From Ulota crispa (lineage: Eukaryota > Streptophyta > Bryopsida > Orthotrichales > Orthotrichaceae), in assembly GCA_963920765.1 (NCBI GenBank), contig OY987244.1:7628501-7692500 (forward strand): DNA of 64,000 nucleotides, in the 5' to 3' direction. Position numbers and translations under genes: made by a program. The stretch's first letter is position 1, and every line of letters starts with the position of its first letter. This document shows positions 1 through 64,000 of this stretch, piece by piece. Below the pieces are notes generated by a model that made no database searches, was not told where the DNA came from, and saw only the letters and a program-made list of their open reading frames with translations.

Positions 1-242
1 GAACTAGCAGATAGTTTTTTCCATATACAACCCAATATCATATATTGTGGGCCACACTATTTGCGAGCGTATTTGATTATTGCTTAGGGCTTGTTCGCAC
101 TAGCACATTTATTTTTATTCACCAGATTACAATTGTTGACAGTCAATTGGATGATAAATGGAGGGACCAGTACAATGTGATCCGAAGTTGTCATTCTTTT
201 GCCAATTTGGCTCCATTTTTCCAAAAAAAAATGCCCAAAGGT

Positions 243-455
243 CTCTAGTTCTAATTTTGACCATGCCCTAATTGGATTCCCTCTCCAGGAATGAGTGACA
301 TGTTCCTTCAAATGTTTATTATTATTGATGAGTTAGATAGGTTTTACTAATTGGTAAGCCAACCTAGCTCATCAATAATAATATTAGATGTTTGAATGAA
401 TGTGACACTCATTCTAAAAAAAAGAACACAATTGGAACATGGTCAAAATTAGAGC
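243..455. mobile_element. Foldback/MITE-like inverted repeat
   Basis: Arms at about 243-340 and 366-455 are imperfect inverse complements. Both contain CTAATTTTGACCATG, a GAATGAGTGACA-type block and a run ending TATTATTATTGATGAG. The short loop lies at about 341-365. There is no coding capacity. A related single arm occurs near 51285-51395, so this is a dispersed element rather than a chance hairpin. Target duplication and superfamily were not resolved. Confidence 0.6.
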
Positions 456-1839
456 CTCCTACCTTAGTTCACACAATGTCCAATATCCCATATATATTAA
501 CTTTGGTGAGATATACAAGGGATCCAAAAAAGAAAGTAGAAAACTAAAAAATACTGAAACCCTTTGAGCAAAAGTATTGCAATGATTTGGCTCTTGGATT
601 TTGTTTTTGCTAAAACCCAAGTTTTGAAACGAGGTCTCACTTTTTCAACAGCAAAACATTCAAAAAGTGTTGCTATATATATATATATATAGGCATCTAA
701 GCGGATTGGTACTTAGAAATTTATATGAAGTTGTTAGAGTTAAACTGGTACTCTTGTTGCTTTTTATAACATTTCTTTCACTTTTCCATCACGTTTTCTT
801 TTAGATTCTTAACTTTTCAATGTCGTTTTCGTCTTTATTTGCATTAATTCTTCTTCCATGTTCTCAATACTTATAATTTGTTTTAATGTGCGATATCTTC
901 ATTTCATTTAATGAAATTTTTAGCATGTTGAATGAATTAATATTTTGCATATCTTTCAATACATCAGAAGTCAAATACAAGAATCAAAAAGTCTGTCATT
1001 TTTTTTATAACATGTCAAAATTGTCATTTTCTACAATGTACAAATTGTGCAAACAGATGCTTTGTGGTAACAAGATTAAGATCGTGCTATAAAGAAATGT
1101 CAATATTTTTTTAGTAAAATGCGCTACATACCCTGCTCTTTCAACAACTTATTATAGTGATAAATGTGATGAAATATCAACGAAATTTTTCTTAGACAAT
1201 CCTTTCTTTTCACTTCTAGAAGGTGAATAGAATCAAGATTATATAAATTATGAAGTATCATCAATCATTTTATATGTCAATATACATTTAGAAAAAATCT
1301 ATTTTCAAGTTTATAAAATAATGTCCCTCTGAAAATTCTTCTAACCAATTTTGATGTTAAAATTTCAAAATCTACATTTGCATTTATGATACTATTTAAG
1401 AAAAACAAATAAATACAATTGCAATAATAATATGTTGTTAGATCTACAAAAGATGCTATAATACAAACATGGCTAATTGGCTACTTTCAACTAGATCTAA
1501 AATATATGAATTACCATGCAAGCCTTCAAAAAAAACTAATTGTTTGGTTCATATAAAATTGTAACAAAAATTTGATAATCTCAAATTCTCTTTTAATTGA
1601 AGTTATATTTACATTTATGATATACTAGAATAGGTACCTATTAGTTTGACAAGACCCAAAATAATTTCAAGCCTAATTACACAAAATGTTTCCCTTGTGT
1701 TAAAGCATTTTGTTGTCTTTTATCCAAGCAGTCCAATTTTAGGCCCAATTTTGCAATATCTCCAGTTTTAGGGCCAATTACATACATTGTTTTTTGTTCT
1801 TTACCCAAATGGTAAATTTTTTTTTCCCGTGCACAAAAA
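456..1839. other. AT-rich intergenic stretch without a gene
   Basis: No coding region or recognised element is visible. A (TA)n run of about ten units sits at 672-691. The few open frames here are AT-rich and show no protein-like composition. Confidence 0.6.
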
Positions 1840-2770
1840 CATTTTTTGTTTTTATCCACTCAAATTTTTTGCCCATGCAATTCTTAATCCCATGCAATTT
1901 TTTTACCCATGCAATTTTTTAATCCAGTTCTTTAACCCTAGCAATAAAATGATTGCCATTGCTTTTTGCGAAGCATATTTTTGTTTTTTATCCATGCAAT
2001 TTTTTTACCACATGTTTTTTATCCATGTAACCCAATTTATCCATGCAATTTAAAATAAATAAATTATCCATGCATTGTTCACCCACTCAATAAAAAGATT
2101 GCCAATCAAATATTTTTCTCTTACCATACTTTTCTCACTCACGCAGTAAAAAGATGCCAATCAAGTATTTTTCTCTTACCATACTTTTCTCACTCACGCA
2201 GTAAAAGGATTGCCAATCAAATTTTGTTATGTATATATTAGTATAGGCATTGTCAATCTGACAAGACGCAAAATAATTTCAAGCCTAGTTAAGCAATATA
2301 TTTTCCCCCTAAGAAATAATTCCAACTTTATTTGCACACCTCAATTTCAATCTTAACCCAAGCAGTAAATTTTTATCTTTATTTATAAAAAATTCCCTTG
2401 CAATAAAGCATTTTGTGTTCTATACCTAGAGTTTTTTACCCATGCAATAAAAGGAACATCATTTTTTTCTCACATAGAAAATAGGAATTTATTATATATT
2501 TTTTACCTACACAAATTTCTTACCCATGTAGTAATTACTCACACAATTTATTTTTATTTTTTTTACCCACGCAGTTTTGTTACATTATTTATTATTTACC
2601 CATGCATTTTTTTACACATACAGTTTTTTACCCGTACACTTTTTCTCACACAGATTTTTACCTATGGTGATTTTTATTTACAAAAGTTTTTTACCTACGC
2701 AAGTTTTTTATTTATGCACAAAATTTACCAAGCAGATTTTTACCCACGCAGGTTTTATTTAATCGTGTAA
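1840..2770. repeat. Degenerate tandem-repeat field (ACCCATGCAATTTTT-like)
   Basis: The stretch is built of diverged copies of a 15-25 bp unit resembling ACCCATGCAATTTTTT, recurring dozens of times with variable T runs. Inside it a unit of about 62 bp is duplicated almost exactly at about 2090-2150 and 2150-2215 (TTTTTCTCTTACCATACTT and neighbours). No reading frame is conserved. Open frames here simply read the repeat as Phe-rich peptides. Confidence 0.7.
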
Positions 2771-3418
2771 TAAAATGATCATGGTAAAAGGATCGCCATT
2801 GGAGTAAATCGTATTTTGTTATATAGATAGATATATAGATTGCCAATTGGAGCTACAAAAAAATTGGAACCAAAGAAAGAACTACAACAACTCTAAAATT
2901 AACAAAAAAAACTTTTTATAAATTTTACGTATTTTTCTTTTCTAAATTATGCCTTCAAAGATTGCACTGAAAAACTGAATGTAATCTTGCTTATCTTTAT
3001 GCAATGTCAAAATACAATCTCCATGTATAAATAAAAATAGGCCGCTGCTCCAAAATCCTTCAATCCTTGGAATTTGTCAAACTGCTTCTGTGAAGAAAAA
3101 AAAAAACTAATTTCAAAAATAAAAAGCACCATCATCATTTTTGTGACATGTTGGTGATGAATTACAAATATGTAATGCCATAATGCGAACAATTACATGT
3201 GTCTCATTCATGAGAAAAGCAAGGATTACAAGAATATATTTCCTTCTTGAATCCACTCTTGATGAAAGTGAAAAGGAAATTATATCAAAATATGAGGCAA
3301 AAAAGTTAATAGAAAATCACTTGAACATGACAATCACTACAAGAGAACATTGTCAATTTGGACATTTTGAGTCATTTTGGATGTCTTTTTGTCAATTTGG
3401 ACACTAGTTTTGTATCCA

Positions 3419-4009
3419 TTAACTCCTCACCGCCCACGGTAGTTTGGAGTATCTTAGAATTTGCTTGAAAGTGAACAAAATGCCAACATTTTGATCAATC
3501 TTATCAAATTTCTCTGAAACGCAACCGTACAAATTCAAGTAAACATGTTATAGATCACATAGGAAAAGAAATCACAACAATGTCATTTATGGATTGAAAG
3601 ATTATAATGTTTGATCATGAGGGTGTTAAAACTGTGAAAGTGATTTGAAGCCTTTCAATCCTCTTTTTGTATCTCAAACCTAAAATTGAGGGTACCAAAA
3701 AAATATGAGTATGTCAAGTATAATGCTTAACCCCAATCAATTTACGGCTTCTCAAAATCTATTCTATAATTTTTTTATTGAAATTTTAATGTGAATTTTT
3801 CTCCAAGTTCTAGTGTACCTGAAGCTCATGTTCAAGAGCCTTCAACACTAGAAAGTGAAGATTTGCAATGGACACCCTTGCACAAAATCTTGAATGAAAA
3901 AATCACTTTAATTCATTTTCAAAATCAAACTCCTGATGCTGAAACTAGACTTCAATAAGAGTTTAAAAATTATAATAATCACTAAAAAAAATCTTTGGTG
4001 AGGGGTTAA
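3419..4009. mobile_element. TTAA-flanked piggyBac-like MITE (~600-bp subfamily)
   Basis: The element starts TTAACTCCTCACCG and ends CGGTGAGGGGTTAA-like (seen as TTTGGTGAGGGGTTAA), giving TTAA at both ends and a matching inverted terminus. Its interior is clearly homologous, in inverse orientation, to the element at 24666-25299. For example, blocks around GATTATAATGTTTGATCATG and GTGAAAGTGATTTGAAG are shared. No transposase is encoded, so it is non-autonomous. Confidence 0.75.
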
Positions 4010-4577
4010 TGGATAAAAGAGTTGAGACTTAGAATTGCAACTTTGGTTTTCACAGTGGATGCCTCCATGTCCCACACAAATGCTATTCTATGTTGCATTT
4101 TTTAGGCCCAAAAAGTTGAGCTTTGACACTCACATGGGCCTTCACCACGTGAGACGTGAGACATAGTGTGAAGCGTCCCAGTTAAATGCCCAAAAACCTA
4201 TTGGTATTTTAGGACTTTGACATTGATACCAACATGCAAAAGCAAGTCATTTTACCAAAGAGAAGTGTATTGTATGAGCTCCCTACAATGCGAGTTTGTT
4301 AACTGGTTGTTTTGAAATCCAAAAGCGTATTAGGGTACGCTTCTGAGTAGTAGAAAATCCGTTGTATGAGTTTTCATCTGAAAACTCGACATCATGAACG
4401 ATTTGAGGTGAAGAATACCAACAGAAGGGAAAATACATTAAGGATCAAACTGTGGTGATCTGTACATGACCCAGATCAGGGGGGTCATCCGCAAAAAAAT
4501 TATTAGCCCTGGACCAGAACGGCAAAACCTAGATTGATGACTCTAGCATTCATCATCTGATATCTGACGAACTACTT
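4010..4577. other. 3' flank of the phytocyanin gene
   Basis: No separate gene is seen. The part nearest 4577 is expected to be the 3' untranslated region of the minus-strand phytocyanin gene. No polyadenylation signal stands out. Confidence 0.4.
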
Positions 4578-6435
4578 TCAAAACATGAAAAGAGTTGTGA
4601 ATCCAACCGCTGCTGCTGCAAGCGACAGGAATCCCACACCGGCGGAGCTTGCACTGGAATCAACCGGAGCAGGGGCAGCCGCGGGACCAACTCCAGCCAC
4701 AGGGCTGGGTGCCACACCTGGAGCCGCGGTACCTGGAGCTGGTGCAAGCTCCGCTGGTGATGGAACTGGAACGGGAACTGGACCTGGAGCTGGGACTGGA
4801 ACGGCAACTGGTGCCGGAGCAGGGGCTTTGACGGGAACTGGAGCGGGCGGTAGCACCGGAGGCAGGACGGGCGCTACCGCGGGCGCTAGTACCGGAGGCG
4901 CGATGGGCGTCACAGCGGCGCCAACGACGACCTTCATCTTCATGCCCATCTCGCAGTGGCCCATGATGCTGCAGTAGAAGTAGTAGGTCCCGGCCTTGGG
5001 GAGCGTCACAATGTCCGTGCCGGACGTGTACTTCTTGCCTGTGCTCATCAAGCAGCTGGCGTACTCCGTCGCAGTGACGACGGTTGCGTCGTGCTCTGCG
5101 GCAGCGTATGAGAACGCTGCAGGAGCCGCACACAGTCCACGTGTCAGAGTATGGACAGTTTCATGGACTGTACTAAGCTAACAGCGATCTTTATCTGGCT
5201 GAATTTAGCAGGCTTGCTACAAAAAAATTATGCAGCTAAAAAACTCGTGAGATTTACAGTGTTTAATTTGAAAATTTTAGCTTTTTAGCAGTGTTTTTAG
5301 CAACTTGAGCTATAAGTGAAAATCGTAATTGGGATCATTGCTAAGCTTGCGAGCTGAGAGGCTCAGGAGCGTTTTCTAGCTTAATGCCAAGCACTGACCC
5401 CTAATGTGATCTACAAAATTAGCTGAGTAGTTAGAAACAATGCTAACTCACATTTGACTCTGTTTTTACCACTTTAGCTATGAAGATAATTTAGTAGAAG
5501 ATCTGTAGTTGCTGGTTAATTGAAGGCTTCGAAAAAGGAGAAGGAAAGCTGGGTGAGATTCCTCCATCGAAAAGCCAGAGAGATAACGTCTTGAGTGGCT
5601 TGAATACTACACTAGGTTTGGTATTATGATTTCAATTTTATCATAATTCATGTCATCTCTGAGTATTGACTAGGGTAATGCAACACCAAATTTATCATTA
5701 TGGTTCATAGCTGTCTCCGCTTTGTCAAAGGCATATGTAGCACAACCTCGTTCAATCTTTACTCAACATGTATTGCCTAAGGCAAATGTGCTCTTAATTT
5801 TTGTTATTTTAGTTTGTTTAAATTGTAAACAGCATACTGGGTGATATAGCCAGTGTGATGCATATTGGTATCTCAATTTGAGCATTCACCTAGAACAGCG
5901 CATGACACCACATGGAATACCCTTCTACACCGAGCGCGTGTGTCCTATCCTTACTCGTGTTGTGCTCAGGTAGCTAAACACATAGTACATTGAGTGTTTT
6001 TTGTTGTTGTTGTTGTTTACATCTTCACTTGTGCTAGATTGAATGCAGTATTCTACAGCGCGCAAGTCACTGGCTACTTCATTGTTCCAGGACTGGGTTG
6101 ACGTGCACCTACTTCAAGCCATAGCCTACTGCATCCAATACATGGCCTAGATTTTATACTAGGAGCAAAGGAGAGAAAGCATTGAATGGAACTGATGGAA
6201 GGGGGGTGCTGGAGGTGGCCAACTTACTCAAAGTATCACCCGGCATGAACGTTTGCTTGGCAGCCCACTCGTCGTAGTAGCCCATGTCAGCGACAGCCGG
6301 GTAGTCCCACTCTTTAGCACCGCCAACAATATAGTTCGTTGCCTCCACTCCTGTCTGCAGCAGGAGAGTTGCCAGCAAAGCTGGCGCTAGCAATACGAGA
6401 ATGTTGCGGGCATTGCCTCTTCCCTGCATCGCCAT
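4578..6435 (-). CDS. Phytocyanin (uclacyanin/early-nodulin-like), GPI-anchored, AGP-like tail
   Basis: This is a blue-copper-type protein of the cell surface. Two exons are predicted: 6435-6228 and 5116-4578. The 1111-bp intron has a TGA|GTAAGT donor and a TGCAG acceptor, and the frame closes exactly to 248 residues. A signal peptide covers residues 1 to about 32. The plastocyanin-like domain spans about 33-134. All four type-1 copper ligands are visible: His78, Cys118, His123 and Met128 (C-x4-H-x4-M spacing). The usual disulfide pair, Cys91 and Cys124, is also present. Met at the axial position places it with uclacyanins rather than stellacyanins. Residues 136 to about 222 are Pro/Ala/Val-rich, with many AP/VP/SP dipeptides typical of arabinogalactan glycomodules. 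A Ser/Ala-rich stretch and a hydrophobic C-terminus follow, as for a GPI anchor. The ATG at 6435 was chosen because the open frame begins upstream at a TTG; an in-frame ATG at 6429 is equally possible. The exact electron-transfer or adhesion role is unknown. Confidence 0.85.
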
Positions 6436-6447
6436 CGATATATACAA

Positions 6448-8028
6448 CCCAGAACAACCCTGCCACTGAAATTGTGTGAGCTTTTCTTACAATCCTAACA
6501 CGCAGTTCTCACACGGAAGTAGGTACGTAGTACGACACAGTTCTTTCGTCGGTAGAACGCATCAGAACTACACACTACTGCCGTTCTAACATCTTTCATC
6601 GATAGTGCTAATGTTAATATTACTCATTAGAAGACAGTGTTTTTTCGACATTCCCATTTGTTTCCAGGTGTAGCTCATAATTGCCCTCCCTCCCAGTGAT
6701 CTGCCATTCCAAAGAAGTACGAAAATGCAACACACGCGCTTGTCGTGAGAATGGTGGCAGGCCAGATCCTGCGGCCTTGCCATTTGGCGACAAAATTTGC
6801 AAACTTCGAGCGATCCAGGTTCTGGCTATGGCGCTTTGCAGAAAGCTCACTCACTAGGGATGCTTCAGACTTCCCTAAAGAGCCCATAGCCGAACGAGCG
6901 AATGCAGAACGACTCCAAAGACACCATTTTTCAGCAACACAATTGGCCGCAGCACGATAACATATAATACGAACCTCGATCTAACCTAGGAAAATATCCT
7001 CCAACTCTCCGGCTCTACGAAACGGCAGCTATGCATAGCCTGATCTAGAAAAATACCAATTCCAATGTTCCTCTGAATATTCTCTGACAAACGATATCAA
7101 TACAGCAGGAACCAGAAATCTACACCCTTGCAACTGATCGAAACAGGCAGGATCGACCGATCTCACCTCTAGCTATGTGCAGACTGGTTCTCGAGCTGCT
7201 ACAATTGAACGCAAAAATCAGGGGTCTGAGCAACCCGCTCCAGCTCCTTGGCAGCTTTCGGCCTAAATTTGAGGAAGGTGAAGCAATTGTAGAGGAATGC
7301 TGCAGTCTCTAACTTACTGATTCACAAACAGGCTGAAGGGTTTTAAAGAAGAGAGTAGTAGTTTATGAGCTCACGACCACTGCAGGTTGTGGCGCCAGTG
7401 CAATGCATCAGCCAAAATAGGCTGGGAAATGAGTTGCTGTGGGAGCAAGCGATCAAGCCTGGCTCATTGGCTGGACGCACATGAGCTGGCCAATCTTTTA
7501 GTATCCGTAGTTTTGGAGAAGCATACAGACGTCAGTGTTTGGCAATTCCTTCCAGTGTCAAGAGCTATTCACACTGGCAGAAATTTGTGGTAGAAATTGC
7601 TGGTGTGAGTGACTGTACATCATCCTTTCAGGAGCAATCATCCTGGTAGGTCAAAGAGGGAGGAGTTGCTTGCGTCGCCGGCGGTAACTTCGAACTCGCA
7701 TGAGTGCAGGCGGCTAACGTTGAAGTGCAAAATCATTGATCTTTCCGCAACTGCTCTGCATAGCACCGTCGTCTTTACAGAAAATTATTGAGGGGTTCTT
7801 TTTGTTGTTGTTGTTGTTGTTCTCGTCTGAGGCGCGTCACGAGTCTCCTTTCTGCAGCAGGGAATGAGTCTCTTTTGGTGCAAGCGATTGAGAACCCGGA
7901 TTGGGTGTCAGTGAGGACAGGGACGGGTGTCTGATACTGGCCTTTGAAAGGTAGCTGACTTGAAATCATCGAAAGTAATAATGCTACATTTTCAGCAACA
8001 TCTGGTTTTGGATGATAGTAGTCATTCA
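6448..8028. other. Upstream region of the phytocyanin gene
   Basis: The stretch is less AT-rich and mostly unique. It should contain the promoter and 5' untranslated region of the minus-strand phytocyanin gene. A (TTG)n microsatellite lies at about 7799-7822. Short open frames occur on both strands, but none has recognisable domains or convincing splice signals. Confidence 0.4.
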
Positions 8029-8451
8029 GGGCCTCTTCACACTGTGGCTGACCAAATCGAGAGGCAGTGGGATTGAGTGGCCAAACCTTGGGTTGAAAAT
8101 AGATAATAAAATACATTATTTCTGAAATCTTTGATCAATCCTACAATAAAGTCTCCAAATTATCCAAAGGTCAAGTCCCAAGTTCAAACCTTCTATTCTA
8201 ATAAACAAAGTTTTTTATTAATTTTTGGGAAATTATTGGCATCCTCTCAATCATAATTTGGGGTTTAATTTTTTTTTACCCAAACTTTTTTGTTTTGGAT
8301 AAAACTCTGGTACTACATAAGGGGTTTAAAGAATGACAAATTTGAACTTTGGCCCCTAGTGAGAATTGAGAGGCCAAAGTCTTGCTTTCTTGCCATTTGA
8401 TTGCTGAAAATTGACGGCCTCTCAACCTTTAGCCATAGTGTGAAGAGGTTC
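8029..8451. mobile_element. MITE-like element with CCTCTTCACACT terminal inverted repeats
   Basis: The left end reads GGGCCTCTTCACACTGTGGC. The right end is its inverse with few changes (GCCATAGTGTGAAGAGGTTC). A second inner pair, GAGAGGC near 8060 and GGCCTCTC near 8417, is also inverse. It is about 420 bp long and AT-rich inside, with no transposase. Confidence 0.6.
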
Positions 8452-9330
8452 TCAGAGTTACTCTCACAAACCAACATATGCTTCTATGATTAAAAATCTG
8501 GAAGATGATCTTTTATGTGCATTGTAGTGAGATGTTTTTTTGGTCACCCTTACAGCGTCACAATCGAGTTCTTTCGACATGTGGAATTGCTAATAAAGTG
8601 GCCGTTCTTTGTAGTTTTGGGCCCCATACTCTACTCCTCTCAAATTTTAAGTGGTCAAGGGGCCAAAACTGGCTACTTCATTACCACAAGAATTTTCAGG
8701 ATATGCAATAAAAGTAACAAAGGAAACCATATGTTACTTTTCTGAACCATGAATCAATTCCTTTGAGCAACATCTTACATCTTACTATAATCTTGAATGT
8801 GAATTTTCTTGGCAACATGACAATATAAGAAGAGCCAAGGAAAACTTATTAAAAATTAACCTTACATAAATTGCACATTTGGTGAAGCTAGAACAAAAAA
8901 TTCACAAACATTGGACATTTCCATAAATAATGAAATCTAAAACTAGGAAGCTGAGAAAAGTGAGGTCGTTTGTTTACAAGTGGCACGTTTCTCCGGTCTC
9001 TAAATTATTACCCATGAACTGCATCTTAGTGCCATGTACACAAAACAGGAGTTTCACAAAACATGGATACCATTTTCATGGAAAACATATTTTCAAACGG
9101 CATTTTTCATAGAATATGGGATAGCTCAGTTTTGAGTTCATTTTTGTTTGTTACAAAAAAATTGCATTCAGGCATAAGTCACACCAGCAGTGCCATCATG
9201 GATACGGCGTGCTGTTGGGGACTCGGGCAAGTGATTGCATTAATGCAGAGCGCTGGACACCTCCTTTCCAACACAACTGAGAATACAGGAAACTAAATAA
9301 CTGCACATTAAGTTGCACACACCAAGGCCC
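8452..9330. other. Intergenic stretch without a recognised gene
   Basis: Only short AT-rich open frames are present. No repeats or RNA genes were recognised. Confidence 0.4.
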
Positions 9331-9546
9331 TCACATGTCAGCTGGCATAAATGGAACTCTGAATTCTTCGACATTGGGTGACGTGGACTGGATGATTGAT
9401 GCACTCAAGGCTCCTGCACCAAATCCACCGCTAGTACATGATCCATGGGGTTTCAAATTGCTCAATTGCAGGCTGAGTTCAACAAGGCGCTGCGAATGAT
9501 TGAAGGCCGACATGACATATGTCGTCGTATGGTCAATCGGTGGGTT
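9331..9546 (-). CDS. Possible terminal coding exon of an unknown gene
   Basis: A 71-codon open frame starts immediately after a plausible acceptor (GTGCTTTTAG at 9556-9547) and ends with a stop. The composition is mixed and protein-like, with Ser/Leu/Gly-rich stretches, rather than AT-driven. It is in phase 0 at the acceptor. No upstream exon with a matching phase was found. A short ATG-containing segment at about 9638-9595 has a donor-like AG|GTACAT but joins out of frame. No family is recognised. It could be a chance frame. Confidence 0.2.
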   Translation of the reverse strand, partial: NPPIDHTTTYVMSAFNHSQRLVELSLQLSNLKPHGSCTSGGFGAGALSASIIQSTSPNVEEFRVPFMPADM

Positions 9547-9813
9547 CTAAAAGCACAAGATCAAATAATTAATCATCCAGCTGAGGGCCAATGTACCTAG
9601 AGTCGAGGGGGCTATCAACATTTGAGGCTGTATAATCCATAACTTAAGTTACTAGCAGCCTCGCCAGCTCTTTTTGTCGTCTCATATGTTTCATTTTCTT
9701 TTTCCCCAATTTTTCACACTCCCTTTTCCCATCCTCTCCTCTTCACTCTTTGGATTTTCAATGCAGACAAACACCTAATGCTTTATAGTTACCACATGCT
9801 TTGTAATAGACTA

Positions 9814-10069
9814 ACACCATATTTATTAAAATGGGAGGTTGGGCACCTCTCAAAATAACCATGTTCATCTCAGTCTGGATTGGCAATTTCCATTAAAAGT
9901 AGAGTTTTCAGTTGAATTGACATAAAACCTTCTAATTTTACGTCAATTTTGAAAGGTTTTATTGCAATTTAGCTCGACTCAAGCTAAATTGCTATAAAAC
10001 CTTTCGTCGAATTTCCTTTCAATTACCTCTCAATTTAGTGGAAATCTCCCATTTTAATGAATATGGTGT
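9814..10069. mobile_element. MITE, ATTCATTAAATTGGG family, ACACCATATT-ended copy
   Basis: It starts ACACCATATTTATTAAAATG and ends with the inverse (CATTTTAATGAATATGGTGT). It has the same termini as the copy at 16201-16456. It is about 256 bp and has no coding content. Confidence 0.7.
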
Positions 10070-10355
10070 ATTACAAGTAGATTCAGCTTAAGAAGAAGGA
10101 TAATCCGTAAACAACATACCTAAACCAACGTTAGTGTTCACACGCTTTTTTGTGCAAGAGTATCAATTAGTTTTGGTAGCCTAGGCGGGGTTTTTTTTAA
10201 CTTGGCTCATGTTTGGTCATTTGTTGTACTTATTTAAAATCCTTTCATATTTGCTTGTAATATGCACAAAAGAGGTTTGAAATATCATTTGATTCTTACC
10301 CACATCTCCAATTGATTCCTTCTGTGGTTGTTTTGTTATTGTGATTGATCATGCA

Positions 10356-10360
10356 TGCAC
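10356..10360. repeat. Target site duplication of the copia element (left)
   Basis: TGCAC immediately precedes the left LTR and is repeated exactly at 15870-15874 after the right LTR. A 5-bp duplication is what Ty1/copia integrases make. Confidence 0.9.
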
Positions 10361-10643
10361 TATTGAAAACATAGGGAAGATAGAAGAGCAAAGGCACACA
10401 TGGTATACTCAAATGCATAAGATACAAATGGAAGAGATGAGAGGGTCACCCAACCCTCTCATCTATGTACTCTCCCAATCACTCTCCCTTCACCTAACCA
10501 TATGGGATAACCACACTCATGGGCTGATCCTCTCTATGAGGTGCCTCCTACCACATGCTCTCTCTCCAATGCTAAGTACCCCACCTAGCATATCTCCTTT
10601 GGCCTAGAGCAAACTTCTAATGCTCTATTCCAACCTTTCAACA
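10361..10643 (-). repeat. 3' LTR of the copia element
   Basis: This 283-bp direct repeat matches 15587-15869 with four single-base differences and no gaps. The pol frame reads a few codons into it and stops at 10625. Confidence 0.95.
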
Positions 10644-13600
10644 CTCCCACTTTGCGAATGGCCAAAGTCCCCAAGGCCCATGGCTCTTGTCAAACGCTCA
10701 TGTCTATCCCGCGTCAACGCCTTTGTCATCACATCTGCCAACATGTCCTCAGTTGGGCAATACTCTAATGTGATGCTTCCCTTCTCCACCTTCTCCCTCA
10801 CAAAGTGGTGTTGCACCTCGATGTGCTTTGTCCTCGCATGGTGCACCGGGTTCTTTGCAAGAGCTATGGCACCTTGATTGTCACACAAGATCAACGTGCC
10901 CTCCACGTCCTCACACCCCACATCCTCCAAGAGCTGCCTCAACCATATGGCCTCTCTCGTGCAATGGCTCGCCGCCATGTACTCTGCCTCCGTTGTGGAT
11001 AAAGCCACCGTGGGTTGCTTCTTGCTACTCCATGATACCATGCCCTCTCTAAGGCTAAATGCATACCTCGTGGTGGACTTTCTGTCGTTGGCATCGCCAG
11101 CCCAATCTGCATCGCAATACCCCATCAAGCGTATGTGCCTCCCTCCCAATTGCAACTTCACATGAGAAGTGCCCTTGAGGTACCTCATAATCCTCTTCAC
11201 CGCCATCCAATGACTTCATCCCGGCCTCGCCATATGTTGGCTCACCGTGCTAATGGCAAAGGCCAAATCAGCCCTTGTGGCCACCATGGCATACATCAAG
11301 GATCCAACCGCTGATTTGTAAGGCACACTCACCATCCTTGAAGCATCCGCATCATACTCCTCGTTGCTAAGCTTCACCAACTTCACCTTGGTGTCCAATG
11401 GAGTGCCAATGGATTTGCAATCCTCCATGCCAAACCGCTTCAGCACCTCCTCCACATACTTGGTTTGGCTCATGGTGATGGTCCTTGCACCTCGATCTCG
11501 GACAAACTCCACTCCAAGGCAATAGTGCAATTCCCTCAAGTCCGTCATCTTGTACTCCGCTTCCAACTTGGCCTTCAATGTACCCATGGTCTCCACGTTG
11601 CTAGAAAGAATGATCAAGTCATCAACATACACAAGCACAAGCATCACATTGGCTCCCACTTGTGCAAAATATAAGCTATGGTCAGCCACACTCCTCTCAA
11701 AGCCAAAATCCAAAAGACTTGCATCAATCTTTTGGTACCATGCTCTCGATGCTTGCTTCAGCCCGTACTTTGCAAGTTTGCAAACTAAGTGCTCATGACC
11801 ACGTTGCACAAATCCCTTGGGTTGCTCCATGTAGATGTCCTCCTCCAAGTCGCCGTTGAGGAAGGCCATCTTCACATCCATTTGGTGCATTTCCAAGTCC
11901 AATGAAGCTCCAAGGGCCACAACGCACCGTATGGTGGTAAACTTGGCCACGGGAGCAAAGGTCTCGTTGAAGTCCACTCCTTGGACTTGAAAGAACCCCC
12001 TTGCCACCAACCTTGCCTTGTGGCGCACAATCTCCCCCGTGGCATCCCTCTTGGTCTTGAACACCCACTTGCATCCCACGGCCTTGCAAAATGGAGGAAG
12101 GGTGGTCAACTCCCACGTGCCGTTGGCATGGAGGGAGTGGTACTCCTCCTCCATGGCTGCCTCCCACTTGCTTGCATCCCAAGACTCCAAGGCCTCTCCA
12201 AGTGTGGTGGGGTCATGAACAACAGCCACATTAGCATGATCCGAGTTCAAAGATGGTTGAGGGAAGATGTGGTTTTTCCACCACTCCCTCAACAGCTTGC
12301 TTACCCTTGTGGACCGCCGCACACCTCCCACGTGTTGGCTTCCTCCCACTTCAGCTCTTGGAGCAATGTTGTGTGCCTTCTTCTTCTTTGTGATCTTCTT
12401 GGGCTTGGAGCCGTCATCACCTTGGCTTGCACTTGCATCCTCCACAAGGTCACCATCTCCATCTACAAGGTCACCATCTCCATCCTCAAGGGGCTGGTCC
12501 TCATCGTTTCCGTCATCATCATCGCCACCATGCAAAGGCGTTGGAGGTGAATCCACAACAAGGTCACCACTACTCCCACTTGGACCCAACTCCAAGTCTC
12601 CCTGCAACTCTCCTTGCTCACAGAAAGTCACATCACAACATCGAATGATCTTCTTGGACTCCAAACAAATGAGCCTATATGCCTTGGAGCCCTCACAATA
12701 TCCCAAAAACAAACACCTCACCGCCTTTGCATCAAGTTTGCTCCTTGATGCATCTGGGATCTTGGCATATGCAACACACTCAAACACCCTTATGTGAGCT
12801 ACGGAAGGCCTCCTCCCACTCCACGCCTCTTGTGGAGTTTTGCCATCCACCGCACTAGTGGGGCATCGATTGCGAATGTACACCGCGTTGCTCACCGCCT
12901 CGGCCCAATACTCCAACCCAAGCTTTTGGCCATAGAGCATGCTTCTAGTCATCTCCACAATGGTACGATTGGCCCTCTCAACCACTCCATTTTGCTGCGG
13001 CATATGTGGAGTTGAGGTTTGGTGCACAATACCTTGGGTCTTCAAATAGGCCTTGAATTGGTTGGAAGTGTACTCCCCGCCGTTGTCGGACCGCAACACC
13101 TTCATGGAGCACTCCGCCTCCTTCTCCATCAAGGCCTTGAACTCCTTGAAGCGATCAAAACACTCGCTCTTGGCCTTGAGAAGGTACACCCACACCTTTC
13201 TTGAAAGGTCGTCAATGAAGGTTAAAAAATACCTTGCCCCACCCAATGACGTGGTCTTCATGGGGCCACACACATCTGAATGCACAATGCCCAACACCTT
13301 GGTGGCACGTGTGGCACCATCCTTTGGAAAGGAGTGCCGTTGTTGCTTGCCCTCAATGCAACCCTCACAAGCATTGGGCAAGCCATCACCATGAGATTTA
13401 AGAAGGTCAAGGCCACTCACCAAGCTTGGAAGAGCCCTCAAACTTTGTACATTTAGGTGCCCCATGCGTCGATGCCACAAAATCAGCCCATCCTTGGTAG
13501 AAGTGGCAACTTGGGCACTCTCTCCTCCATGCACAACCTTGCACCGCAAAAGATACAAGTTGCCCTCTCGTGTTGCCATGGCTTGGGTGTCTTCATTGGG

Positions 13601-14725
13601 AGACCTCACAATGCACCCAAAACCTCCAAATTGAACATTCAACCCTCCCTCCACTATCTTGCTCACCGAAAGGAGGTTGCTTTGCAACTTGGGCACATAC
13701 AACACATTTTTGAACCGAATGCGTTTGGTGCATCCTTCAATAAGGGTGTCCACCAAAATGGACCCCCTTCCAAGGGCTTGGAGCACCGATTCGTCACCCA
13801 TGAACACCTTCCTTTCCGCAATGGCCTCAAAGGTGTCAAAATGAGCTCTATGGGGTGACATGTGGGTGGTAGCTCCAGAATCCATGATCCAATCACCCCC
13901 GAAGTGCAATGGACCATCATGAGAGGCCATGAACGCATAGTCCTCACCACTCTCTTCTACCTTGGCTTTATTGGCCTTCTCACCCTTGCCACTCTTGCGT
14001 TTATAGCAATTACAAGCAAAGTGGCCCGGTTTGCCACAATGGAAACATAGAAGGGGCTCACCTTGAACCTTGGTTGAATCTCTACCACTCTTGTGGCGAG
14101 CAACCAATGCCGCACTCTCCGTGGCCACCATCTGATGCTCCTTCTTCCTTGTCACTTCATGCATCAACCGCGACGTCACGTAGGTGAGGGTGAGCTCCTT
14201 GATGTCCTTGGTCTCCATGGCCACAATCAAGTTCTCATAAGAAGGTGGCAAGCTCTCCAAAATGGTCATAACAATGTCCCCTTGCGTCACGGGCACATCA
14301 AGGGCCTCAAGTTGGTCCGCAAGAGTCTTCACCTTGTTGATGTGTTGCAAGAGGTCATCGGTCTCTTGCATCTTCATAGTGAAGAACTTGCGCCTCAAGA
14401 ACAATACATTGGCCAAGCTCTTGGTTTCGTGAATGCTGCTTAGGGTCCTCCATGCTTCCGCAGCTCCCTTGCAAGACTTGACGTGTTGGATTTGTGCATC
14501 CACCATGTGAGTGCACAAGATGCGAAACGCCGTCCTCTCACGCTTTTTGAAGGCCGAGATGACCTTGGGGTCACTCTCACTTGAAGGAGGCGTCTCAGTG
14601 CCCTCCACAATGTCCCAAAGATCCTTCTCATCAAGGATCATCTCCATTTTGAACTTGAACAAGGAGAAATTGTCTCCGTTGAACTTGTCCACAACACGGG
14701 GTGTATCACCCTCATAGGTGGCCAT
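10625..14725 (-). CDS. Copia gag-pol polyprotein, interrupted by one in-frame stop
   Basis: The polyprotein of a Ty1/copia element. The ATG at 14725 lies in a good context (GCCATGG). Residues below are counted from nine codons upstream of it. A UBN2-type gag region spans about 20-230. A CCHC zinc knuckle is at 235-248, and the aspartic protease motif DSGATTH at 290-296. The integrase has an HHCC finger (His426, His431, Cys461, Cys464) and catalytic Asp492, Asp555 and Glu591. The acidic linker spans about 715-800. The reverse transcriptase has WVFK at about 895 and YVDD at 1041-1044. RNase H follows with DADW, TEAEY and CDNQ motifs (about 11100-10790). A single TGA at 11218-11216 separates RT from RNase H in the same frame. 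It sits where relatives usually have a basic residue and could be a CGA-to-TGA change. The rest of the frame is open. Without read-through, RNase H would be lost and the copy could not move on its own. Confidence 0.92.
10644..10653 (-). other. Polypurine tract of the copia element
   Basis: On the coding strand AAAGTGGGAG lies directly against the start of the 3' LTR (TGTTGAAA). This is the expected position and composition of the plus-strand primer. It overlaps the last pol codons. Confidence 0.75.
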
Positions 14726-15586
14726 GGCTAAAGTATGCAACTCAACCACCTCTCAAACAAATCTCTAGCTTTCTATGCACACAAAGGGGCTGAAGTATGC
14801 AACTCAACCACCTCCCAAGCAAACCCTAGCTCTTTCCACACACAAGGGACTGAAGTATACAACCCAACCCTCAAAGGAGCACAAGATCTCCCAAAATGTG
14901 AGGTTATCACTCAAACCTCACCCTCAAATTCACTCCTTGCAATTTCAGCCCCCTTTGAGCAAATACTATGCATCCACTTGAGCAAACAACCTCAAGCAAG
15001 GGTAGAAACCAACTAAAGCAAGTACAAACTCACAAATCACCTCTTTGTGCTTCAAACAAGCACTTTGGTGGTGCAACTCCACCCTTAGCAACTCCACACC
15101 TCCAAAAACTTGTGCAACACCAAATGAACCTCCAAATAAGCTTCAAAGTGGATCAATTCCTCCAATATGATAGATCATATCCTCCAACAAGCTCCAAAAA
15201 AGGTCCACACTTTCACAAACTCGAATTTGGTGCTCCACCAAGCTAAATGAGGATCAGCCACTCACCAAGAGGTAAAACAAGATCTCCAAAGACTCCAAAA
15301 GGCATGCAAAGAGAGATGAAGCTCTTCAAAGGTCCTCTCCCACCACAAATGCACCCCAAACCATAAAACAAGCACGAGTAGTCCTCCAAATGCTCCACAA
15401 GATAGGACAAATGCTGAAGTAGCTCAAATGACAAGCAATCTCACTACAAAAACACCCCTAACACTAAAGGGAAGCTAAAGAAGTCATCCAAGTGCACAAG
15501 GTCGAAATCTAAGAGCTGATGTACCTCAAATGTGATCTCCACTCACCATAATGCACCTCCACACTCTAAGTCGTGGGTCCATAACC
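14726..15586 (-). other. 5' leader of the copia element
   Basis: About 860 bp lie between the 5' LTR and the gag ATG. The stretch contains two to three diverged copies of a ~60-bp unit around AAGTATGCAACTCAACCACC (14733, 14794, 14853). No conserved open frame is seen. Confidence 0.6.
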
Positions 15587-15869
15587 TATTGAAAACATAG
15601 GGAAGATAGAAGAGCAAAGGCACACATGGTATACTCAAATGCATAAGATACAAATGGAAGAGATGAGAGAGTCACCCAACCCTCTCATCTATATACTCTC
15701 CCAATCACTCTCCTTTCACCTAACCATATGGGATAACCACACTCATGGGCTGATCCTCTCTATGAGGTGCCTCCTACCACATGCTCTCTCTCCAATGCTA
15801 AGTACCCCACCTAGCATATCTCCTTTGGCCTAGAGCAAACTCCTAATGCTCTATTCCAACCTTTCAACA
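15587..15869 (-). repeat. 5' LTR of the copia element
   Basis: This is the 283-bp partner of 10361-10643. The promoter and the start and end of the transcript should lie here. Confidence 0.95.
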
Positions 15870-15874
15870 TGCAC
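15870..15874. repeat. Target site duplication of the copia element (right)
   Basis: TGCAC is an exact copy of 10356-10360. Confidence 0.9.
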
Positions 15875-16200
15875 AACCTCTATGTTAGCTTCTTACTCTT
15901 TTTGTGATTCTTGGGACTAATTGAAAATGTTGTTCAAGGGTTAGCTTTGGTTTGAAAATTTGGTATGAAAGAAATGTTGTTGTTAGGAGGTAGACCCTAT
16001 TAGAAACCAACATGTTCTTCCTCCAAGACATTCTTGAGTTCCCACGTGATGATAAATTCATTTGACCTCACCATCATTGGGTGTGTTAATGATGGTAAGC
16101 ACCTTGCCAATGCCTAGGTATGAACCAGTTGCTATCTCATTGGAATGTCGTGGCCAAAGCCACTAAGCCATGGCCTCAAGTGCCTCATTTTAAGCTTAGA

Positions 16201-16456
16201 ACACCATATTTGTTAAATTGGGAAAAAGAGTACATTTTGGGACTTCTGAAAGTTTTAGGTGATCACCTAAAACCGATCTTGCAGCATTTTTTTGGGTACA
16301 TGTGCCCTCACTTGAGAAAAAGAATTTGCAAGGAAAAAAATCTTAATGGCTGAGACTGAATCTCATACCTTCAAATTTGATTTAAGGTAACTTTTTGGAT
16401 TTAAAGTGGAGTACAAAATGGTACCTCCGTTTTTCCCAATTTAACGAATATGGTGG
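16201..16456. mobile_element. MITE, ATTCATTAAATTGGG family, ACACCATATT-ended copy
   Basis: It starts ACACCATATTTGTTAAATTG and ends with the inverse (CAATTTAACGAATATGGTGG). It is 256 bp and non-coding. TTAGA flanks both ends (16196-16200 and just after 16456) and may be a target duplication. The interior, with GTACATTTTGGGACTT near one end, matches the copies at 21723-21980 and 54361-54510. Confidence 0.75.
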
Positions 16457-16717
16457 TTTAGAGTAAAAGCTAATCATTTCTTCAATGTCTATGACCTCGT
16501 AGTTGAGTCCATGACTCCAAGTCTTGAGAAAAGAGAACAGAGAAATTAAGAAGAAGCCAAATGAAATAGATGAAATGAAACAAATGAAATTTGGAGTTTG
16601 ATTATTCCAAAGTTCAAAACCACGTGTAGGTGAGAAACCTTTCTGTTGGACTTCAACATTGAAGTTGATTATGGTATTATATTCAACCATCTTTGCTTGC
16701 CCATTTTTTATATATCT

Positions 16718-16967
16718 TTAACCCCTTAAGCGCCCGAGAGACATTATAATGTCTCTCAAAAATTTTGGTCAACTCAATTTTGACTAATATAATCTCATTG
16801 CACGTTTGTTGAAATCATTTTCAATTAAGTTCAACATGATGGAGACGCTTTCCACTAACAATCCATATGGTCCGATCATGTGGATTGTATTTTTCAATCC
16901 ACAAGGGCACTTTGATTGCACACAAGTCAAGCTTTTTTTGTTTCAACTTTGGGCGCTAAAGGGTTAA
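16718..16967. mobile_element. TTAA-flanked piggyBac-like MITE (~250-bp subfamily)
   Basis: It begins TTAACCCCTTAAGCGCCC and ends GGGCGCTAAAGGGTTAA. It is 250 bp, the same length as 53536-53785, with the same GCGCCC terminal motif. It is non-coding. Confidence 0.8.
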
Positions 16968-19900
16968 GATCTCTCATGTGTTTTACACATTTCCATTGGA
17001 AACTTTTACTTGTCAAATTATAAACATATACAAGAGTGTATTTAAAATATTTGCATGTTTCTCTAGGCATTCTAATTAGTGAAGGTTGAATAAAACATTG
17101 TAATGGAGTTTAACTCTTTTTATAAACTCTTAAACTACCTAAGTTGATCAAAAGTTACAAATATGTTAAAAATTTCTAAGCTGAAAAGGAGCAGTGTTCC
17201 TTTGCATTGTATTGAATGTGAACCCTTATGATAAGCCAAAATGTACTATTCAATAAGCACATAATTCAAAAGTACAATATTGACATTATGCTAAAAAGTG
17301 TTCTCTATCACATTAATAAGAAATGCAATGGAGGTGTGTTTGGAATTCAAGTATGAAGACTTAATACTATACAATTCTTGTGTCAAGAAAACTATTGCTT
17401 AATTTACATAGTAGTTTGGGCACTGAATGCATTTATTTAACAACAAATGTTTACACAATTTATCTAGATTACCATCTAAATCAATATATAGTCTTACCAT
17501 ACACTTCAAGATTTTATATGCACAAATTAAAATTGTTCTGTCAAGGCTCATGGCTTGCAAAGGCTTTTTCTCTAAGAAGCTAAAGACATCTAGATATGTT
17601 TACATTTGGTGTTTAGAGTAATGTTGATAAAGTGAATTTAGTCCAAAAGCATACACAAACTCACTTATTAATTGGTCATTTCCCTCTTAACACTATAGAA
17701 TTTTTAGGTGTGCTAGTAAATAGAAAATTGGCATTGAATTTGCATCCCTTTAAAGATAAAAAAGTTCTACAGCTTATGTGATCCTTCTTTGGCAAGTATT
17801 CCTACTAAGGTATAGGAGGCTCTAATTTGGACCAAGCATTTTGAACCAACCATGTAGGGTCACTCAAACAATGCATGGAGGTTTTTAAATGGATCACATT
17901 TTTGTATGTTTAGAAATTGTACTTTTGTGTACACCGTTTTAGAAACTTAAAAGAGTGACATGAGCCACTGTTGTGTATGCTTATTGGTCATAATTGTGTT
18001 TAGATTTGTCTTTCAGTAAAATATAGATACATGTCATACTAAAATAAATGAAAACTTGTTCTCAATCATGATTTGAGGAGTAGAATATGGAATGGGTGCT
18101 TGCACACTTTAAGAGCCTTATTGGAGCATTCTTGACTTTGTAATGGTTGCTTTTAGGACTCATGTGCTCCATTATAAGCCACTTTTGCATCATGAATGCT
18201 ACCACCTATGATCATGAATAGCTACCTATACATTTTTGCTTAAAAAGTTTGTAGTTAATTCATATTAACTCAAAAAAAAATCAATTTAAATAGCCACAAA
18301 ATCGTCTCATCTTTGACTTTCTACTCAAAATATTTTCATTTTACCAAGCTGCCACGATTTTCCCACATAAGCGCACTTTCCCTTAGGTGGTCCATTCACG
18401 AGCCTCCTACCTTAGTGTTAGGGCAGTGGTAGTGCTAGTGTCAAGTAAGCTTAACTACAAAATAATCTTGTAAAATGAAAATACTAAAGATTAAGGTGCA
18501 GCGCTTTGCAATTTTTAGGGGAGAAATGATTAATTGAGTTATCCCTGCTAAGATACAATTATATTGATGGGCAAACTTTGGTGTTTTTCAAGCACGCACT
18601 TGCCAGTCTAAATATTTAGTCATTTACCATTGTCAGTATATAAGCTTAGAATCAATATTTGTTAATCTGCACTGAATGCTTTGTAAGCCACTTCAGTATT
18701 TGCGGGATTGAAAATGCAAACTATGTTTTTGAAAGCACTCATGATAGTATCTCCTTTAGTCCTAAAATGCATAATATTGGGGGCTTAAGTTCTCAACAAA
18801 CAAATTTCCCAACACCAAATAAAAACAAATTTTGACAGACAAACTATATACAATAATAATAATACTAATAATAATAATCATAATAATTATAATCATAATA
18901 ACAATAATCATAATAACAATAGAAATAAAGCCTTAATTATCTGTTACTCGATATTATTCTCTACTAAAACCACAAATTCTGTCAAGAAAAAGGGGGGAGG
19001 GAGAGGAAACAAACATCCAAAGGGAGGGTGAAAACTGAAAAGTCATTGAACTTTTGTTCTAAATTCTCTATCATAAGCTTGAAATGAGTGAAAATACACC
19101 TAAAATTTCATAAGAAATTAAGAGAGACAACCCAAAGAGCGTGCAAGGCATACTTAAGTTACATATGAGGTTACATACAGTATATAAAACATGCAAGTGA
19201 AGGAGAAAGCCAAAAGAGCGTGACTATGAAGCAATCAAAGGTCAAATAATGCAGATGAATTGCTTAAAAAAGATGTCATCGCAATTGGCTAGACAATCCC
19301 ACATCATTCAATTGAGAAATACAATGATAAAAGCCCAACACCAAGCTTTCACCAGTGCGGGTATGGATGATTTCAAACTTTGCATCTCCCAATCAAAATC
19401 ATCTCTCAGTGACATTATTTATTTTTAATGTACCTGGTTGTTGTGTTATGCAGCATCGTGATTTAACATTGTTAATATTTGTAGTTTATCAGGATGATGG
19501 AAATAGAAATTTGTGAAAATCCAATAGGTTAATTTTCAGGTTAAATTTGCTCTTGAAAAATGAGCTTGAAGAAATACCCAACAAAGAAATCGAAAAGATC
19601 ACTACAGCCAGATCATCACATTTTAAGTTCACAAGAACATGTTTTACTCCAAAATTGTCAACCGCAAAATATTTTAAGTTTTATTTTTCCTGTTTGGTAT
19701 TAGAATACGCTTGGTGGCAATAACAAATACAACCATATGGTTATAAGTTAAGATCCAAAAGCTACAACCATGATTCACACATCAACTCAAAAGTATTCCT
19801 TGTTGTCACACTTGTGACAAACTTTCAAAATTTCAAAATTTGAAGCAACTATGTGGTTCTTGAGGGTAAATTGCACGCCAACACACACTGCACTTATTGC

Positions 19901-21722
19901 AAGTGGATATTCTGTCCCTAAACCTTTAAGGCTCTTGGTCAAATGGGGAAGCTGTATTTTTTAAGGGGTTTTTCCTTGTTGTGTTCTGTTACAAAAGCTA
20001 ATTGAGAATTTGTTGAAAAGATTCAAAATACATCTACATGTCATAGAGTAACTATGATGTAGTTAAAAGAGGTTCTTCTACATTCCTAATCTTGAGAACT
20101 TGTTGAATTATCACATAAATGTAGATCTGATGTTTGCTAGGATTGTTGCCAATTTCTAAATACTCATAGATGCCCAAAAGTGAGTGGACCTATATTTTTT
20201 TCATTATTTGGAGGCGGTTTTGGTAAATTGTCTAATTAGAGGAGAAAAATTGGCCATTGCTTTTGCACATAGATGCATGTCTTTCTAGATAGAAATCCTA
20301 AAAATAACCTATACACTTTCTATTATCACAACCGTATCATTTTAGATCCAAATTGTATCACAACACTACCTACTTATCCATTTGGACATGTGTTACCATT
20401 AACTTTTGGCAAGGAATACATCTCATATATGGTTTGGCATGTGTTAAAATGTGCAAAAACAACCACTATGAACTAACCTAAAAAAATCAAGATCATTGCA
20501 CTTTACATATCCAAAATCCTAAGATGTATTATGAATTGCAATTTAGAAAAATCATTGGAAAATGCCCCGTCAACAAAAATTGAATACTCCAACTTGTAGA
20601 TAACATCCATACAAAGGGATCTACCATTATACTCATTAATAATTTTTGAGAGGTATCTGAAAAAAACAAATAAAAATGATGTCTTAAATTCATATATGGA
20701 TTGAAAAAATTTGATTTGAACACAAGGTTTGGTTTTCCTTGCATTTTACATTAGTAAGTTATAATTATTATGACATTTTTTTAAAGGTATCATAAACATA
20801 TTTTTAATTTATTTTGAAGGACCATTTCTTGAATTATAAAAGTTATTTTTGAAGGTGGAACATGCTTGTATTATTTGAAAAACGCAACATTCATAAAAAC
20901 GATTTTGAAAATTAATGCCACAAAAATGTTAGAAAAATGAATGTGAGATTCCAGGAACAAATTTGTAAATGGAGATATATATAAAAATCAAGTTTTAGGC
21001 ATGTTTACCTTAATTTCTTGTTCAAAAATTAAACTCATGGTTCTGAAGGGGTTGACGATGACAATCAAATTTCAATCTTTGTTTTGGACATCTGAAATAT
21101 TCCCTACGTAAATGCACATTCTTACGTACACTAAAAAGAATATACAGGATATGCAGCAACTAGGATAGCCGAACCAGCTTCGTGGACACAAGCACATCCA
21201 ATGAGGCCAACACCATGACTTGTGGGTTCTTGTTTTCTTAACGCACAACATTTGACGTACTTTTTCTATACAAAGAACTTTGAGAAATTATAGGAAAAAG
21301 TCAAGCATGCTCAATTGTTCATGAAGAATAGCGGTACGTCAGTACGTCACTATTGCACAGGCTTGCTTCGGAAAATGAGATTTCATGCAAAGAATCTCAG
21401 TCAAAAACTTTGCAAAGCTCTTTAGATTTATTTTTCTATTATTGGCTTGTACCTAGGGGGAAAAGGAAGGGAGAATGTCATGGATACCCTTAAAGTTTGC
21501 CATATTTGTATAGATACCCTTGATCTTTCAGAAATTGCACATACCATAATTTTCAGGCATTTATTTTGTTGTGCATGCTATTTCCTGTATGACCAATGTC
21601 AAAGCAAGCAATGCAATGACAAAAAAGGAGCAACATACACACAAAAAGAGAAGGAAGTGGCATAGAACAAACGCCTAGAAATGATGGTCCAAAGGTATAT
21701 GTGTAGGTTTTGAAAAACCAAG
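16968..21722. other. Long AT-rich intergenic stretch without a gene
   Basis: No supportable gene is present. An (AAT)n-type microsatellite with interruptions lies at about 18846-18929. Overlapping short frames at 17380-17621 look slightly protein-like but are broken and match nothing I recognise. They may be remnants of an old element. Confidence 0.5.
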
Positions 21723-21980
21723 TAACGCGTTATTTGTTAAATTGGGAAAAATAGTACATTTTGGAACTTTCAAGAATTCAAGTGATCACCTAAATTTGAG
21801 CTCACAACGTTTTTTTGATACACGTGCCCTCACCTACGAGGAGGAATTTGCAAGGGAAAAAATCTTAGTGATTCAGACTGAATTTGATACCTTTGATTCT
21901 GATTTAAAGTAACTTTTTGAGTTTCAGGTGGAATACAAAATGGTCCCTACGTTTTTCCCAATTTAACGAATAACACGTAA
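21723..21980. mobile_element. MITE, ATTCATTAAATTGGG family, CGCGTTATT-ended copy
   Basis: It starts TAACGCGTTATTTGTTAAAT and ends ATTTAACGAATAACACGTAA. TAA may be the target duplication. It is about 258 bp and non-coding. It lies about 150 bp beyond the stop codon of the GT29 gene, so it is in or next to that gene's 3' end. Confidence 0.75.
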
Positions 21981-22132
21981 AGTGTATTTACATAAATATG
22001 GCAAGCTTCACGGGTATCCACAAAAATTTCCCAAAAAAGAATGGCATTGGGCTGAATTTTGGTAGTAAACCTGCCAATTGCGGAGGGCAAGAACTGCGAG
22101 GGGTTAACACCTCTTGTTGAATCAGTGACCAA

Positions 22133-23768
22133 TTACAACATGAGCTTGAAAGTGGGCAAGTGGGGAATCCCGGCTGCAATGAAGAAAGGGAGGAGCTGGG
22201 TGTTGTTCCGCTCAAGGTCATGGTAGAATTCGTACTCGGCGTTATAGTCGTGGATCTCCTTGAGCTCCTCTCTTTGGCTGGAGAAGTAGTGATGCTTGAG
22301 TCCTCTGGCTTTCCCAAACCCATACACGTGGACTTCGTCACATAACCCTAGCGCCATCAGCACGCCTTGCATTCCTGTGGAGTAGTGGAACATCTGATTC
22401 GGGTTGCGCAGGACACTCCACCACCTCGGCTTCATATGCGGACGATTCAGAAACAGTTTCACCGAATACCTGTGAAGAAAAAAATCCAACTCCCAACATG
22501 ACATTGTGTCTGCCCAGTTCAAATTTTGGCCAGGGGGAGAGGGGGGGAAGAAGAAGCAAGTACCATTTCGCAATTCGGTTGCACAGGTTGTCGAAGCGCG
22601 GGTCCGTCACCAGCAGCGGCGCAGGGTGCTCTGAACTGCAGAATGCAATGGGCATGAAGTGCCAGGGCGCACACAGGTACGTGATGATCGGCACCTTGCA
22701 ACCCACCATCCACTTAGAATTAGGGTTAGGGTTAGGGTTAGGTTTGGACTGGGACGACATCTCCAAGAACTCAATATATTGTTCGTGATGTTTTGTTGTA
22801 GGATTACCGTGGGACCGTAAGGATGACACCAGCATTGCTTGCGCTTCGCGCACGCGCGGATGATGTGGCTGTTCATGAAAGAAATGGTTGTAATTTTCCC
22901 CACGAAAGATTCAAACCCCACCGTCCTGGCGTTGTTGATCCGCATCACCATCTCGTGCTGGTCTATGGCTCCCCCGTAGGACGAGTTCAGCAGAATGCCG
23001 CTGTTTCCCACCACCGCGCACGTGCGGTACCGCTTTAGGGTTTCTCTCTTCGGCACACGATGGCTCTCGTCAATGGGCCGCTTCACGTACTGCACAAGGT
23101 TTTGCATGACTCGGGGCTCAAACCGCCGGTTTTCCACCCATTTCTTCAACAGCACTCGCATCTTGGGCCAAAACAGTCCCCACATGTTGGCGTTGTAGAA
23201 GATTTCAAGCTGCCAGCCTGCCAGCTTCTTCCGTGTCGCAGGCATGAGCACCATGTGGCTGTTGTACCTGCCCTGTGAGTATTGCACCACGTCAATTGGC
23301 TTCCTTTGCTTGCTGCGCACATGTCGGGGCAGTTATTCTGTGTTACACCTCGAACATGCCATCTTTTCACATGCGGTTCATTTTGTCCAAACCCTGTAAT
23401 GCTTTGTACCTGAGATATGGCGCCTTCTTCTCCAGCTGCATGTACTTGTTGTTATAGCTTCCTTGACGACCAGTTCGGCCAGGATAGATGTCCTCCATGG
23501 CATGAACGGAATCCCTTTCGTTTCCCAGGAGTTGTACAATTTGGTGCTCCAACTCAGTAGAGAGATAGTCCACGTCGCTGTAGTCTATCTTGGATTCTTC
23601 AGAGTCGTCCGCTGTTGAGTTCAAATGGTAAGAAGGGTTCCTCGTACACAAACTAGGTAAAAATGTCAACAGGGAGACGCCCATTGAATATGATACCATG
23701 GTGGCGGTGAAGATGGTCAGCGCAGTGGAAATCGTCAACAACATCAAAAAAGCTCGTGATTGCAGCAT
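22133..23768 (-). CDS. GALT29A-like: GT29 sialyltransferase-like glycosyltransferase, GALT29A type
   Basis: A Golgi glycosyltransferase of CAZy family GT29. In plants, relatives of this type add beta-1,6-galactose to arabinogalactan side chains. Four exons are predicted: 23768-23410, 23267-22808, 22694-22564 and 22469-22133. All junctions are GT-AG and all phases close, giving 428 residues. The introns are 142, 113 and 94 bp. A signal anchor at about residues 6-37 gives a type II topology. The L-sialylmotif begins near residue 203 (CAVVGNSG then an INNAR block). The S motif is at about 345-367 (HYSTGMQ then LCDEV). The VS motif H-x4-E is at His390 and Glu395. The CHPYG and LLVTDPRF blocks are characteristic of the plant GALT29A-like branch rather than SIA1/SIA2. 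The start at 23768 has the context ACCACCATG. The frame continues upstream only through non-ATG codons. The acceptor of exon 3 (TTGCAAG) is the weakest junction. True sialyl transfer is not expected in plants. Confidence 0.85.
22719..22742 (+). repeat. Short TTAGGG-type array in a GT29 intron
   Basis: The plus strand carries about three and a half units of TTAGGG within the second intron of the GT29 gene. This is the vertebrate-type rather than the common plant TTTAGGG telomere unit. It is too short to indicate a telomere fusion. Confidence 0.8.
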
Positions 23769-23920
23769 GGTGGTGAAGTCTGATCTCTCTTTTGCAAAGG
23801 AATCTCCAGGCCCTTGCGCAAGGAATGATAAACTTTTGTAAATCTCAGTGTTCAAACTTTGGCTAACGTGATCATCACCTGCACGTTGACAGGTGTGTGT
23901 ATGTATGGACGAGCTGTGTA

Positions 23921-24184
23921 TCACTTAACGTCGTCGCTGGTGGCCGTGCGAACCTCGAATGCGCAGTCACATCGGATCACAAGCTGGAGCAAATTGACCT
24001 CTGAGAGATGGTGCCAGTCATCTGACAAGCGAATGAGGTTTTTCTTTCGCTTGTAGACACGGTAGTTGTAGTCATTGCAGGGGATCCGTCGCCAGCCCAG
24101 GGGGAAGATCTTCTCTTCCATGGCCTCAAATGACTTGATCTCTTGAGTCGCTCGGCATATGAGCATGGGCTTGCCAATCTCCAT
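23921..24184 (-). CDS. FPF1-like: FPF1-like (flowering-promoting-factor-1-like) protein, possibly N-terminally incomplete
   Basis: An 87-codon frame starts at an ATG at 24184. Its pattern matches the C-terminal two thirds of the small FPF1 family: a strand ending in QEI, then the LGW-x-R motif (residues 29-33), a basic K/R patch with Leu-Ile-x-Leu (about 46-52), and a final V-x8-FEVR block (about residues 67-78). FPF1 proteins are plant proteins of about 110 residues that affect growth and flowering time. The usual N-terminal 20-25 residues (a V/W-V/F and G-V-x-RL segment) are missing. An in-frame TGA lies four codons upstream, so either an upstream exon exists or this is a short version. The stop is only 152 bp from the GT29 start codon on the same strand. 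The two could be close tandem genes, or this frame could lie in the GT29 transcript. Confidence 0.55.
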   Translation of the reverse strand: MEIGKPMLICRATQEIKSFEAMEEKIFPLGWRRIPCNDYNYRVYKRKKNLIRLSDDWHHLSEVNLLQLVIRCDCAFEVRTATSDDVK

Positions 24185-24665
24185 TCTGGGACGTCATCCT
24201 ACTCAATCACTGTAGGAAAAACTAGGGTCGCAACATGAGGACTCGGCAAGCGATTGTGGTGACGAGCATGAGTGTGTAACGGCAAGGCTTTGGGGCTCAG
24301 AATGTGCACGGAGATCACTTACCGAAGCTTAGATTTTGGGGTACGCTTTGCATGTTTCAGCAGGAGGTTTGAGTGCAGAAGTGACAATAATTCAACTGAA
24401 AGAACCGTTTCAGGCTGAGTCCACAAGGCTTGGCATTGAAATTTGTGAGGTGGCAGGTGTACATCATAGAAAGGGGGTTGGTTTTGGATTCGCAAACAAG
24501 GTTAGCCTACATCAAGGAACGCCCAGTGCCAAAAGATTTCTCTCAAATCTTATTTTTCTTAATACTACTCGGATTTGTGGCAACAGTCGTAACTGCAGAC
24601 GGGGACAAAAAAGGGCTAAGAAAAAAGAACTAAAGCAAACACCACTTGAAGAGGATAGTAAAACA

Positions 24666-25299
24666 TTAACCCCAAAGCGTCATTGGGAACAGAAACTGTC
24701 CTCGACCGATTTTTGAGGTTAAATTTAACCTGACCAAATTACTATTTTGAAAAATCTTTTTGAAGTTTAGTTTTAAATTCAACAATCTGATTTTGTAAAT
24801 GATTAATTATGATTTTTCTATTCAAGATTTTGTGCATGGGTGTTCATTGCAATCTTGACTTTATGTAGTGTTGAGGGCTCTTGGGAATGAGCCTCAAATA
24901 CACTAGATCTTTGAGAAAAAATCACATTAAAAATTAATTTAAAAAATTGTAGAGTAGATTTTGAGAACTTATAAATTGATTGGGGTTATACATGTAAGGC
25001 TCTTTAACCTCATATTTTTTTGGTGACCAACTTTTTTGATTTGACATGTGAAAAGACAATTGAAAGACTTCAAATCACTTTCACAATTTTAACACACTCA
25101 TGATCAAACATTATAATCTTCCAATTTGTAAGAGATATTGTTGTGTTTTCTTTTCTAATGTGATCTCTAACATGTCTAATTTGATTCTATACAATTACAA
25201 TTCAAAAAGAATTGATACAACTTATCAAAATATTGGCTTTTAGTTCAATTAGAGAAAATTCCAAGAAGCCCTGGAAATGCAGTGTCACTTTGGGGTTAA
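24666..25299. mobile_element. TTAA-flanked piggyBac-like MITE (~600-bp subfamily)
   Basis: It starts TTAACCCCAAAGCG and ends CACTTTGGGGTTAA. It is 634 bp. The interior aligns, inverted, with 3419-4009 over most of its length with moderate divergence. It lies about 480 bp upstream of the FPF1-like frame. Confidence 0.8.
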
Positions 25300-25617
25300 G
25301 TCCACTTGTCAACGTAGGCGTGTTAGCTTTTTTTTGGTAGAAAGGGATGGAGTCATTATGTCAGCGCACATGCTACAAGCCCGCTCTGCCACCATCCACC
25401 ACCCTCAGCCATCTACCATGACACGTGGGTGTCATGGGGACGCAGGGGTGGAAGGGTTGCATGCATTAGTAGAAAACTCCATCCAAAACAATAGAAAACC
25501 AACAGTTTCTTATTGTTTTGGGCACTTGCCCACGCTAATTGACTAATTTAACAGAATTCTGTAAAAAACTAGATACGTTTTGTTGATTTGGACACCACTA
25601 TCTAAATCAACAAAAAT

Positions 25618-26160
25618 TTGGAATCTTTGAGAATCTTTTGGGAATCTTTTGGGAGGTTTTTAGGAATCTTTAAGAATCTTTTGGAAATCGTTGAGAATCT
25701 TTTCAAGATTTTTAAGAATATTTAAGAATCTTTTGAAGATTTTAGAATCTTTGAGAATCTTTAGGAATCTTTGAGAATCTTTGGAAATCTTTGGGAATCT
25801 TTTCAAGTTTTTTTGGAATATTTGAGAATGTTTAAGGACAATTGAGAATCTTTTTGAGAATTTTTGAAAATCTTTAAAAATCTTTTTGGAATCTTCCTAG
25901 AAGCTTTGAGAAGCTTTGAGAATCTTTGAGAATCTTTGGGAACCTTTGGGAATCTTTTGAGAATCTTTTTGGAGATTTTAAAAATCTTTGAGAATCTCTA
26001 AGAATTTTTAAGAATCCTTTTGGAATCTTTGAGAATCTTTAAGAATCTTTGGGAATCTTTTGAGAATCTTTTTGGAAATTTTAAAAATCTTTGAGAATCT
26101 CTGAGAATTTTCAAGAACCCTTTTGGAATCTTTGAGAATCTTTTTTAAATCTTTATGAAA
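25618..26160. repeat. Minisatellite of GAATCTTTGA-like units
   Basis: About 50 diverged tandem copies of a 10-12 bp unit (GAATCTTTGA, GAATCTTTTG, GAATCTTTAA). Scattered units continue to about 26330. The minus-strand frame over it (Lys/Ile/Leu/Phe/Ser-rich) only reads the repeat and is not a gene. Confidence 0.85.
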
Positions 26161-27110
26161 TTTGTTAAAATACTTCAAAATATTTATAGAAATAGAATCT
26201 CTTAGACTAAATTGGAGTCCTTTAGGAATCTTTTTGTAATTCATCAAAATACTTTAAAATATTTTTAATAAAAAAACTATTATAATAGTTTAGGTTTGTT
26301 TTTAAATCTTTCTAGAATCTTTTTGGACCTCATTAAAATGTTTTGAAGTTTTAAAAAATAAAAGAAGTTTTCAAAAAAAATAGAATCTTTTAGAAGTTTG
26401 AGTGTACATTGAGTGGTTTTATTTTCTTTAGTTTTCACAGTTTGGTTAGATTTAAAATTAGCAGCTTTTAAAGTCAAGTAAAAACATGACCATAATAACA
26501 AAAAAATCAATAGTTTTCTGTTGATCTGGACACTTTTGAACACAACTTCGCTAATTCAACAAAATTTTATATAAAAAGTACAACATTTTGTTGTTTTAAA
26601 TACCACAATTTCTTTACAAACAAATATAAAAGATGCTCCTCATTTCTTTAAAAAAATCATATATGTCCCTCAAAGAATAAAAGTACCAAAAATATCTTTC
26701 TTTTTTGTATAAATATCAACAATGCTTCTAATATATTGGAAAAATATTAAAATGCTCCTCAACTATTTTATATTATTTATATCTTTGTGTTATATGATAA
26801 CCAAGTGTATAGTTTAATGCAAATTCTTACAAGAAATAAGAGATGAATTTTACATTTCAAATAACACAAGGATATATTTAATATTTCAAAATAGAAGAGC
26901 TTTTTTATTAATTTTCCAAAATAATAGGAGTATAATTGATATTCCTACAAAAAATAAGAAATATTTTTTATGGTTCAAATATTTTCGGCGTAAACTTGAT
27001 ATTTTGAAAGACTTAAAGGGTATTTTTAGTATTTTTCCTTCTATTACTAATCAAATGAATTAAAAAAAAGCAATCTTATAAAGTATTTTTATAAGCTTTA
27101 AAAGATGGGA
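26161..27110. other. AT-rich intergenic stretch
   Basis: Beyond decayed minisatellite units near its start I see no gene or element. Confidence 0.5.
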
Positions 27111-27513
27111 ATTGATATGTGTACCACACCCTTTCAATTACTATACCACACCCCGGGGTAAATTTTAGATTCTACCATTAAAAAGCTGAATTTGAAAATT
27201 TTGAATTCAAATTAGACTTAGAGACCATGGTATTGTCTAGAACTATAAAAAAGTTGCAGTTCAACAACACCCAATGAAAAAGTTTAGTTAAGGAGAAAAT
27301 TGTTACTTTTATTTTTGTTTGTAAAGAAAGATAAGCTTTTTCATTGGGTGTTGTTGAATTGCAACTTTTTTTTATGGTCTTAGACAATACCATGGTCTCT
27401 AAGTCCAAATTTGAATTCAAAATTCTCAAACTCAAATTCTTGATGGTAGAAATCCAAAGTTTACCCTGGGGGTGTGGTATAGTAGTTCAAAAGGTGTGGT
27501 TCACATATTAATG
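27111..27513. mobile_element. Long foldback MITE with near-complete inverted arms
   Basis: Arms at about 27111-27300 and 27320-27513 are inverse complements over almost their full length. The outer ends are ATTGATATGTGTACCACACC and GGTGTGGTTCACATATTAAT. Inner matches include GACCATGGTATTGTCTA and AACAACACCCAATGAAAAA. The loop is short. The transcript would form a hairpin of roughly 190 bp. No coding content. Confidence 0.8.
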
Positions 27514-28893
27514 CCCTTAAAAATTATCCAAAACTATTCAAAAATCTGTAGAATTTTGATTTTATAATTGCAAGGTTTTAATTCCGTAACTTTTCACAAT
27601 TTCATGTTATTTAAAGCTATCAAACTATAGAGGCTATTTTAACATAATAATGTTCTTTTTACAAAAAAGCTAGCACTAAATAATAATTATTAATAAATCC
27701 AACCTTTGCTTGCAGCAATCCTTTTGAGATTTGTGAATTCCAATAAAAATTAATAAACAAAATAAAAAAGATGGAAATAAACAATTTATTTAAAATTTCT
27801 AAACACCTTCTCTAATTTTAGCTCATAAATTTTGATAAAAAGATTGAAATCCAAAAAAAACTGTTGGAGGTGAAAGTAGAATACGTTTACCAACTTATCT
27901 TAGTTCTAAGTTTTTTGAAAAAAAATCCTTGCATGGGCCGAAATAGCCTCCAAAGTCTACTGGCTTATTAAAAACATGAACATTTAATGTACAAATACAA
28001 TCATGATTCTATTGTGCACATGTGTGAGTTTATGTGTGCTAGTGGTTGTGAATAATGTGGTAGTTTTGTGGTTTGTGGACCCGGTGGTGGAGGGTTTGAA
28101 GCCCACTATCGGCAGCCCTAGTGGGCGCCGCGGATAGCAACTTGGCCTCAAAAATAAAATTTTGATTTTTTTGTTAAAAAAAAGAAAATTCTATGAAAAA
28201 AATAACGTTTAAATTTTTCTTTTAAAAACAAATTGAACAACATAAAATAAGTGAAAATTAATTGAAAATCAACAAAAAATTAACAAAAAACAGCAAATAA
28301 TCAACAAAAAATCAACAAAAAATCAATAAAAATCAACATACTCTTGTTGAAAAGTACCCAAATCAACTTGACCAAATCAACAAAAAAAATCAACAATTTT
28401 TGGTTGAAATTTTGTTGATTTTGAACTAATTTTTCTACTAATGCTGGTGGAATGGAGTGGTGGGCTGGCGATTGCAAAATCCGCCGGGCCCAACTTAGTT
28501 GCTGCGTCATGTTGCACTAGGCGGTGCCAGATGAATTTCATTGGCATTTGCTAGCACCCATCATGAAAACAAAGCATGTACGCGGCCCTACTGGTTAGAG
28601 CATCTCCTGCCACCCCAAATGAGACTTGCGGATTCAACCTGTAACGCATAGGACTTTTCAAGCTGAGCCACATTCACGGTAACCATTCACAACAAATTCC
28701 AACTTTGTATTGACCTCTTCATGGCCCTTGACAAACACATAGAAGCAAAAGCAAGGAAATTAGTTCAAAAGGGTTCTTTAGTGCTGTTGTCGCTTTGTTG
28801 TAAGGACTTCAAACTAGGTTGCAGGGGAACTTCACGTCCTGCTCTGCTACTTCTTGCTCATGTCCCTTCCAAACCTAATTTATCGGGGCTTCT
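27514..28893. other. AT-rich intergenic stretch
   Basis: No gene is visible. Two short GC-richer patches at about 28027-28140 and 28440-28520 have tRNA-promoter-like motifs (see findings). Repeated (A)n-ATCAAC runs lie at 28250-28400. Confidence 0.4.
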
Positions 28894-28972
28894 TTAACCC
28901 CTAAGTGCCCAAGCAAACCGTTTTGGTCCACAATCCTGTCTTATTTTAAAAAGCTAGGCACTCAAGGGTTAA
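28894..28972. mobile_element. TTAA-flanked piggyBac-like mini-element (79 bp)
   Basis: It begins TTAACCCCTAAGTGCCC and ends GGCACTCAAGGGTTAA. At 79 bp it is little more than two inverted ends, the same length as 37492-37570. Confidence 0.75.
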
Positions 28973-30538
28973 GCAGGTGGTAGGAGATCCTCGTATAACA
29001 TGACATTCAAAACGTATATTGTTGAACATTCTTGATTCAATGCAAGAATAAAATTTAGCATAAGAGCTACTTGATTCTCAAGGGTCAAGTTGAGGGTTAT
29101 GCAGTCCGTGTATGCATTCTAGTAATACAAGTATCTTTTGCACGTGCTTTCTGTAATCTTTCCCTTAATTGGCTTTTCACCCTATCTTTTCTTCTCTATC
29201 TTTTTTGAATTTCAAATTTTGGGTGATGGAGACATCCAATGTTTGACACTCAATGTTGTATGACAGAGAATATCAAACTTCTAATGGTGATAAACGGAGT
29301 TACATTGCGTGATAGCCAGAAACTTGAAGCTTTATAGTATAGATGCACTAACCTAGTAATTTTAAAGTGTTTTAGAGGCATTTCACATTGTGTTTCATGT
29401 CCAAATTTGTTCAACTCAATGCGAGATCCCTAGTTTTTGTTCATTTATAGAGGGGAAAAAAATCATTAAAAAGGTATGCACAAAATGTTTGGACTTAACT
29501 CCTGATTTGCATTTCCATTTTTTGGAAAATCTCACTAAAACTTCTGAAAGTATTGTCATGCAAACATTTGAAAATAAACCCCTAAAGTCCTTTAATTATG
29601 TTTCACCAAAAAAATTAAGAATGAGTTGTTTTATGCAGACGCAAAATATTAAATCTTGGTGCAATTAATCGTAAGACCATAGATTGTGAGACTATAGGGT
29701 TTGGAGTGAAAATCAGTTTTTGGGGGGCATTCAAATTTGAGGCCACACTAATTTGGGGGAGCTTTTGCACCAAGTGATTTCACATTTTTGCTTGTAAATT
29801 TTCAGATTGACTTTTTTCAATAGAGTTGGTCATACGCCTAAAAAATTTCATAACATTTTGAATTGGAGGACACATGCTTAGAAATGAGAATAGGAAATTA
29901 GCTTCAAAAAAATTCTTATACAAAGCTATTTTTTCAACAAATTTTAGCTTTCACATGTAGAAATCTTTTCCAAATGTGGATGGAGGAGCTTTAGACTTTA
30001 GCTAGCTTCAAAGAAAAAAAGAAGAAAGCAACCAAAAATTGTGGCTTTGACAAGTTTGATCAACATATGGCCACTTTCACCATAAGTGAAGTAGAGTGGT
30101 ATGCTCCTAAAGCATCATTTAAAGGGTTGATCTATTTTTTCATGGGCTTTCTAAGACAAAATATTTTTTGCCTAATTTTCAAACAAAAAAATTAGATGCC
30201 AAATGTAACACAATTTTTTTGATATCTTTTTGAAGCATTATAGAATTGTTGATGAATTTTCAAAGTTTTTTGTAGTGGACACCTATTTGTGACTCATAGA
30301 TTTGAAAATCTATCCCATTGCAATCTGTAAAGAGATGAGGTGAAACCAATTGTAGTATGATTTAAGTATACTATCTTAATGGGTAGTAAGCAAAAGCAAT
30401 TGCCTTCATGGAATGAGGTCAAGTCAAGTTTTGACAAGGAAATAACTTTGCCCATCAACCTTTGTCCGAAGTCCTAATTTTTTTAGCCAAAGTGTAAATA
30501 AACGTGCTCTTGCTGTCTTACAAGCAAATAAAGTCACC
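28973..30538. other. AT-rich intergenic stretch
   Basis: I see no gene, RNA or clear repeat here. Confidence 0.4.
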
Positions 30539-30664
30539 ATAAAACCCCATATTTGATCAATATGGAGTTGTCACTTATATATGGAGTATATCTGGACCAA
30601 CACAATGTCCAGATACACTCCATATGTAGCTGACAACTCCATATTGATCGAATATGGGGTTATA
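30539..30664. mobile_element. Small foldback element (126 bp)
   Basis: It is an almost perfect palindrome. ATAAAACCCCATATTTGATC and AATATGGAGTTGTCA on the left are matched by their inverses on the right, with a loop near ACCAACACAATGT. Such a compact hairpin is MITE-like and could resemble a microRNA-type precursor if transcribed. Confidence 0.75.
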
Positions 30665-30860
30665 ACCTTTCTTTTACAAGTTGAAATGGTTTGAGTTTTT
30701 TGCATTGGAAAGTTACTCCTTGGGCACACATCCTCTAATTTTTTTGTGAAAACATTTTATTATTTTATAAGTACTAGCTTGCCTAAAATTGCTATGTTGC
30801 CAAAAATTATTGTGTGATCCTTTAGGAGTTAAACCTAGACTTAAGAATTGGAACATAATG

Positions 30861-31710
30861 TTAACTTCTAAATGCCGACTAGTCACCATGACTAGCCCAT
30901 CTACTGTGACTCTACAATGCTCTTCAATGGTGTGGCAAGTGCCTACCTATTATAGTATTGTTTCTAAAAGTTGCAATACTCAATAGTGCATGGTGCCCTC
31001 ATGAAAATTGCAAGAAGGGCAACATGGGACCTAACATTAGCAAAGTTTTGAGCCCTCCAAGAGCCCCCCAAAGTTTGACAAACCAAGCTATTAATTGGCT
31101 AGGCAAGCCTGAGTACAAGAAAAGGGCACTCATACCCATTGCTACCTTGTATGAAAGACCTAAGCCACATGCACAACCCAAAACAATAAAAAAAAAAGGG
31201 CATTATACTCATAAAATATGTAAATGTACTCACTACTCACTATCCAAGTACTTCACTCATCTATTCAAGTAGAGTAAAGTAGAATTTATGATCCTATTGT
31301 ACATTTGTATCCATAGTTTTTGTCCAATAGGGATAACTATATCATTATGTTTTCATGATTGCATTGAGTTCAAAGGGTGAGTGGAAATAAGGGATTAGTG
31401 ATTTGTTTGTTGAAAGTACATGCCTTGGGACCCTTTCTGGTGTTTTGGAAGGGGCTCTTAGAGGGCTCAAAACTTTGCTAATGCATTGTGTCTCTAAATC
31501 TTTTCACAAGTTAGGTTGCTTCAAAATATGAGTGTATTTGATGAGATTGTTTTCTACCTTCCATGTTGGACCATTTATTTATGATCACTTTTGAAAAAAA
31601 ATCAGATGAAAAACGATTTTTTTTTTTTTTTTTTTTTTTTTTGCTATTGTATAGAATATTTTTTTACAGCCAGAGGACAAAAAACGTCCGGCTCTGCATT
31701 TAGGGGTTAA
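30861..31710. mobile_element. TTAA-flanked piggyBac-like MITE carrying a nested insertion
   Basis: The left end is TTAACTTCTAAATGCC and the right end is GCATTTAGGGGTTAA. It is homologous, in inverse orientation, to 43166-43529 (shared CATGGTGCCCTCATGAAA and the CAGATGAAAAA block). Removing the nested element at 31035-31483 leaves about 400 bp, close to the 364 bp of the other copy. A T run of over 20 lies near 31617-31642. Confidence 0.75.
31035..31483. mobile_element. Nested MITE with CATTAGCAAAG termini
   Basis: It is bounded by 21-bp perfect inverted repeats (CATTAGCAAAGTTTTGAGCC and its inverse), extended by imperfect pairing through GAGCCCC. It interrupts the TTAA element around it, because the uninterrupted homologue at 43166-43529 lacks it. 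449 bp, no coding. Confidence 0.75.
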
Positions 31711-33582
31711 GGAATTCAAAAGGAATGTTACAGACGGCATGTTTTTTCTCATTTCTTCAGTATTCCAAATACAATGTTATAAACATCTTTGAGGAATACA
31801 ATTATGTTGATACAAGTTCAGCATGTATAAATTCTAGGGTTCATTCAACAACCTACTAAATAAGAGTTTTTGATAAGACAGAAAGAAATACTCAATACCA
31901 GGCTATGCAAGCTTAATGCTCAAGACCATCATTCAAGACAAAAGCAGGACACTCCATACGAGTTTTGTCTACCAGTCAGCTACAGCAGTAAAGTTAGAAA
32001 CGAAATGAGCGTCGAGCTTTATTTCAGGAGGAGCTTACAGTACATTCAAATCAATCCAAAATCAGGCATTTTTCCTTTGTTGCCTTAACAAATGGCATAG
32101 CTGTAATAAAATTGCTAACCGACATAGGAAACTATGCAGCTCCGAAATGCTATAACAATGGAGGTTATTTTGGTTGCTCTTCTCTCCAATTCTCGGCTCA
32201 ATGGTTAGGCAACTCGAAGATGAAAAAGTATAGAAAAACTTTGAAGTAAACTAAGCTTGCGACTGAATTGCAAAACTTTTGGGATGAGGGCGACACATCC
32301 TGTGCTACAAGTAACTAGAGTAGAGGCCACCTCTCTTAGCATAATTATCATATTTAGTGTAATTGTATAGAGGTCAAAAAGTGTGTCATGAGAGAGTGAC
32401 ATCAAAGGGGATATTTTCTACAGGGGAGGTTCACGATTGACCAACCAGTTTCTGCAGGGAATCTCAAAACCTCAGGAGTAGAATACATCGTTAATGCCAC
32501 GGACATGACGTCTCAGTCGGCGTTAAAGTGGGGGATCAAAATTGGTATTAAAAACAAAGGACGCCCAAGACTCTCACAAAATCAGGCCGTCCTTCGTTAG
32601 CACCAGCTTGCTGAACAATGCTGCGTCCACCAAATTACTTGAATTTTGCACAAAAAGCACAATCCTGCGTGTACCTGTCAAGAACACAATAGCACACGTT
32701 CTAAAAATGAGCAACAATGAGAGGCCTGCATCTAAGCCACGCAAAATCACACACTAGTGGAAAGAGTAACCCAGAACATCACTTGGACCGACATTGGAAC
32801 GTCGTAAAAATTGTTATGCTAGTTGAAAACATGTTCATGGCGTTGTTGTAACGCATTAGAGTGACATTAATAAGAATGCCACTGCAACATGCCAAAACAA
32901 CATTATTTGTGTGTAGTGTTGTTGTAACATGTTAGAACACTGCTAAGTTTTGAGCAATTCTAATACTGGACGTCGTAAGAATCATGTTATTCGAATTGGC
33001 TTACTTGCATTTGTGCTTAGTATGACCTAGTATGACATCTCTTTGCATCGGTGTTACATTACAAGTTAAGCCCTAAATGCCAAAGGGTTTTGAGCAGAAC
33101 TTAGATATCCTATAATTTATGACCTTTCCAACTATTTTGATTGAAATTTGGATAAAAGGAAAAGATGCTGATTTTGAAAATCATCTAAATACTGATTTTA
33201 AATAAGTCGTTGAGTTAAGCTGAAAATATTATTCTCTACAATAAATGAAAAATTGCTTGTGGTACTCGAATTTTGGTATGACAGTCTAGAACTACAAAGT
33301 TAATAACATATTAAATATTGTTAATGCTTAATTATTTTGACATTTGGTATGAGGTAAACAACAGTGCTTGTATGGTGTGGGTTGCGTTCGAAAAGAAAAC
33401 TTGGACTTTTGAATGATTTAAAAAGTACTTACGAAGCATACTATGCATCAAAAAGAAAAAAAAAAACAATCAGCATATTATGATATACAGTTTTCTTGTG
33501 CATTCAACAATGTCCATCACCACCTTCTTCAAGAATCCTAGTTGGATGAAAAATGACTTTACTGGGCAGAAAATGAGTAATT
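31711..33582. other. Intergenic stretch without a recognised gene
   Basis: No gene is supported. A lone TTAAGCCCTAAATGCC at 33066 resembles a TTAA-element left end, but no matching right end was found. Confidence 0.4.
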
Positions 33583-33882
33583 TACTCATATTTGTTAATT
33601 TGGGAAAAAGCATACAAAGTGAAACTTTTGGCTTTTTTTTCCAGAGAACACCATATTCACTAAATTGGGAATCCGTTGACTATTTTCCAATGAAATGAGA
33701 TATATATCTTCCAAAAATAGACTCTTTTTGGACAAAAAGTTCATTAACTTCTGAAATTTTGGACAGAGTTCATTAACTAGGATTTAGGTGACCGTCTGAC
33801 TTCAAATTAAGGTGGCTATTTTGGATTCAGGTGAGGTACAAAATGGTACCCATCATTTTCCCAAATTAATGAATAACACGTT
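33583..33882. mobile_element. MITE, ATTCATTAAATTGGG family (~300-bp subfamily)
   Basis: It runs from a TTTGTTAATTTGGGAAAA end to a TTTTCCCAAATTAATGAATA end. An internal ACACCATATTCACTAAATTG repeats the family terminus. The same element, inverted, is at 62827-63162, sharing GAAATGAGATATATATCTTC and GTTCATTAACTTCTGAAATT. Confidence 0.65.
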
Positions 33883-34665
33883 TAAAGCGTTTAGCAATAA
33901 TTTGTTAAAATGCTTAAAATGACAACTCATATTCTTTCTAAGGTGCTAGTAAGCAAAGATGTAACTCATGATTAACACATGACAAACACGATTTCAAAAA
34001 TAGACCTAAAGCGCTCTACTCATTACCAAAAGGTACCTGCTTAAGTATTGTTTAATCAAGGAAATCACTAGCTAACCGGTAGTTTGAGCAGGTAAAAGGT
34101 GAGATCTTCAACAGATACAAACGATCTTTCTAAAGAAAACATGCCCGCTACGCTAACCGTTTGTTCTTTTTCCAATAAATAGCAAGAAAGCTTGAAAATA
34201 CTTCGTTGTCGTCAACAAAAAATAATGCCAATGTAACAGGTCTCTAAATCTCTAATAAGCCTAGACCTCAATCTAGAATACCAAATATTAGGATGTCTCA
34301 TACCCATAGGGAATGAGGTATAAAGAGGTCATCAATCAATTTATAGTTGCATCTAGAATTAAATATCTCGCACTAAATATGTATACAATACTTAGTCAAA
34401 CCTACATAAAGCTAAAGAATTGTATGATCTCTTTCTATAATCACTGTAAGACACAAATTGAAATACAGTACAAAATGTTTTTGATTACTTTAAATGCTCC
34501 AACACAATTTTCCCATCGTGTACATGTCACTATCTCAAACCAGGGGGGCTTGATTATACGTGTTGTAAACAAGATAAAAGAAGCAAACACAGAGGAAGCG
34601 TTTAATTTGTGTACAGCTAATCAATACCTTTCAAAAGCTGGTGCTGCTGATCATCCAGAGGCGCT

Positions 34666-37600
34666 TCACGGCATCCACAAGATGCCGAGACCTTCGAGAC
34701 CGACGTTATCAGGATCTTCGGAACTGAACTCGTCTGAAAATGAATCGATTCCACCACCCAGGGCCATGGAGAAGCTAAGCACTTGGTAAGTCACAACTGG
34801 GATGGTGTCCACTGCCATCCCCTCTGCTAGATCGGCTGGCTCTTCTGAGCGCTGCACGAGCTGAACGATCATGTGTGGTTCAATGCCAGAACCGAGGCCA
34901 GCTTGGCCTGGCATATCTTCGAACAGCCTTTCTTCGCGCTGTAAACCATCAAACCGTAAAGTCAAGTACTCATCGAATATCAAGATTTTCATGTTTTGGA
35001 ACAAACAAAAATACCTAGTTGTGCGAAACAACACCGTTCTAACTTGTGAAAGTGCCTACATTTTGTTCACTTGCAGTTTCTACGGTACGTCTGCCTCTAA
35101 GGTAGTATCGAAATCAACTAAACAAGCTACACTTTGCACCAAGGTTCTACAATGGATTCCCTGTGGGGAATCTAAAATGCAATTTGCTTCGAGTCTCACG
35201 TTTCCCTACGAATCTCAACATTTGTCACCTGTAAAACGTTCCCTTTTAAGCAAGTGGTCTGCACAAATATCTTATTTTGAAGCTCAGTAGTGAAAACTTG
35301 GACTCATACTAGAAACCAAAAATGAGACCCTTGTGTGTCGTGACGATTCAGTTTTGATTATTCACAGGATTCATATTATTTTCACCCGTCCACCATTAGG
35401 TGAAAAAGAAATTCTACCTTGGAGGGTACGTGATTTAGTACATACTTATAAGGTCTTATGGCCTATAATTCTCCTCTAAGATTGCATTAACTCGAACAGT
35501 ATAACTTTCAAACAATTCATGACTCATCCTTATGTTTGCTTGTCTCTTTGGATTGTTACTTCTTTCGCATCACCTCCACTGGAATTGTTACTTCAATAAA
35601 GTGCAAGGGTCCCATTACCAAGTTCTAGAGGTTTGATGATATGAAAATGAAGGCAGTTGAGGTTATTATGTATGAGTTGTAATTAAGCTTGTTCATAGCG
35701 AATCAGAAATTGCAATCTATACAAAATACAATGCAGTTTAGAAGTATGGATTGGTAGAACTACATGGATTACAACAATTAAGTAGAATACAACAAGCGAT
35801 TCATTCTTGTATAATAAGAAGCTGAGGTGTAGTACACTAACCACAGGAGCTTCGGATGTGCTCAAAGCTGGTCTCCCGTTTGGAGAGGACAGCGCCTCAA
35901 GCTCATCCTTTGTATCTTTCGCCTCATTATGTTGTTGGCTGCTGCTACTGCTGCTGCTGAGCAATCTGAAAATCAAATTCAGGATTAGCAACATGTAACC
36001 AAATTATAAACATGAAAGGGCCATTCAGGTTCTCCGGAAAGGGCATACTCCGTATAAGGTCTCTCCTACTCTACCCGAGCTCTGATGTGAGACCAGAAGA
36101 GTGGGCTCCCTGAATTGACATCCATGGTATGACAGTAATGACAGTCAGGTTTCTTTGATATGGCCATCTCTAAAGTGACATTTTGAACATTTTGGAATGG
36201 CCTCCACACTTGTCAGTCTCACCTTTGTCACATGTATCACAATTTCAGTCTATGTAAAAAAAAAATCTTAAAACACAAGGCAGTCAGACTAAAGAGGACA
36301 GGATGTAGACCGACGGTATTCCATATGTCATTTAATGAACCTATATATAAACATTACATGCAATTATTAACAAGACTTATTCGATGGATGCATGCAAAGA
36401 TTTGCTCAAGATTATGCATGAAGACAAAAGCCAGGGTTCAGGAAATAACTACATATAAACCACGACTCCGTGATTGATGTGCTACACAAAATCTCCAAAG
36501 TGCAGACAAATAAACTTGAGGTGAGGAGAGATCAGGATTGCGGATGATGCATAAAGCACCCATTATCAACCCACCTTAAGTATTAACATATCAACCCTGC
36601 CAAAATTTTGACACCTCAAAATGTAAGCATGAATGGCAAACAGGGCTAGGTAATCTTATCAGTCAGAGAAGCTAGAGCACATGAGTTTACCATTGTATGT
36701 ACTCTTTGTGTTCTTTTCAACATGTATTGTGCTTATGGGGGACCCTAAGATCAATTTTCAGTGCTCTCCTCAAATCGAAAACTTTTGAAATGAATAGCCT
36801 TCGTCAAAAGCTCTGAACTTTGATTCCAACAAGCCTTTTCTTATACTTGCAAAGAAACACATGTAGTTCATTTGTCCCATTTCCAGTTGGTTTCTGTTTA
36901 AGTACAATTAGTGACAATTATGAACACTCAAAACTTCTTTGAACTGGCTGATTGACGTAACAATACAGTAGCTTTACAGGTAGGAATTCCATGTGTACTG
37001 CTATTAAGCAACTAATGATGACTAGCTAATTTTAAAAAGTACAAAATAATACCCATTATGCCATATGTAAACCCAAAGCATGGTCACAGATATTGCGACA
37101 TTCCCAGGAATCTCAAACGATATGGATGTGACATCACGAACTGTTTCGGAAGGTGGCACATGATCGATGTGCTAGTATAAAATGCCAAGAACGAACCTAG
37201 TGTAGGAAAAATTACAAATATACGACTTTTCAACAAAGTGAATAGCCAGAGGGAAGCCCATATTGTTCTCAAAAAGGGCTCTAAGATCGCTAGGTACGAA
37301 TGAGGATCTACATTGGGAAACCAAAGTGTACTGAGAATCAGAATAGTATCCTAACTTTCACAAACCTAACACAAAGTGAGCTGTGTCTGCAAAATGGGTT
37401 GAAACAATAAATTTCGACCAATGATCTCTCATGAGTCATGACCATTTGAAATGGGAGGGACTTTGGGATAACAATTTCTGCATATTGTGTTTTAACCCCT
37501 AAATGCTCAAGGCACCAAATTTTGGTGTTCTGCAGACCAAAATTTGATGCCTTGGGCATTTAGGGGTTAGATTACTTGACTGTTAGACACCATCCAAGTA

Positions 37601-38857
37601 TTTAACGCTCTACTGCAGAATGTTGTGTCAACTATAAGTTGTTGTTCTGGCTCAAAAAGAAACAAAAGAACCGAAAGCATCCATTAGACCAAGTATCTTC
37701 ACGGGTTTTCGAGCAGACTAAGCTTTTTGCATGTAGCTACACCTGCGAGGTCAAGCGTAACCTTACATTGTCAAGCAAAACTACACTCCCAGCCCTGACC
37801 GCTACAAGTCGATCTTTGTCAGCGTAAAAACAAAAGAAACACGTGTCACATGATATAATTGACGGTGTTTCCTTGTACTTACAATAACGAAACATGAAAA
37901 CCTAAGGACCTTTGACACTTATCATGTCCTGATCTAGCCACCACAGCAACCAGAGGTAGAGTCGAAAATCTAACCAGTTGGTACTGGTCGGTTGCAAGAG
38001 GCCGATTGAGTAACTATTCTTTCTATGGGAGGTATGAAAGTAACGTTCAGTACGGAAAACAATGCTCCACTTTCTGGCCACGGCCCAGCAAAGAATCATC
38101 GCAAGGTAGAAGATCACCATACTTGGGATCCCAATTAGCTCATGAAGGTCGTTCAAGTAGAAGACACAAGCTTTGCTCTAAAACAAAGCGTTGCACCCAC
38201 AGTACAAGTTCAACTAACACCTGAATCAATACAGCACACAGAAAAATACTGATGCCAATCACAGGTTCGATTCAAGGATGCAGAAAATCACACCCCAATC
38301 AACACTCAACACAGGCCTCTTTCCGCATTATCCGGTGAGAAAAAGAAGCTGTCAGTTTTTGCCCACCAAAAAACAGTAAACCGGAAAATACAAAGAGATT
38401 CTTCATCTGTTACCAGCAGGAATATGACGACACCTATTGCGAACGAAAACAGATTCTCAGATTCTCCTACACGTCTGCTATGAGGAAAATCCTCAGAGGA
38501 GAAAAACGTCCAGAAACATCAGATTGTACTACAGTAGTTGAATAAAAAAGTCGTTAAATGAGCATCTTATTATCCTCCCCTGTACTTTTAGATTGAGAGC
38601 GAAGTAGAGCAAACTTACGAGTTTTCCTCCGTTTCTGCAGCAGACGAAGATGACGATGACGAGGCGACGGAGGCCAGGTTCCTGATTTTGACACCACCAG
38701 CATCATCATCGTTGTCTTCGACTATGGCTTTGCCTATGTCCGGAGCCTGGGTGGAATCGGGTAACACATGCGCCTTGTGCAGCCGCGTGGGGGTCTGATT
38801 GCAAATGTGACACTTATCCCTTATCTCCTGCTTCTCGTCAAACGCGGGCTCGGGCAT
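34666..38857 (-). CDS. Unrecognised acidic Ser-rich protein, three coding exons
   Basis: I do not recognise the family. Exons 38857-38619, 35965-35842 and 34938-34666 join cleanly, with donors CTC|GTAAGT and GTG|GTTAGT and acceptors TTTTCAG and GTTTACAG. The split Ser codon closes, giving 211 residues. Near the N-terminus a C-H-I-C pair (Cys19, Cys22) with nearby His residues could be half of a metal site. A DNDDD acidic patch and two poly-Ser tracts (7 Ser each) follow, on either side of the first intron. The C-terminus is acidic with an SFSDEFSSEDPD stretch. No signal peptide or membrane segment is seen. The large first intron is about 2650 bp. An acceptor at 38905 lets the frame extend upstream of the ATG. 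A GTGAGT donor at 39417 probably ends a 5' untranslated exon, since its frames do not join in phase. An alternative start in another exon is possible. Probably a nuclear or cytosolic regulator, but this is inference. Confidence 0.6.
37492..37570. mobile_element. TTAA-type piggyBac-like mini-element in an intron (79 bp)
   Basis: It is a nearly perfect palindrome. TTAACCCCTAAATGCTCAAG at the left is mirrored by GGGCATTTAGGGGTTAG at the right, and the centre is CCAAATTTTGG. The right TTAA has decayed to TTAG. It lies in the first intron of the unrecognised Ser-rich gene. Confidence 0.75.
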
Positions 38858-39418
38858 CTCGACCTGCAGGGGAGGTTGCAGCTTCACGCGTTTAATTATG
38901 AAACCTGTTAATAAAAAAGGTCAATCTCGGATGCGTTAGCAACACACTACAACCAAGCGAACGGCTGCAACTAAAGCACCAACCTCAAAATCTCCAAATA
39001 TCGTGCTAGCTAGCGTGAACACAAACACTTAAGGGAAGCATGTGACATTCAAATTCGGTTCTGAGGTTAAACCCTATCAAAAAACACGCACATTCAACAA
39101 CGACTCCGTTTGGAAGTTCTGATTAGGTCAATTCTGAGTACAAAAAAACATTCCATACGACTTCGAATCCGAGTCACGCACCGGAGACCGTGCACATTCT
39201 AATCTAGTAGAACACTCCCTCCAGCGAGACTGACAGTTGTGCCCTGAATAGATTCTCTGCCGAGACAAGGACAAGCAGTGCTTCTTCTCCAATGGGGGGA
39301 CTTACTTACTCGGCTTGATCTCGTGCACGCAACACCTTACGACTGCTCCCCACACAACATCGATCGATCTCCACTTAAGTTACTAGCAAGTAGTCTTCAC
39401 CTCGGCGTCCGACTCACA

Positions 39419-40139
39419 CCGTCATCGACGGCAAAAACTTGGGATGTGAGAAATCCAAGAGCTCATCAACTGCGAGAGTGCACATATGTTCCACATGATT
39501 CGGCACGGGCGCAGTTGCGGCTGTACACGATCCAGCTCCAGCGATGAGGCGAGGGTACTCTAAGGGCTTGTGCACGGCTTGGCTTTAAGAAGAATGGCGA
39601 GAGAATTGGAGAGGCCGGAAAAGAGACCCGAAGACAAGGGACGACGGGGACAGGGAATGGCGAGGACAGAAGCACACGCAATTAATTAGGACCGTCTACA
39701 CTCTAAACTAGATGGACTAGTTAACTAAGAGCAGTAGGCATAACATTAGTGTGTCTGTACACACTGAGAGCATCTCCTGCCGTACGCCAAATGTTCAGGC
39801 CCCGGTTCAGGCCTGTACATTTATCTTCCCCTTCAAATAAGTTATATTTGAAAAAGGCTTTTAAATCCTTTACAAGTTATATTTTATGGTGATCATAGTT
39901 TACTTTATTGCTTTTGGAAGTTTTTTGACTTGAGATTGGTTGGCATTATACTTAGCGAGTTGCAATGTTGGGATACAAGTGGCCGTTCCCTCTAAACAAA
40001 TAGATTGGAATTGGAGGGACCTTGACATTTGGAGGGTTGCAAGAGATGCTCTAAGTCAACATCTCGAGTGTTACACTTCAAACTTGACATTATATCTAAA
40101 TTTGAGGGCCTTCAAAGTTCTTATTCTTTAGCCTTGCAC
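39419..40139. other. Probable 5' exon and upstream region of the Ser-rich gene, then intergenic
   Basis: Roughly 39418-39680 is GC-richer and ends in a strong minus-strand GTGAGT donor, consistent with a 5' untranslated exon. Beyond about 39700 the sequence turns AT-rich with no gene seen. Confidence 0.35.
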
Positions 40140-40385
40140 TTCAAAGGTGGCCCTTGCACTTCAACTATGTCCCATAAATAATTAAATAGTACTTTGACCA
40201 TTCACCAAGGGGAATATAGGATAAAGCTCATAAAACTTAAGATGAATAATGCTTTGAAGGGGCATTGCTTTGACACACTAGGATGGAGTGTCATGAGAGA
40301 ATTTTGAGGGACCCATGGCACTTGTTATCCATGCTTGGAATGTGTTAGACCATGGTAGTGCAATGTTGGAGAAGCTCTAACGCCA
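40140..40385. repeat. Dispersed repeat, copy 1
   Basis: A ~245-bp block (CTTGCACTTCAAC, CCCATAAATAAT, GGATAAAG and others in order) recurs in the same orientation at about 42240-42485 with moderate divergence. Its ends were not defined. Confidence 0.6.
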
Positions 40386-40477
40386 TGAGTGTTCTCATGA
40401 GAGGATATCATGTTCAACTTTTGAGCAACTATAATATTAAATCATGTTTCTTGGATTTACTAGTTGGTACATAACAA

Positions 40478-41765
40478 TAGAGGAAAATGAGCTCAAGAGA
40501 AGGCCCTCAAGGGAAGTGCCTAGAGGGGTCAAAAGCATTTAAAGGTATTGTCTTTTTTCAAATCAAAAGAGACTAATGCCCTATACCCGCTTGCAACTTA
40601 TGATGAGTACTTCATGAGGATATTTTCCTTTTACAATATTATATTCTCCTTTTTTGATGAGTGTCCTTGTTTGATTGGTAATTCTAATTGTATTTTATTC
40701 TTGTGTCCCACTAGAGGTCATTGCATTAGTAATTGTCATGCTACGATATTGCTTTGCATCATTAGAGGAAAAATGAGCTCAAGAGAAGGCCCCTATGGGA
40801 AGTGGTTGGAGGGGTCAAAAGCATTTAAATATAATGTCCTTTTTCAAATATAAAGAGACTAATACCCTATACCCGCTTACAAGTACTTCATGAGAGTCAT
40901 TTTTTTTTACAATATCATATGCTTTTTGTTTGATGAGTGTCCTTGTTTGATTGAGAATTCTAGTCCTAGTTTATTTTTGTGTCCCACTAAAGGACCTTGC
41001 ATTTGTCATTGTCATGTTATAATATTGTTTTCCATCAAACACAATATTCATTAAATTGGGAAAAAAAAATTCCCAAACTGTATTTCACCTAAAACCTCTC
41101 AAGTCAACTAAAACGTTTAAGGAGGTCAATTTTAATGTTTAAGGAGGTCAACTTACACATAGTTAATGAACTTTGTGCCCAAAATTTCAGAAATATTGTT
41201 ATTTTGTGGAACAAATAGGTCTTGTTCTTGGCTTTTTGGTAACAAAGGTCATATTTCTGGAAGATTTTTAGCTTTTGGGTAATAAAGAGTGTATTTTTGG
41301 AAGATTCTTGGGTACTTGGGTAATGAAGAGTGTATTTTTGGAAGATATATATCTCATTTCATTGGAAAACAGTCAAGTGCACACCTAACAAAATAGGGCC
41401 AAAATTCCCAAAATGTCAATTATTCCCAATTTAATGAATATTGTGTTATCATCAATCTTTTTGTTTTGCACCATGGTACATTTGAGTACTTCACACAAGG
41501 TAGAGACCCTTGTGTAGGTACCTTACCTATGCTTCTCCTACCTTAATAAATAGAGTGGTTTGTCAAGGTGTAGGGGCCTTCTCTTGAGCTCATTTTTCCT
41601 CTAATGCATCAAATCCTTTTGTCCTGTAGCATTGTACATTTGAGCACTTCACACAAGGTAGAAACCCTTGTGTAAGTATCGTACCTATGCTTCTCCTACC
41701 TCAATAAATATGATAGTGTGTCAATATTGGGAGGCCTTCTCTTGAGCTCATTTTTCCTCAAATGC
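40478..41765. mobile_element. Nested double-ended inverted-repeat element
   Basis: The left terminus AGAGGAAAAATGAGCTCAAG followed by AGAAGGCCC occurs twice (40479, 40764). Its inverse occurs twice on the right (ending about 41604 and 41762). The region after each left end is a ~285-bp direct repeat, and that before each right end a ~155-bp direct repeat. This looks like one inverted-repeat element with duplicated ends, or one copy inserted in another. It has no coding content. Confidence 0.65.
41039..41446. mobile_element. MITE, ATTCATTAAATTGGG family, ACACAATATT-ended copy
   Basis: It starts ACACAATATTCATTAAATTG and ends CAATTTAATGAATATTGTGT, a 20-bp perfect inverted repeat. It lies inside the double-ended element at 40478-41765. 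Its interior shares the GAAGATATATATCTCATTTC block with 33583-33882. Confidence 0.8.
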
Positions 41766-41865
41766 ATGCTTTATTTGTATAATATTTGATTTTTGTGAAC
41801 AATGGTCAATTTTCAAAAGTCTTCAACACTACCACTAATATTTTTCCTTATCTATGTTACATTAA

Positions 41866-42152
41866 ATAGTGCATTTAGGTTATTTAAACAATTAGGTTGT
41901 CTTATCCAAAAAAGTTACCTCATGACTCATCATTTAGTCACTTGGACATGCATGCAACTCTCTAAATTTTACGGTTTCACATGGTTTATGGCTTGATAAA
42001 CGCTAGTTTGTTTTTTTTTTGCAATGTTGTTGTTGTTGCCAAATCCTTGTTGCTAAAATATGTTTATTGCAATGATTATTGATGAAAAATATTGTAGTAT
42101 TAGTAAATGCTTATATAGTGTAAAATGTCAAAAAATTAGTGTGAGGCAATCG
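41866..42152. mobile_element. Inverted-repeat element, uninterrupted homologue of 47736-48983
   Basis: It shares GCATTTAGGTT, AACAATTAGGTTG, CATGCAACTCTCTAAA and GAAAAATATTGTAG in order with 47736-47975, then AATAGTGT-like DNA with 48933 onward. It lacks the 957-bp TTAA element present there. The corresponding site is TTAT at 42111-42114. Confidence 0.65.
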
Positions 42153-42239
42153 AAGCCCATCTCCACCGGTCCTACCTTGTTCAAAGGTTTCCATCTATTT
42201 TTGAAAGGCCCTCAAGCCCCTCAATCTCCACCCATGCTC

Positions 42240-42485
42240 TTCAAAAAGGTGGCCTTGCACTTCAACATGCCCCATAAATAATCATTTGACCACTTATCAA
42301 GGAAAGTAGAGGATAAAGTTCACTAAACTTAAAATGGATAGTGGTGAATAGTGCCTTGAAGGGCCGTTGTTAGAAACAATAAGACAAAGTGTTTTGAGAG
42401 GGTTTTGAAAGGGCCTACGGCACTTTTCATCCACTTTGAGTGTATGTCATACCATGGAAGGGCACCGGCAGAGATGCCCTAAGGC
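42240..42485. repeat. Dispersed repeat, copy 2
   Basis: This is the direct-orientation homologue of 40140-40385. Confidence 0.6.
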
Positions 42486-42796
42486 CCGATTCAGACTAGC
42501 GACCGGCCAAAAAACTCTTGAACGTGTGGTTGAAATTTGGATTTCAACCGCTGCAAGGTTCAAACTGAGGGTTTGTTTGGTACTTTTACATTCATTTTCA
42601 CCAACCAATATAACCACGTTAGCGGTCAAGATAGTGAAGTTTTGGGGCCTGCTCCAAGGGTGGTACCAAACTTGTCCAATAGAATCACACTCTTGGATGA
42701 CATACAATTTTACATAAAAATTTCTATTGGGCAGAACACCGGACACAGTGCCAACTTCAGTGTCTTGACCGGTTGCTAGTCTAAACCGGGCCTAAG
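42479..42796. mobile_element. MITE-like element with GGCCCGGTTTAGACTAG termini
   Basis: The left CTAAGGCCCGATTCAGACTA and the right end's inverse CTTAGGCCCGGTTTAGACTA pair over about 30 bp, including GCGACCGG/GCAACCGG. It is about 318 bp and contains no transposase. Confidence 0.7.
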
Positions 42797-43165
42797 TGTA
42801 CTATTTGGTGCAGTTATCTTAAATAGACTTAACTTACTCTGGTCATGTTGCATTGTTTACGACAAGGGAGCTAAACATGCTGTTGTCACGGGAGGATAAG
42901 TTTAGGATCCCAGATATTCAGGCCAGGCTGTGTCTCTTTCTTGGGGCCCCAACTTCTACAGCAACTTCTCTTCCTATCAGCACCTACCTACTCTTTCTCA
43001 TTTCCACTGTGCAAATTTCCTGACAAAGTAGTTGGGTTGACATTGTGGACCAATTTTGCTAAAGATTGCAAGATGCCGCCAACATAAATTGTATGCATAG
43101 GAGTTCATGCCTTCGGCATTTTGCCTCTTAGATTCTTACCACACGTATTCACCATTCTACAACTA

Positions 43166-43529
43166 TTAACCCCTAAACGTCGAGGAGGATTGTCCTCCGG
43201 CTCTGGAAAAAGATTCTCTGATTCAGGAAAAAGGTTTTTTTTCATCTGATTTTTTTCAAAAGTGACTATAAACACATGGTCCATCATGGAAGGTAAAAAT
43301 TTATCTTATGAGATGTATTCATATTTTTTTGTAACTCAAATTGTGATAAGATTCAGAAACATGGTGTTAGGTCCCAAGCTACCCTTATTGCAACTTTCAT
43401 GAGGGCACCATGCACTATTGACTTTTGCAATTTTATAAAACAAAATTTTAATGGGTGGCACATGCCAAACAACTGCAGAAACCATTGTAGAGGACAGGCA
43501 CGACCACCCATTTGACGCTTAAAGGTTAA
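43166..43529. mobile_element. TTAA-flanked piggyBac-like MITE (~360-bp subfamily)
   Basis: It starts TTAACCCCTAAACGTC and ends GACGCTTAAAGGTTAA. 364 bp. It is the uninterrupted homologue of 30861-31710 in inverse orientation. Confidence 0.8.
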
Positions 43530-43939
43530 ACAATCGATCTTACACCTTGCATGATGTCAAATGTATCCTATCATACACAAATAAAGAATCAAATGAACAA
43601 CACACATATTGTTGACCCAAACTTTGAATTTTTGATAAGTGTACGTTAGTAACAAATGCACAATTGTATTATTGACAAGTGAATGGTCAACAATAAGTAT
43701 ATAAAAAGCACTTCACAAAGCAAAGAAAAACAAGAAGTCTTGCGAGTCTTTAGCTTTTATAAATAGCATAGAAAGATGCCAAGATATATCAGGCCATTCA
43801 AGCTTGAAGAGTTGAGTCTTAGTGAATTTGCATAACATTGAAATATCTCTTGATAAAGTTTAGATTTGCTTTCACTGTCTAGTCTTTATTGGAATATGTT
43901 ACTTTTCTAGCTCTGTTTATTTGTTTTTGTTTTCCTTTT

Positions 43940-44866
43940 TTAACCCCTAAAGCCCTGGGGGTTTTGTTTGTCAAAAGATATTTAAAAATGCCATTTCTAT
44001 TGCAAAGAGTAAAAAAATTTGAAAATTGGTCTTTATAATATTTAGCCATAGGATCTTGTACTAGACTACTATAAGAATGTGGGGAAAAAATTCAAAAACT
44101 TTGACCACCTAAATTGCAAGATTTTTGCATTTAAAGTGTAAACAACAAACATTTTTGCACCTTGCATGATTAGATTATTTGACTCTGAACTTTTTTTACT
44201 TAAATTTTTTGTACCGCAGAGTTTTGAGGTTTATTATTTTATGGTGGGAAATTGAGTTGAAAATCTTTGGAACAAAATCAAAACAAAAAATACTTAATTT
44301 TCATTCTTTAAAAAAACATTAGGTGGAAGAAGGTATGAGATGAACAAAAACCTAAATTGTTAATAACCTTGAAATGGAATTGAAACGCAATAATCCTAGT
44401 GGTGAGATTGTTCTAGAAAGCAAACTTCACCCTCTCCAACAATTTTTTTTGAAAAATTGTAAAACTTGCATTCAAAAATGAAGTTTATAAGTTATTTTTT
44501 CAAGAAGATGCTTGAATTGCCCAAAATTCAAGATTGTCCATAACTTTCTCATAACTAGTGCAAATGGAATGAATGAAAGCTTCAAATGTAAACAAAACTA
44601 TAAACTATGAGAAGAACTTTTTTTTTTTTTTTAATTCAAGTTTTTGTATAATAAAATTGTTGCCAATCTTCATAAATTTGTGCTTATCTAGGCATCATTT
44701 TTGCTTTTAGGCATAGATTGGAATAAAAATGTGATTCCTCAAAAGTTAATGTGTTTTCCTATTTTTTTAAAAAGTTTCAAAAAATTAGGACAAAAATTGA
44801 GGTTGTAGGTACCTGCCCAAAATCTCATTTGTCCCTTGAGGGGACACTCAGGGATTTAGGGGTTAA
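43940..44866. mobile_element. TTAA-flanked piggyBac-like MITE (~940-bp subfamily)
   Basis: It starts TTAACCCCTAAAGCCC and ends GGGATTTAGGGGTTAA. 927 bp. The interior shares GGATCTTGT-C-TAGA-type blocks with the inverse of 47976-48932. No open frame of useful length is present. Confidence 0.8.
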
Positions 44867-45639
44867 TCTCTCTTTAAAGAATATTTGGTCAAAGCAAATT
44901 ATAGATGTTGATTTTTCAAGTATTGCTTGATTACTACAATTGTAGAAGAAAAACAAGATCCTTTACTATGACAAAAGACATACGAAACTCAATCCATCAG
45001 CTAATTTTAAAACGCATTCATTAGGGGTAGTCACAATTGCATTTTTGCACTCTCAATCTTCACGAAAAATCGCCATGGCGCTTCCTCCGTGACTAGCACG
45101 AGCGCAGTTATGTGAAGATTGAGAAAAAAATTCTCACAACCCAGGTTTGAAGAAATGGGTTGAGAATATTATTTGCGTGAGAATTTTTACCATGGTCTGC
45201 CTGTTTTTCACCCTCGCTTTTTTTGCTCCTCCAATCAGTGACCGTGTTACCTTCCTCTAAGTAAAACATTCTCCATTCTTCATTTTCCATCACCCACAAC
45301 AAGGTGTCTCACCTCCTTCCATGGAGAATTACTCTCATTAACTCTTACATTCACTCAGCCATTTCTCAATCTTCACTGAAAATTCAGTCTCAGACCAACC
45401 CTGACTATCCCTATTGTGTATTCTTTCAAATCCTAACAGAATCTTGACATCCTTCCATCGAGAATTTAAGTGTGATGCTTGTGAAAGGTACATGTGCATC
45501 TGTGCATGCCAAGGGTCTGCCTGGGATTTGTGAAGAGCCTCAAAAGTCTACAGGCCTGTCAGGCCCTTTCCCAGCCATTCGATGGTATCTTGGGCATCAA
45601 GTAACCTTGCCAACGAGCAATAGTTGTGGAGTCCTTGAC

Positions 45640-47345
45640 ATTCATGACGGAGTTGTACGGGAAGTTGAGATATTGCTTGATTTGTGGAGATAAGGTAGTA
45701 CGCTCAAAAACCGTTTGCTCATTTTGAACCATCCAGTACCTTGTTGTGAAATGGTGCAATGGTGGTTCTTACATTAACCTCTTACAACTCATTGAATGCA
45801 TGGAAGAAAATTTGTGTTTAATTTCAAGAGCCAATCATTCTCCTTATTTTTTCAAATCTCTTCACAACTTGCTAGTGAACGGTTCTTGGAAGGTCTAAGG
45901 TTAATAGTAGGCACCTATGACACATGCACTTTGAGAATTCATAAGTAACTCAAAAATGCTTCAAAAAATATGAAACAACTTGTGTTGCATTCAGCATCTA
46001 TTTCTCTTTGTCTGAAAAATGAACTAAAAATCCTTCCATCCACTGAAGACCATGAAAAAGAGGGATGAGCCCTTAGATGGGCAGTTTTTGAGCGTACTAG
46101 CTTAAGCTCAAGCTGGATGGGAGCTAATTTTTTAGATCAAAATATTTTAGAATCTTACCTCATTTTCACAATAGACCAACTGAAATAAAGGAAAAGTGAA
46201 TGAAAATGAATTGATCACTCAAAACCCTCTACAGAAGAGAATGATTGTTGAAGTTAGCCAGTATCTATACTACAGTGGTGCTTGGTTAGCGTCAACCTTT
46301 GTAAGAGCAACAATTGGATATCTCCCCTTTTTGCTCAAAAGCATGTACTATGAGCTTGGTTAAGGTCAAGTTCTTGCATATGATCAACATTTTATTTTCA
46401 TCCCGATGCCCAATCAATGCCCAATTTGACTCATCGGTTAGAAAGGCGTTTGATTAGTGTACCAAAAACATGGGTGGGAAAGCACTTCCAAAGTTGCAAC
46501 CCCTAGAACTAAGGAAAGTAATACAAAGGGAGTGTTTATGATCACTTGGATAAGGTCAACACTTTTTACTAGCCCAAAGTGTAAACACTAACCAAGCACC
46601 CCTGTATAAAGCCTCAAGTGTACGTTTTGCCATGCAATATCATTCTCTACCAATAATGGAAGTTCAAGATTATTTATTATGAAGCATTGGGTGTATGAGT
46701 GTATGTCAATCACCCAAAATCCAAAAAAAGGAGAGAGGAGGAAGAAAGTAAAGGAAAGGGAACATGAAAAGTCACTAGAATACCAATTTCTCCATTAATG
46801 GAAAGATGCTAAATCCTCTATTACAGTTTGCAGTACATTACAAATTTAAAATAGAAATCTTGATAAAAACCATGAAATTTTAAAAACTATCATAGTACTA
46901 AAATCACAATGACCTTTGTAATATCACATCTTTGGTCTCTAGGATATTATCACATACATACCATTTGAAGGCTTATTGATTTTTTTACTTTACATCTTAT
47001 CTAACATATGAAAATCGTAATAAAACTCTAAGGGTGATTGCTTAGCATAGAAAGCACCAACTGCTAGTCCCATGTATAAAATAGCAAAAAAATAATAATA
47101 AATTATTTAATAAATCTTGAACGAATTTGACATTTCATTTGTAAACTAATGTGTTGCATACATGTGTATGTATATGTGTGCATATATTTTGTATAAAAGC
47201 TATTTTTTCTTTATTTTAGTTAGTCTAGGGGGAAAATGAGGTAAGAGTCTAGAATAATTGGATCAAAAAAATTAGCTCCCTTCCAGCTCGAGCTTATCTC
47301 GACAAATCAAGCAATATCCCAATTTAACGTGCGTATCCGTCATGC
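45640..47345. mobile_element. Long inverted-repeat element interrupted by a Tourist-like MITE
   Basis: The right arm (about 47208-47345) is inverse to two separated left pieces. These are about 45643-45693 (GATATTGCTTGATTTGTGGA) and 46103-46190 (AGCTGGATGGGAGCTAATTT onward). The gap between the pieces is filled exactly by the element at 45694-46102, so the left arm was split by that insertion. No coding content. Confidence 0.7.
45694..46102. mobile_element. Tourist/Harbinger-like MITE, GGTAGT family, copy 1
   Basis: The termini are GGTAGTACGCTCAAAAACCG and an inverse ending GAGCGTACTAGC. They are flanked by TAA on the left (45691-45693) and TTAA on the right. The interior aligns with the copies at 52786 and 54047, for example AATTCAT-A--AA-TC and CTTCAAAAAATATGAAA. 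A 3-bp TAA duplication suits PIF/Harbinger. Confidence 0.7.
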
Positions 47346-47735
47346 TTACAATAGTTGGTTTCAACGAATAGCCATGCAAAAATGGATAGCTCTATCCAAA
47401 TTTTTCCTTTGCCAGTATGCATTGGAGGGTACGTGTCATTAGAACCTTCCAACCAAGGCAAAATCAAAAGAGCTTCCCTACTTAGGGCGTCTCCACCTGT
47501 CCCCAAAGGCCAAAGATTCCATTATTAGAGAACTTAAAGTTTCTTGTTTCTAGTGTTAACCACTTCTTCCCCACTTCTTCCCCACGTCTTTCCTTATCCG
47601 AGAGTCAGGGGAGAAAGTTTAGCTTCACCAGCTGAAATCCGGCATTTCCAGAAAATCCGGCATTTTCAGTTTCAACCCAGATTTTGACTAACATGCACCT
47701 GTTATTTCCTGAAAAATTTCTCGATTTCTACATTG

Positions 47736-48983
47736 AATATTGCATTTAGGTTGCCTTGACAATTAGGTTGCCTTATCTTAGAAAATTACTTCATGATTCA
47801 TTGTTTGGCCACTTGAAAGGCACATGCAACTCTCTAAACTATAGGTATTCACATGATTTATGACATGGTCGCCGCTATAAAAAAAAAATTGCACCATAAT
47901 TGTTATTGCTATGACCTTAAAAATTTGTTTACAAAAGTAATTACTAGTGAAAAATATTGTAGGAGCAATAAATATTTAACCCCAAAAGGCCCAAGTGGCC
48001 CCTTGAGGGCCAAGTGGGGTTTCATGCATGTACTTACAACTAAACTACTTTGTGTGATTTTTTGAAACTTATATGGAAGATGGGGAATTAAAAGATCTAC
48101 GTGGGCATCTAATTTTTTTTTGTCATTTTGACATTTATTGAAGATGTTATGCATGAATAACTTAAAAATAGGGGAGAAAGGGGCAGCCCAAAAAACATTG
48201 TATTTAAAAAAAATAAAAAATAAAAAATGGTTCTTTAGATTTCTTTATAAGTGGGAACCTTTGAATCATTTAGTTATGATTGATGAGATGAAAGTTATGA
48301 GAAGTTTTAGTTTGCAGGAAAGTATGGGACTTCCAAACCTCTGTTCCTTTTGCCCCTTGTAAAATTTGGTGCTTTATTTTTTTGAGCTCTTTGTGTATTT
48401 ATTTTTTTGACTTTTTTTGTCCCAAGTCATAGTAGACTGAGATTCCTTGGTTTTCACCATTTGGATCAAAGTAATTCAGATTTCTGAATTTTACATAAAT
48501 CCTCCAATTTTACCTATTGTATATGTAAATTTCATGGCCTTACAGCATTGCAAGATTTTACAAAGTATGATTCACACCTCCAATTCATTTGAAGATTCTC
48601 CTGCACTTACCTAACTTGGTCTTCTACATGGGAAAAATAAACCTCAACTTTGCGTACAACATTTTTTTTTATATAGGAGTGGTCAAGGGCTTCTAAAATT
48701 TTTGGGAAGCAAAAAAAAAACTCTTTTTTTCACTTTAGATGTCAATATTTCACTCCTCTACATCTAAAATGAGCTGATTTGTTTCCCTCAAGTACCTCTC
48801 ATAATCTAGGACAAGATCCTAAGGTTGGATTTTAAAGAAAAAACAACTTTTCCTACCTTTCAATTCATTCTCCCAAAAGTGACAGTTTTGAGTGACTTTC
48901 ACAGAAAAAGGATTTGGACCTTTAGGGGTTAAATAGTGTGAAATGTTGGGAAATTAGTTTGAGGCAACCTAAACGCAATATTT
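47736..48983. mobile_element. Inverted-repeat element hosting a TTAA insertion
   Basis: The left end AATATTGCATTTAGGTTGCC and the right end GGCAACCTAAACGCAATATT are inverse. Without the nested element at 47976-48932 it would be about 290 bp, the size of its homologue at 41866-42152. Confidence 0.7.
47976..48932. mobile_element. TTAA-flanked piggyBac-like MITE nested in another element
   Basis: It starts TTAACCCCAAAAGGCCC and ends GGACCTTTAGGGGTTAA. 957 bp. Host DNA on both sides (GAAAAATATTGTAG before, AATAGTGTGAAATG after) is continuous in the homologue at 42078-42130, where a single TTAT stands at the insertion point. This shows insertion at a four-base TTAA-type target with its duplication. 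Confidence 0.85.
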
Positions 48984-49009
48984 AGTGCGTTGTATATAAC
49001 TATATTTAA

Positions 49010-49240
49010 AAAATTTGAGAAAAATGACCAGTTTTTTATTTGGTAGTTTCATGTCTCAACTGAGTTTTTTGTGATTTCAACCTGCTAACAATACTCTAAC
49101 CGCCGATTCTCTCCAATCATTGCCTTGTGCATTGACCATTGTCTGGGATGAATCGGCATTTAGTGTATTGTCATTCGGTTGAAATTACAAAAAATCAGTT
49201 GAAATCGAAACCATCAGCTCAAAAATTTGTCAAACTTTAC
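49010..49240. mobile_element. Short inverted-repeat element
   Basis: CTCAACTGAGTTTTTTGTGA near 49063 is inverse to AATTACAAAAAATCAGTTGA near 49186, and the flanks pair weakly out to TTTGAGAAA. It is probably a small MITE. The ends are uncertain. Confidence 0.5.
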
Positions 49241-49530
49241 AAAAATAAATAAACATAGTATATTGTAAAGAAAATAGTCTATGTAACCCAATAAAAAAAT
49301 CAGTTGAAAATGAGAGATGTCAGATTGCAGTGTGTAGAGGAAACCAAAATTCCTCCCCAAACCTTGCCCCTATATGTTCAATAAGATAAATTAACTCTTA
49401 ATCCCGCTCTCAATTAACAACAAATCTACTTATTTGCAAAAAATACAGATTTTCCATTGTTACTTATTTAACTGAAATGGAAGAAAAGGTAAAATAACAT
49501 TTGAAGGAGCCGTTTGTGCATAAGGAGATT

Positions 49531-51157
49531 GTCAGCAATGCTAAGGCGTGAGTGACGAGCAATGAGTGTTGAGAGTAGAGCAGTGAGCAGTTGGATTTGA
49601 GCAATGAAAATTTACATTTTATTAAAATAATAATAATTTAAAACAATAAATAGTGAGGTTAAGGCAAAAATTAGTAATGAAAGACCAAATAAAATTAACA
49701 AATTACTAATTAAACTTGGAAGAAAAGGGCTTTTATAAATTCTTCTAATGTCCAAGTAATATTTAAAAAGGTAAAAATGGTGAAATTATATTTTACGCAC
49801 ATGCAGATAATTTTGGATTGGATGAAAAATGAATGTTAGTCATCCATGTTCAAAAAAACATTCATCCAATCATTCATCCAAGTATCATCTAGCAAATGAG
49901 ATAACGACATGGAATTTGGGTATATAATATTTTTCTTTAACTTATTCTTTTTTTATGTTTTTCTTGTTTGCTAAAAAGTTGTTTTTTGTTTTTTTACGGA
50001 TTACTTTTTTGTGTTCTAGGACCCTCCTCGGAATCTGGGGGCCCAACTTTGGTGGTTTTGGATGTTGTAAAAGCCTCCTCAAAATCCGAGGAGGCCTTCT
50101 AAAAATAGATTATTATTATTTTATTTTATTTTTAGATTATTTTTTTGTGTTCTAGGACCCTCCTTGGAATTTGGAGGCCCAATTTTAGTGGTTTTGGATG
50201 TTGTAAAGTGCTCCTTGGACCTCCTCGGAATCTAGAGGCTCACTTTTGGTGATTTTAGATGTTGTAAAGTGCTCCTCGGATTCCGAGGAGACTTTTACAA
50301 CATCCAAAACAACCAAAATTGGGCCTCTAGATTCCAAGGAGGGTCTTAGAACACAAAAAAAAATCCGAAAAAAATAATAATAATAATAATCTATTATTAA
50401 AAGGCCTCCTTGGATTCCAAGGAGGCTTTTACAATATCCAAAACCTCCAAAATTGGGCCTCTAGATTTCGAGGAGGATCTTAGAACACAAAAAAAAAATC
50501 CAAAAACTAAAATAAAATAATAATAATCTATTATTAGAAGGCCTCCTTGGATTTTGAGGAGGCTTTTACAACATCCAAAACCACCAAATTTGGGCCTCTA
50601 GATTCCAAAGAGGATCCTAGGAGGCTTTTACAACATCCAAAACCACCAAATTTGGGCCTCTAGATTCCAAAGAGGATCCTAGAACACAAAAAAAGAATCC
50701 AAAAAAGAAAAAAGAAAAAAGAAATAACCTATTTTTAGAAATGCTCCACAGATTCCGAGGAGGCCTTTAAAACATCCAAAACCACCAAAGTTGGGGCTCC
50801 AAATTTTGAGGAGGATCCTAGAACACAAAAACCAAATCTGTTGCCTTGATTTGTATTTGTGATTTATCTTTTTAAACGGGTTTTTATCATGTTTGTTGTC
50901 CTCTTTTCATTTACATTCATCCATTTTAGTTTTCATTCATCCAATATGTTTTTTCATTTGTTTATTTCAATGGATGAACTTCAATCATCATCCATTTTTT
51001 TATTCATATAGTGATCACTTTTGTCTACTTACAATTATGTGAAACTCCCTAAAATATGATTTCAAATTTCAAATTTTTATGAAAAGTTTGCCCATCGCTC
51101 AACACTCACTGCTCAACGCTCAACGCTCATTACTCCCCTCTCATAGTTTAGCAACCC
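49531..51157. mobile_element. Large inverted-repeat element with an internal inverted array
   Basis: The left end carries GAGCAATGAGTGTTGAGAG and GAGCAGTGAGCAG. The right end carries the inverse (CTCACTGCTCAACGCTCAAC and CAACGCTCATTACTC). TAAGGAGATTGT at 49521 and TAAGGAGACTGT at 51158 flank it and may derive from a 9-12 bp target duplication, which would suit a Mutator-like element. Next inside are CATTCATCC-rich arms, and in the centre the array at 50011-50830. No transposase frame. Confidence 0.55.
50011..50830. repeat. Array of direct then inverted ~75-bp units
   Basis: Three units reading CTAGGACCCTCCTCGGAATC then GGTGGTTTTGGATGTTGTAA lie in plus orientation at 50011-50272. About five inverse units follow at 50275-50830. 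Within units CCTCCTCGG and CCGAGGAGG also pair. Some are separated by (AATAATAAT) runs. The whole could fold into a long hairpin. Confidence 0.8.
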
Positions 51158-51169
51158 TAAGGAGACTGT

Positions 51170-52785
51170 GAATTTTGTCGTGCCAAGGAGAAATTTTTGG
51201 TTGGTTCATGTGTTAATGGTTCCCTTTTAATCCAAAGTTTTCCTAACCTTTTATTTTCTTGTATAAGGTAGTATAGTTAAGCCCACCTAATTCATCAATG
51301 ACAGTAATAGATATTTGAGGGGAACATGTCAGCCATTCTTAGAAGTGCACGCTTTCAGAACCCGCACCATTTTAGAGCCTCTTCCTTAGGTGGAGATGCT
51401 CTTATGAGCGAATTGTAGATGAACATTGAATCTCATGATGAATTTCATGATTTTTTCACTTTGTTTGTGAGGCTAGGGTGAAAAAACTCATGTAGACTAT
51501 TTTATGTATAAGGATAAAGGTAAGAATTTGCCCCTATTTTGGAATTAACTACTTCATTTCCTTTGGGGGTTCCAACTTCCAACAATATGTATAGAGGCTC
51601 ATTGGTGGGGGAGGGTTCGTCCTTATCCAAATAAATTACATCCGGATATAGATGGGGAAGCCTCGTGGTGGAGATGCTTTTAGTTTGAGTGTTGAGAGAA
51701 TGTTTTGAGGTGTCATAAACACCTATCGTCCAAATATTGCATGTGTCAAACCTTTACTATTACTGTGTAATGGTATAGATCAATCTCGTGAATCTTGATG
51801 ATGGTGAGTATCTAAGCTTTTACATTTTTCTGGCAGATACAAAGTTAGATCGATGTTTGGCCAGGGTGGAAAAGTTCTAAGGTAGAAGCACCCATAAGCG
51901 CAATTATAAGGACTTTAGAGTAGGAAAGTTAATTGATGAACTCTAAAAAATGTAGATAAGTAAGCAAGAGGAAATAAATCCATCAATTTAAAAGTTTCAC
52001 TTGCAAGTATTTGTTCACGCAAATATTTCAAAGTCTAAAATCATTGAAAATGTATAGTTCTAGAGATGCTAAAAAAGACCCTCACGGAAGCCTTCATTGT
52101 GCTCGTGTGCTTGGAAAACTAGCTTGCATAGTTACTTAAATATTTAGATGGAGCACCCATAACCGTCATGAAAGGTAACAAAATATTGTGCTTGGGTTAC
52201 TTGAATGGTGTGTTCACCTACTTGTTAATTTACTCATGGTATTGCATAAATATTTAAGGCCATTCATTGACTTATTTCCAAACCTGTTGGCATTCAAGTA
52301 GGCTACACTTGTCACCCATAACCATTATATTGTCACTCAAAACCATTACTTTATCACCCTTAACCATTTTTTTTGTATTTGTCATTTGTGGGACTAAAAA
52401 ACACAGTAATGGGTGCAAACATAACTTACGTCACACCCATGGAGCATTGTTTTTTAATTTTTATTGGCTAATTTTTGCTTAAATCCTACCTCAAAATCCT
52501 TGTGGCTACCACTACACTAAGAACTTAGGCTCAAAAAGTGGATGAAATTGCTTGATGTCTCCTTGAGTAAACATATGATTTGCTAACTTTTGAATGAAAA
52601 TAGCTTATATTAGTAAACTTGTTAGATGAACGTGCACACATCATTCATTCCTTCCAATATTAGCCAATTTTTCCTTACTTCGGTTGAGCGCTTTCTAGGG
52701 TGCAAGTTGCTCTACCTTGGCAAAAAAGTACTGCCATGGAGACCTGACGCTGATGGGTGCTGCTTCTGCAAATGCAGTAACTTAA
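51170..52785. other. AT-rich intergenic stretch
   Basis: Contains an arm-like fragment at about 51285-51395 related to the foldback at 243-455 (TCATCAATGA, GGGGAACATGTCAG, TTTTAGAGCCTC). Otherwise no gene or element was recognised. Confidence 0.4.
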
Positions 52786-53171
52786 GGTAGTTGCTCTAAA
52801 ACCGTCACTCAAATTTAAAGCGCTCCATAGGTAGTCCAAGAATGGATATGAAGTGGTTCTTGAATGGACCCCTCTTAGTCTTAAAAGAAAAGGTGAATTT
52901 TATTACAAGAGCTAATCATACTCCTCTATTCACTTGATCTCTTTACAAGTTGCAAGGGACGCTTTATGAAATACCTAGAATCACAAATAGGTGTCTACTA
53001 CAAAAAACTTTGAAAATTCATCAATAATTCGATAATGCTTCAAAAAATATGAAAAAAATTGGGTTACATTTAACATCCTTTGATAAAAAATTAGACAAAA
53101 AATCTTCATGTCTTAAAAAGCCTATGAAAATCCAAAACAGCCCTTAAAGTGACGGTTTTAGAGCGACTACC
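52786..53171. mobile_element. Tourist/Harbinger-like MITE, GGTAGT family, copy 2
   Basis: It starts GGTAGTTGCTCTAAAACCGT and ends with the near-perfect inverse (ACGGTTTTAGAGCGACTACC). It is flanked by TTAA on each side. 386 bp. It aligns with 54047-54609 over GAATCACAAATAGGTGTCTA and CTTCAAAAAATATGAAAAAA. Confidence 0.8.
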
Positions 53172-53199
53172 TTAAACCGAGCCATTTATGAGTTTGGCT

Positions 53200-53510
53200 G
53201 CGGAGTGCGGAGTGCGGACCTCTCTTTGGTATCGTACACGTGTCACTTACAGCTCTACCTGAAAGTCTGAGTCAGAAAAGGGCAGAGTCACAGTCACCCG
53301 AACGACACGCGACTCCGAACGAACCGCAGATCGAAGCTCCGAGCCTCCCACCGAACCCACGAGAAGCACCGACCAACCGAACCTAAATTTCGCCGAACCA
53401 CCTGTCGTAGTGTCGTCACGATTGTTACCCCTCGTCGTCAGGCTGACGTACTCCTCCTCTCCCCCGTTCACCACATGGGATTCTCTGAGGGGCGGTTTGC
53501 ACTAGGTCCC
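53200..53510. other. GC-rich island without an assigned gene
   Basis: Base composition is sharply higher in GC than the flanks, with many CG dinucleotides. A 75-codon minus-strand frame (53474-53247) begins at a non-ATG or weak start and has no domain I recognise. It could be part of a first exon or promoter of a gene I cannot trace, or an unrelated insert. Confidence 0.3.
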
Positions 53511-53535
53511 ACGTCCCATCTGTGTAAGTCTCACG

Positions 53536-53785
53536 TTAACCCCTGAGCGCTCAGTCCAAATTCATGGAGTGTTATACCTCATTGTAAATAATTTGGCACC
53601 CCAAGTTCAAATACAACATTTGGAAGAGTAAGCCATTGCTATTGGACGAGACTTAATGTCCGTATATGTATGAAAAATTTGGTAAGTTCTTCGTTGCATG
53701 GATCAAAATACTATAATGGTCAAAGACAACAAACCGTCAAATATGGAGAGGCCACATTTCGGCTTGTGGGGCGCTCAGGGGTTAA
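53536..53785. mobile_element. TTAA-flanked piggyBac-like MITE (~250-bp subfamily)
   Basis: It starts TTAACCCCTGAGCGCTC and ends GGGCGCTCAGGGGTTAA. This is the best-preserved inverted pair of the family in the window. It is exactly 250 bp, as is 16718-16967. Confidence 0.85.
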
Positions 53786-54046
53786 CATGAGGTCTCATTG
53801 TTGCCTATAAAGGCAAAAAATAGAATTAACAAAAGTATGAATATTTTATGGAAAGACATTGGTGGGACTCAGGCTAAAAATTGGGTCTAGCAAAAAGGTC
53901 AATTTAAATCTTGAGTGAAGTTCCACCTTTCTTGAAGTCACAAACTCTTTCAAAATATGCTATCATGTAGCAAAATGCAATAAATCAAGACAAGGGACTT
54001 GAAACTTAGTGTGAATCTTGAATCAAATCCCAAACTTATTCTCTAA

Positions 54047-54609
54047 GGTGGTTTGCTTGAAAAGCAACCCCTGTAAATAAAGCTTCCCATATGATGATAT
54101 GGGTGCCAAGAATGGTAATGCAATGGTCCTTGAATGGATCTCTATAAGTCATAAAAGATAAAGTGAATTCTATTGCAATAACCAATCATACTCCTTGATT
54201 TCACCTCATCTCTTCATAAATTGCAAGGGTATTGTTTACAAGAGACCTAGAATCACAAATAGGTGTCTACTATAGAAAACTTCAAAAATTCATCAACAAT
54301 TCAATAATACTTCAAAAAATATGAAAAAAATTGGGTTACATTTGACATCCATTTCTCTTTAATGCATTATTCATTAAATTGGGAAAAAGCTACATTTTGG
54401 GACTTTTGGATTTTATATTTTTTAAAGAATATTCATTGAATTCTCTTTAAAAGACATAAAATCCAAAACTCCCAAAATGTAGCTTTTTCCAATTTAATGA
54501 ATAACGCGTTCTTTATCTGAAAATGAGAGAAAAAAAATCTTCATGTCTTGAAAATGCCCATGAAAACATCAGAACAGCTCGTATGGGGTCGCTTTTCGAC
54601 CAGACTACC
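54047..54609. mobile_element. Tourist/Harbinger-like MITE, GGTAGT family, copy 3, interrupted
   Basis: It starts GGTGGTTTGCTT and ends with an inverse CAGACTACC, with TAA on both sides (54044-54046, 54610-54612). It is split by the MITE at 54361-54510. The sequence across the break (TTTCTCTTT and TCTGAAAATG) is continuous in the copy at 45694-46102. Confidence 0.75.
54361..54510. mobile_element. MITE, ATTCATTAAATTGGG family, short nested copy
   Basis: It starts AATGCATTATTCATTAAATT and ends AATTTAATGAATAACGCGTT. Only 150 bp, it is almost all inverted repeat (GCTACATTTTGGGACTTTTG and its inverse inside). It is inserted within 54047-54609 next to TCTTT-like repeats on each side. Confidence 0.8.
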
Positions 54610-54612
54610 TAA

Positions 54613-57600
54613 CAATAATCAAGTTTTCATCAATCACTAAGTTTTCATTTTTGAGTGGGACGTGGGACGTACTGTCGGAAGCGCCCCCACCATACTCGTG
54701 CGGCATCAATCAGCATGACTAACTTAGCGATTGCGGAATTACTCCAATTCTGGATCCGGGTTCACCAACGAGCTTGCAGGTGCGCCGATATTTTTCTCTG
54801 TCGCTCGTTGCTCATTAGGGTTGCATTAAGAGAGTTGTAAATGGTTGCACCGCTCCTTTTTTAGTCTGGATTCTGTCCGCGCGTCCGCTGGCGTTCTTCT
54901 TTTCCAAATAAAACCAACCTGTTGCTCCGAGACTGCTTGGCGGTGGTCAAGTTATGGGGGTGGTGATGGTGATGAAGCGGGAACTGGAGCTGAGTGTAGC
55001 ATGGAGTGCCAGCTGCGGAATGGGCTACCGACAGTTCTGGGCAATGGAGACGAGGGCTTTTAGAATTTTAATGTACTAAAAACCAGCGCCCTGCCTTGCT
55101 GTACGTCTCTACATGGACTTGAAACAAGTGGTCATGCGAATGCAGGAACCAACAGATTGAAACTTTGAAGCTGCCCAGAGTTAGCTGTGGAGGAACTTGC
55201 AAAAAATAATGTATGCGAGTGACTGGACTACGAACCCCAGGCTTGCAACGGCACCGTCTTGGTAAGCTAATCTGACTAATCCTGTTGGTGATCAAAACTA
55301 GTGTCACTACCTACTTCTATTACTGTGGAAATTAAGAAAGGACTTTGGTAAGTTAGTGTCACACGCACTAATTGGAAACATCAGTGTAGCATAGAAGCTT
55401 GAAGCTTTGCATCCCAAAATGATCAGATTTAAGCAAGTGTAATGCCTATTACATAACAGCCTGTAAAACGAACATTTGTGAGGGCCAGTGAAACTGTCGG
55501 TAATGAAGGTGTGAAGGATCAGTCGATCAGAGTCTTAACTCTCTCTGTAACGAATGCATAAAAATTTGAACTCTCCGCATTATTGCAACATCTGCAAATT
55601 TGGATTCTGCTTTCTCTGTAGGAGCCACTAAGTGCCACTAACTGTAACGCCGAGAAAGTGATGTAACATGGTTATGCTAATTTTTCGGGATGTTGAACTC
55701 TATTCCAGGGATAGCCCTGAACTGCTGAACCTCCTTATTTAAATTGGTTATTAGAAAATTAAGACATCAATCACTTAAAACCCAACTAATGCTTATCAAG
55801 CAGTTGTCTGAATTCGCAATGACTAACGGAGTCTGTTCTTGAAACCCTGGGCTTGAGACTGGATAAAGTTTAGAGAGCGTTAGATTTCGTGATTCAATGA
55901 ATGCCTAGGCCCCAAGCCCCCAACCAGCTGAGTCCCATTATACTACCGCAGAACCGTTCCAGCACAGTAAGTTGAACCAGCTGAATACTAATCACATCGC
56001 CAACACAGGACTTGCACGAAGTTCAGAACCTTGTGTTGGGGCAATTGTTTTGTAGCCCTTGTTTAGGGACTGATGTTGAATGCCCAGTCTGTATCAAGAC
56101 AGTCGCAACTCAATGCGCATCGAGGCCTTTCAATGGTTCTCACATCATGTTGCCAATTAGGTACATACACCAGCTATGATGTGCAAACCAACAAAGTAAT
56201 TTAAAGTTTCTAATTAATACTGAATGGCTAGCTATCCAACTTTGCCAGAAGTTCGATCACAGTATTTGACTTGTTAAGATTAGTTTCATTTGCCTTGGCC
56301 TAGAGAACAGTCCTTAATGGTTTGTTTGTGCTTGGATTCAGCTTGAGGTGTCTAGCCGAGGATCAGTGAATGAAACTACTGGCTGAATCAATCTTCGGTT
56401 TACACATGGAGGGCGGAGTTGAGTCATAGCACAAGAAAGCCTGCTCCAGGTCTGAATATCATTGACAGGTATGTACTCTAGATGCAAGATCTTAATGTTT
56501 TTTGGATCCGTCAGGGCCAAGCTGTTGGCAGCCATGACAATGAAGATAGTGCAGAATTTTCCTTGAGTGGAATAATTTTTGTTCACTTCTGGTACCACTT
56601 CAAGCAACCGAAGCGTAACTTTACAGTCATCTCGTATTCTGCTCAGTACTACCGGTAGTAATTATATCAGATTGCACCACAGATTGACAGAATAGGTTCT
56701 GCTAAAACGTACGGGTACGTGAATTTACTGTTGCTCATTGCTGCTTGCGTGATTGCACTGGAGCTTTCTACTAGTTTTTTGAGGAAGAAAATGAAAGGCC
56801 GTTGCTTTCACGAATGCTGTTCATGAAAAACGAACATAAAGATCCCACTTAATAAACTCGATTACAAAAGTAATAAAATATGTTCTCGTATGGATAAATT
56901 AGAGGACGCTGGCGGGTCCGGGGACTTGACCCCAGATAGCCTTGAAAAGAAAGGTAATTAAAATAGATAAATTGGAGGCTGGGCGTTCAACGTGTGTGTC
57001 GAAGTGCCCATATAATATAGTATATAATAGAACATGACCCCTATTTTCTCTATTTTATAGTAGTTGTGTAGCGTAGGACCCTCTTTTGAAGGGATCAGTG
57101 CCAAAGCCGGCAGACCTATGCGCTTAAAGAAAGCACATACTTTCAAAAGAATATAGAATTAAATAGTTGTTGAACAGCATAGCTCAGACACATAATTCTA
57201 GACGGGCACTTCCTCTGAAAGTGCAGCGAGACGACAGAATTCAGCTTTCCAGATTCCAGATGCAATTGCTTGGGAGTTGGGAACCGGTCCTCCCATCGAG
57301 GATGGCCTTTATTCGTGAGTGCTTTTCAAGTGCGCATGGAATCTATAAAACTGGGGGCAAGTTTAACACTGTAGAGCCTCTCTCAAGTAACCAGCGGTTG
57401 AGCTGGCATATCAATACGCACCTAGAAAATGTGCAATTAGAATAGACAATCTCCACTTTCAAACCAAGAATCAATCTAGAATGTGGAACGTGTGGGCCTA
57501 GGGGACCAGCTCTACATATTTCATCCGAAATACGCTACAGGTAGACCTAGGTGTTTTGCTCTTGGTAAACCTTTATTTAAAGACCTTTCTGGACGTCAAC

Positions 57601-60600
57601 TCCTATGGTGATGCACAATCTCTCCCAAAAATTGTTGGACCCTGCTTGTTTGCACTCTTCTTCTGAACTGCAAGCTTTCTCTTCAATCCAATTCAAAAAG
57701 AAAGGAAGTCCGCCACAGTTGTCAAACAATTCCACTGCTTTGTATTTCCATATACTGGTTTTTCTAAATACGTCTACTTCATTTTTTTGAGAGTGATTAA
57801 AATGCAGAAGGACACGTCCACTGCCATTTCCGGGGAGTCAACAGAACATACTCTTATCGTGAACGCCACGTTTTCTGTGTGGCCAGAACCTGCTCTTTAT
57901 TTGTGGTTCAACTCTCGAATCAATGGTGACATCACTACCTCTAATTATGAGCCAGATGCATGCATAAATAAAGGCCAGAGTCGGTGTCGGTTTACGTGGT
58001 ATGGGATAAAATGTACTGTCATGGGATAGTGTGTTTGACTCAACAGTATGCAGTCTTTTGCCTTTTAATCATTCTATTCTCTCCTCGTAGGAGTGATAGC
58101 CTGATAGGACGTATACGACAGTGACATTGCTGTGTTTTCTGGTTCTTGACTCTGCCACGTTCCTCTTAACTGTCTTTCGTTTTTCTCTGCTGATAGAGCA
58201 AGAGAAAGAGACGCTAAACATCGTGAATGAAACGTCTGGGGGAATGGTTTTTTTTCTTAAGGTCAAATGGACCTATATAGTTGTATTATGGACCCCATCA
58301 GGTTACTTGTTGCCTTTGAGAGTATCAATATGTTGAGTTATAACGGCGAACTTAAAACCCATGTTGCTGCCGATAGAGCAGTTATCACGGGAATAGCATT
58401 GTACTTTTGTCTCAGACTGATTTTGAGGCTCATATAAATGAGAGCGGTAGTTTTGTATCCAGGACAAAGCGCTGCCAGTGAGTTGATTTGAAGCATACTG
58501 AAGTCGAAACGTTCCAGCACAGTAAATTAGATCAGTATTAAGTATACTGCTAACACGATCTTCCAAACTCTGGAACTTTTTCGATGTTGGGCTGTTGTCG
58601 TGTGTTCACATTCTAAGACGGAAATTGAAGCTTGTCTTGTCCCAGAATGCCTCAGTGTAATCAACGCTGGTCCCTTATTGACTGGGAGAATTCCGGCTCT
58701 TAGCCGGCACTCTTTTACATTTAATGGAAGCTACTTTTTTTGTAAACTGGCCCTTTTTTAGCAGTAGATTAATCCTCTGAGCTCATGTTTTCCAACTTTG
58801 AGCTAGCGATCACAAATTTTCCAGGGAATGGTGGGATGTCAGAATTGAAGACTTCTTCTCCGAGATGAGAGACGATTTGGAAAATGTAAAGCGCTGATGT
58901 GTTAACGAGATCATGGGTGAGTAGATGGCTGACAGTCTGACACCAACACCATTGGACGGTCTCTTCCAGGTTCGATAAATGATTTCTAACTTTCGTTTTA
59001 GTCCACTTCTGGATCTCCGCCACGTAGCCAGTGTCTATCTGAGGGGGCTAGCTTTCGTACTCTAGCTTATTGCTCTGCAATGACATATTTTCATTAGTGT
59101 CAAAACGAAAGGACATTTTGGGAAGCTCGATTTGACACCTCTTCTGGGGAGCTAGAACTTTGAATAAAAGGTTAAATTGTGCAAGACCAGATTTGAAAAC
59201 TAACAATGTAAATGCGCAACTGAACTTGCGAAATCTAACAACCTCTTAAAGGATGACAGACCTTGCAGTTCTCCTGGTCAGTGCTTTGCAGGTTCGTTTC
59301 CAAAGTAGCTGATAATACTAACCCGTGGAGTTTAGGAAATGGAGTCTGAATTCGCCTGCAGCTGCTGGCCAGATCTGCCAGCTTGTCTAACGTAGATTCT
59401 CAGAATAAGCTCCGAACTATCAAACAGTCGTGAGAGTCGTGAAGAACTTTAGAGCTTAGAACTTTGAGAGAAAATTCAGTTTGTATTGTCAGCTAGCTAA
59501 TCAAAATTTTCCATCAGTCGAGCCGAAGATGTTGTTTTCCCTGGCTAGTGTGGGTTATTCATCTGTCTGGGTGTGGAGAATTATCTGTTTGTGATCGGTT
59601 TTAATTTGACAGCTTGAAGTCCCAATGGATGGGCCGGGATAAACGAATGAAACTGAATCAATCGATCGTCATTCAATGAATGGGATGCAGGCTGATCATT
59701 TTCCAGAAGAAAGCCAGTTTCAGGTACAGTTATCCGCAATAGATGCGTACTCTGCAAGATCAAAAAGTTCATCAGATCCGAGGCCCTAAAGCAAAGCTGT
59801 TTGCGGTAACGAAGCTGACAACTCAGACTTGAGAAGTACTGTGACGTAGTGCTTAAAAGTTCATGTCTGGTCATAAAGTGCAGGACCTGAGCACGAACTT
59901 TGCAGGTATATTAATACATCGTACACATTGTGCTCGTATGTAGCAATCTTATGAGATTGGTCCTGGTTTCGTAAATGGTAATCCCAGTAGCTGGCTGCTG
60001 TTAGGTCTCGGATTCCATCTGGTTTCTAGAAGAAGTGTGCCAGTCGAGAACTGAAGTTCTTTTCTATCGCATATACTACTCCTGAAAAAAAAAAAAAAAA
60101 AAAAAACTCAGTAAACAATTATGATAATCCTCAAAATCATAGTTTACGTGCATGGCCCGGGACTAGTGGTCAGTTTTCAGGGCCTCCTTCTTCTTTTTGC
60201 CACAACTTGTATGCATTGATTTGTGCAAAATCTTTTCTTTTGTAGGTTGGTGAGGGGGGATGACTAACATATTTCGAGGCAGCAGATCTCTTAGAAGCTC
60301 CTGCGTGACGACAGAAGGCACATTTGTTTCCAAAGACAAGCTCGTCAAGGACCTCAAGTTCTGGAACTTCGAGCGTCTACCTGACAGAGGAGTCGTTGTG
60401 CAATGTGGTATGTGCCGCCAAGATGACCAACTGTCCAACTCTACATAACCCTCTTCTGTCACTTTCATTGCCACATGGCAATCGGAAAGAGGTATAGTTG
60501 TAGAGAGATATAGCCCTAACTATCTATTCCATTTACTTTTGAGAAAATCTTAAATCTCCAAGATTGAATTAGATTTTAACACTGGCCTCTACTAGTCATG

Positions 60601-60641
60601 ATTGGGACTCTGCGAAGTGGCGACGGTGAGCTCCTACTACA
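54613..60641. other. Less repetitive region without a supportable gene
   Basis: Composition is more balanced than elsewhere and few MITEs are seen. Many 60-100 codon frames occur on both strands (for example minus 56607-56338, minus 59874-59581 and minus 60474-60163), but none shows a recognised domain or chains with its neighbours through convincing splice sites. Segments near 55940-56600 and 58500-59800 share short blocks (CGTTCCAGCACAGTAA; GCAAGATC with GATCCG), suggesting a diverged internal duplication. A poly-A run lies at about 60085-60106. Confidence 0.4.
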
Positions 60642-60822
60642 TTAAGGGCCGGATTCCATCGAGGACTTGGACGTCCAGGTCCTTGAGGTCCAGCGAGTTT
60701 CTATTAGCAATTTCTTCCTCCTGGATGACTGATCGGACCTCCAGGTCTCCGGTCCGTAGAGATCGGCTTTACAGGACCTGGAGGGCCTGGAGGTACAGGC
60801 CCTCAATGGAATCTGGTCCTAA
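60642..60822. mobile_element. Small inverted-repeat element (181 bp)
   Basis: The left TTAAGGGCCGGATTCCATCG pairs with the inverse of the right end, TTAGGACCAGATTCCATTGA. Inner GGTCCAG/CCAGG blocks also pair. MITE-like, non-coding. Confidence 0.65.
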
Positions 60823-60880
60823 CATAGAGCCTGTCCCTTGTCTTGATTGTGTGGGACCCTATTTCATGGCACTGTTTTTC

Positions 60881-61117
60881 TTAACCACTGAGCGTCTAGA
60901 GTTATTTTTGGATTTAGGAGAAAATGGGGGTTTAATGGTCACCATAGCTTGGAAAATTACATCCAAAAAAAGTGACCATAGGATTTGAAAAAGGACTACC
61001 TTCTCTGTTGATGGGGACCAACCATGGCTGTTTTCACCGTAAAAATTAAGAAAAAAAATAAGATGAAGTTGTGGGCCTCAACGACAGGATCCTATTGCTG
61101 GGGCACTCAGGGGTTAA
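60881..61117. mobile_element. TTAA-flanked piggyBac-like MITE (237 bp)
   Basis: It starts TTAACCACTGAGCGTC and ends GGCACTCAGGGGTTAA. It is of the ~250-bp class. Its right TTAA is shared with the next element. Confidence 0.75.
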
Positions 61118-61898
61118 CCCTTGAGCGCCCATGTCATTTTTACCAAAATCAAGGTTTTTGGAAACCAACAACTTTGATGCATTGTATCTCAATCAGTTGG
61201 ATGATTCACAAAAAGTGACCATTGAAAATAGTGGAACACCTACTTAGAAAATGGCTTGCAAATTTTGGGAACAATTGATAGTGGAAGATGGGAGATTATA
61301 ACATTTGATCAAACAACATGTGATGGCAAAATCTCATTTCTTGGCAAGTAGTTGCTAGTGGATGACTTTTATGAAATTCTATAGGTCTTTGATTCATCTC
61401 AAATTTTTTGAGTAGCAACTAGCAAGTTAGAGTAGATGTGAATGCACACACTTTGCAAATTCTTGAAGATTTTTGTTTCTTGTATGTTAAGTTTTAGGGC
61501 TTCAATTTGCTATTGCACAAAAAACAATGACCACCACAGGCGGTGAGGATTGCCCTTATAAGGGTTTAGAACATGCTTGAACCCTTGTTGGGGAATTTCC
61601 CACTACTACAAAACACATGCAAAGAAGCTGCAAGGGACATTCACCAATTGCAGCTTGTAAAACTTTGCTTGCTACCACACCATGTTATCCTGTAATTATG
61701 GTGTTTCACCTAATCAAATCTCTCATAGCACTTGTACAACATTTGGCTTTCCTTGCCATGACTCCATTGGCATGGAAAACTTGAATGCCTTCATAAGTAT
61801 TGTTTATAGCAAGATCAAAAAGTTAGATCCGATGCCTCAAACAAGGCTTTGAAGTTATGGAAGGCCAAATTTGAGGCGCTCCAGTGCTCAAGGGTTAA
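61114..61898. mobile_element. TTAA-flanked piggyBac-like MITE (785 bp)
   Basis: It starts TTAACCCTTGAGCGCCC and ends GTGCTCAAGGGTTAA. It begins at the same TTAA that closes 60881-61117, so the two sit head to tail with no spacer. No transposase frame. Confidence 0.75.
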
Positions 61899-62071
61899 TG
61901 CAAACTTTTGCTTCAATTCAGAAAATGAAAGAGATGCGCTACATTTGGTAGACATCTATGTGCACTGCTTTTTTTTGGGGGGGAGCACATATGTGTTGGT
62001 TTGTTGGATGTTTGAGCTACTTTCTAGCAATTCCTTTCCAACAATGATGTCACGGCTCTTTATTTGGGGTA

Positions 62072-62812
62072 GATGCATGGTTGAGTGGCTCAATTTTGGC
62101 AAGAGTCCCTATTCTCAAAGTCCCTTAAGTGGGTTTAATGATTTTGACTCAAATATTAAATTTGCAATTTTATCAAGTGTCATGGCAGCCAAGTGGCCTC
62201 TTCATATCTACAATGGACTTATAAACTCAATCCAACGGTCTGATGTCTTTGGATCTGTTCTTTTTGAAATTATCCACTGCAGGCTGTGTTTTAGGGCTCA
62301 GGCTTAAATCAATCAAAGTTATTCAAAAAGTCCTTATTGCTAAAAGCGGTCCTAGAACTCAGAAAAATATTCAAGTTGGAAAAAAAAAAAGACAAAGGAG
62401 AAAAGGACTTCGTAAAATCTAAGGTTAAAAAATGCATTAAAAAGTCCTTTGCAAACATTCAATACACATTTGCAAAACAAGATTATATTTTCTTAAAGTT
62501 TTACCCAAATACCCATTAGAATCATAGTCCTTTGTATTCTCTTAAGTAACTAAACCATCTTTAAAATGTCCTTGAAAAACTTGCTGACAGCAGAATTGTC
62601 ACACTCATGTTTTTTCAAAAGTCCTCCACACCTCCATAAAATGCCAAAAAAGAAACTGAACAACATTATTGTAGTTACAATGAAGTTTAAGTCTCTAAAA
62701 TGGACTTTTTCTTTTTTTTGAAAATTTCCAATGTACCTTTTAGGCATTTGAAAATTAGATGTATGTAGTTTTTTATAGTGTGACACAATTTTGAGCCACT
62801 CAACCATGCATT
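62072..62812. mobile_element. Possible inverted-repeat element
   Basis: GATGCATGGTTGAGTGGCTC near 62072 is inverse to GAGCCACTCAACCATGCAT near 62793. Arms are only ~30 bp and the interior is unique and AT-rich. An open frame of 152 codons from 61849 runs across the boundary of the preceding element and is not taken as a gene. Confidence 0.4.
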
Positions 62813-62826
62813 CATCCTTTGGCTAT

Positions 62827-63162
62827 ACGTGTTATTCATTAATTTGGGAAAACAATGGGTACCATTTTGTACCTCACTTTAATCCAAAATAGCCACCTTA
62901 ACTTATGTCAACAAACCACATGGAACCATATTCATTAAATTAAGGAAGTCACCTTAGGCTTAAACCTAGTTAATGAACTTCTGTCCAAAATTTCAAAAGT
63001 TAATGAACTTTCTGTCCAAAAAGAGCATATTTTTGGAAGATATATATCTCATTTCATTGGAAAGCAATCAACGGATTCCCAATTCAAATAATATGGCATT
63101 CTCTGGAAAAAAAAGCCAGAAGTCCCACTTTGTATGCTCTTTCCCAAATTAACAAATTACTT
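62827..63162. mobile_element. MITE, ATTCATTAAATTGGG family (~300-bp subfamily)
   Basis: It starts ACGTGTTATTCATTAATTTG and ends near CCCAAATTAACAAATTAC. It is the inverse homologue of 33583-33882 over most of its length. An internal ACCATATTCATTAAATTAAG repeats the terminal motif. Confidence 0.65.
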
Positions 63163-63993
63163 GATGCCATCAGTTTTTTTGTTGACGCATCAAAGTGAGA
63201 GCATCGCCACCACTCTCCCTCAATAGATACCACAACCAGAGATTTGGAGGACCACTAAGCGAGCCACTTCATGTGCCGGCTTGCCTTCTCAAGTGCTCTT
63301 CCACTGCGCACTCTTGCTAACCTTTTGTCTCTCTTGCTAATCCTTGCCACTCATGCTACTTTGTCACCCTAAATTGATATGAAAGGCAATAAACTCTCCC
63401 TCCCGCGAGTTGTAATGTGGACGCGAAAAACCAGGACAATACCATTCACAAGAGCTTATAGCGTTTGCCCTTGAAGTCTGGAAAGGAGTTATGACCATGC
63501 AGTGGAGGACTAGATTTCAATTCTACTACTACTTCAGCAGTTTAACCTCCGTTCCCGTGTGGGGTGGAAATGCTCTGAACCTATTTCAACGCAAGCGGCT
63601 CTTTAGGAGTGCTAGACTTGAAGGTGCTTTCACAAACAATGTCTACAATTGATGTTGTTGACTTGTTTCTTGATATTAAACAAATGTCTGTTATAAAATG
63701 GGAATTGCTAAATCACCATAGTTTTTGCTAAATCCACCACAATACATCATGTTTAAGATTTTTGTAAAGAAAAGAAGGGAAAATTTTGTACTTATGAGAT
63801 GACCAAGTAACAATAATAGTAGACTTACTTGTCCAAGATTATATATATTTAAAGTTATGGAAGTTAAGACAATTAAAAGAAAGTTAAAAGAAAGGGAAGA
63901 GCAAATAAGGAAAGGAAAGAAAAATGGCAAGAGTGAACAAAGAAACGAAAATGAAATGAAAGAGCGGATTGCAGAGTACATATGTCATCATCA
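63163..63993. other. Intergenic stretch without a recognised gene
   Basis: No gene or clear repeat is visible. Confidence 0.4.
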
Positions 63994-64000
63994 TTAACCC
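63994..64000. mobile_element. Probable left end of another TTAA element, cut by the window edge
   Basis: The window ends TTAACCC. Given the density of TTAACCC-starting elements, this is likely another left terminus, but seven bases cannot prove it. Confidence 0.25.

Follow-up and report, generated by a model that had tools for sequence, protein, structure and literature searches.

TTAA-bounded elements of the window

The window (the whole stretch of 64,000 nucleotides analysed here) contains twelve complete elements that start with TTAAC and finish in its inverse, as the sequence-only reading had reported; the bases that follow vary slightly. The terminal inverted repeats start CCC(C/T), with single-base variants in several ends, and the single flaw among the twelve was the right end of 37492-37570, which reads CTAACCCC. 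The elements are short (79-957 bp), non-coding and high-copy, the properties by which MITEs are recognised, and those with verified ends make up ~9% of the window.

The element at 3419-4009 has CACCGCCC-type ends and has lost ~60 bp next to the terminal repeat on the right. Its 39 scored non-self copies showed 91-93% identity, and the intact right end of the family is present in the relatives L039, L041, L043, L044 and L045. The element at 24666-25299 has a core akin to that of 3419 (77.7% over 534 bp) and different ends; ends resembling its left end recurred among the palindrome-pattern matches listed (see below). The elements at 30861-31710 and 43166-43529 are also akin to each other (79% over 258 bp once a nested insert is left out). 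Both relationships had been proposed from the sequence, and they were borne out by the comparison; the third proposed pair, 43940-44866 and 47976-48932, was rejected, as their common sequence is only ~97 terminal bases (74%).

We also rejected 30861-31710 as a single 850-bp element, as it is interrupted by a nested, unrelated 449-bp MITE (~31035-31483). When it was searched with its flanks, the 39 scored non-self copies all lay within query positions 257-739, so that the search had matched the insert, and it and its 4,885 candidates are therefore uninformative on the outer element.

The element at 16718-16967 carries GCGCCC-type ends (39 scored non-self copies, 88-91%), while 53536-53785 and 61114-61898 both have GAGCGCCC-type ends. 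The 79-bp element at 37492-37570 is almost one palindrome (88% over 77 bp). Two further elements were assigned from their ends only and are treated as candidates: the 79-bp 28894-28972, whose left end fits the strict terminal pattern, and 60881-61117, whose right end fits it and whose right TTAA is common to the next element. A thirteenth element, claimed to begin at 63994, did not hold up, since the continuing sequence is without the second motif ascribed to these ends and there is no convincing partner end within ~1 kb; it stays an unconfirmed candidate.

The strict terminal pattern, TTAACCCCTNARNGCCC, matched the genome at 10,044 places, and its reversed control matched once. Bare TTAACCC occurred 24 times in the window, exceeding 100 first-order Markov sequences (mean 9.8, maximum 19), yet it was no commoner than the reversed string (23 occurrences), and this count was therefore discarded as evidence.

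Copies in the genome and the target site

Searches of the 274.8 Mb assembly found relatives outside their own position for 10 of the 12 window elements; 28894 and 60881 gave only self-matches among the fetched loci compared. Six family searches returned 467 to 4,521 first-look candidates each, which are candidates and not verified copies. For 43940, 53536 and 3419 the queries carried 100-base flanks, and 39 non-self copies were scored for each. Homology running past the TTAA had been named in advance as the observation that would tell against these boundaries, and we observed that none of the 117 scored non-self copies extended more than 20 bases beyond the TTAA. With 43940, all 39 reached at most 20 bases beyond the left and at most 10 beyond the right TTAA, and 36 of them stopped within 10 bases of both. 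All 39 copies of 53536 had their limits within 14 bases of both TTAA ends. The copies of 3419 reached at most 10 bases beyond the left end (39/39), and their right limit fell 14-20 bases inside the element. The cause is the ~60-bp deletion near the right end of the window copy. In searches without flanks, 29 of 39 copies of 16718 attained both ends within 3 bases, as did 22 of the 39 copies of 61114 (80-82% identity); most of the remaining 61114 copies ended 17-57 bases short at the right.

An uninterrupted site was found for one of the long, transposase-bearing elements described below (L030), which is inserted in a repeat. The 1,378 first-look candidates yielded 38 other scored loci that contain the left flank, and in 30 of these it continues directly into the right flank. 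The one uninterrupted site that was read, at the further locus L004, has a single TTAA where L030 carries the element. Among 10 non-artefact empty-site comparisons in the fetched loci, an intact TTAA was found only for L030/L004, the other nine having a different four-base word. In a table of 20 rows, the L029 row was rejected as an artefact of adjacent similar ends. As TTAA is its own inverse, a duplicated TTAA looks the same in sequence as a duplicated TA beside an element with ACCC ends, and the identity of the transposase decides between them. The sites appear to carry a TTAA target duplication, a reading that shares this ambiguity with TA.

Transposase genes and the terminal palindrome

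The piggyBac transposase family (PF13843) gave 120 matches in the genome (best E 1.3e-73; 116 of 528 first-look candidates scored) and 0 matches in 14 control genomes. No scored match fell in the window, in line with the earlier statement that it holds no transposase. The autonomous partner predicted to lie elsewhere was found, since the same genome has piggyBac-family transposase genes between facing TTAACCC-type ends. In six loci the transposase lies inside such ends spaced 5.0-5.7 kb. Facing ends could be paired in 7 of the 20 fetched 10-kb transposase loci, including L034, whose left end is doubtful owing to a 43940-like piece inside the locus; L034 was therefore used for its right end only. 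The other 13 had no end pair within 3 kb. Two of the elements, L027 and L030, match each other over their whole length at 89-93% identity, with no similarity continuing beyond the element ends.

The L020 frame matched the piggyBac transposase structure PDB 6x67 (E 3.7e-20, 75.5 bits) and piggyBat, PDB 9c0f (E 6.7e-17). The complete catalytic Asp triad (DDD) was present in 14 of the 22 aligned loci (22 of the 25 distinct transposase loci were taken in and 3 omitted). These transposases are deeply split, with a median pairwise identity of 36%. Read-through translations of several loci show, by eye, C-terminal Cys/His clusters, which suggests that the proteins have a C-terminal cysteine-rich zinc domain.

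The links between the MITEs and these loci are short. Both ends of 37492 are like the left end of the transposase-bearing L035 element (37 bp at 86%), and the right 57 bp of 47976 resemble the right end of L034 (77%). Only these two elements are tied to a transposase-bearing locus beyond ~20 bp; most window elements had no longer match at an end to the seven paired-end loci.

An imperfect palindrome of 17 bp occupies bp 17-33 of one end in many families, and its arms vary between families. The best palindrome (>=6/8 pairs) was centred on bp 25 in 27 of 266 terminal-like ends, where 1.5 would be expected from shuffles, and these belong to 13 sequence clusters with different arms. The peak is lower when each cluster is given one representative (11 of 177 at bp 25, 7 at bp 24 and at most 4 elsewhere), and a secondary peak (10 at bp 29) came mainly from one family's other end. 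A palindrome pattern with the spacer free from 6 to 30 gave 700 matches against 0, and the spacing centred at bp 25 was common to 92 of the 100 matches listed. The palindrome was also present in 5 of the 6 well-bounded transposase elements, there always upstream of the transposase.

Only some of the window elements show it clearly. It scores 8/8 in 16718, centred at bp 25.5 after the terminal repeat on the left, 7/8 at the right end of 43940 and 6/8 at the left end of 47976, both at bp 17-33. At least 5 of the 12 are without a score of 6 or more at bp 25-25.5: 3419, 53536 and 61114 score at most 5 and 24666 scores 5, while 28894, 30861, 43166 and 60881 peak off-centre, at 22-24.5. In insect piggyBac, bp 17-33 at one end are the binding site for a dimer of the cysteine-rich domain (PMC7351741). 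The moss palindrome is probably a site for the cysteine-rich domain of the transposase as well.

Origin, age and meaning of the elements

Taken together, these elements are very probably non-autonomous members of the piggyBac superfamily in a moss nuclear genome, moved by the transposases of the 5.0-5.7 kb partners. The superfamily assignment made from the sequence is supported by homology that stops near TTAA and by transposases between ends of matching type, and piggyBac relatives, short and long, are spread widely through the moss genome together with many decayed transposase genes. The 5.0-5.7 kb elements would have carried genes for DDD transposases that had a cysteine-rich domain at the C-terminus, and each transposase lineage would have recognised a terminal repeat of ~16 bp and the palindrome at one end. 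Such a transposase would have excised the DNA and inserted it at a TTAA site, with duplication of the TTAA. Short sequences retaining those ends were probably mobilised in trans and rose to high copy number.

Other superfamilies, too, can have TTAA ends, and the inseparability of TTAA and TA duplications leaves room for another superfamily with a TTAA/TA-like target (e.g. Kolobok), the piggyBac transposases being mere neighbours. We consider this highly improbable, since seven loci have PF13843 flanked by facing TTAACCC-type ends, one element is present in two same-ended copies, 37492 matches the end of such a locus, and the palindrome lies in the same register as in insect piggyBac (PMC7351741). 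That register, together with its recurrence in 13 clusters with different arms, both in MITEs and in transposase elements, also makes it unlikely that the palindrome was left over when MITEs arose as hairpins, or serves as a promoter element, instead of being a transposase-binding site, although the near-palindromic 37492 would fit a hairpin origin. Since piggyBac has mainly been described in animals, we also considered that the sequences might be contaminants, or recently transferred and limited to a few contigs, and we give this almost no credence: transposase matches were found on contigs C1 to C11, the transposases differ deeply, and even the best scored copies are 7-20% diverged. The same contigs bear light-harvesting genes closest to moss chains in the PDB, which agrees with the land-plant host claimed earlier and narrows it to a moss.

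The transposases that were read are decayed, and with the 7-20% divergence of the best scored copies the invasion therefore looks old; the families are probably silent now. Some families could still be mobile, driven by an intact transposase among those unread, given that 116 of 528 candidates were scored and 22 frames aligned, and that 10 of the 120 matches, in 8 places, are stop-free within the match. However, the four of these places that were read to the C-terminus (L019, L020, L023 and L024) are all broken outside the match, and the best non-self identity was 95% for 37492 (over ~80 bp) and at most 93% in the longer families searched, so that we regard continued mobility as improbable. 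Across the alignments of three families, C-to-T changes amounted to 6/56 and 3/40 at CHG, 3/48 and 9/56 at CG, and 2.4-4.6% at CHH; these small counts are only suggestive of cytosine-context decay.

The elements share with piggyBac of Trichoplusia ni the TTAA target, the CCC-start ends, the DDD transposase with a probable C-terminal cysteine-rich domain, and an end in which 16 bp precede a palindrome lying within bp 17-33 (PMC7351741). They differ from it in the moss host, the 5.0-5.7 kb transposase-bearing elements, the many MITEs, the palindrome arms that vary among families and a transposase that is only distantly similar. The piggyBat element of Myotis lucifugus has the same transposase family in a bat host. 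Animal piggyBac MITEs are likewise short, TTAA-bounded and without coding capacity; here they occur in a land plant, alongside several deeply split transposase lineages. The description of piggyBac as little described in land plants was fair, but 'absent' would be wrong. A 2015 survey places PiggyBac among the superfamilies present in all groups studied, land plants included (PMC4438587), and the repeat table of the fern Ceratopteris has the same superfamily label with 1,230 copies (122 kb in total, 0.00% of the assembly; PMC6890710), as against verified ends and ~9% of the window in the moss. Among the matches listed from titles and abstract openings of the open-licence literature, we found no announcement of moss piggyBac elements; the moss genome paper that came up most often (PMC10619864) has the word 'piggybacking'. 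The superfamily is thus a known one, and it is the host and the scale that are unusual.

It is quite possible, and we propose it tentatively, that the moss genome has long been an arena of piggyBac evolution, in which the palindrome arms of several deeply split transposase lineages diverged while position and symmetry stayed fixed, forming a changing lock that separates the MITEs of each lineage. If so, with perhaps tens of thousands of copies (density being judged from the window and the pattern counts), piggyBac would rank among the main shapers of the moss genome, and this genome would hold a ready-made collection of piggyBac end specificities. piggyBac is a main genome engineering tool, and the transposase structures we found are of insect and bat elements. 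The moss families show which end features are kept (~16 bp and the bp 17-33 palindrome at one end) and which are varied (the arm sequences), and they suggest that the piggyBac superfamily is able to fill a land plant genome.

TTAA-bounded elements and their copies in the genome

We observed that the twelve complete elements described in the sequence-only reading as TTAA-bounded and CCC-ended were all present (12/12), at their coordinates and with ends as described; the right TTAA of 37492 (elements are named by start coordinate) is one base off. Together they total 6,000 bp, or 9.4% of the window, and about 449 bp of 30861-31710 is a foreign MITE nested inside. This nested MITE (31035-31483) has inverted ends of about 34 bp, and its 39 scored non-self copies are 84-91% identical. 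Another copy, at locus L051 elsewhere in the genome, itself hosts a 43940-type element. A further dispersed repeat lies at 41857-41985 and 47729-47855, and its copy at locus L005 hosts a 61114-type element.

Within the window, the bare string TTAACCC was not commoner than its reverse. The fuller terminal motif TTAACCCCTNARNGCCC (the strict pattern) gave 10,044 matches in the whole 274.8-Mb genome versus 1 for its reversed control. Relatives were found for 10 of the 12 window elements; 28894 and 60881 are candidates by their ends, and each has one end that fits the strict pattern.

Homology running past the TTAA, the test proposed in the earlier reading, was looked for using elements with 100-base flanks, scoring the 40 best candidates per search, self included. 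These flank searches showed copies ending at or near the TTAA. For 43940 (best 39 non-self copies of 3,770 candidates), homology extended at most 20 bases beyond the left TTAA and at most 10 beyond the right, with 36 of the 39 ending within 10 bases of both. For 53536, all 39 scored non-self copies (best of 525 candidates) ended within 14 bases of both TTAAs, and all listed non-self matches of 37492 (query 51-129) were confined to query 40-138. The 39 scored non-self copies of 3419 (best of 4,521 candidates) all ran at most 10 bases beyond the left TTAA, and all stopped 14-20 bases inside the right one. Five of seven fetched relatives, those printed far enough, showed about 60 bp extra and then a TTAA-bounded terminal repeat, indicating that the window copy of 3419 is internally deleted. 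In searches without flanks, both ends were reached to within 3 bases by 22 of 39 scored copies for 61114 and by 29 of 39 for 16718. The printed flanks of fetched copies appear mutually unrelated.

Transposase genes, transposase-bearing elements and empty sites

The piggyBac DDE domain (PF13843) had at least 120 matches in the genome, all above the cut-off (116 of 528 candidates scored), and none in 14 control genomes. The frame at locus L020 matched the catalytic region of the piggyBac transposase 6x67 (E 3.7e-20) and of piggyBat 9c0f (E 6.7e-17) in the PDB. We aligned 22 of 25 distinct loci, leaving out L024, L025 and L026. The first catalytic aspartate was present in 21 of these, the second in 16 and the third in 19, with all three in 14. 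The frames sort into five or six groups, and their pairwise identities have a median of 36%. Read-through translations of several loci, judged by eye, carry a C-terminal Cys/His cluster resembling a cysteine-rich domain. Stops interrupt 110 of the 120 matches, and stop-free matches occur at 8 places, of which the four read to the C-terminus were all broken outside the match; the sampled transposase genes are thus decayed. Two pairs of transposase matches with equal scores lie on opposite strands, at distances of about 15 kb (C2:36765124/36779670) and 20 kb (C7:18203169/18223004), which suggests inverted segmental duplications.

Among 20 10-kb loci chosen around transposases, seven had facing TTAACCC-type ends 5.0-6.0 kb apart; in the remaining 13, one end or none was found within 3 kb. 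As the left end at L034 is doubtful, six well-bounded elements of 5.0-5.7 kb remain, bearing out the earlier expectation of a piggyBac transposase between matching termini elsewhere in the genome. One element is represented twice, at L027 and L030; its two copies share 89-93% identity and terminate at the same points. Both ends of 37492 matched the 37 bp at the terminus of the L035 element (86%, E 9e-8), and 47976 matched the final 57 bp at the L034 locus (77%, E 1.4e-6). The other window elements had only about 20 bp or less in common with the seven end-paired loci at their ends, and 43940 additionally has an internal piece of 92 bp in common with L034. The latter contains a tandem array of 52-bp period at about 4456-5055, counted within the excerpted element.

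The strongest empty-site case is the 5,308-bp transposase-bearing element at L030, inserted within a repeat. When this element and its flanks were searched, the best 40 of 1,378 candidates were self, L027 and 38 other loci with the left flank. By alignment rather than in letters, the right flank directly follows the left at 30 of the 38, so that the insertion site is uninterrupted there; at the other eight, also by alignment, the flanks are 204-884 bp apart (six loci) or no right flank is seen (two). A further locus, L004, read in letters, carries a single TTAA at that junction. In nine other comparisons among the loci examined, elements stood at single positions in diverged repeats and the four-base word was not TTAA, as expected if insertion selects copies carrying TTAA, which is not proof.

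A palindrome at bp 17-33 of the ends

PMC7351741 describes the first 16 bp of each insect piggyBac end as held symmetrically, and a C-terminal domain dimer as binding, at just one of the two ends, a palindrome within bp 17-33. Some of the moss ends resemble those described there in having a palindrome that spans bp 17-33, with its centre at bp 25. This feature was absent from the sequence-only reading. Taking the best palindrome per end with at least 6 of 8 pairs, we found the centre at bp 25 in 27 of 266 terminal-like ends versus about 1.5 in shuffles; the next peak, 10 at bp 29, came mostly from the other end of a single family. By sequence, the 27 ends fall into 13 clusters. When the whole set of ends was clustered and each cluster represented once, the centre lay at bp 25 in 11 of 177 and at bp 24 in 7, and no other position exceeded 4. 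Searched across the genome, a pattern of one arm pair with a free spacer of 6 to 30 had 700 matches versus 0 for the control. Of 100 matches listed, all on contig C1, 92 had the single spacing that places the centre at bp 25; they come from terminal repeats of many kinds, and members of the same family are not independent observations.

Window elements with a clear palindrome are 16718 (8 of 8, centre 25.5), 37492 and 43940 (7 of 8, centre 25) and 47976 (6 of 8, centre 25). Element 30861 scored 7 of 8 at centre 23, while 28894, 43166 and 60881 scored 6 of 8 at centres 22-24.5, attainable by chance. Element 24666 (5 of 8, centre 25) may carry an indel in this region; 3419, 53536 and 61114 scored at most 5, and 3419 has lost the stretch. 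Of the six well-bounded elements with a transposase, five scored 6-8 of 8 at bp 25, at the end upstream of the transposase.

Host, abundance and transposition

Three of four light-harvesting genes were searched in the PDB, and their best matches were chains of 7xqp, 8htu, 7ksq and 6l35, which we take to be structures of photosystem I from the moss Physcomitrium patens. L061 matched chain 9 of 7xqp and 8htu, presumably the moss protein Lhcb9, at about 405 bits, versus 347 for the next chain and about 205 for ordinary LHCII. By these similarities, the light-harvesting genes point to a moss host. A chlorophyll a/b-binding gene cluster at C4:21391382-21771811 has eight matches of nearly equal score. 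The window also holds a Copia-type LTR retrotransposon (10625-14749), whose long polyprotein frame stays open for 1,177 aa. On the minus strand lie exons from a gene of glycosyltransferase family 29 (sialyltransferase-like; 22133-23924) and the end of a gene with a plastocyanin-like domain and a proline-rich tail (4578-5051).

The strict pattern occurs at 36.5 per Mb genome-wide and has three matches in the window, catching 3 of 24 element ends. Extrapolated from the window rather than counted, the genome would hold roughly 40,000 elements; as three window matches underlie the scaling, this figure is uncertain severalfold. The best scored copies are diverged by 7-20%, and most members of each family must have diverged by at least that much.

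The piggyBac superfamily itself is already known; in the open-licence papers searched we saw no report of a moss host, of this scale, or of a conserved palindrome register with varying arms. We infer activity, palindrome binding and silencing. The sequence evidence supports the ordinary reading, in which piggyBac transposases would transpose by cut-and-paste into TTAA and would mobilise the MITEs in trans.
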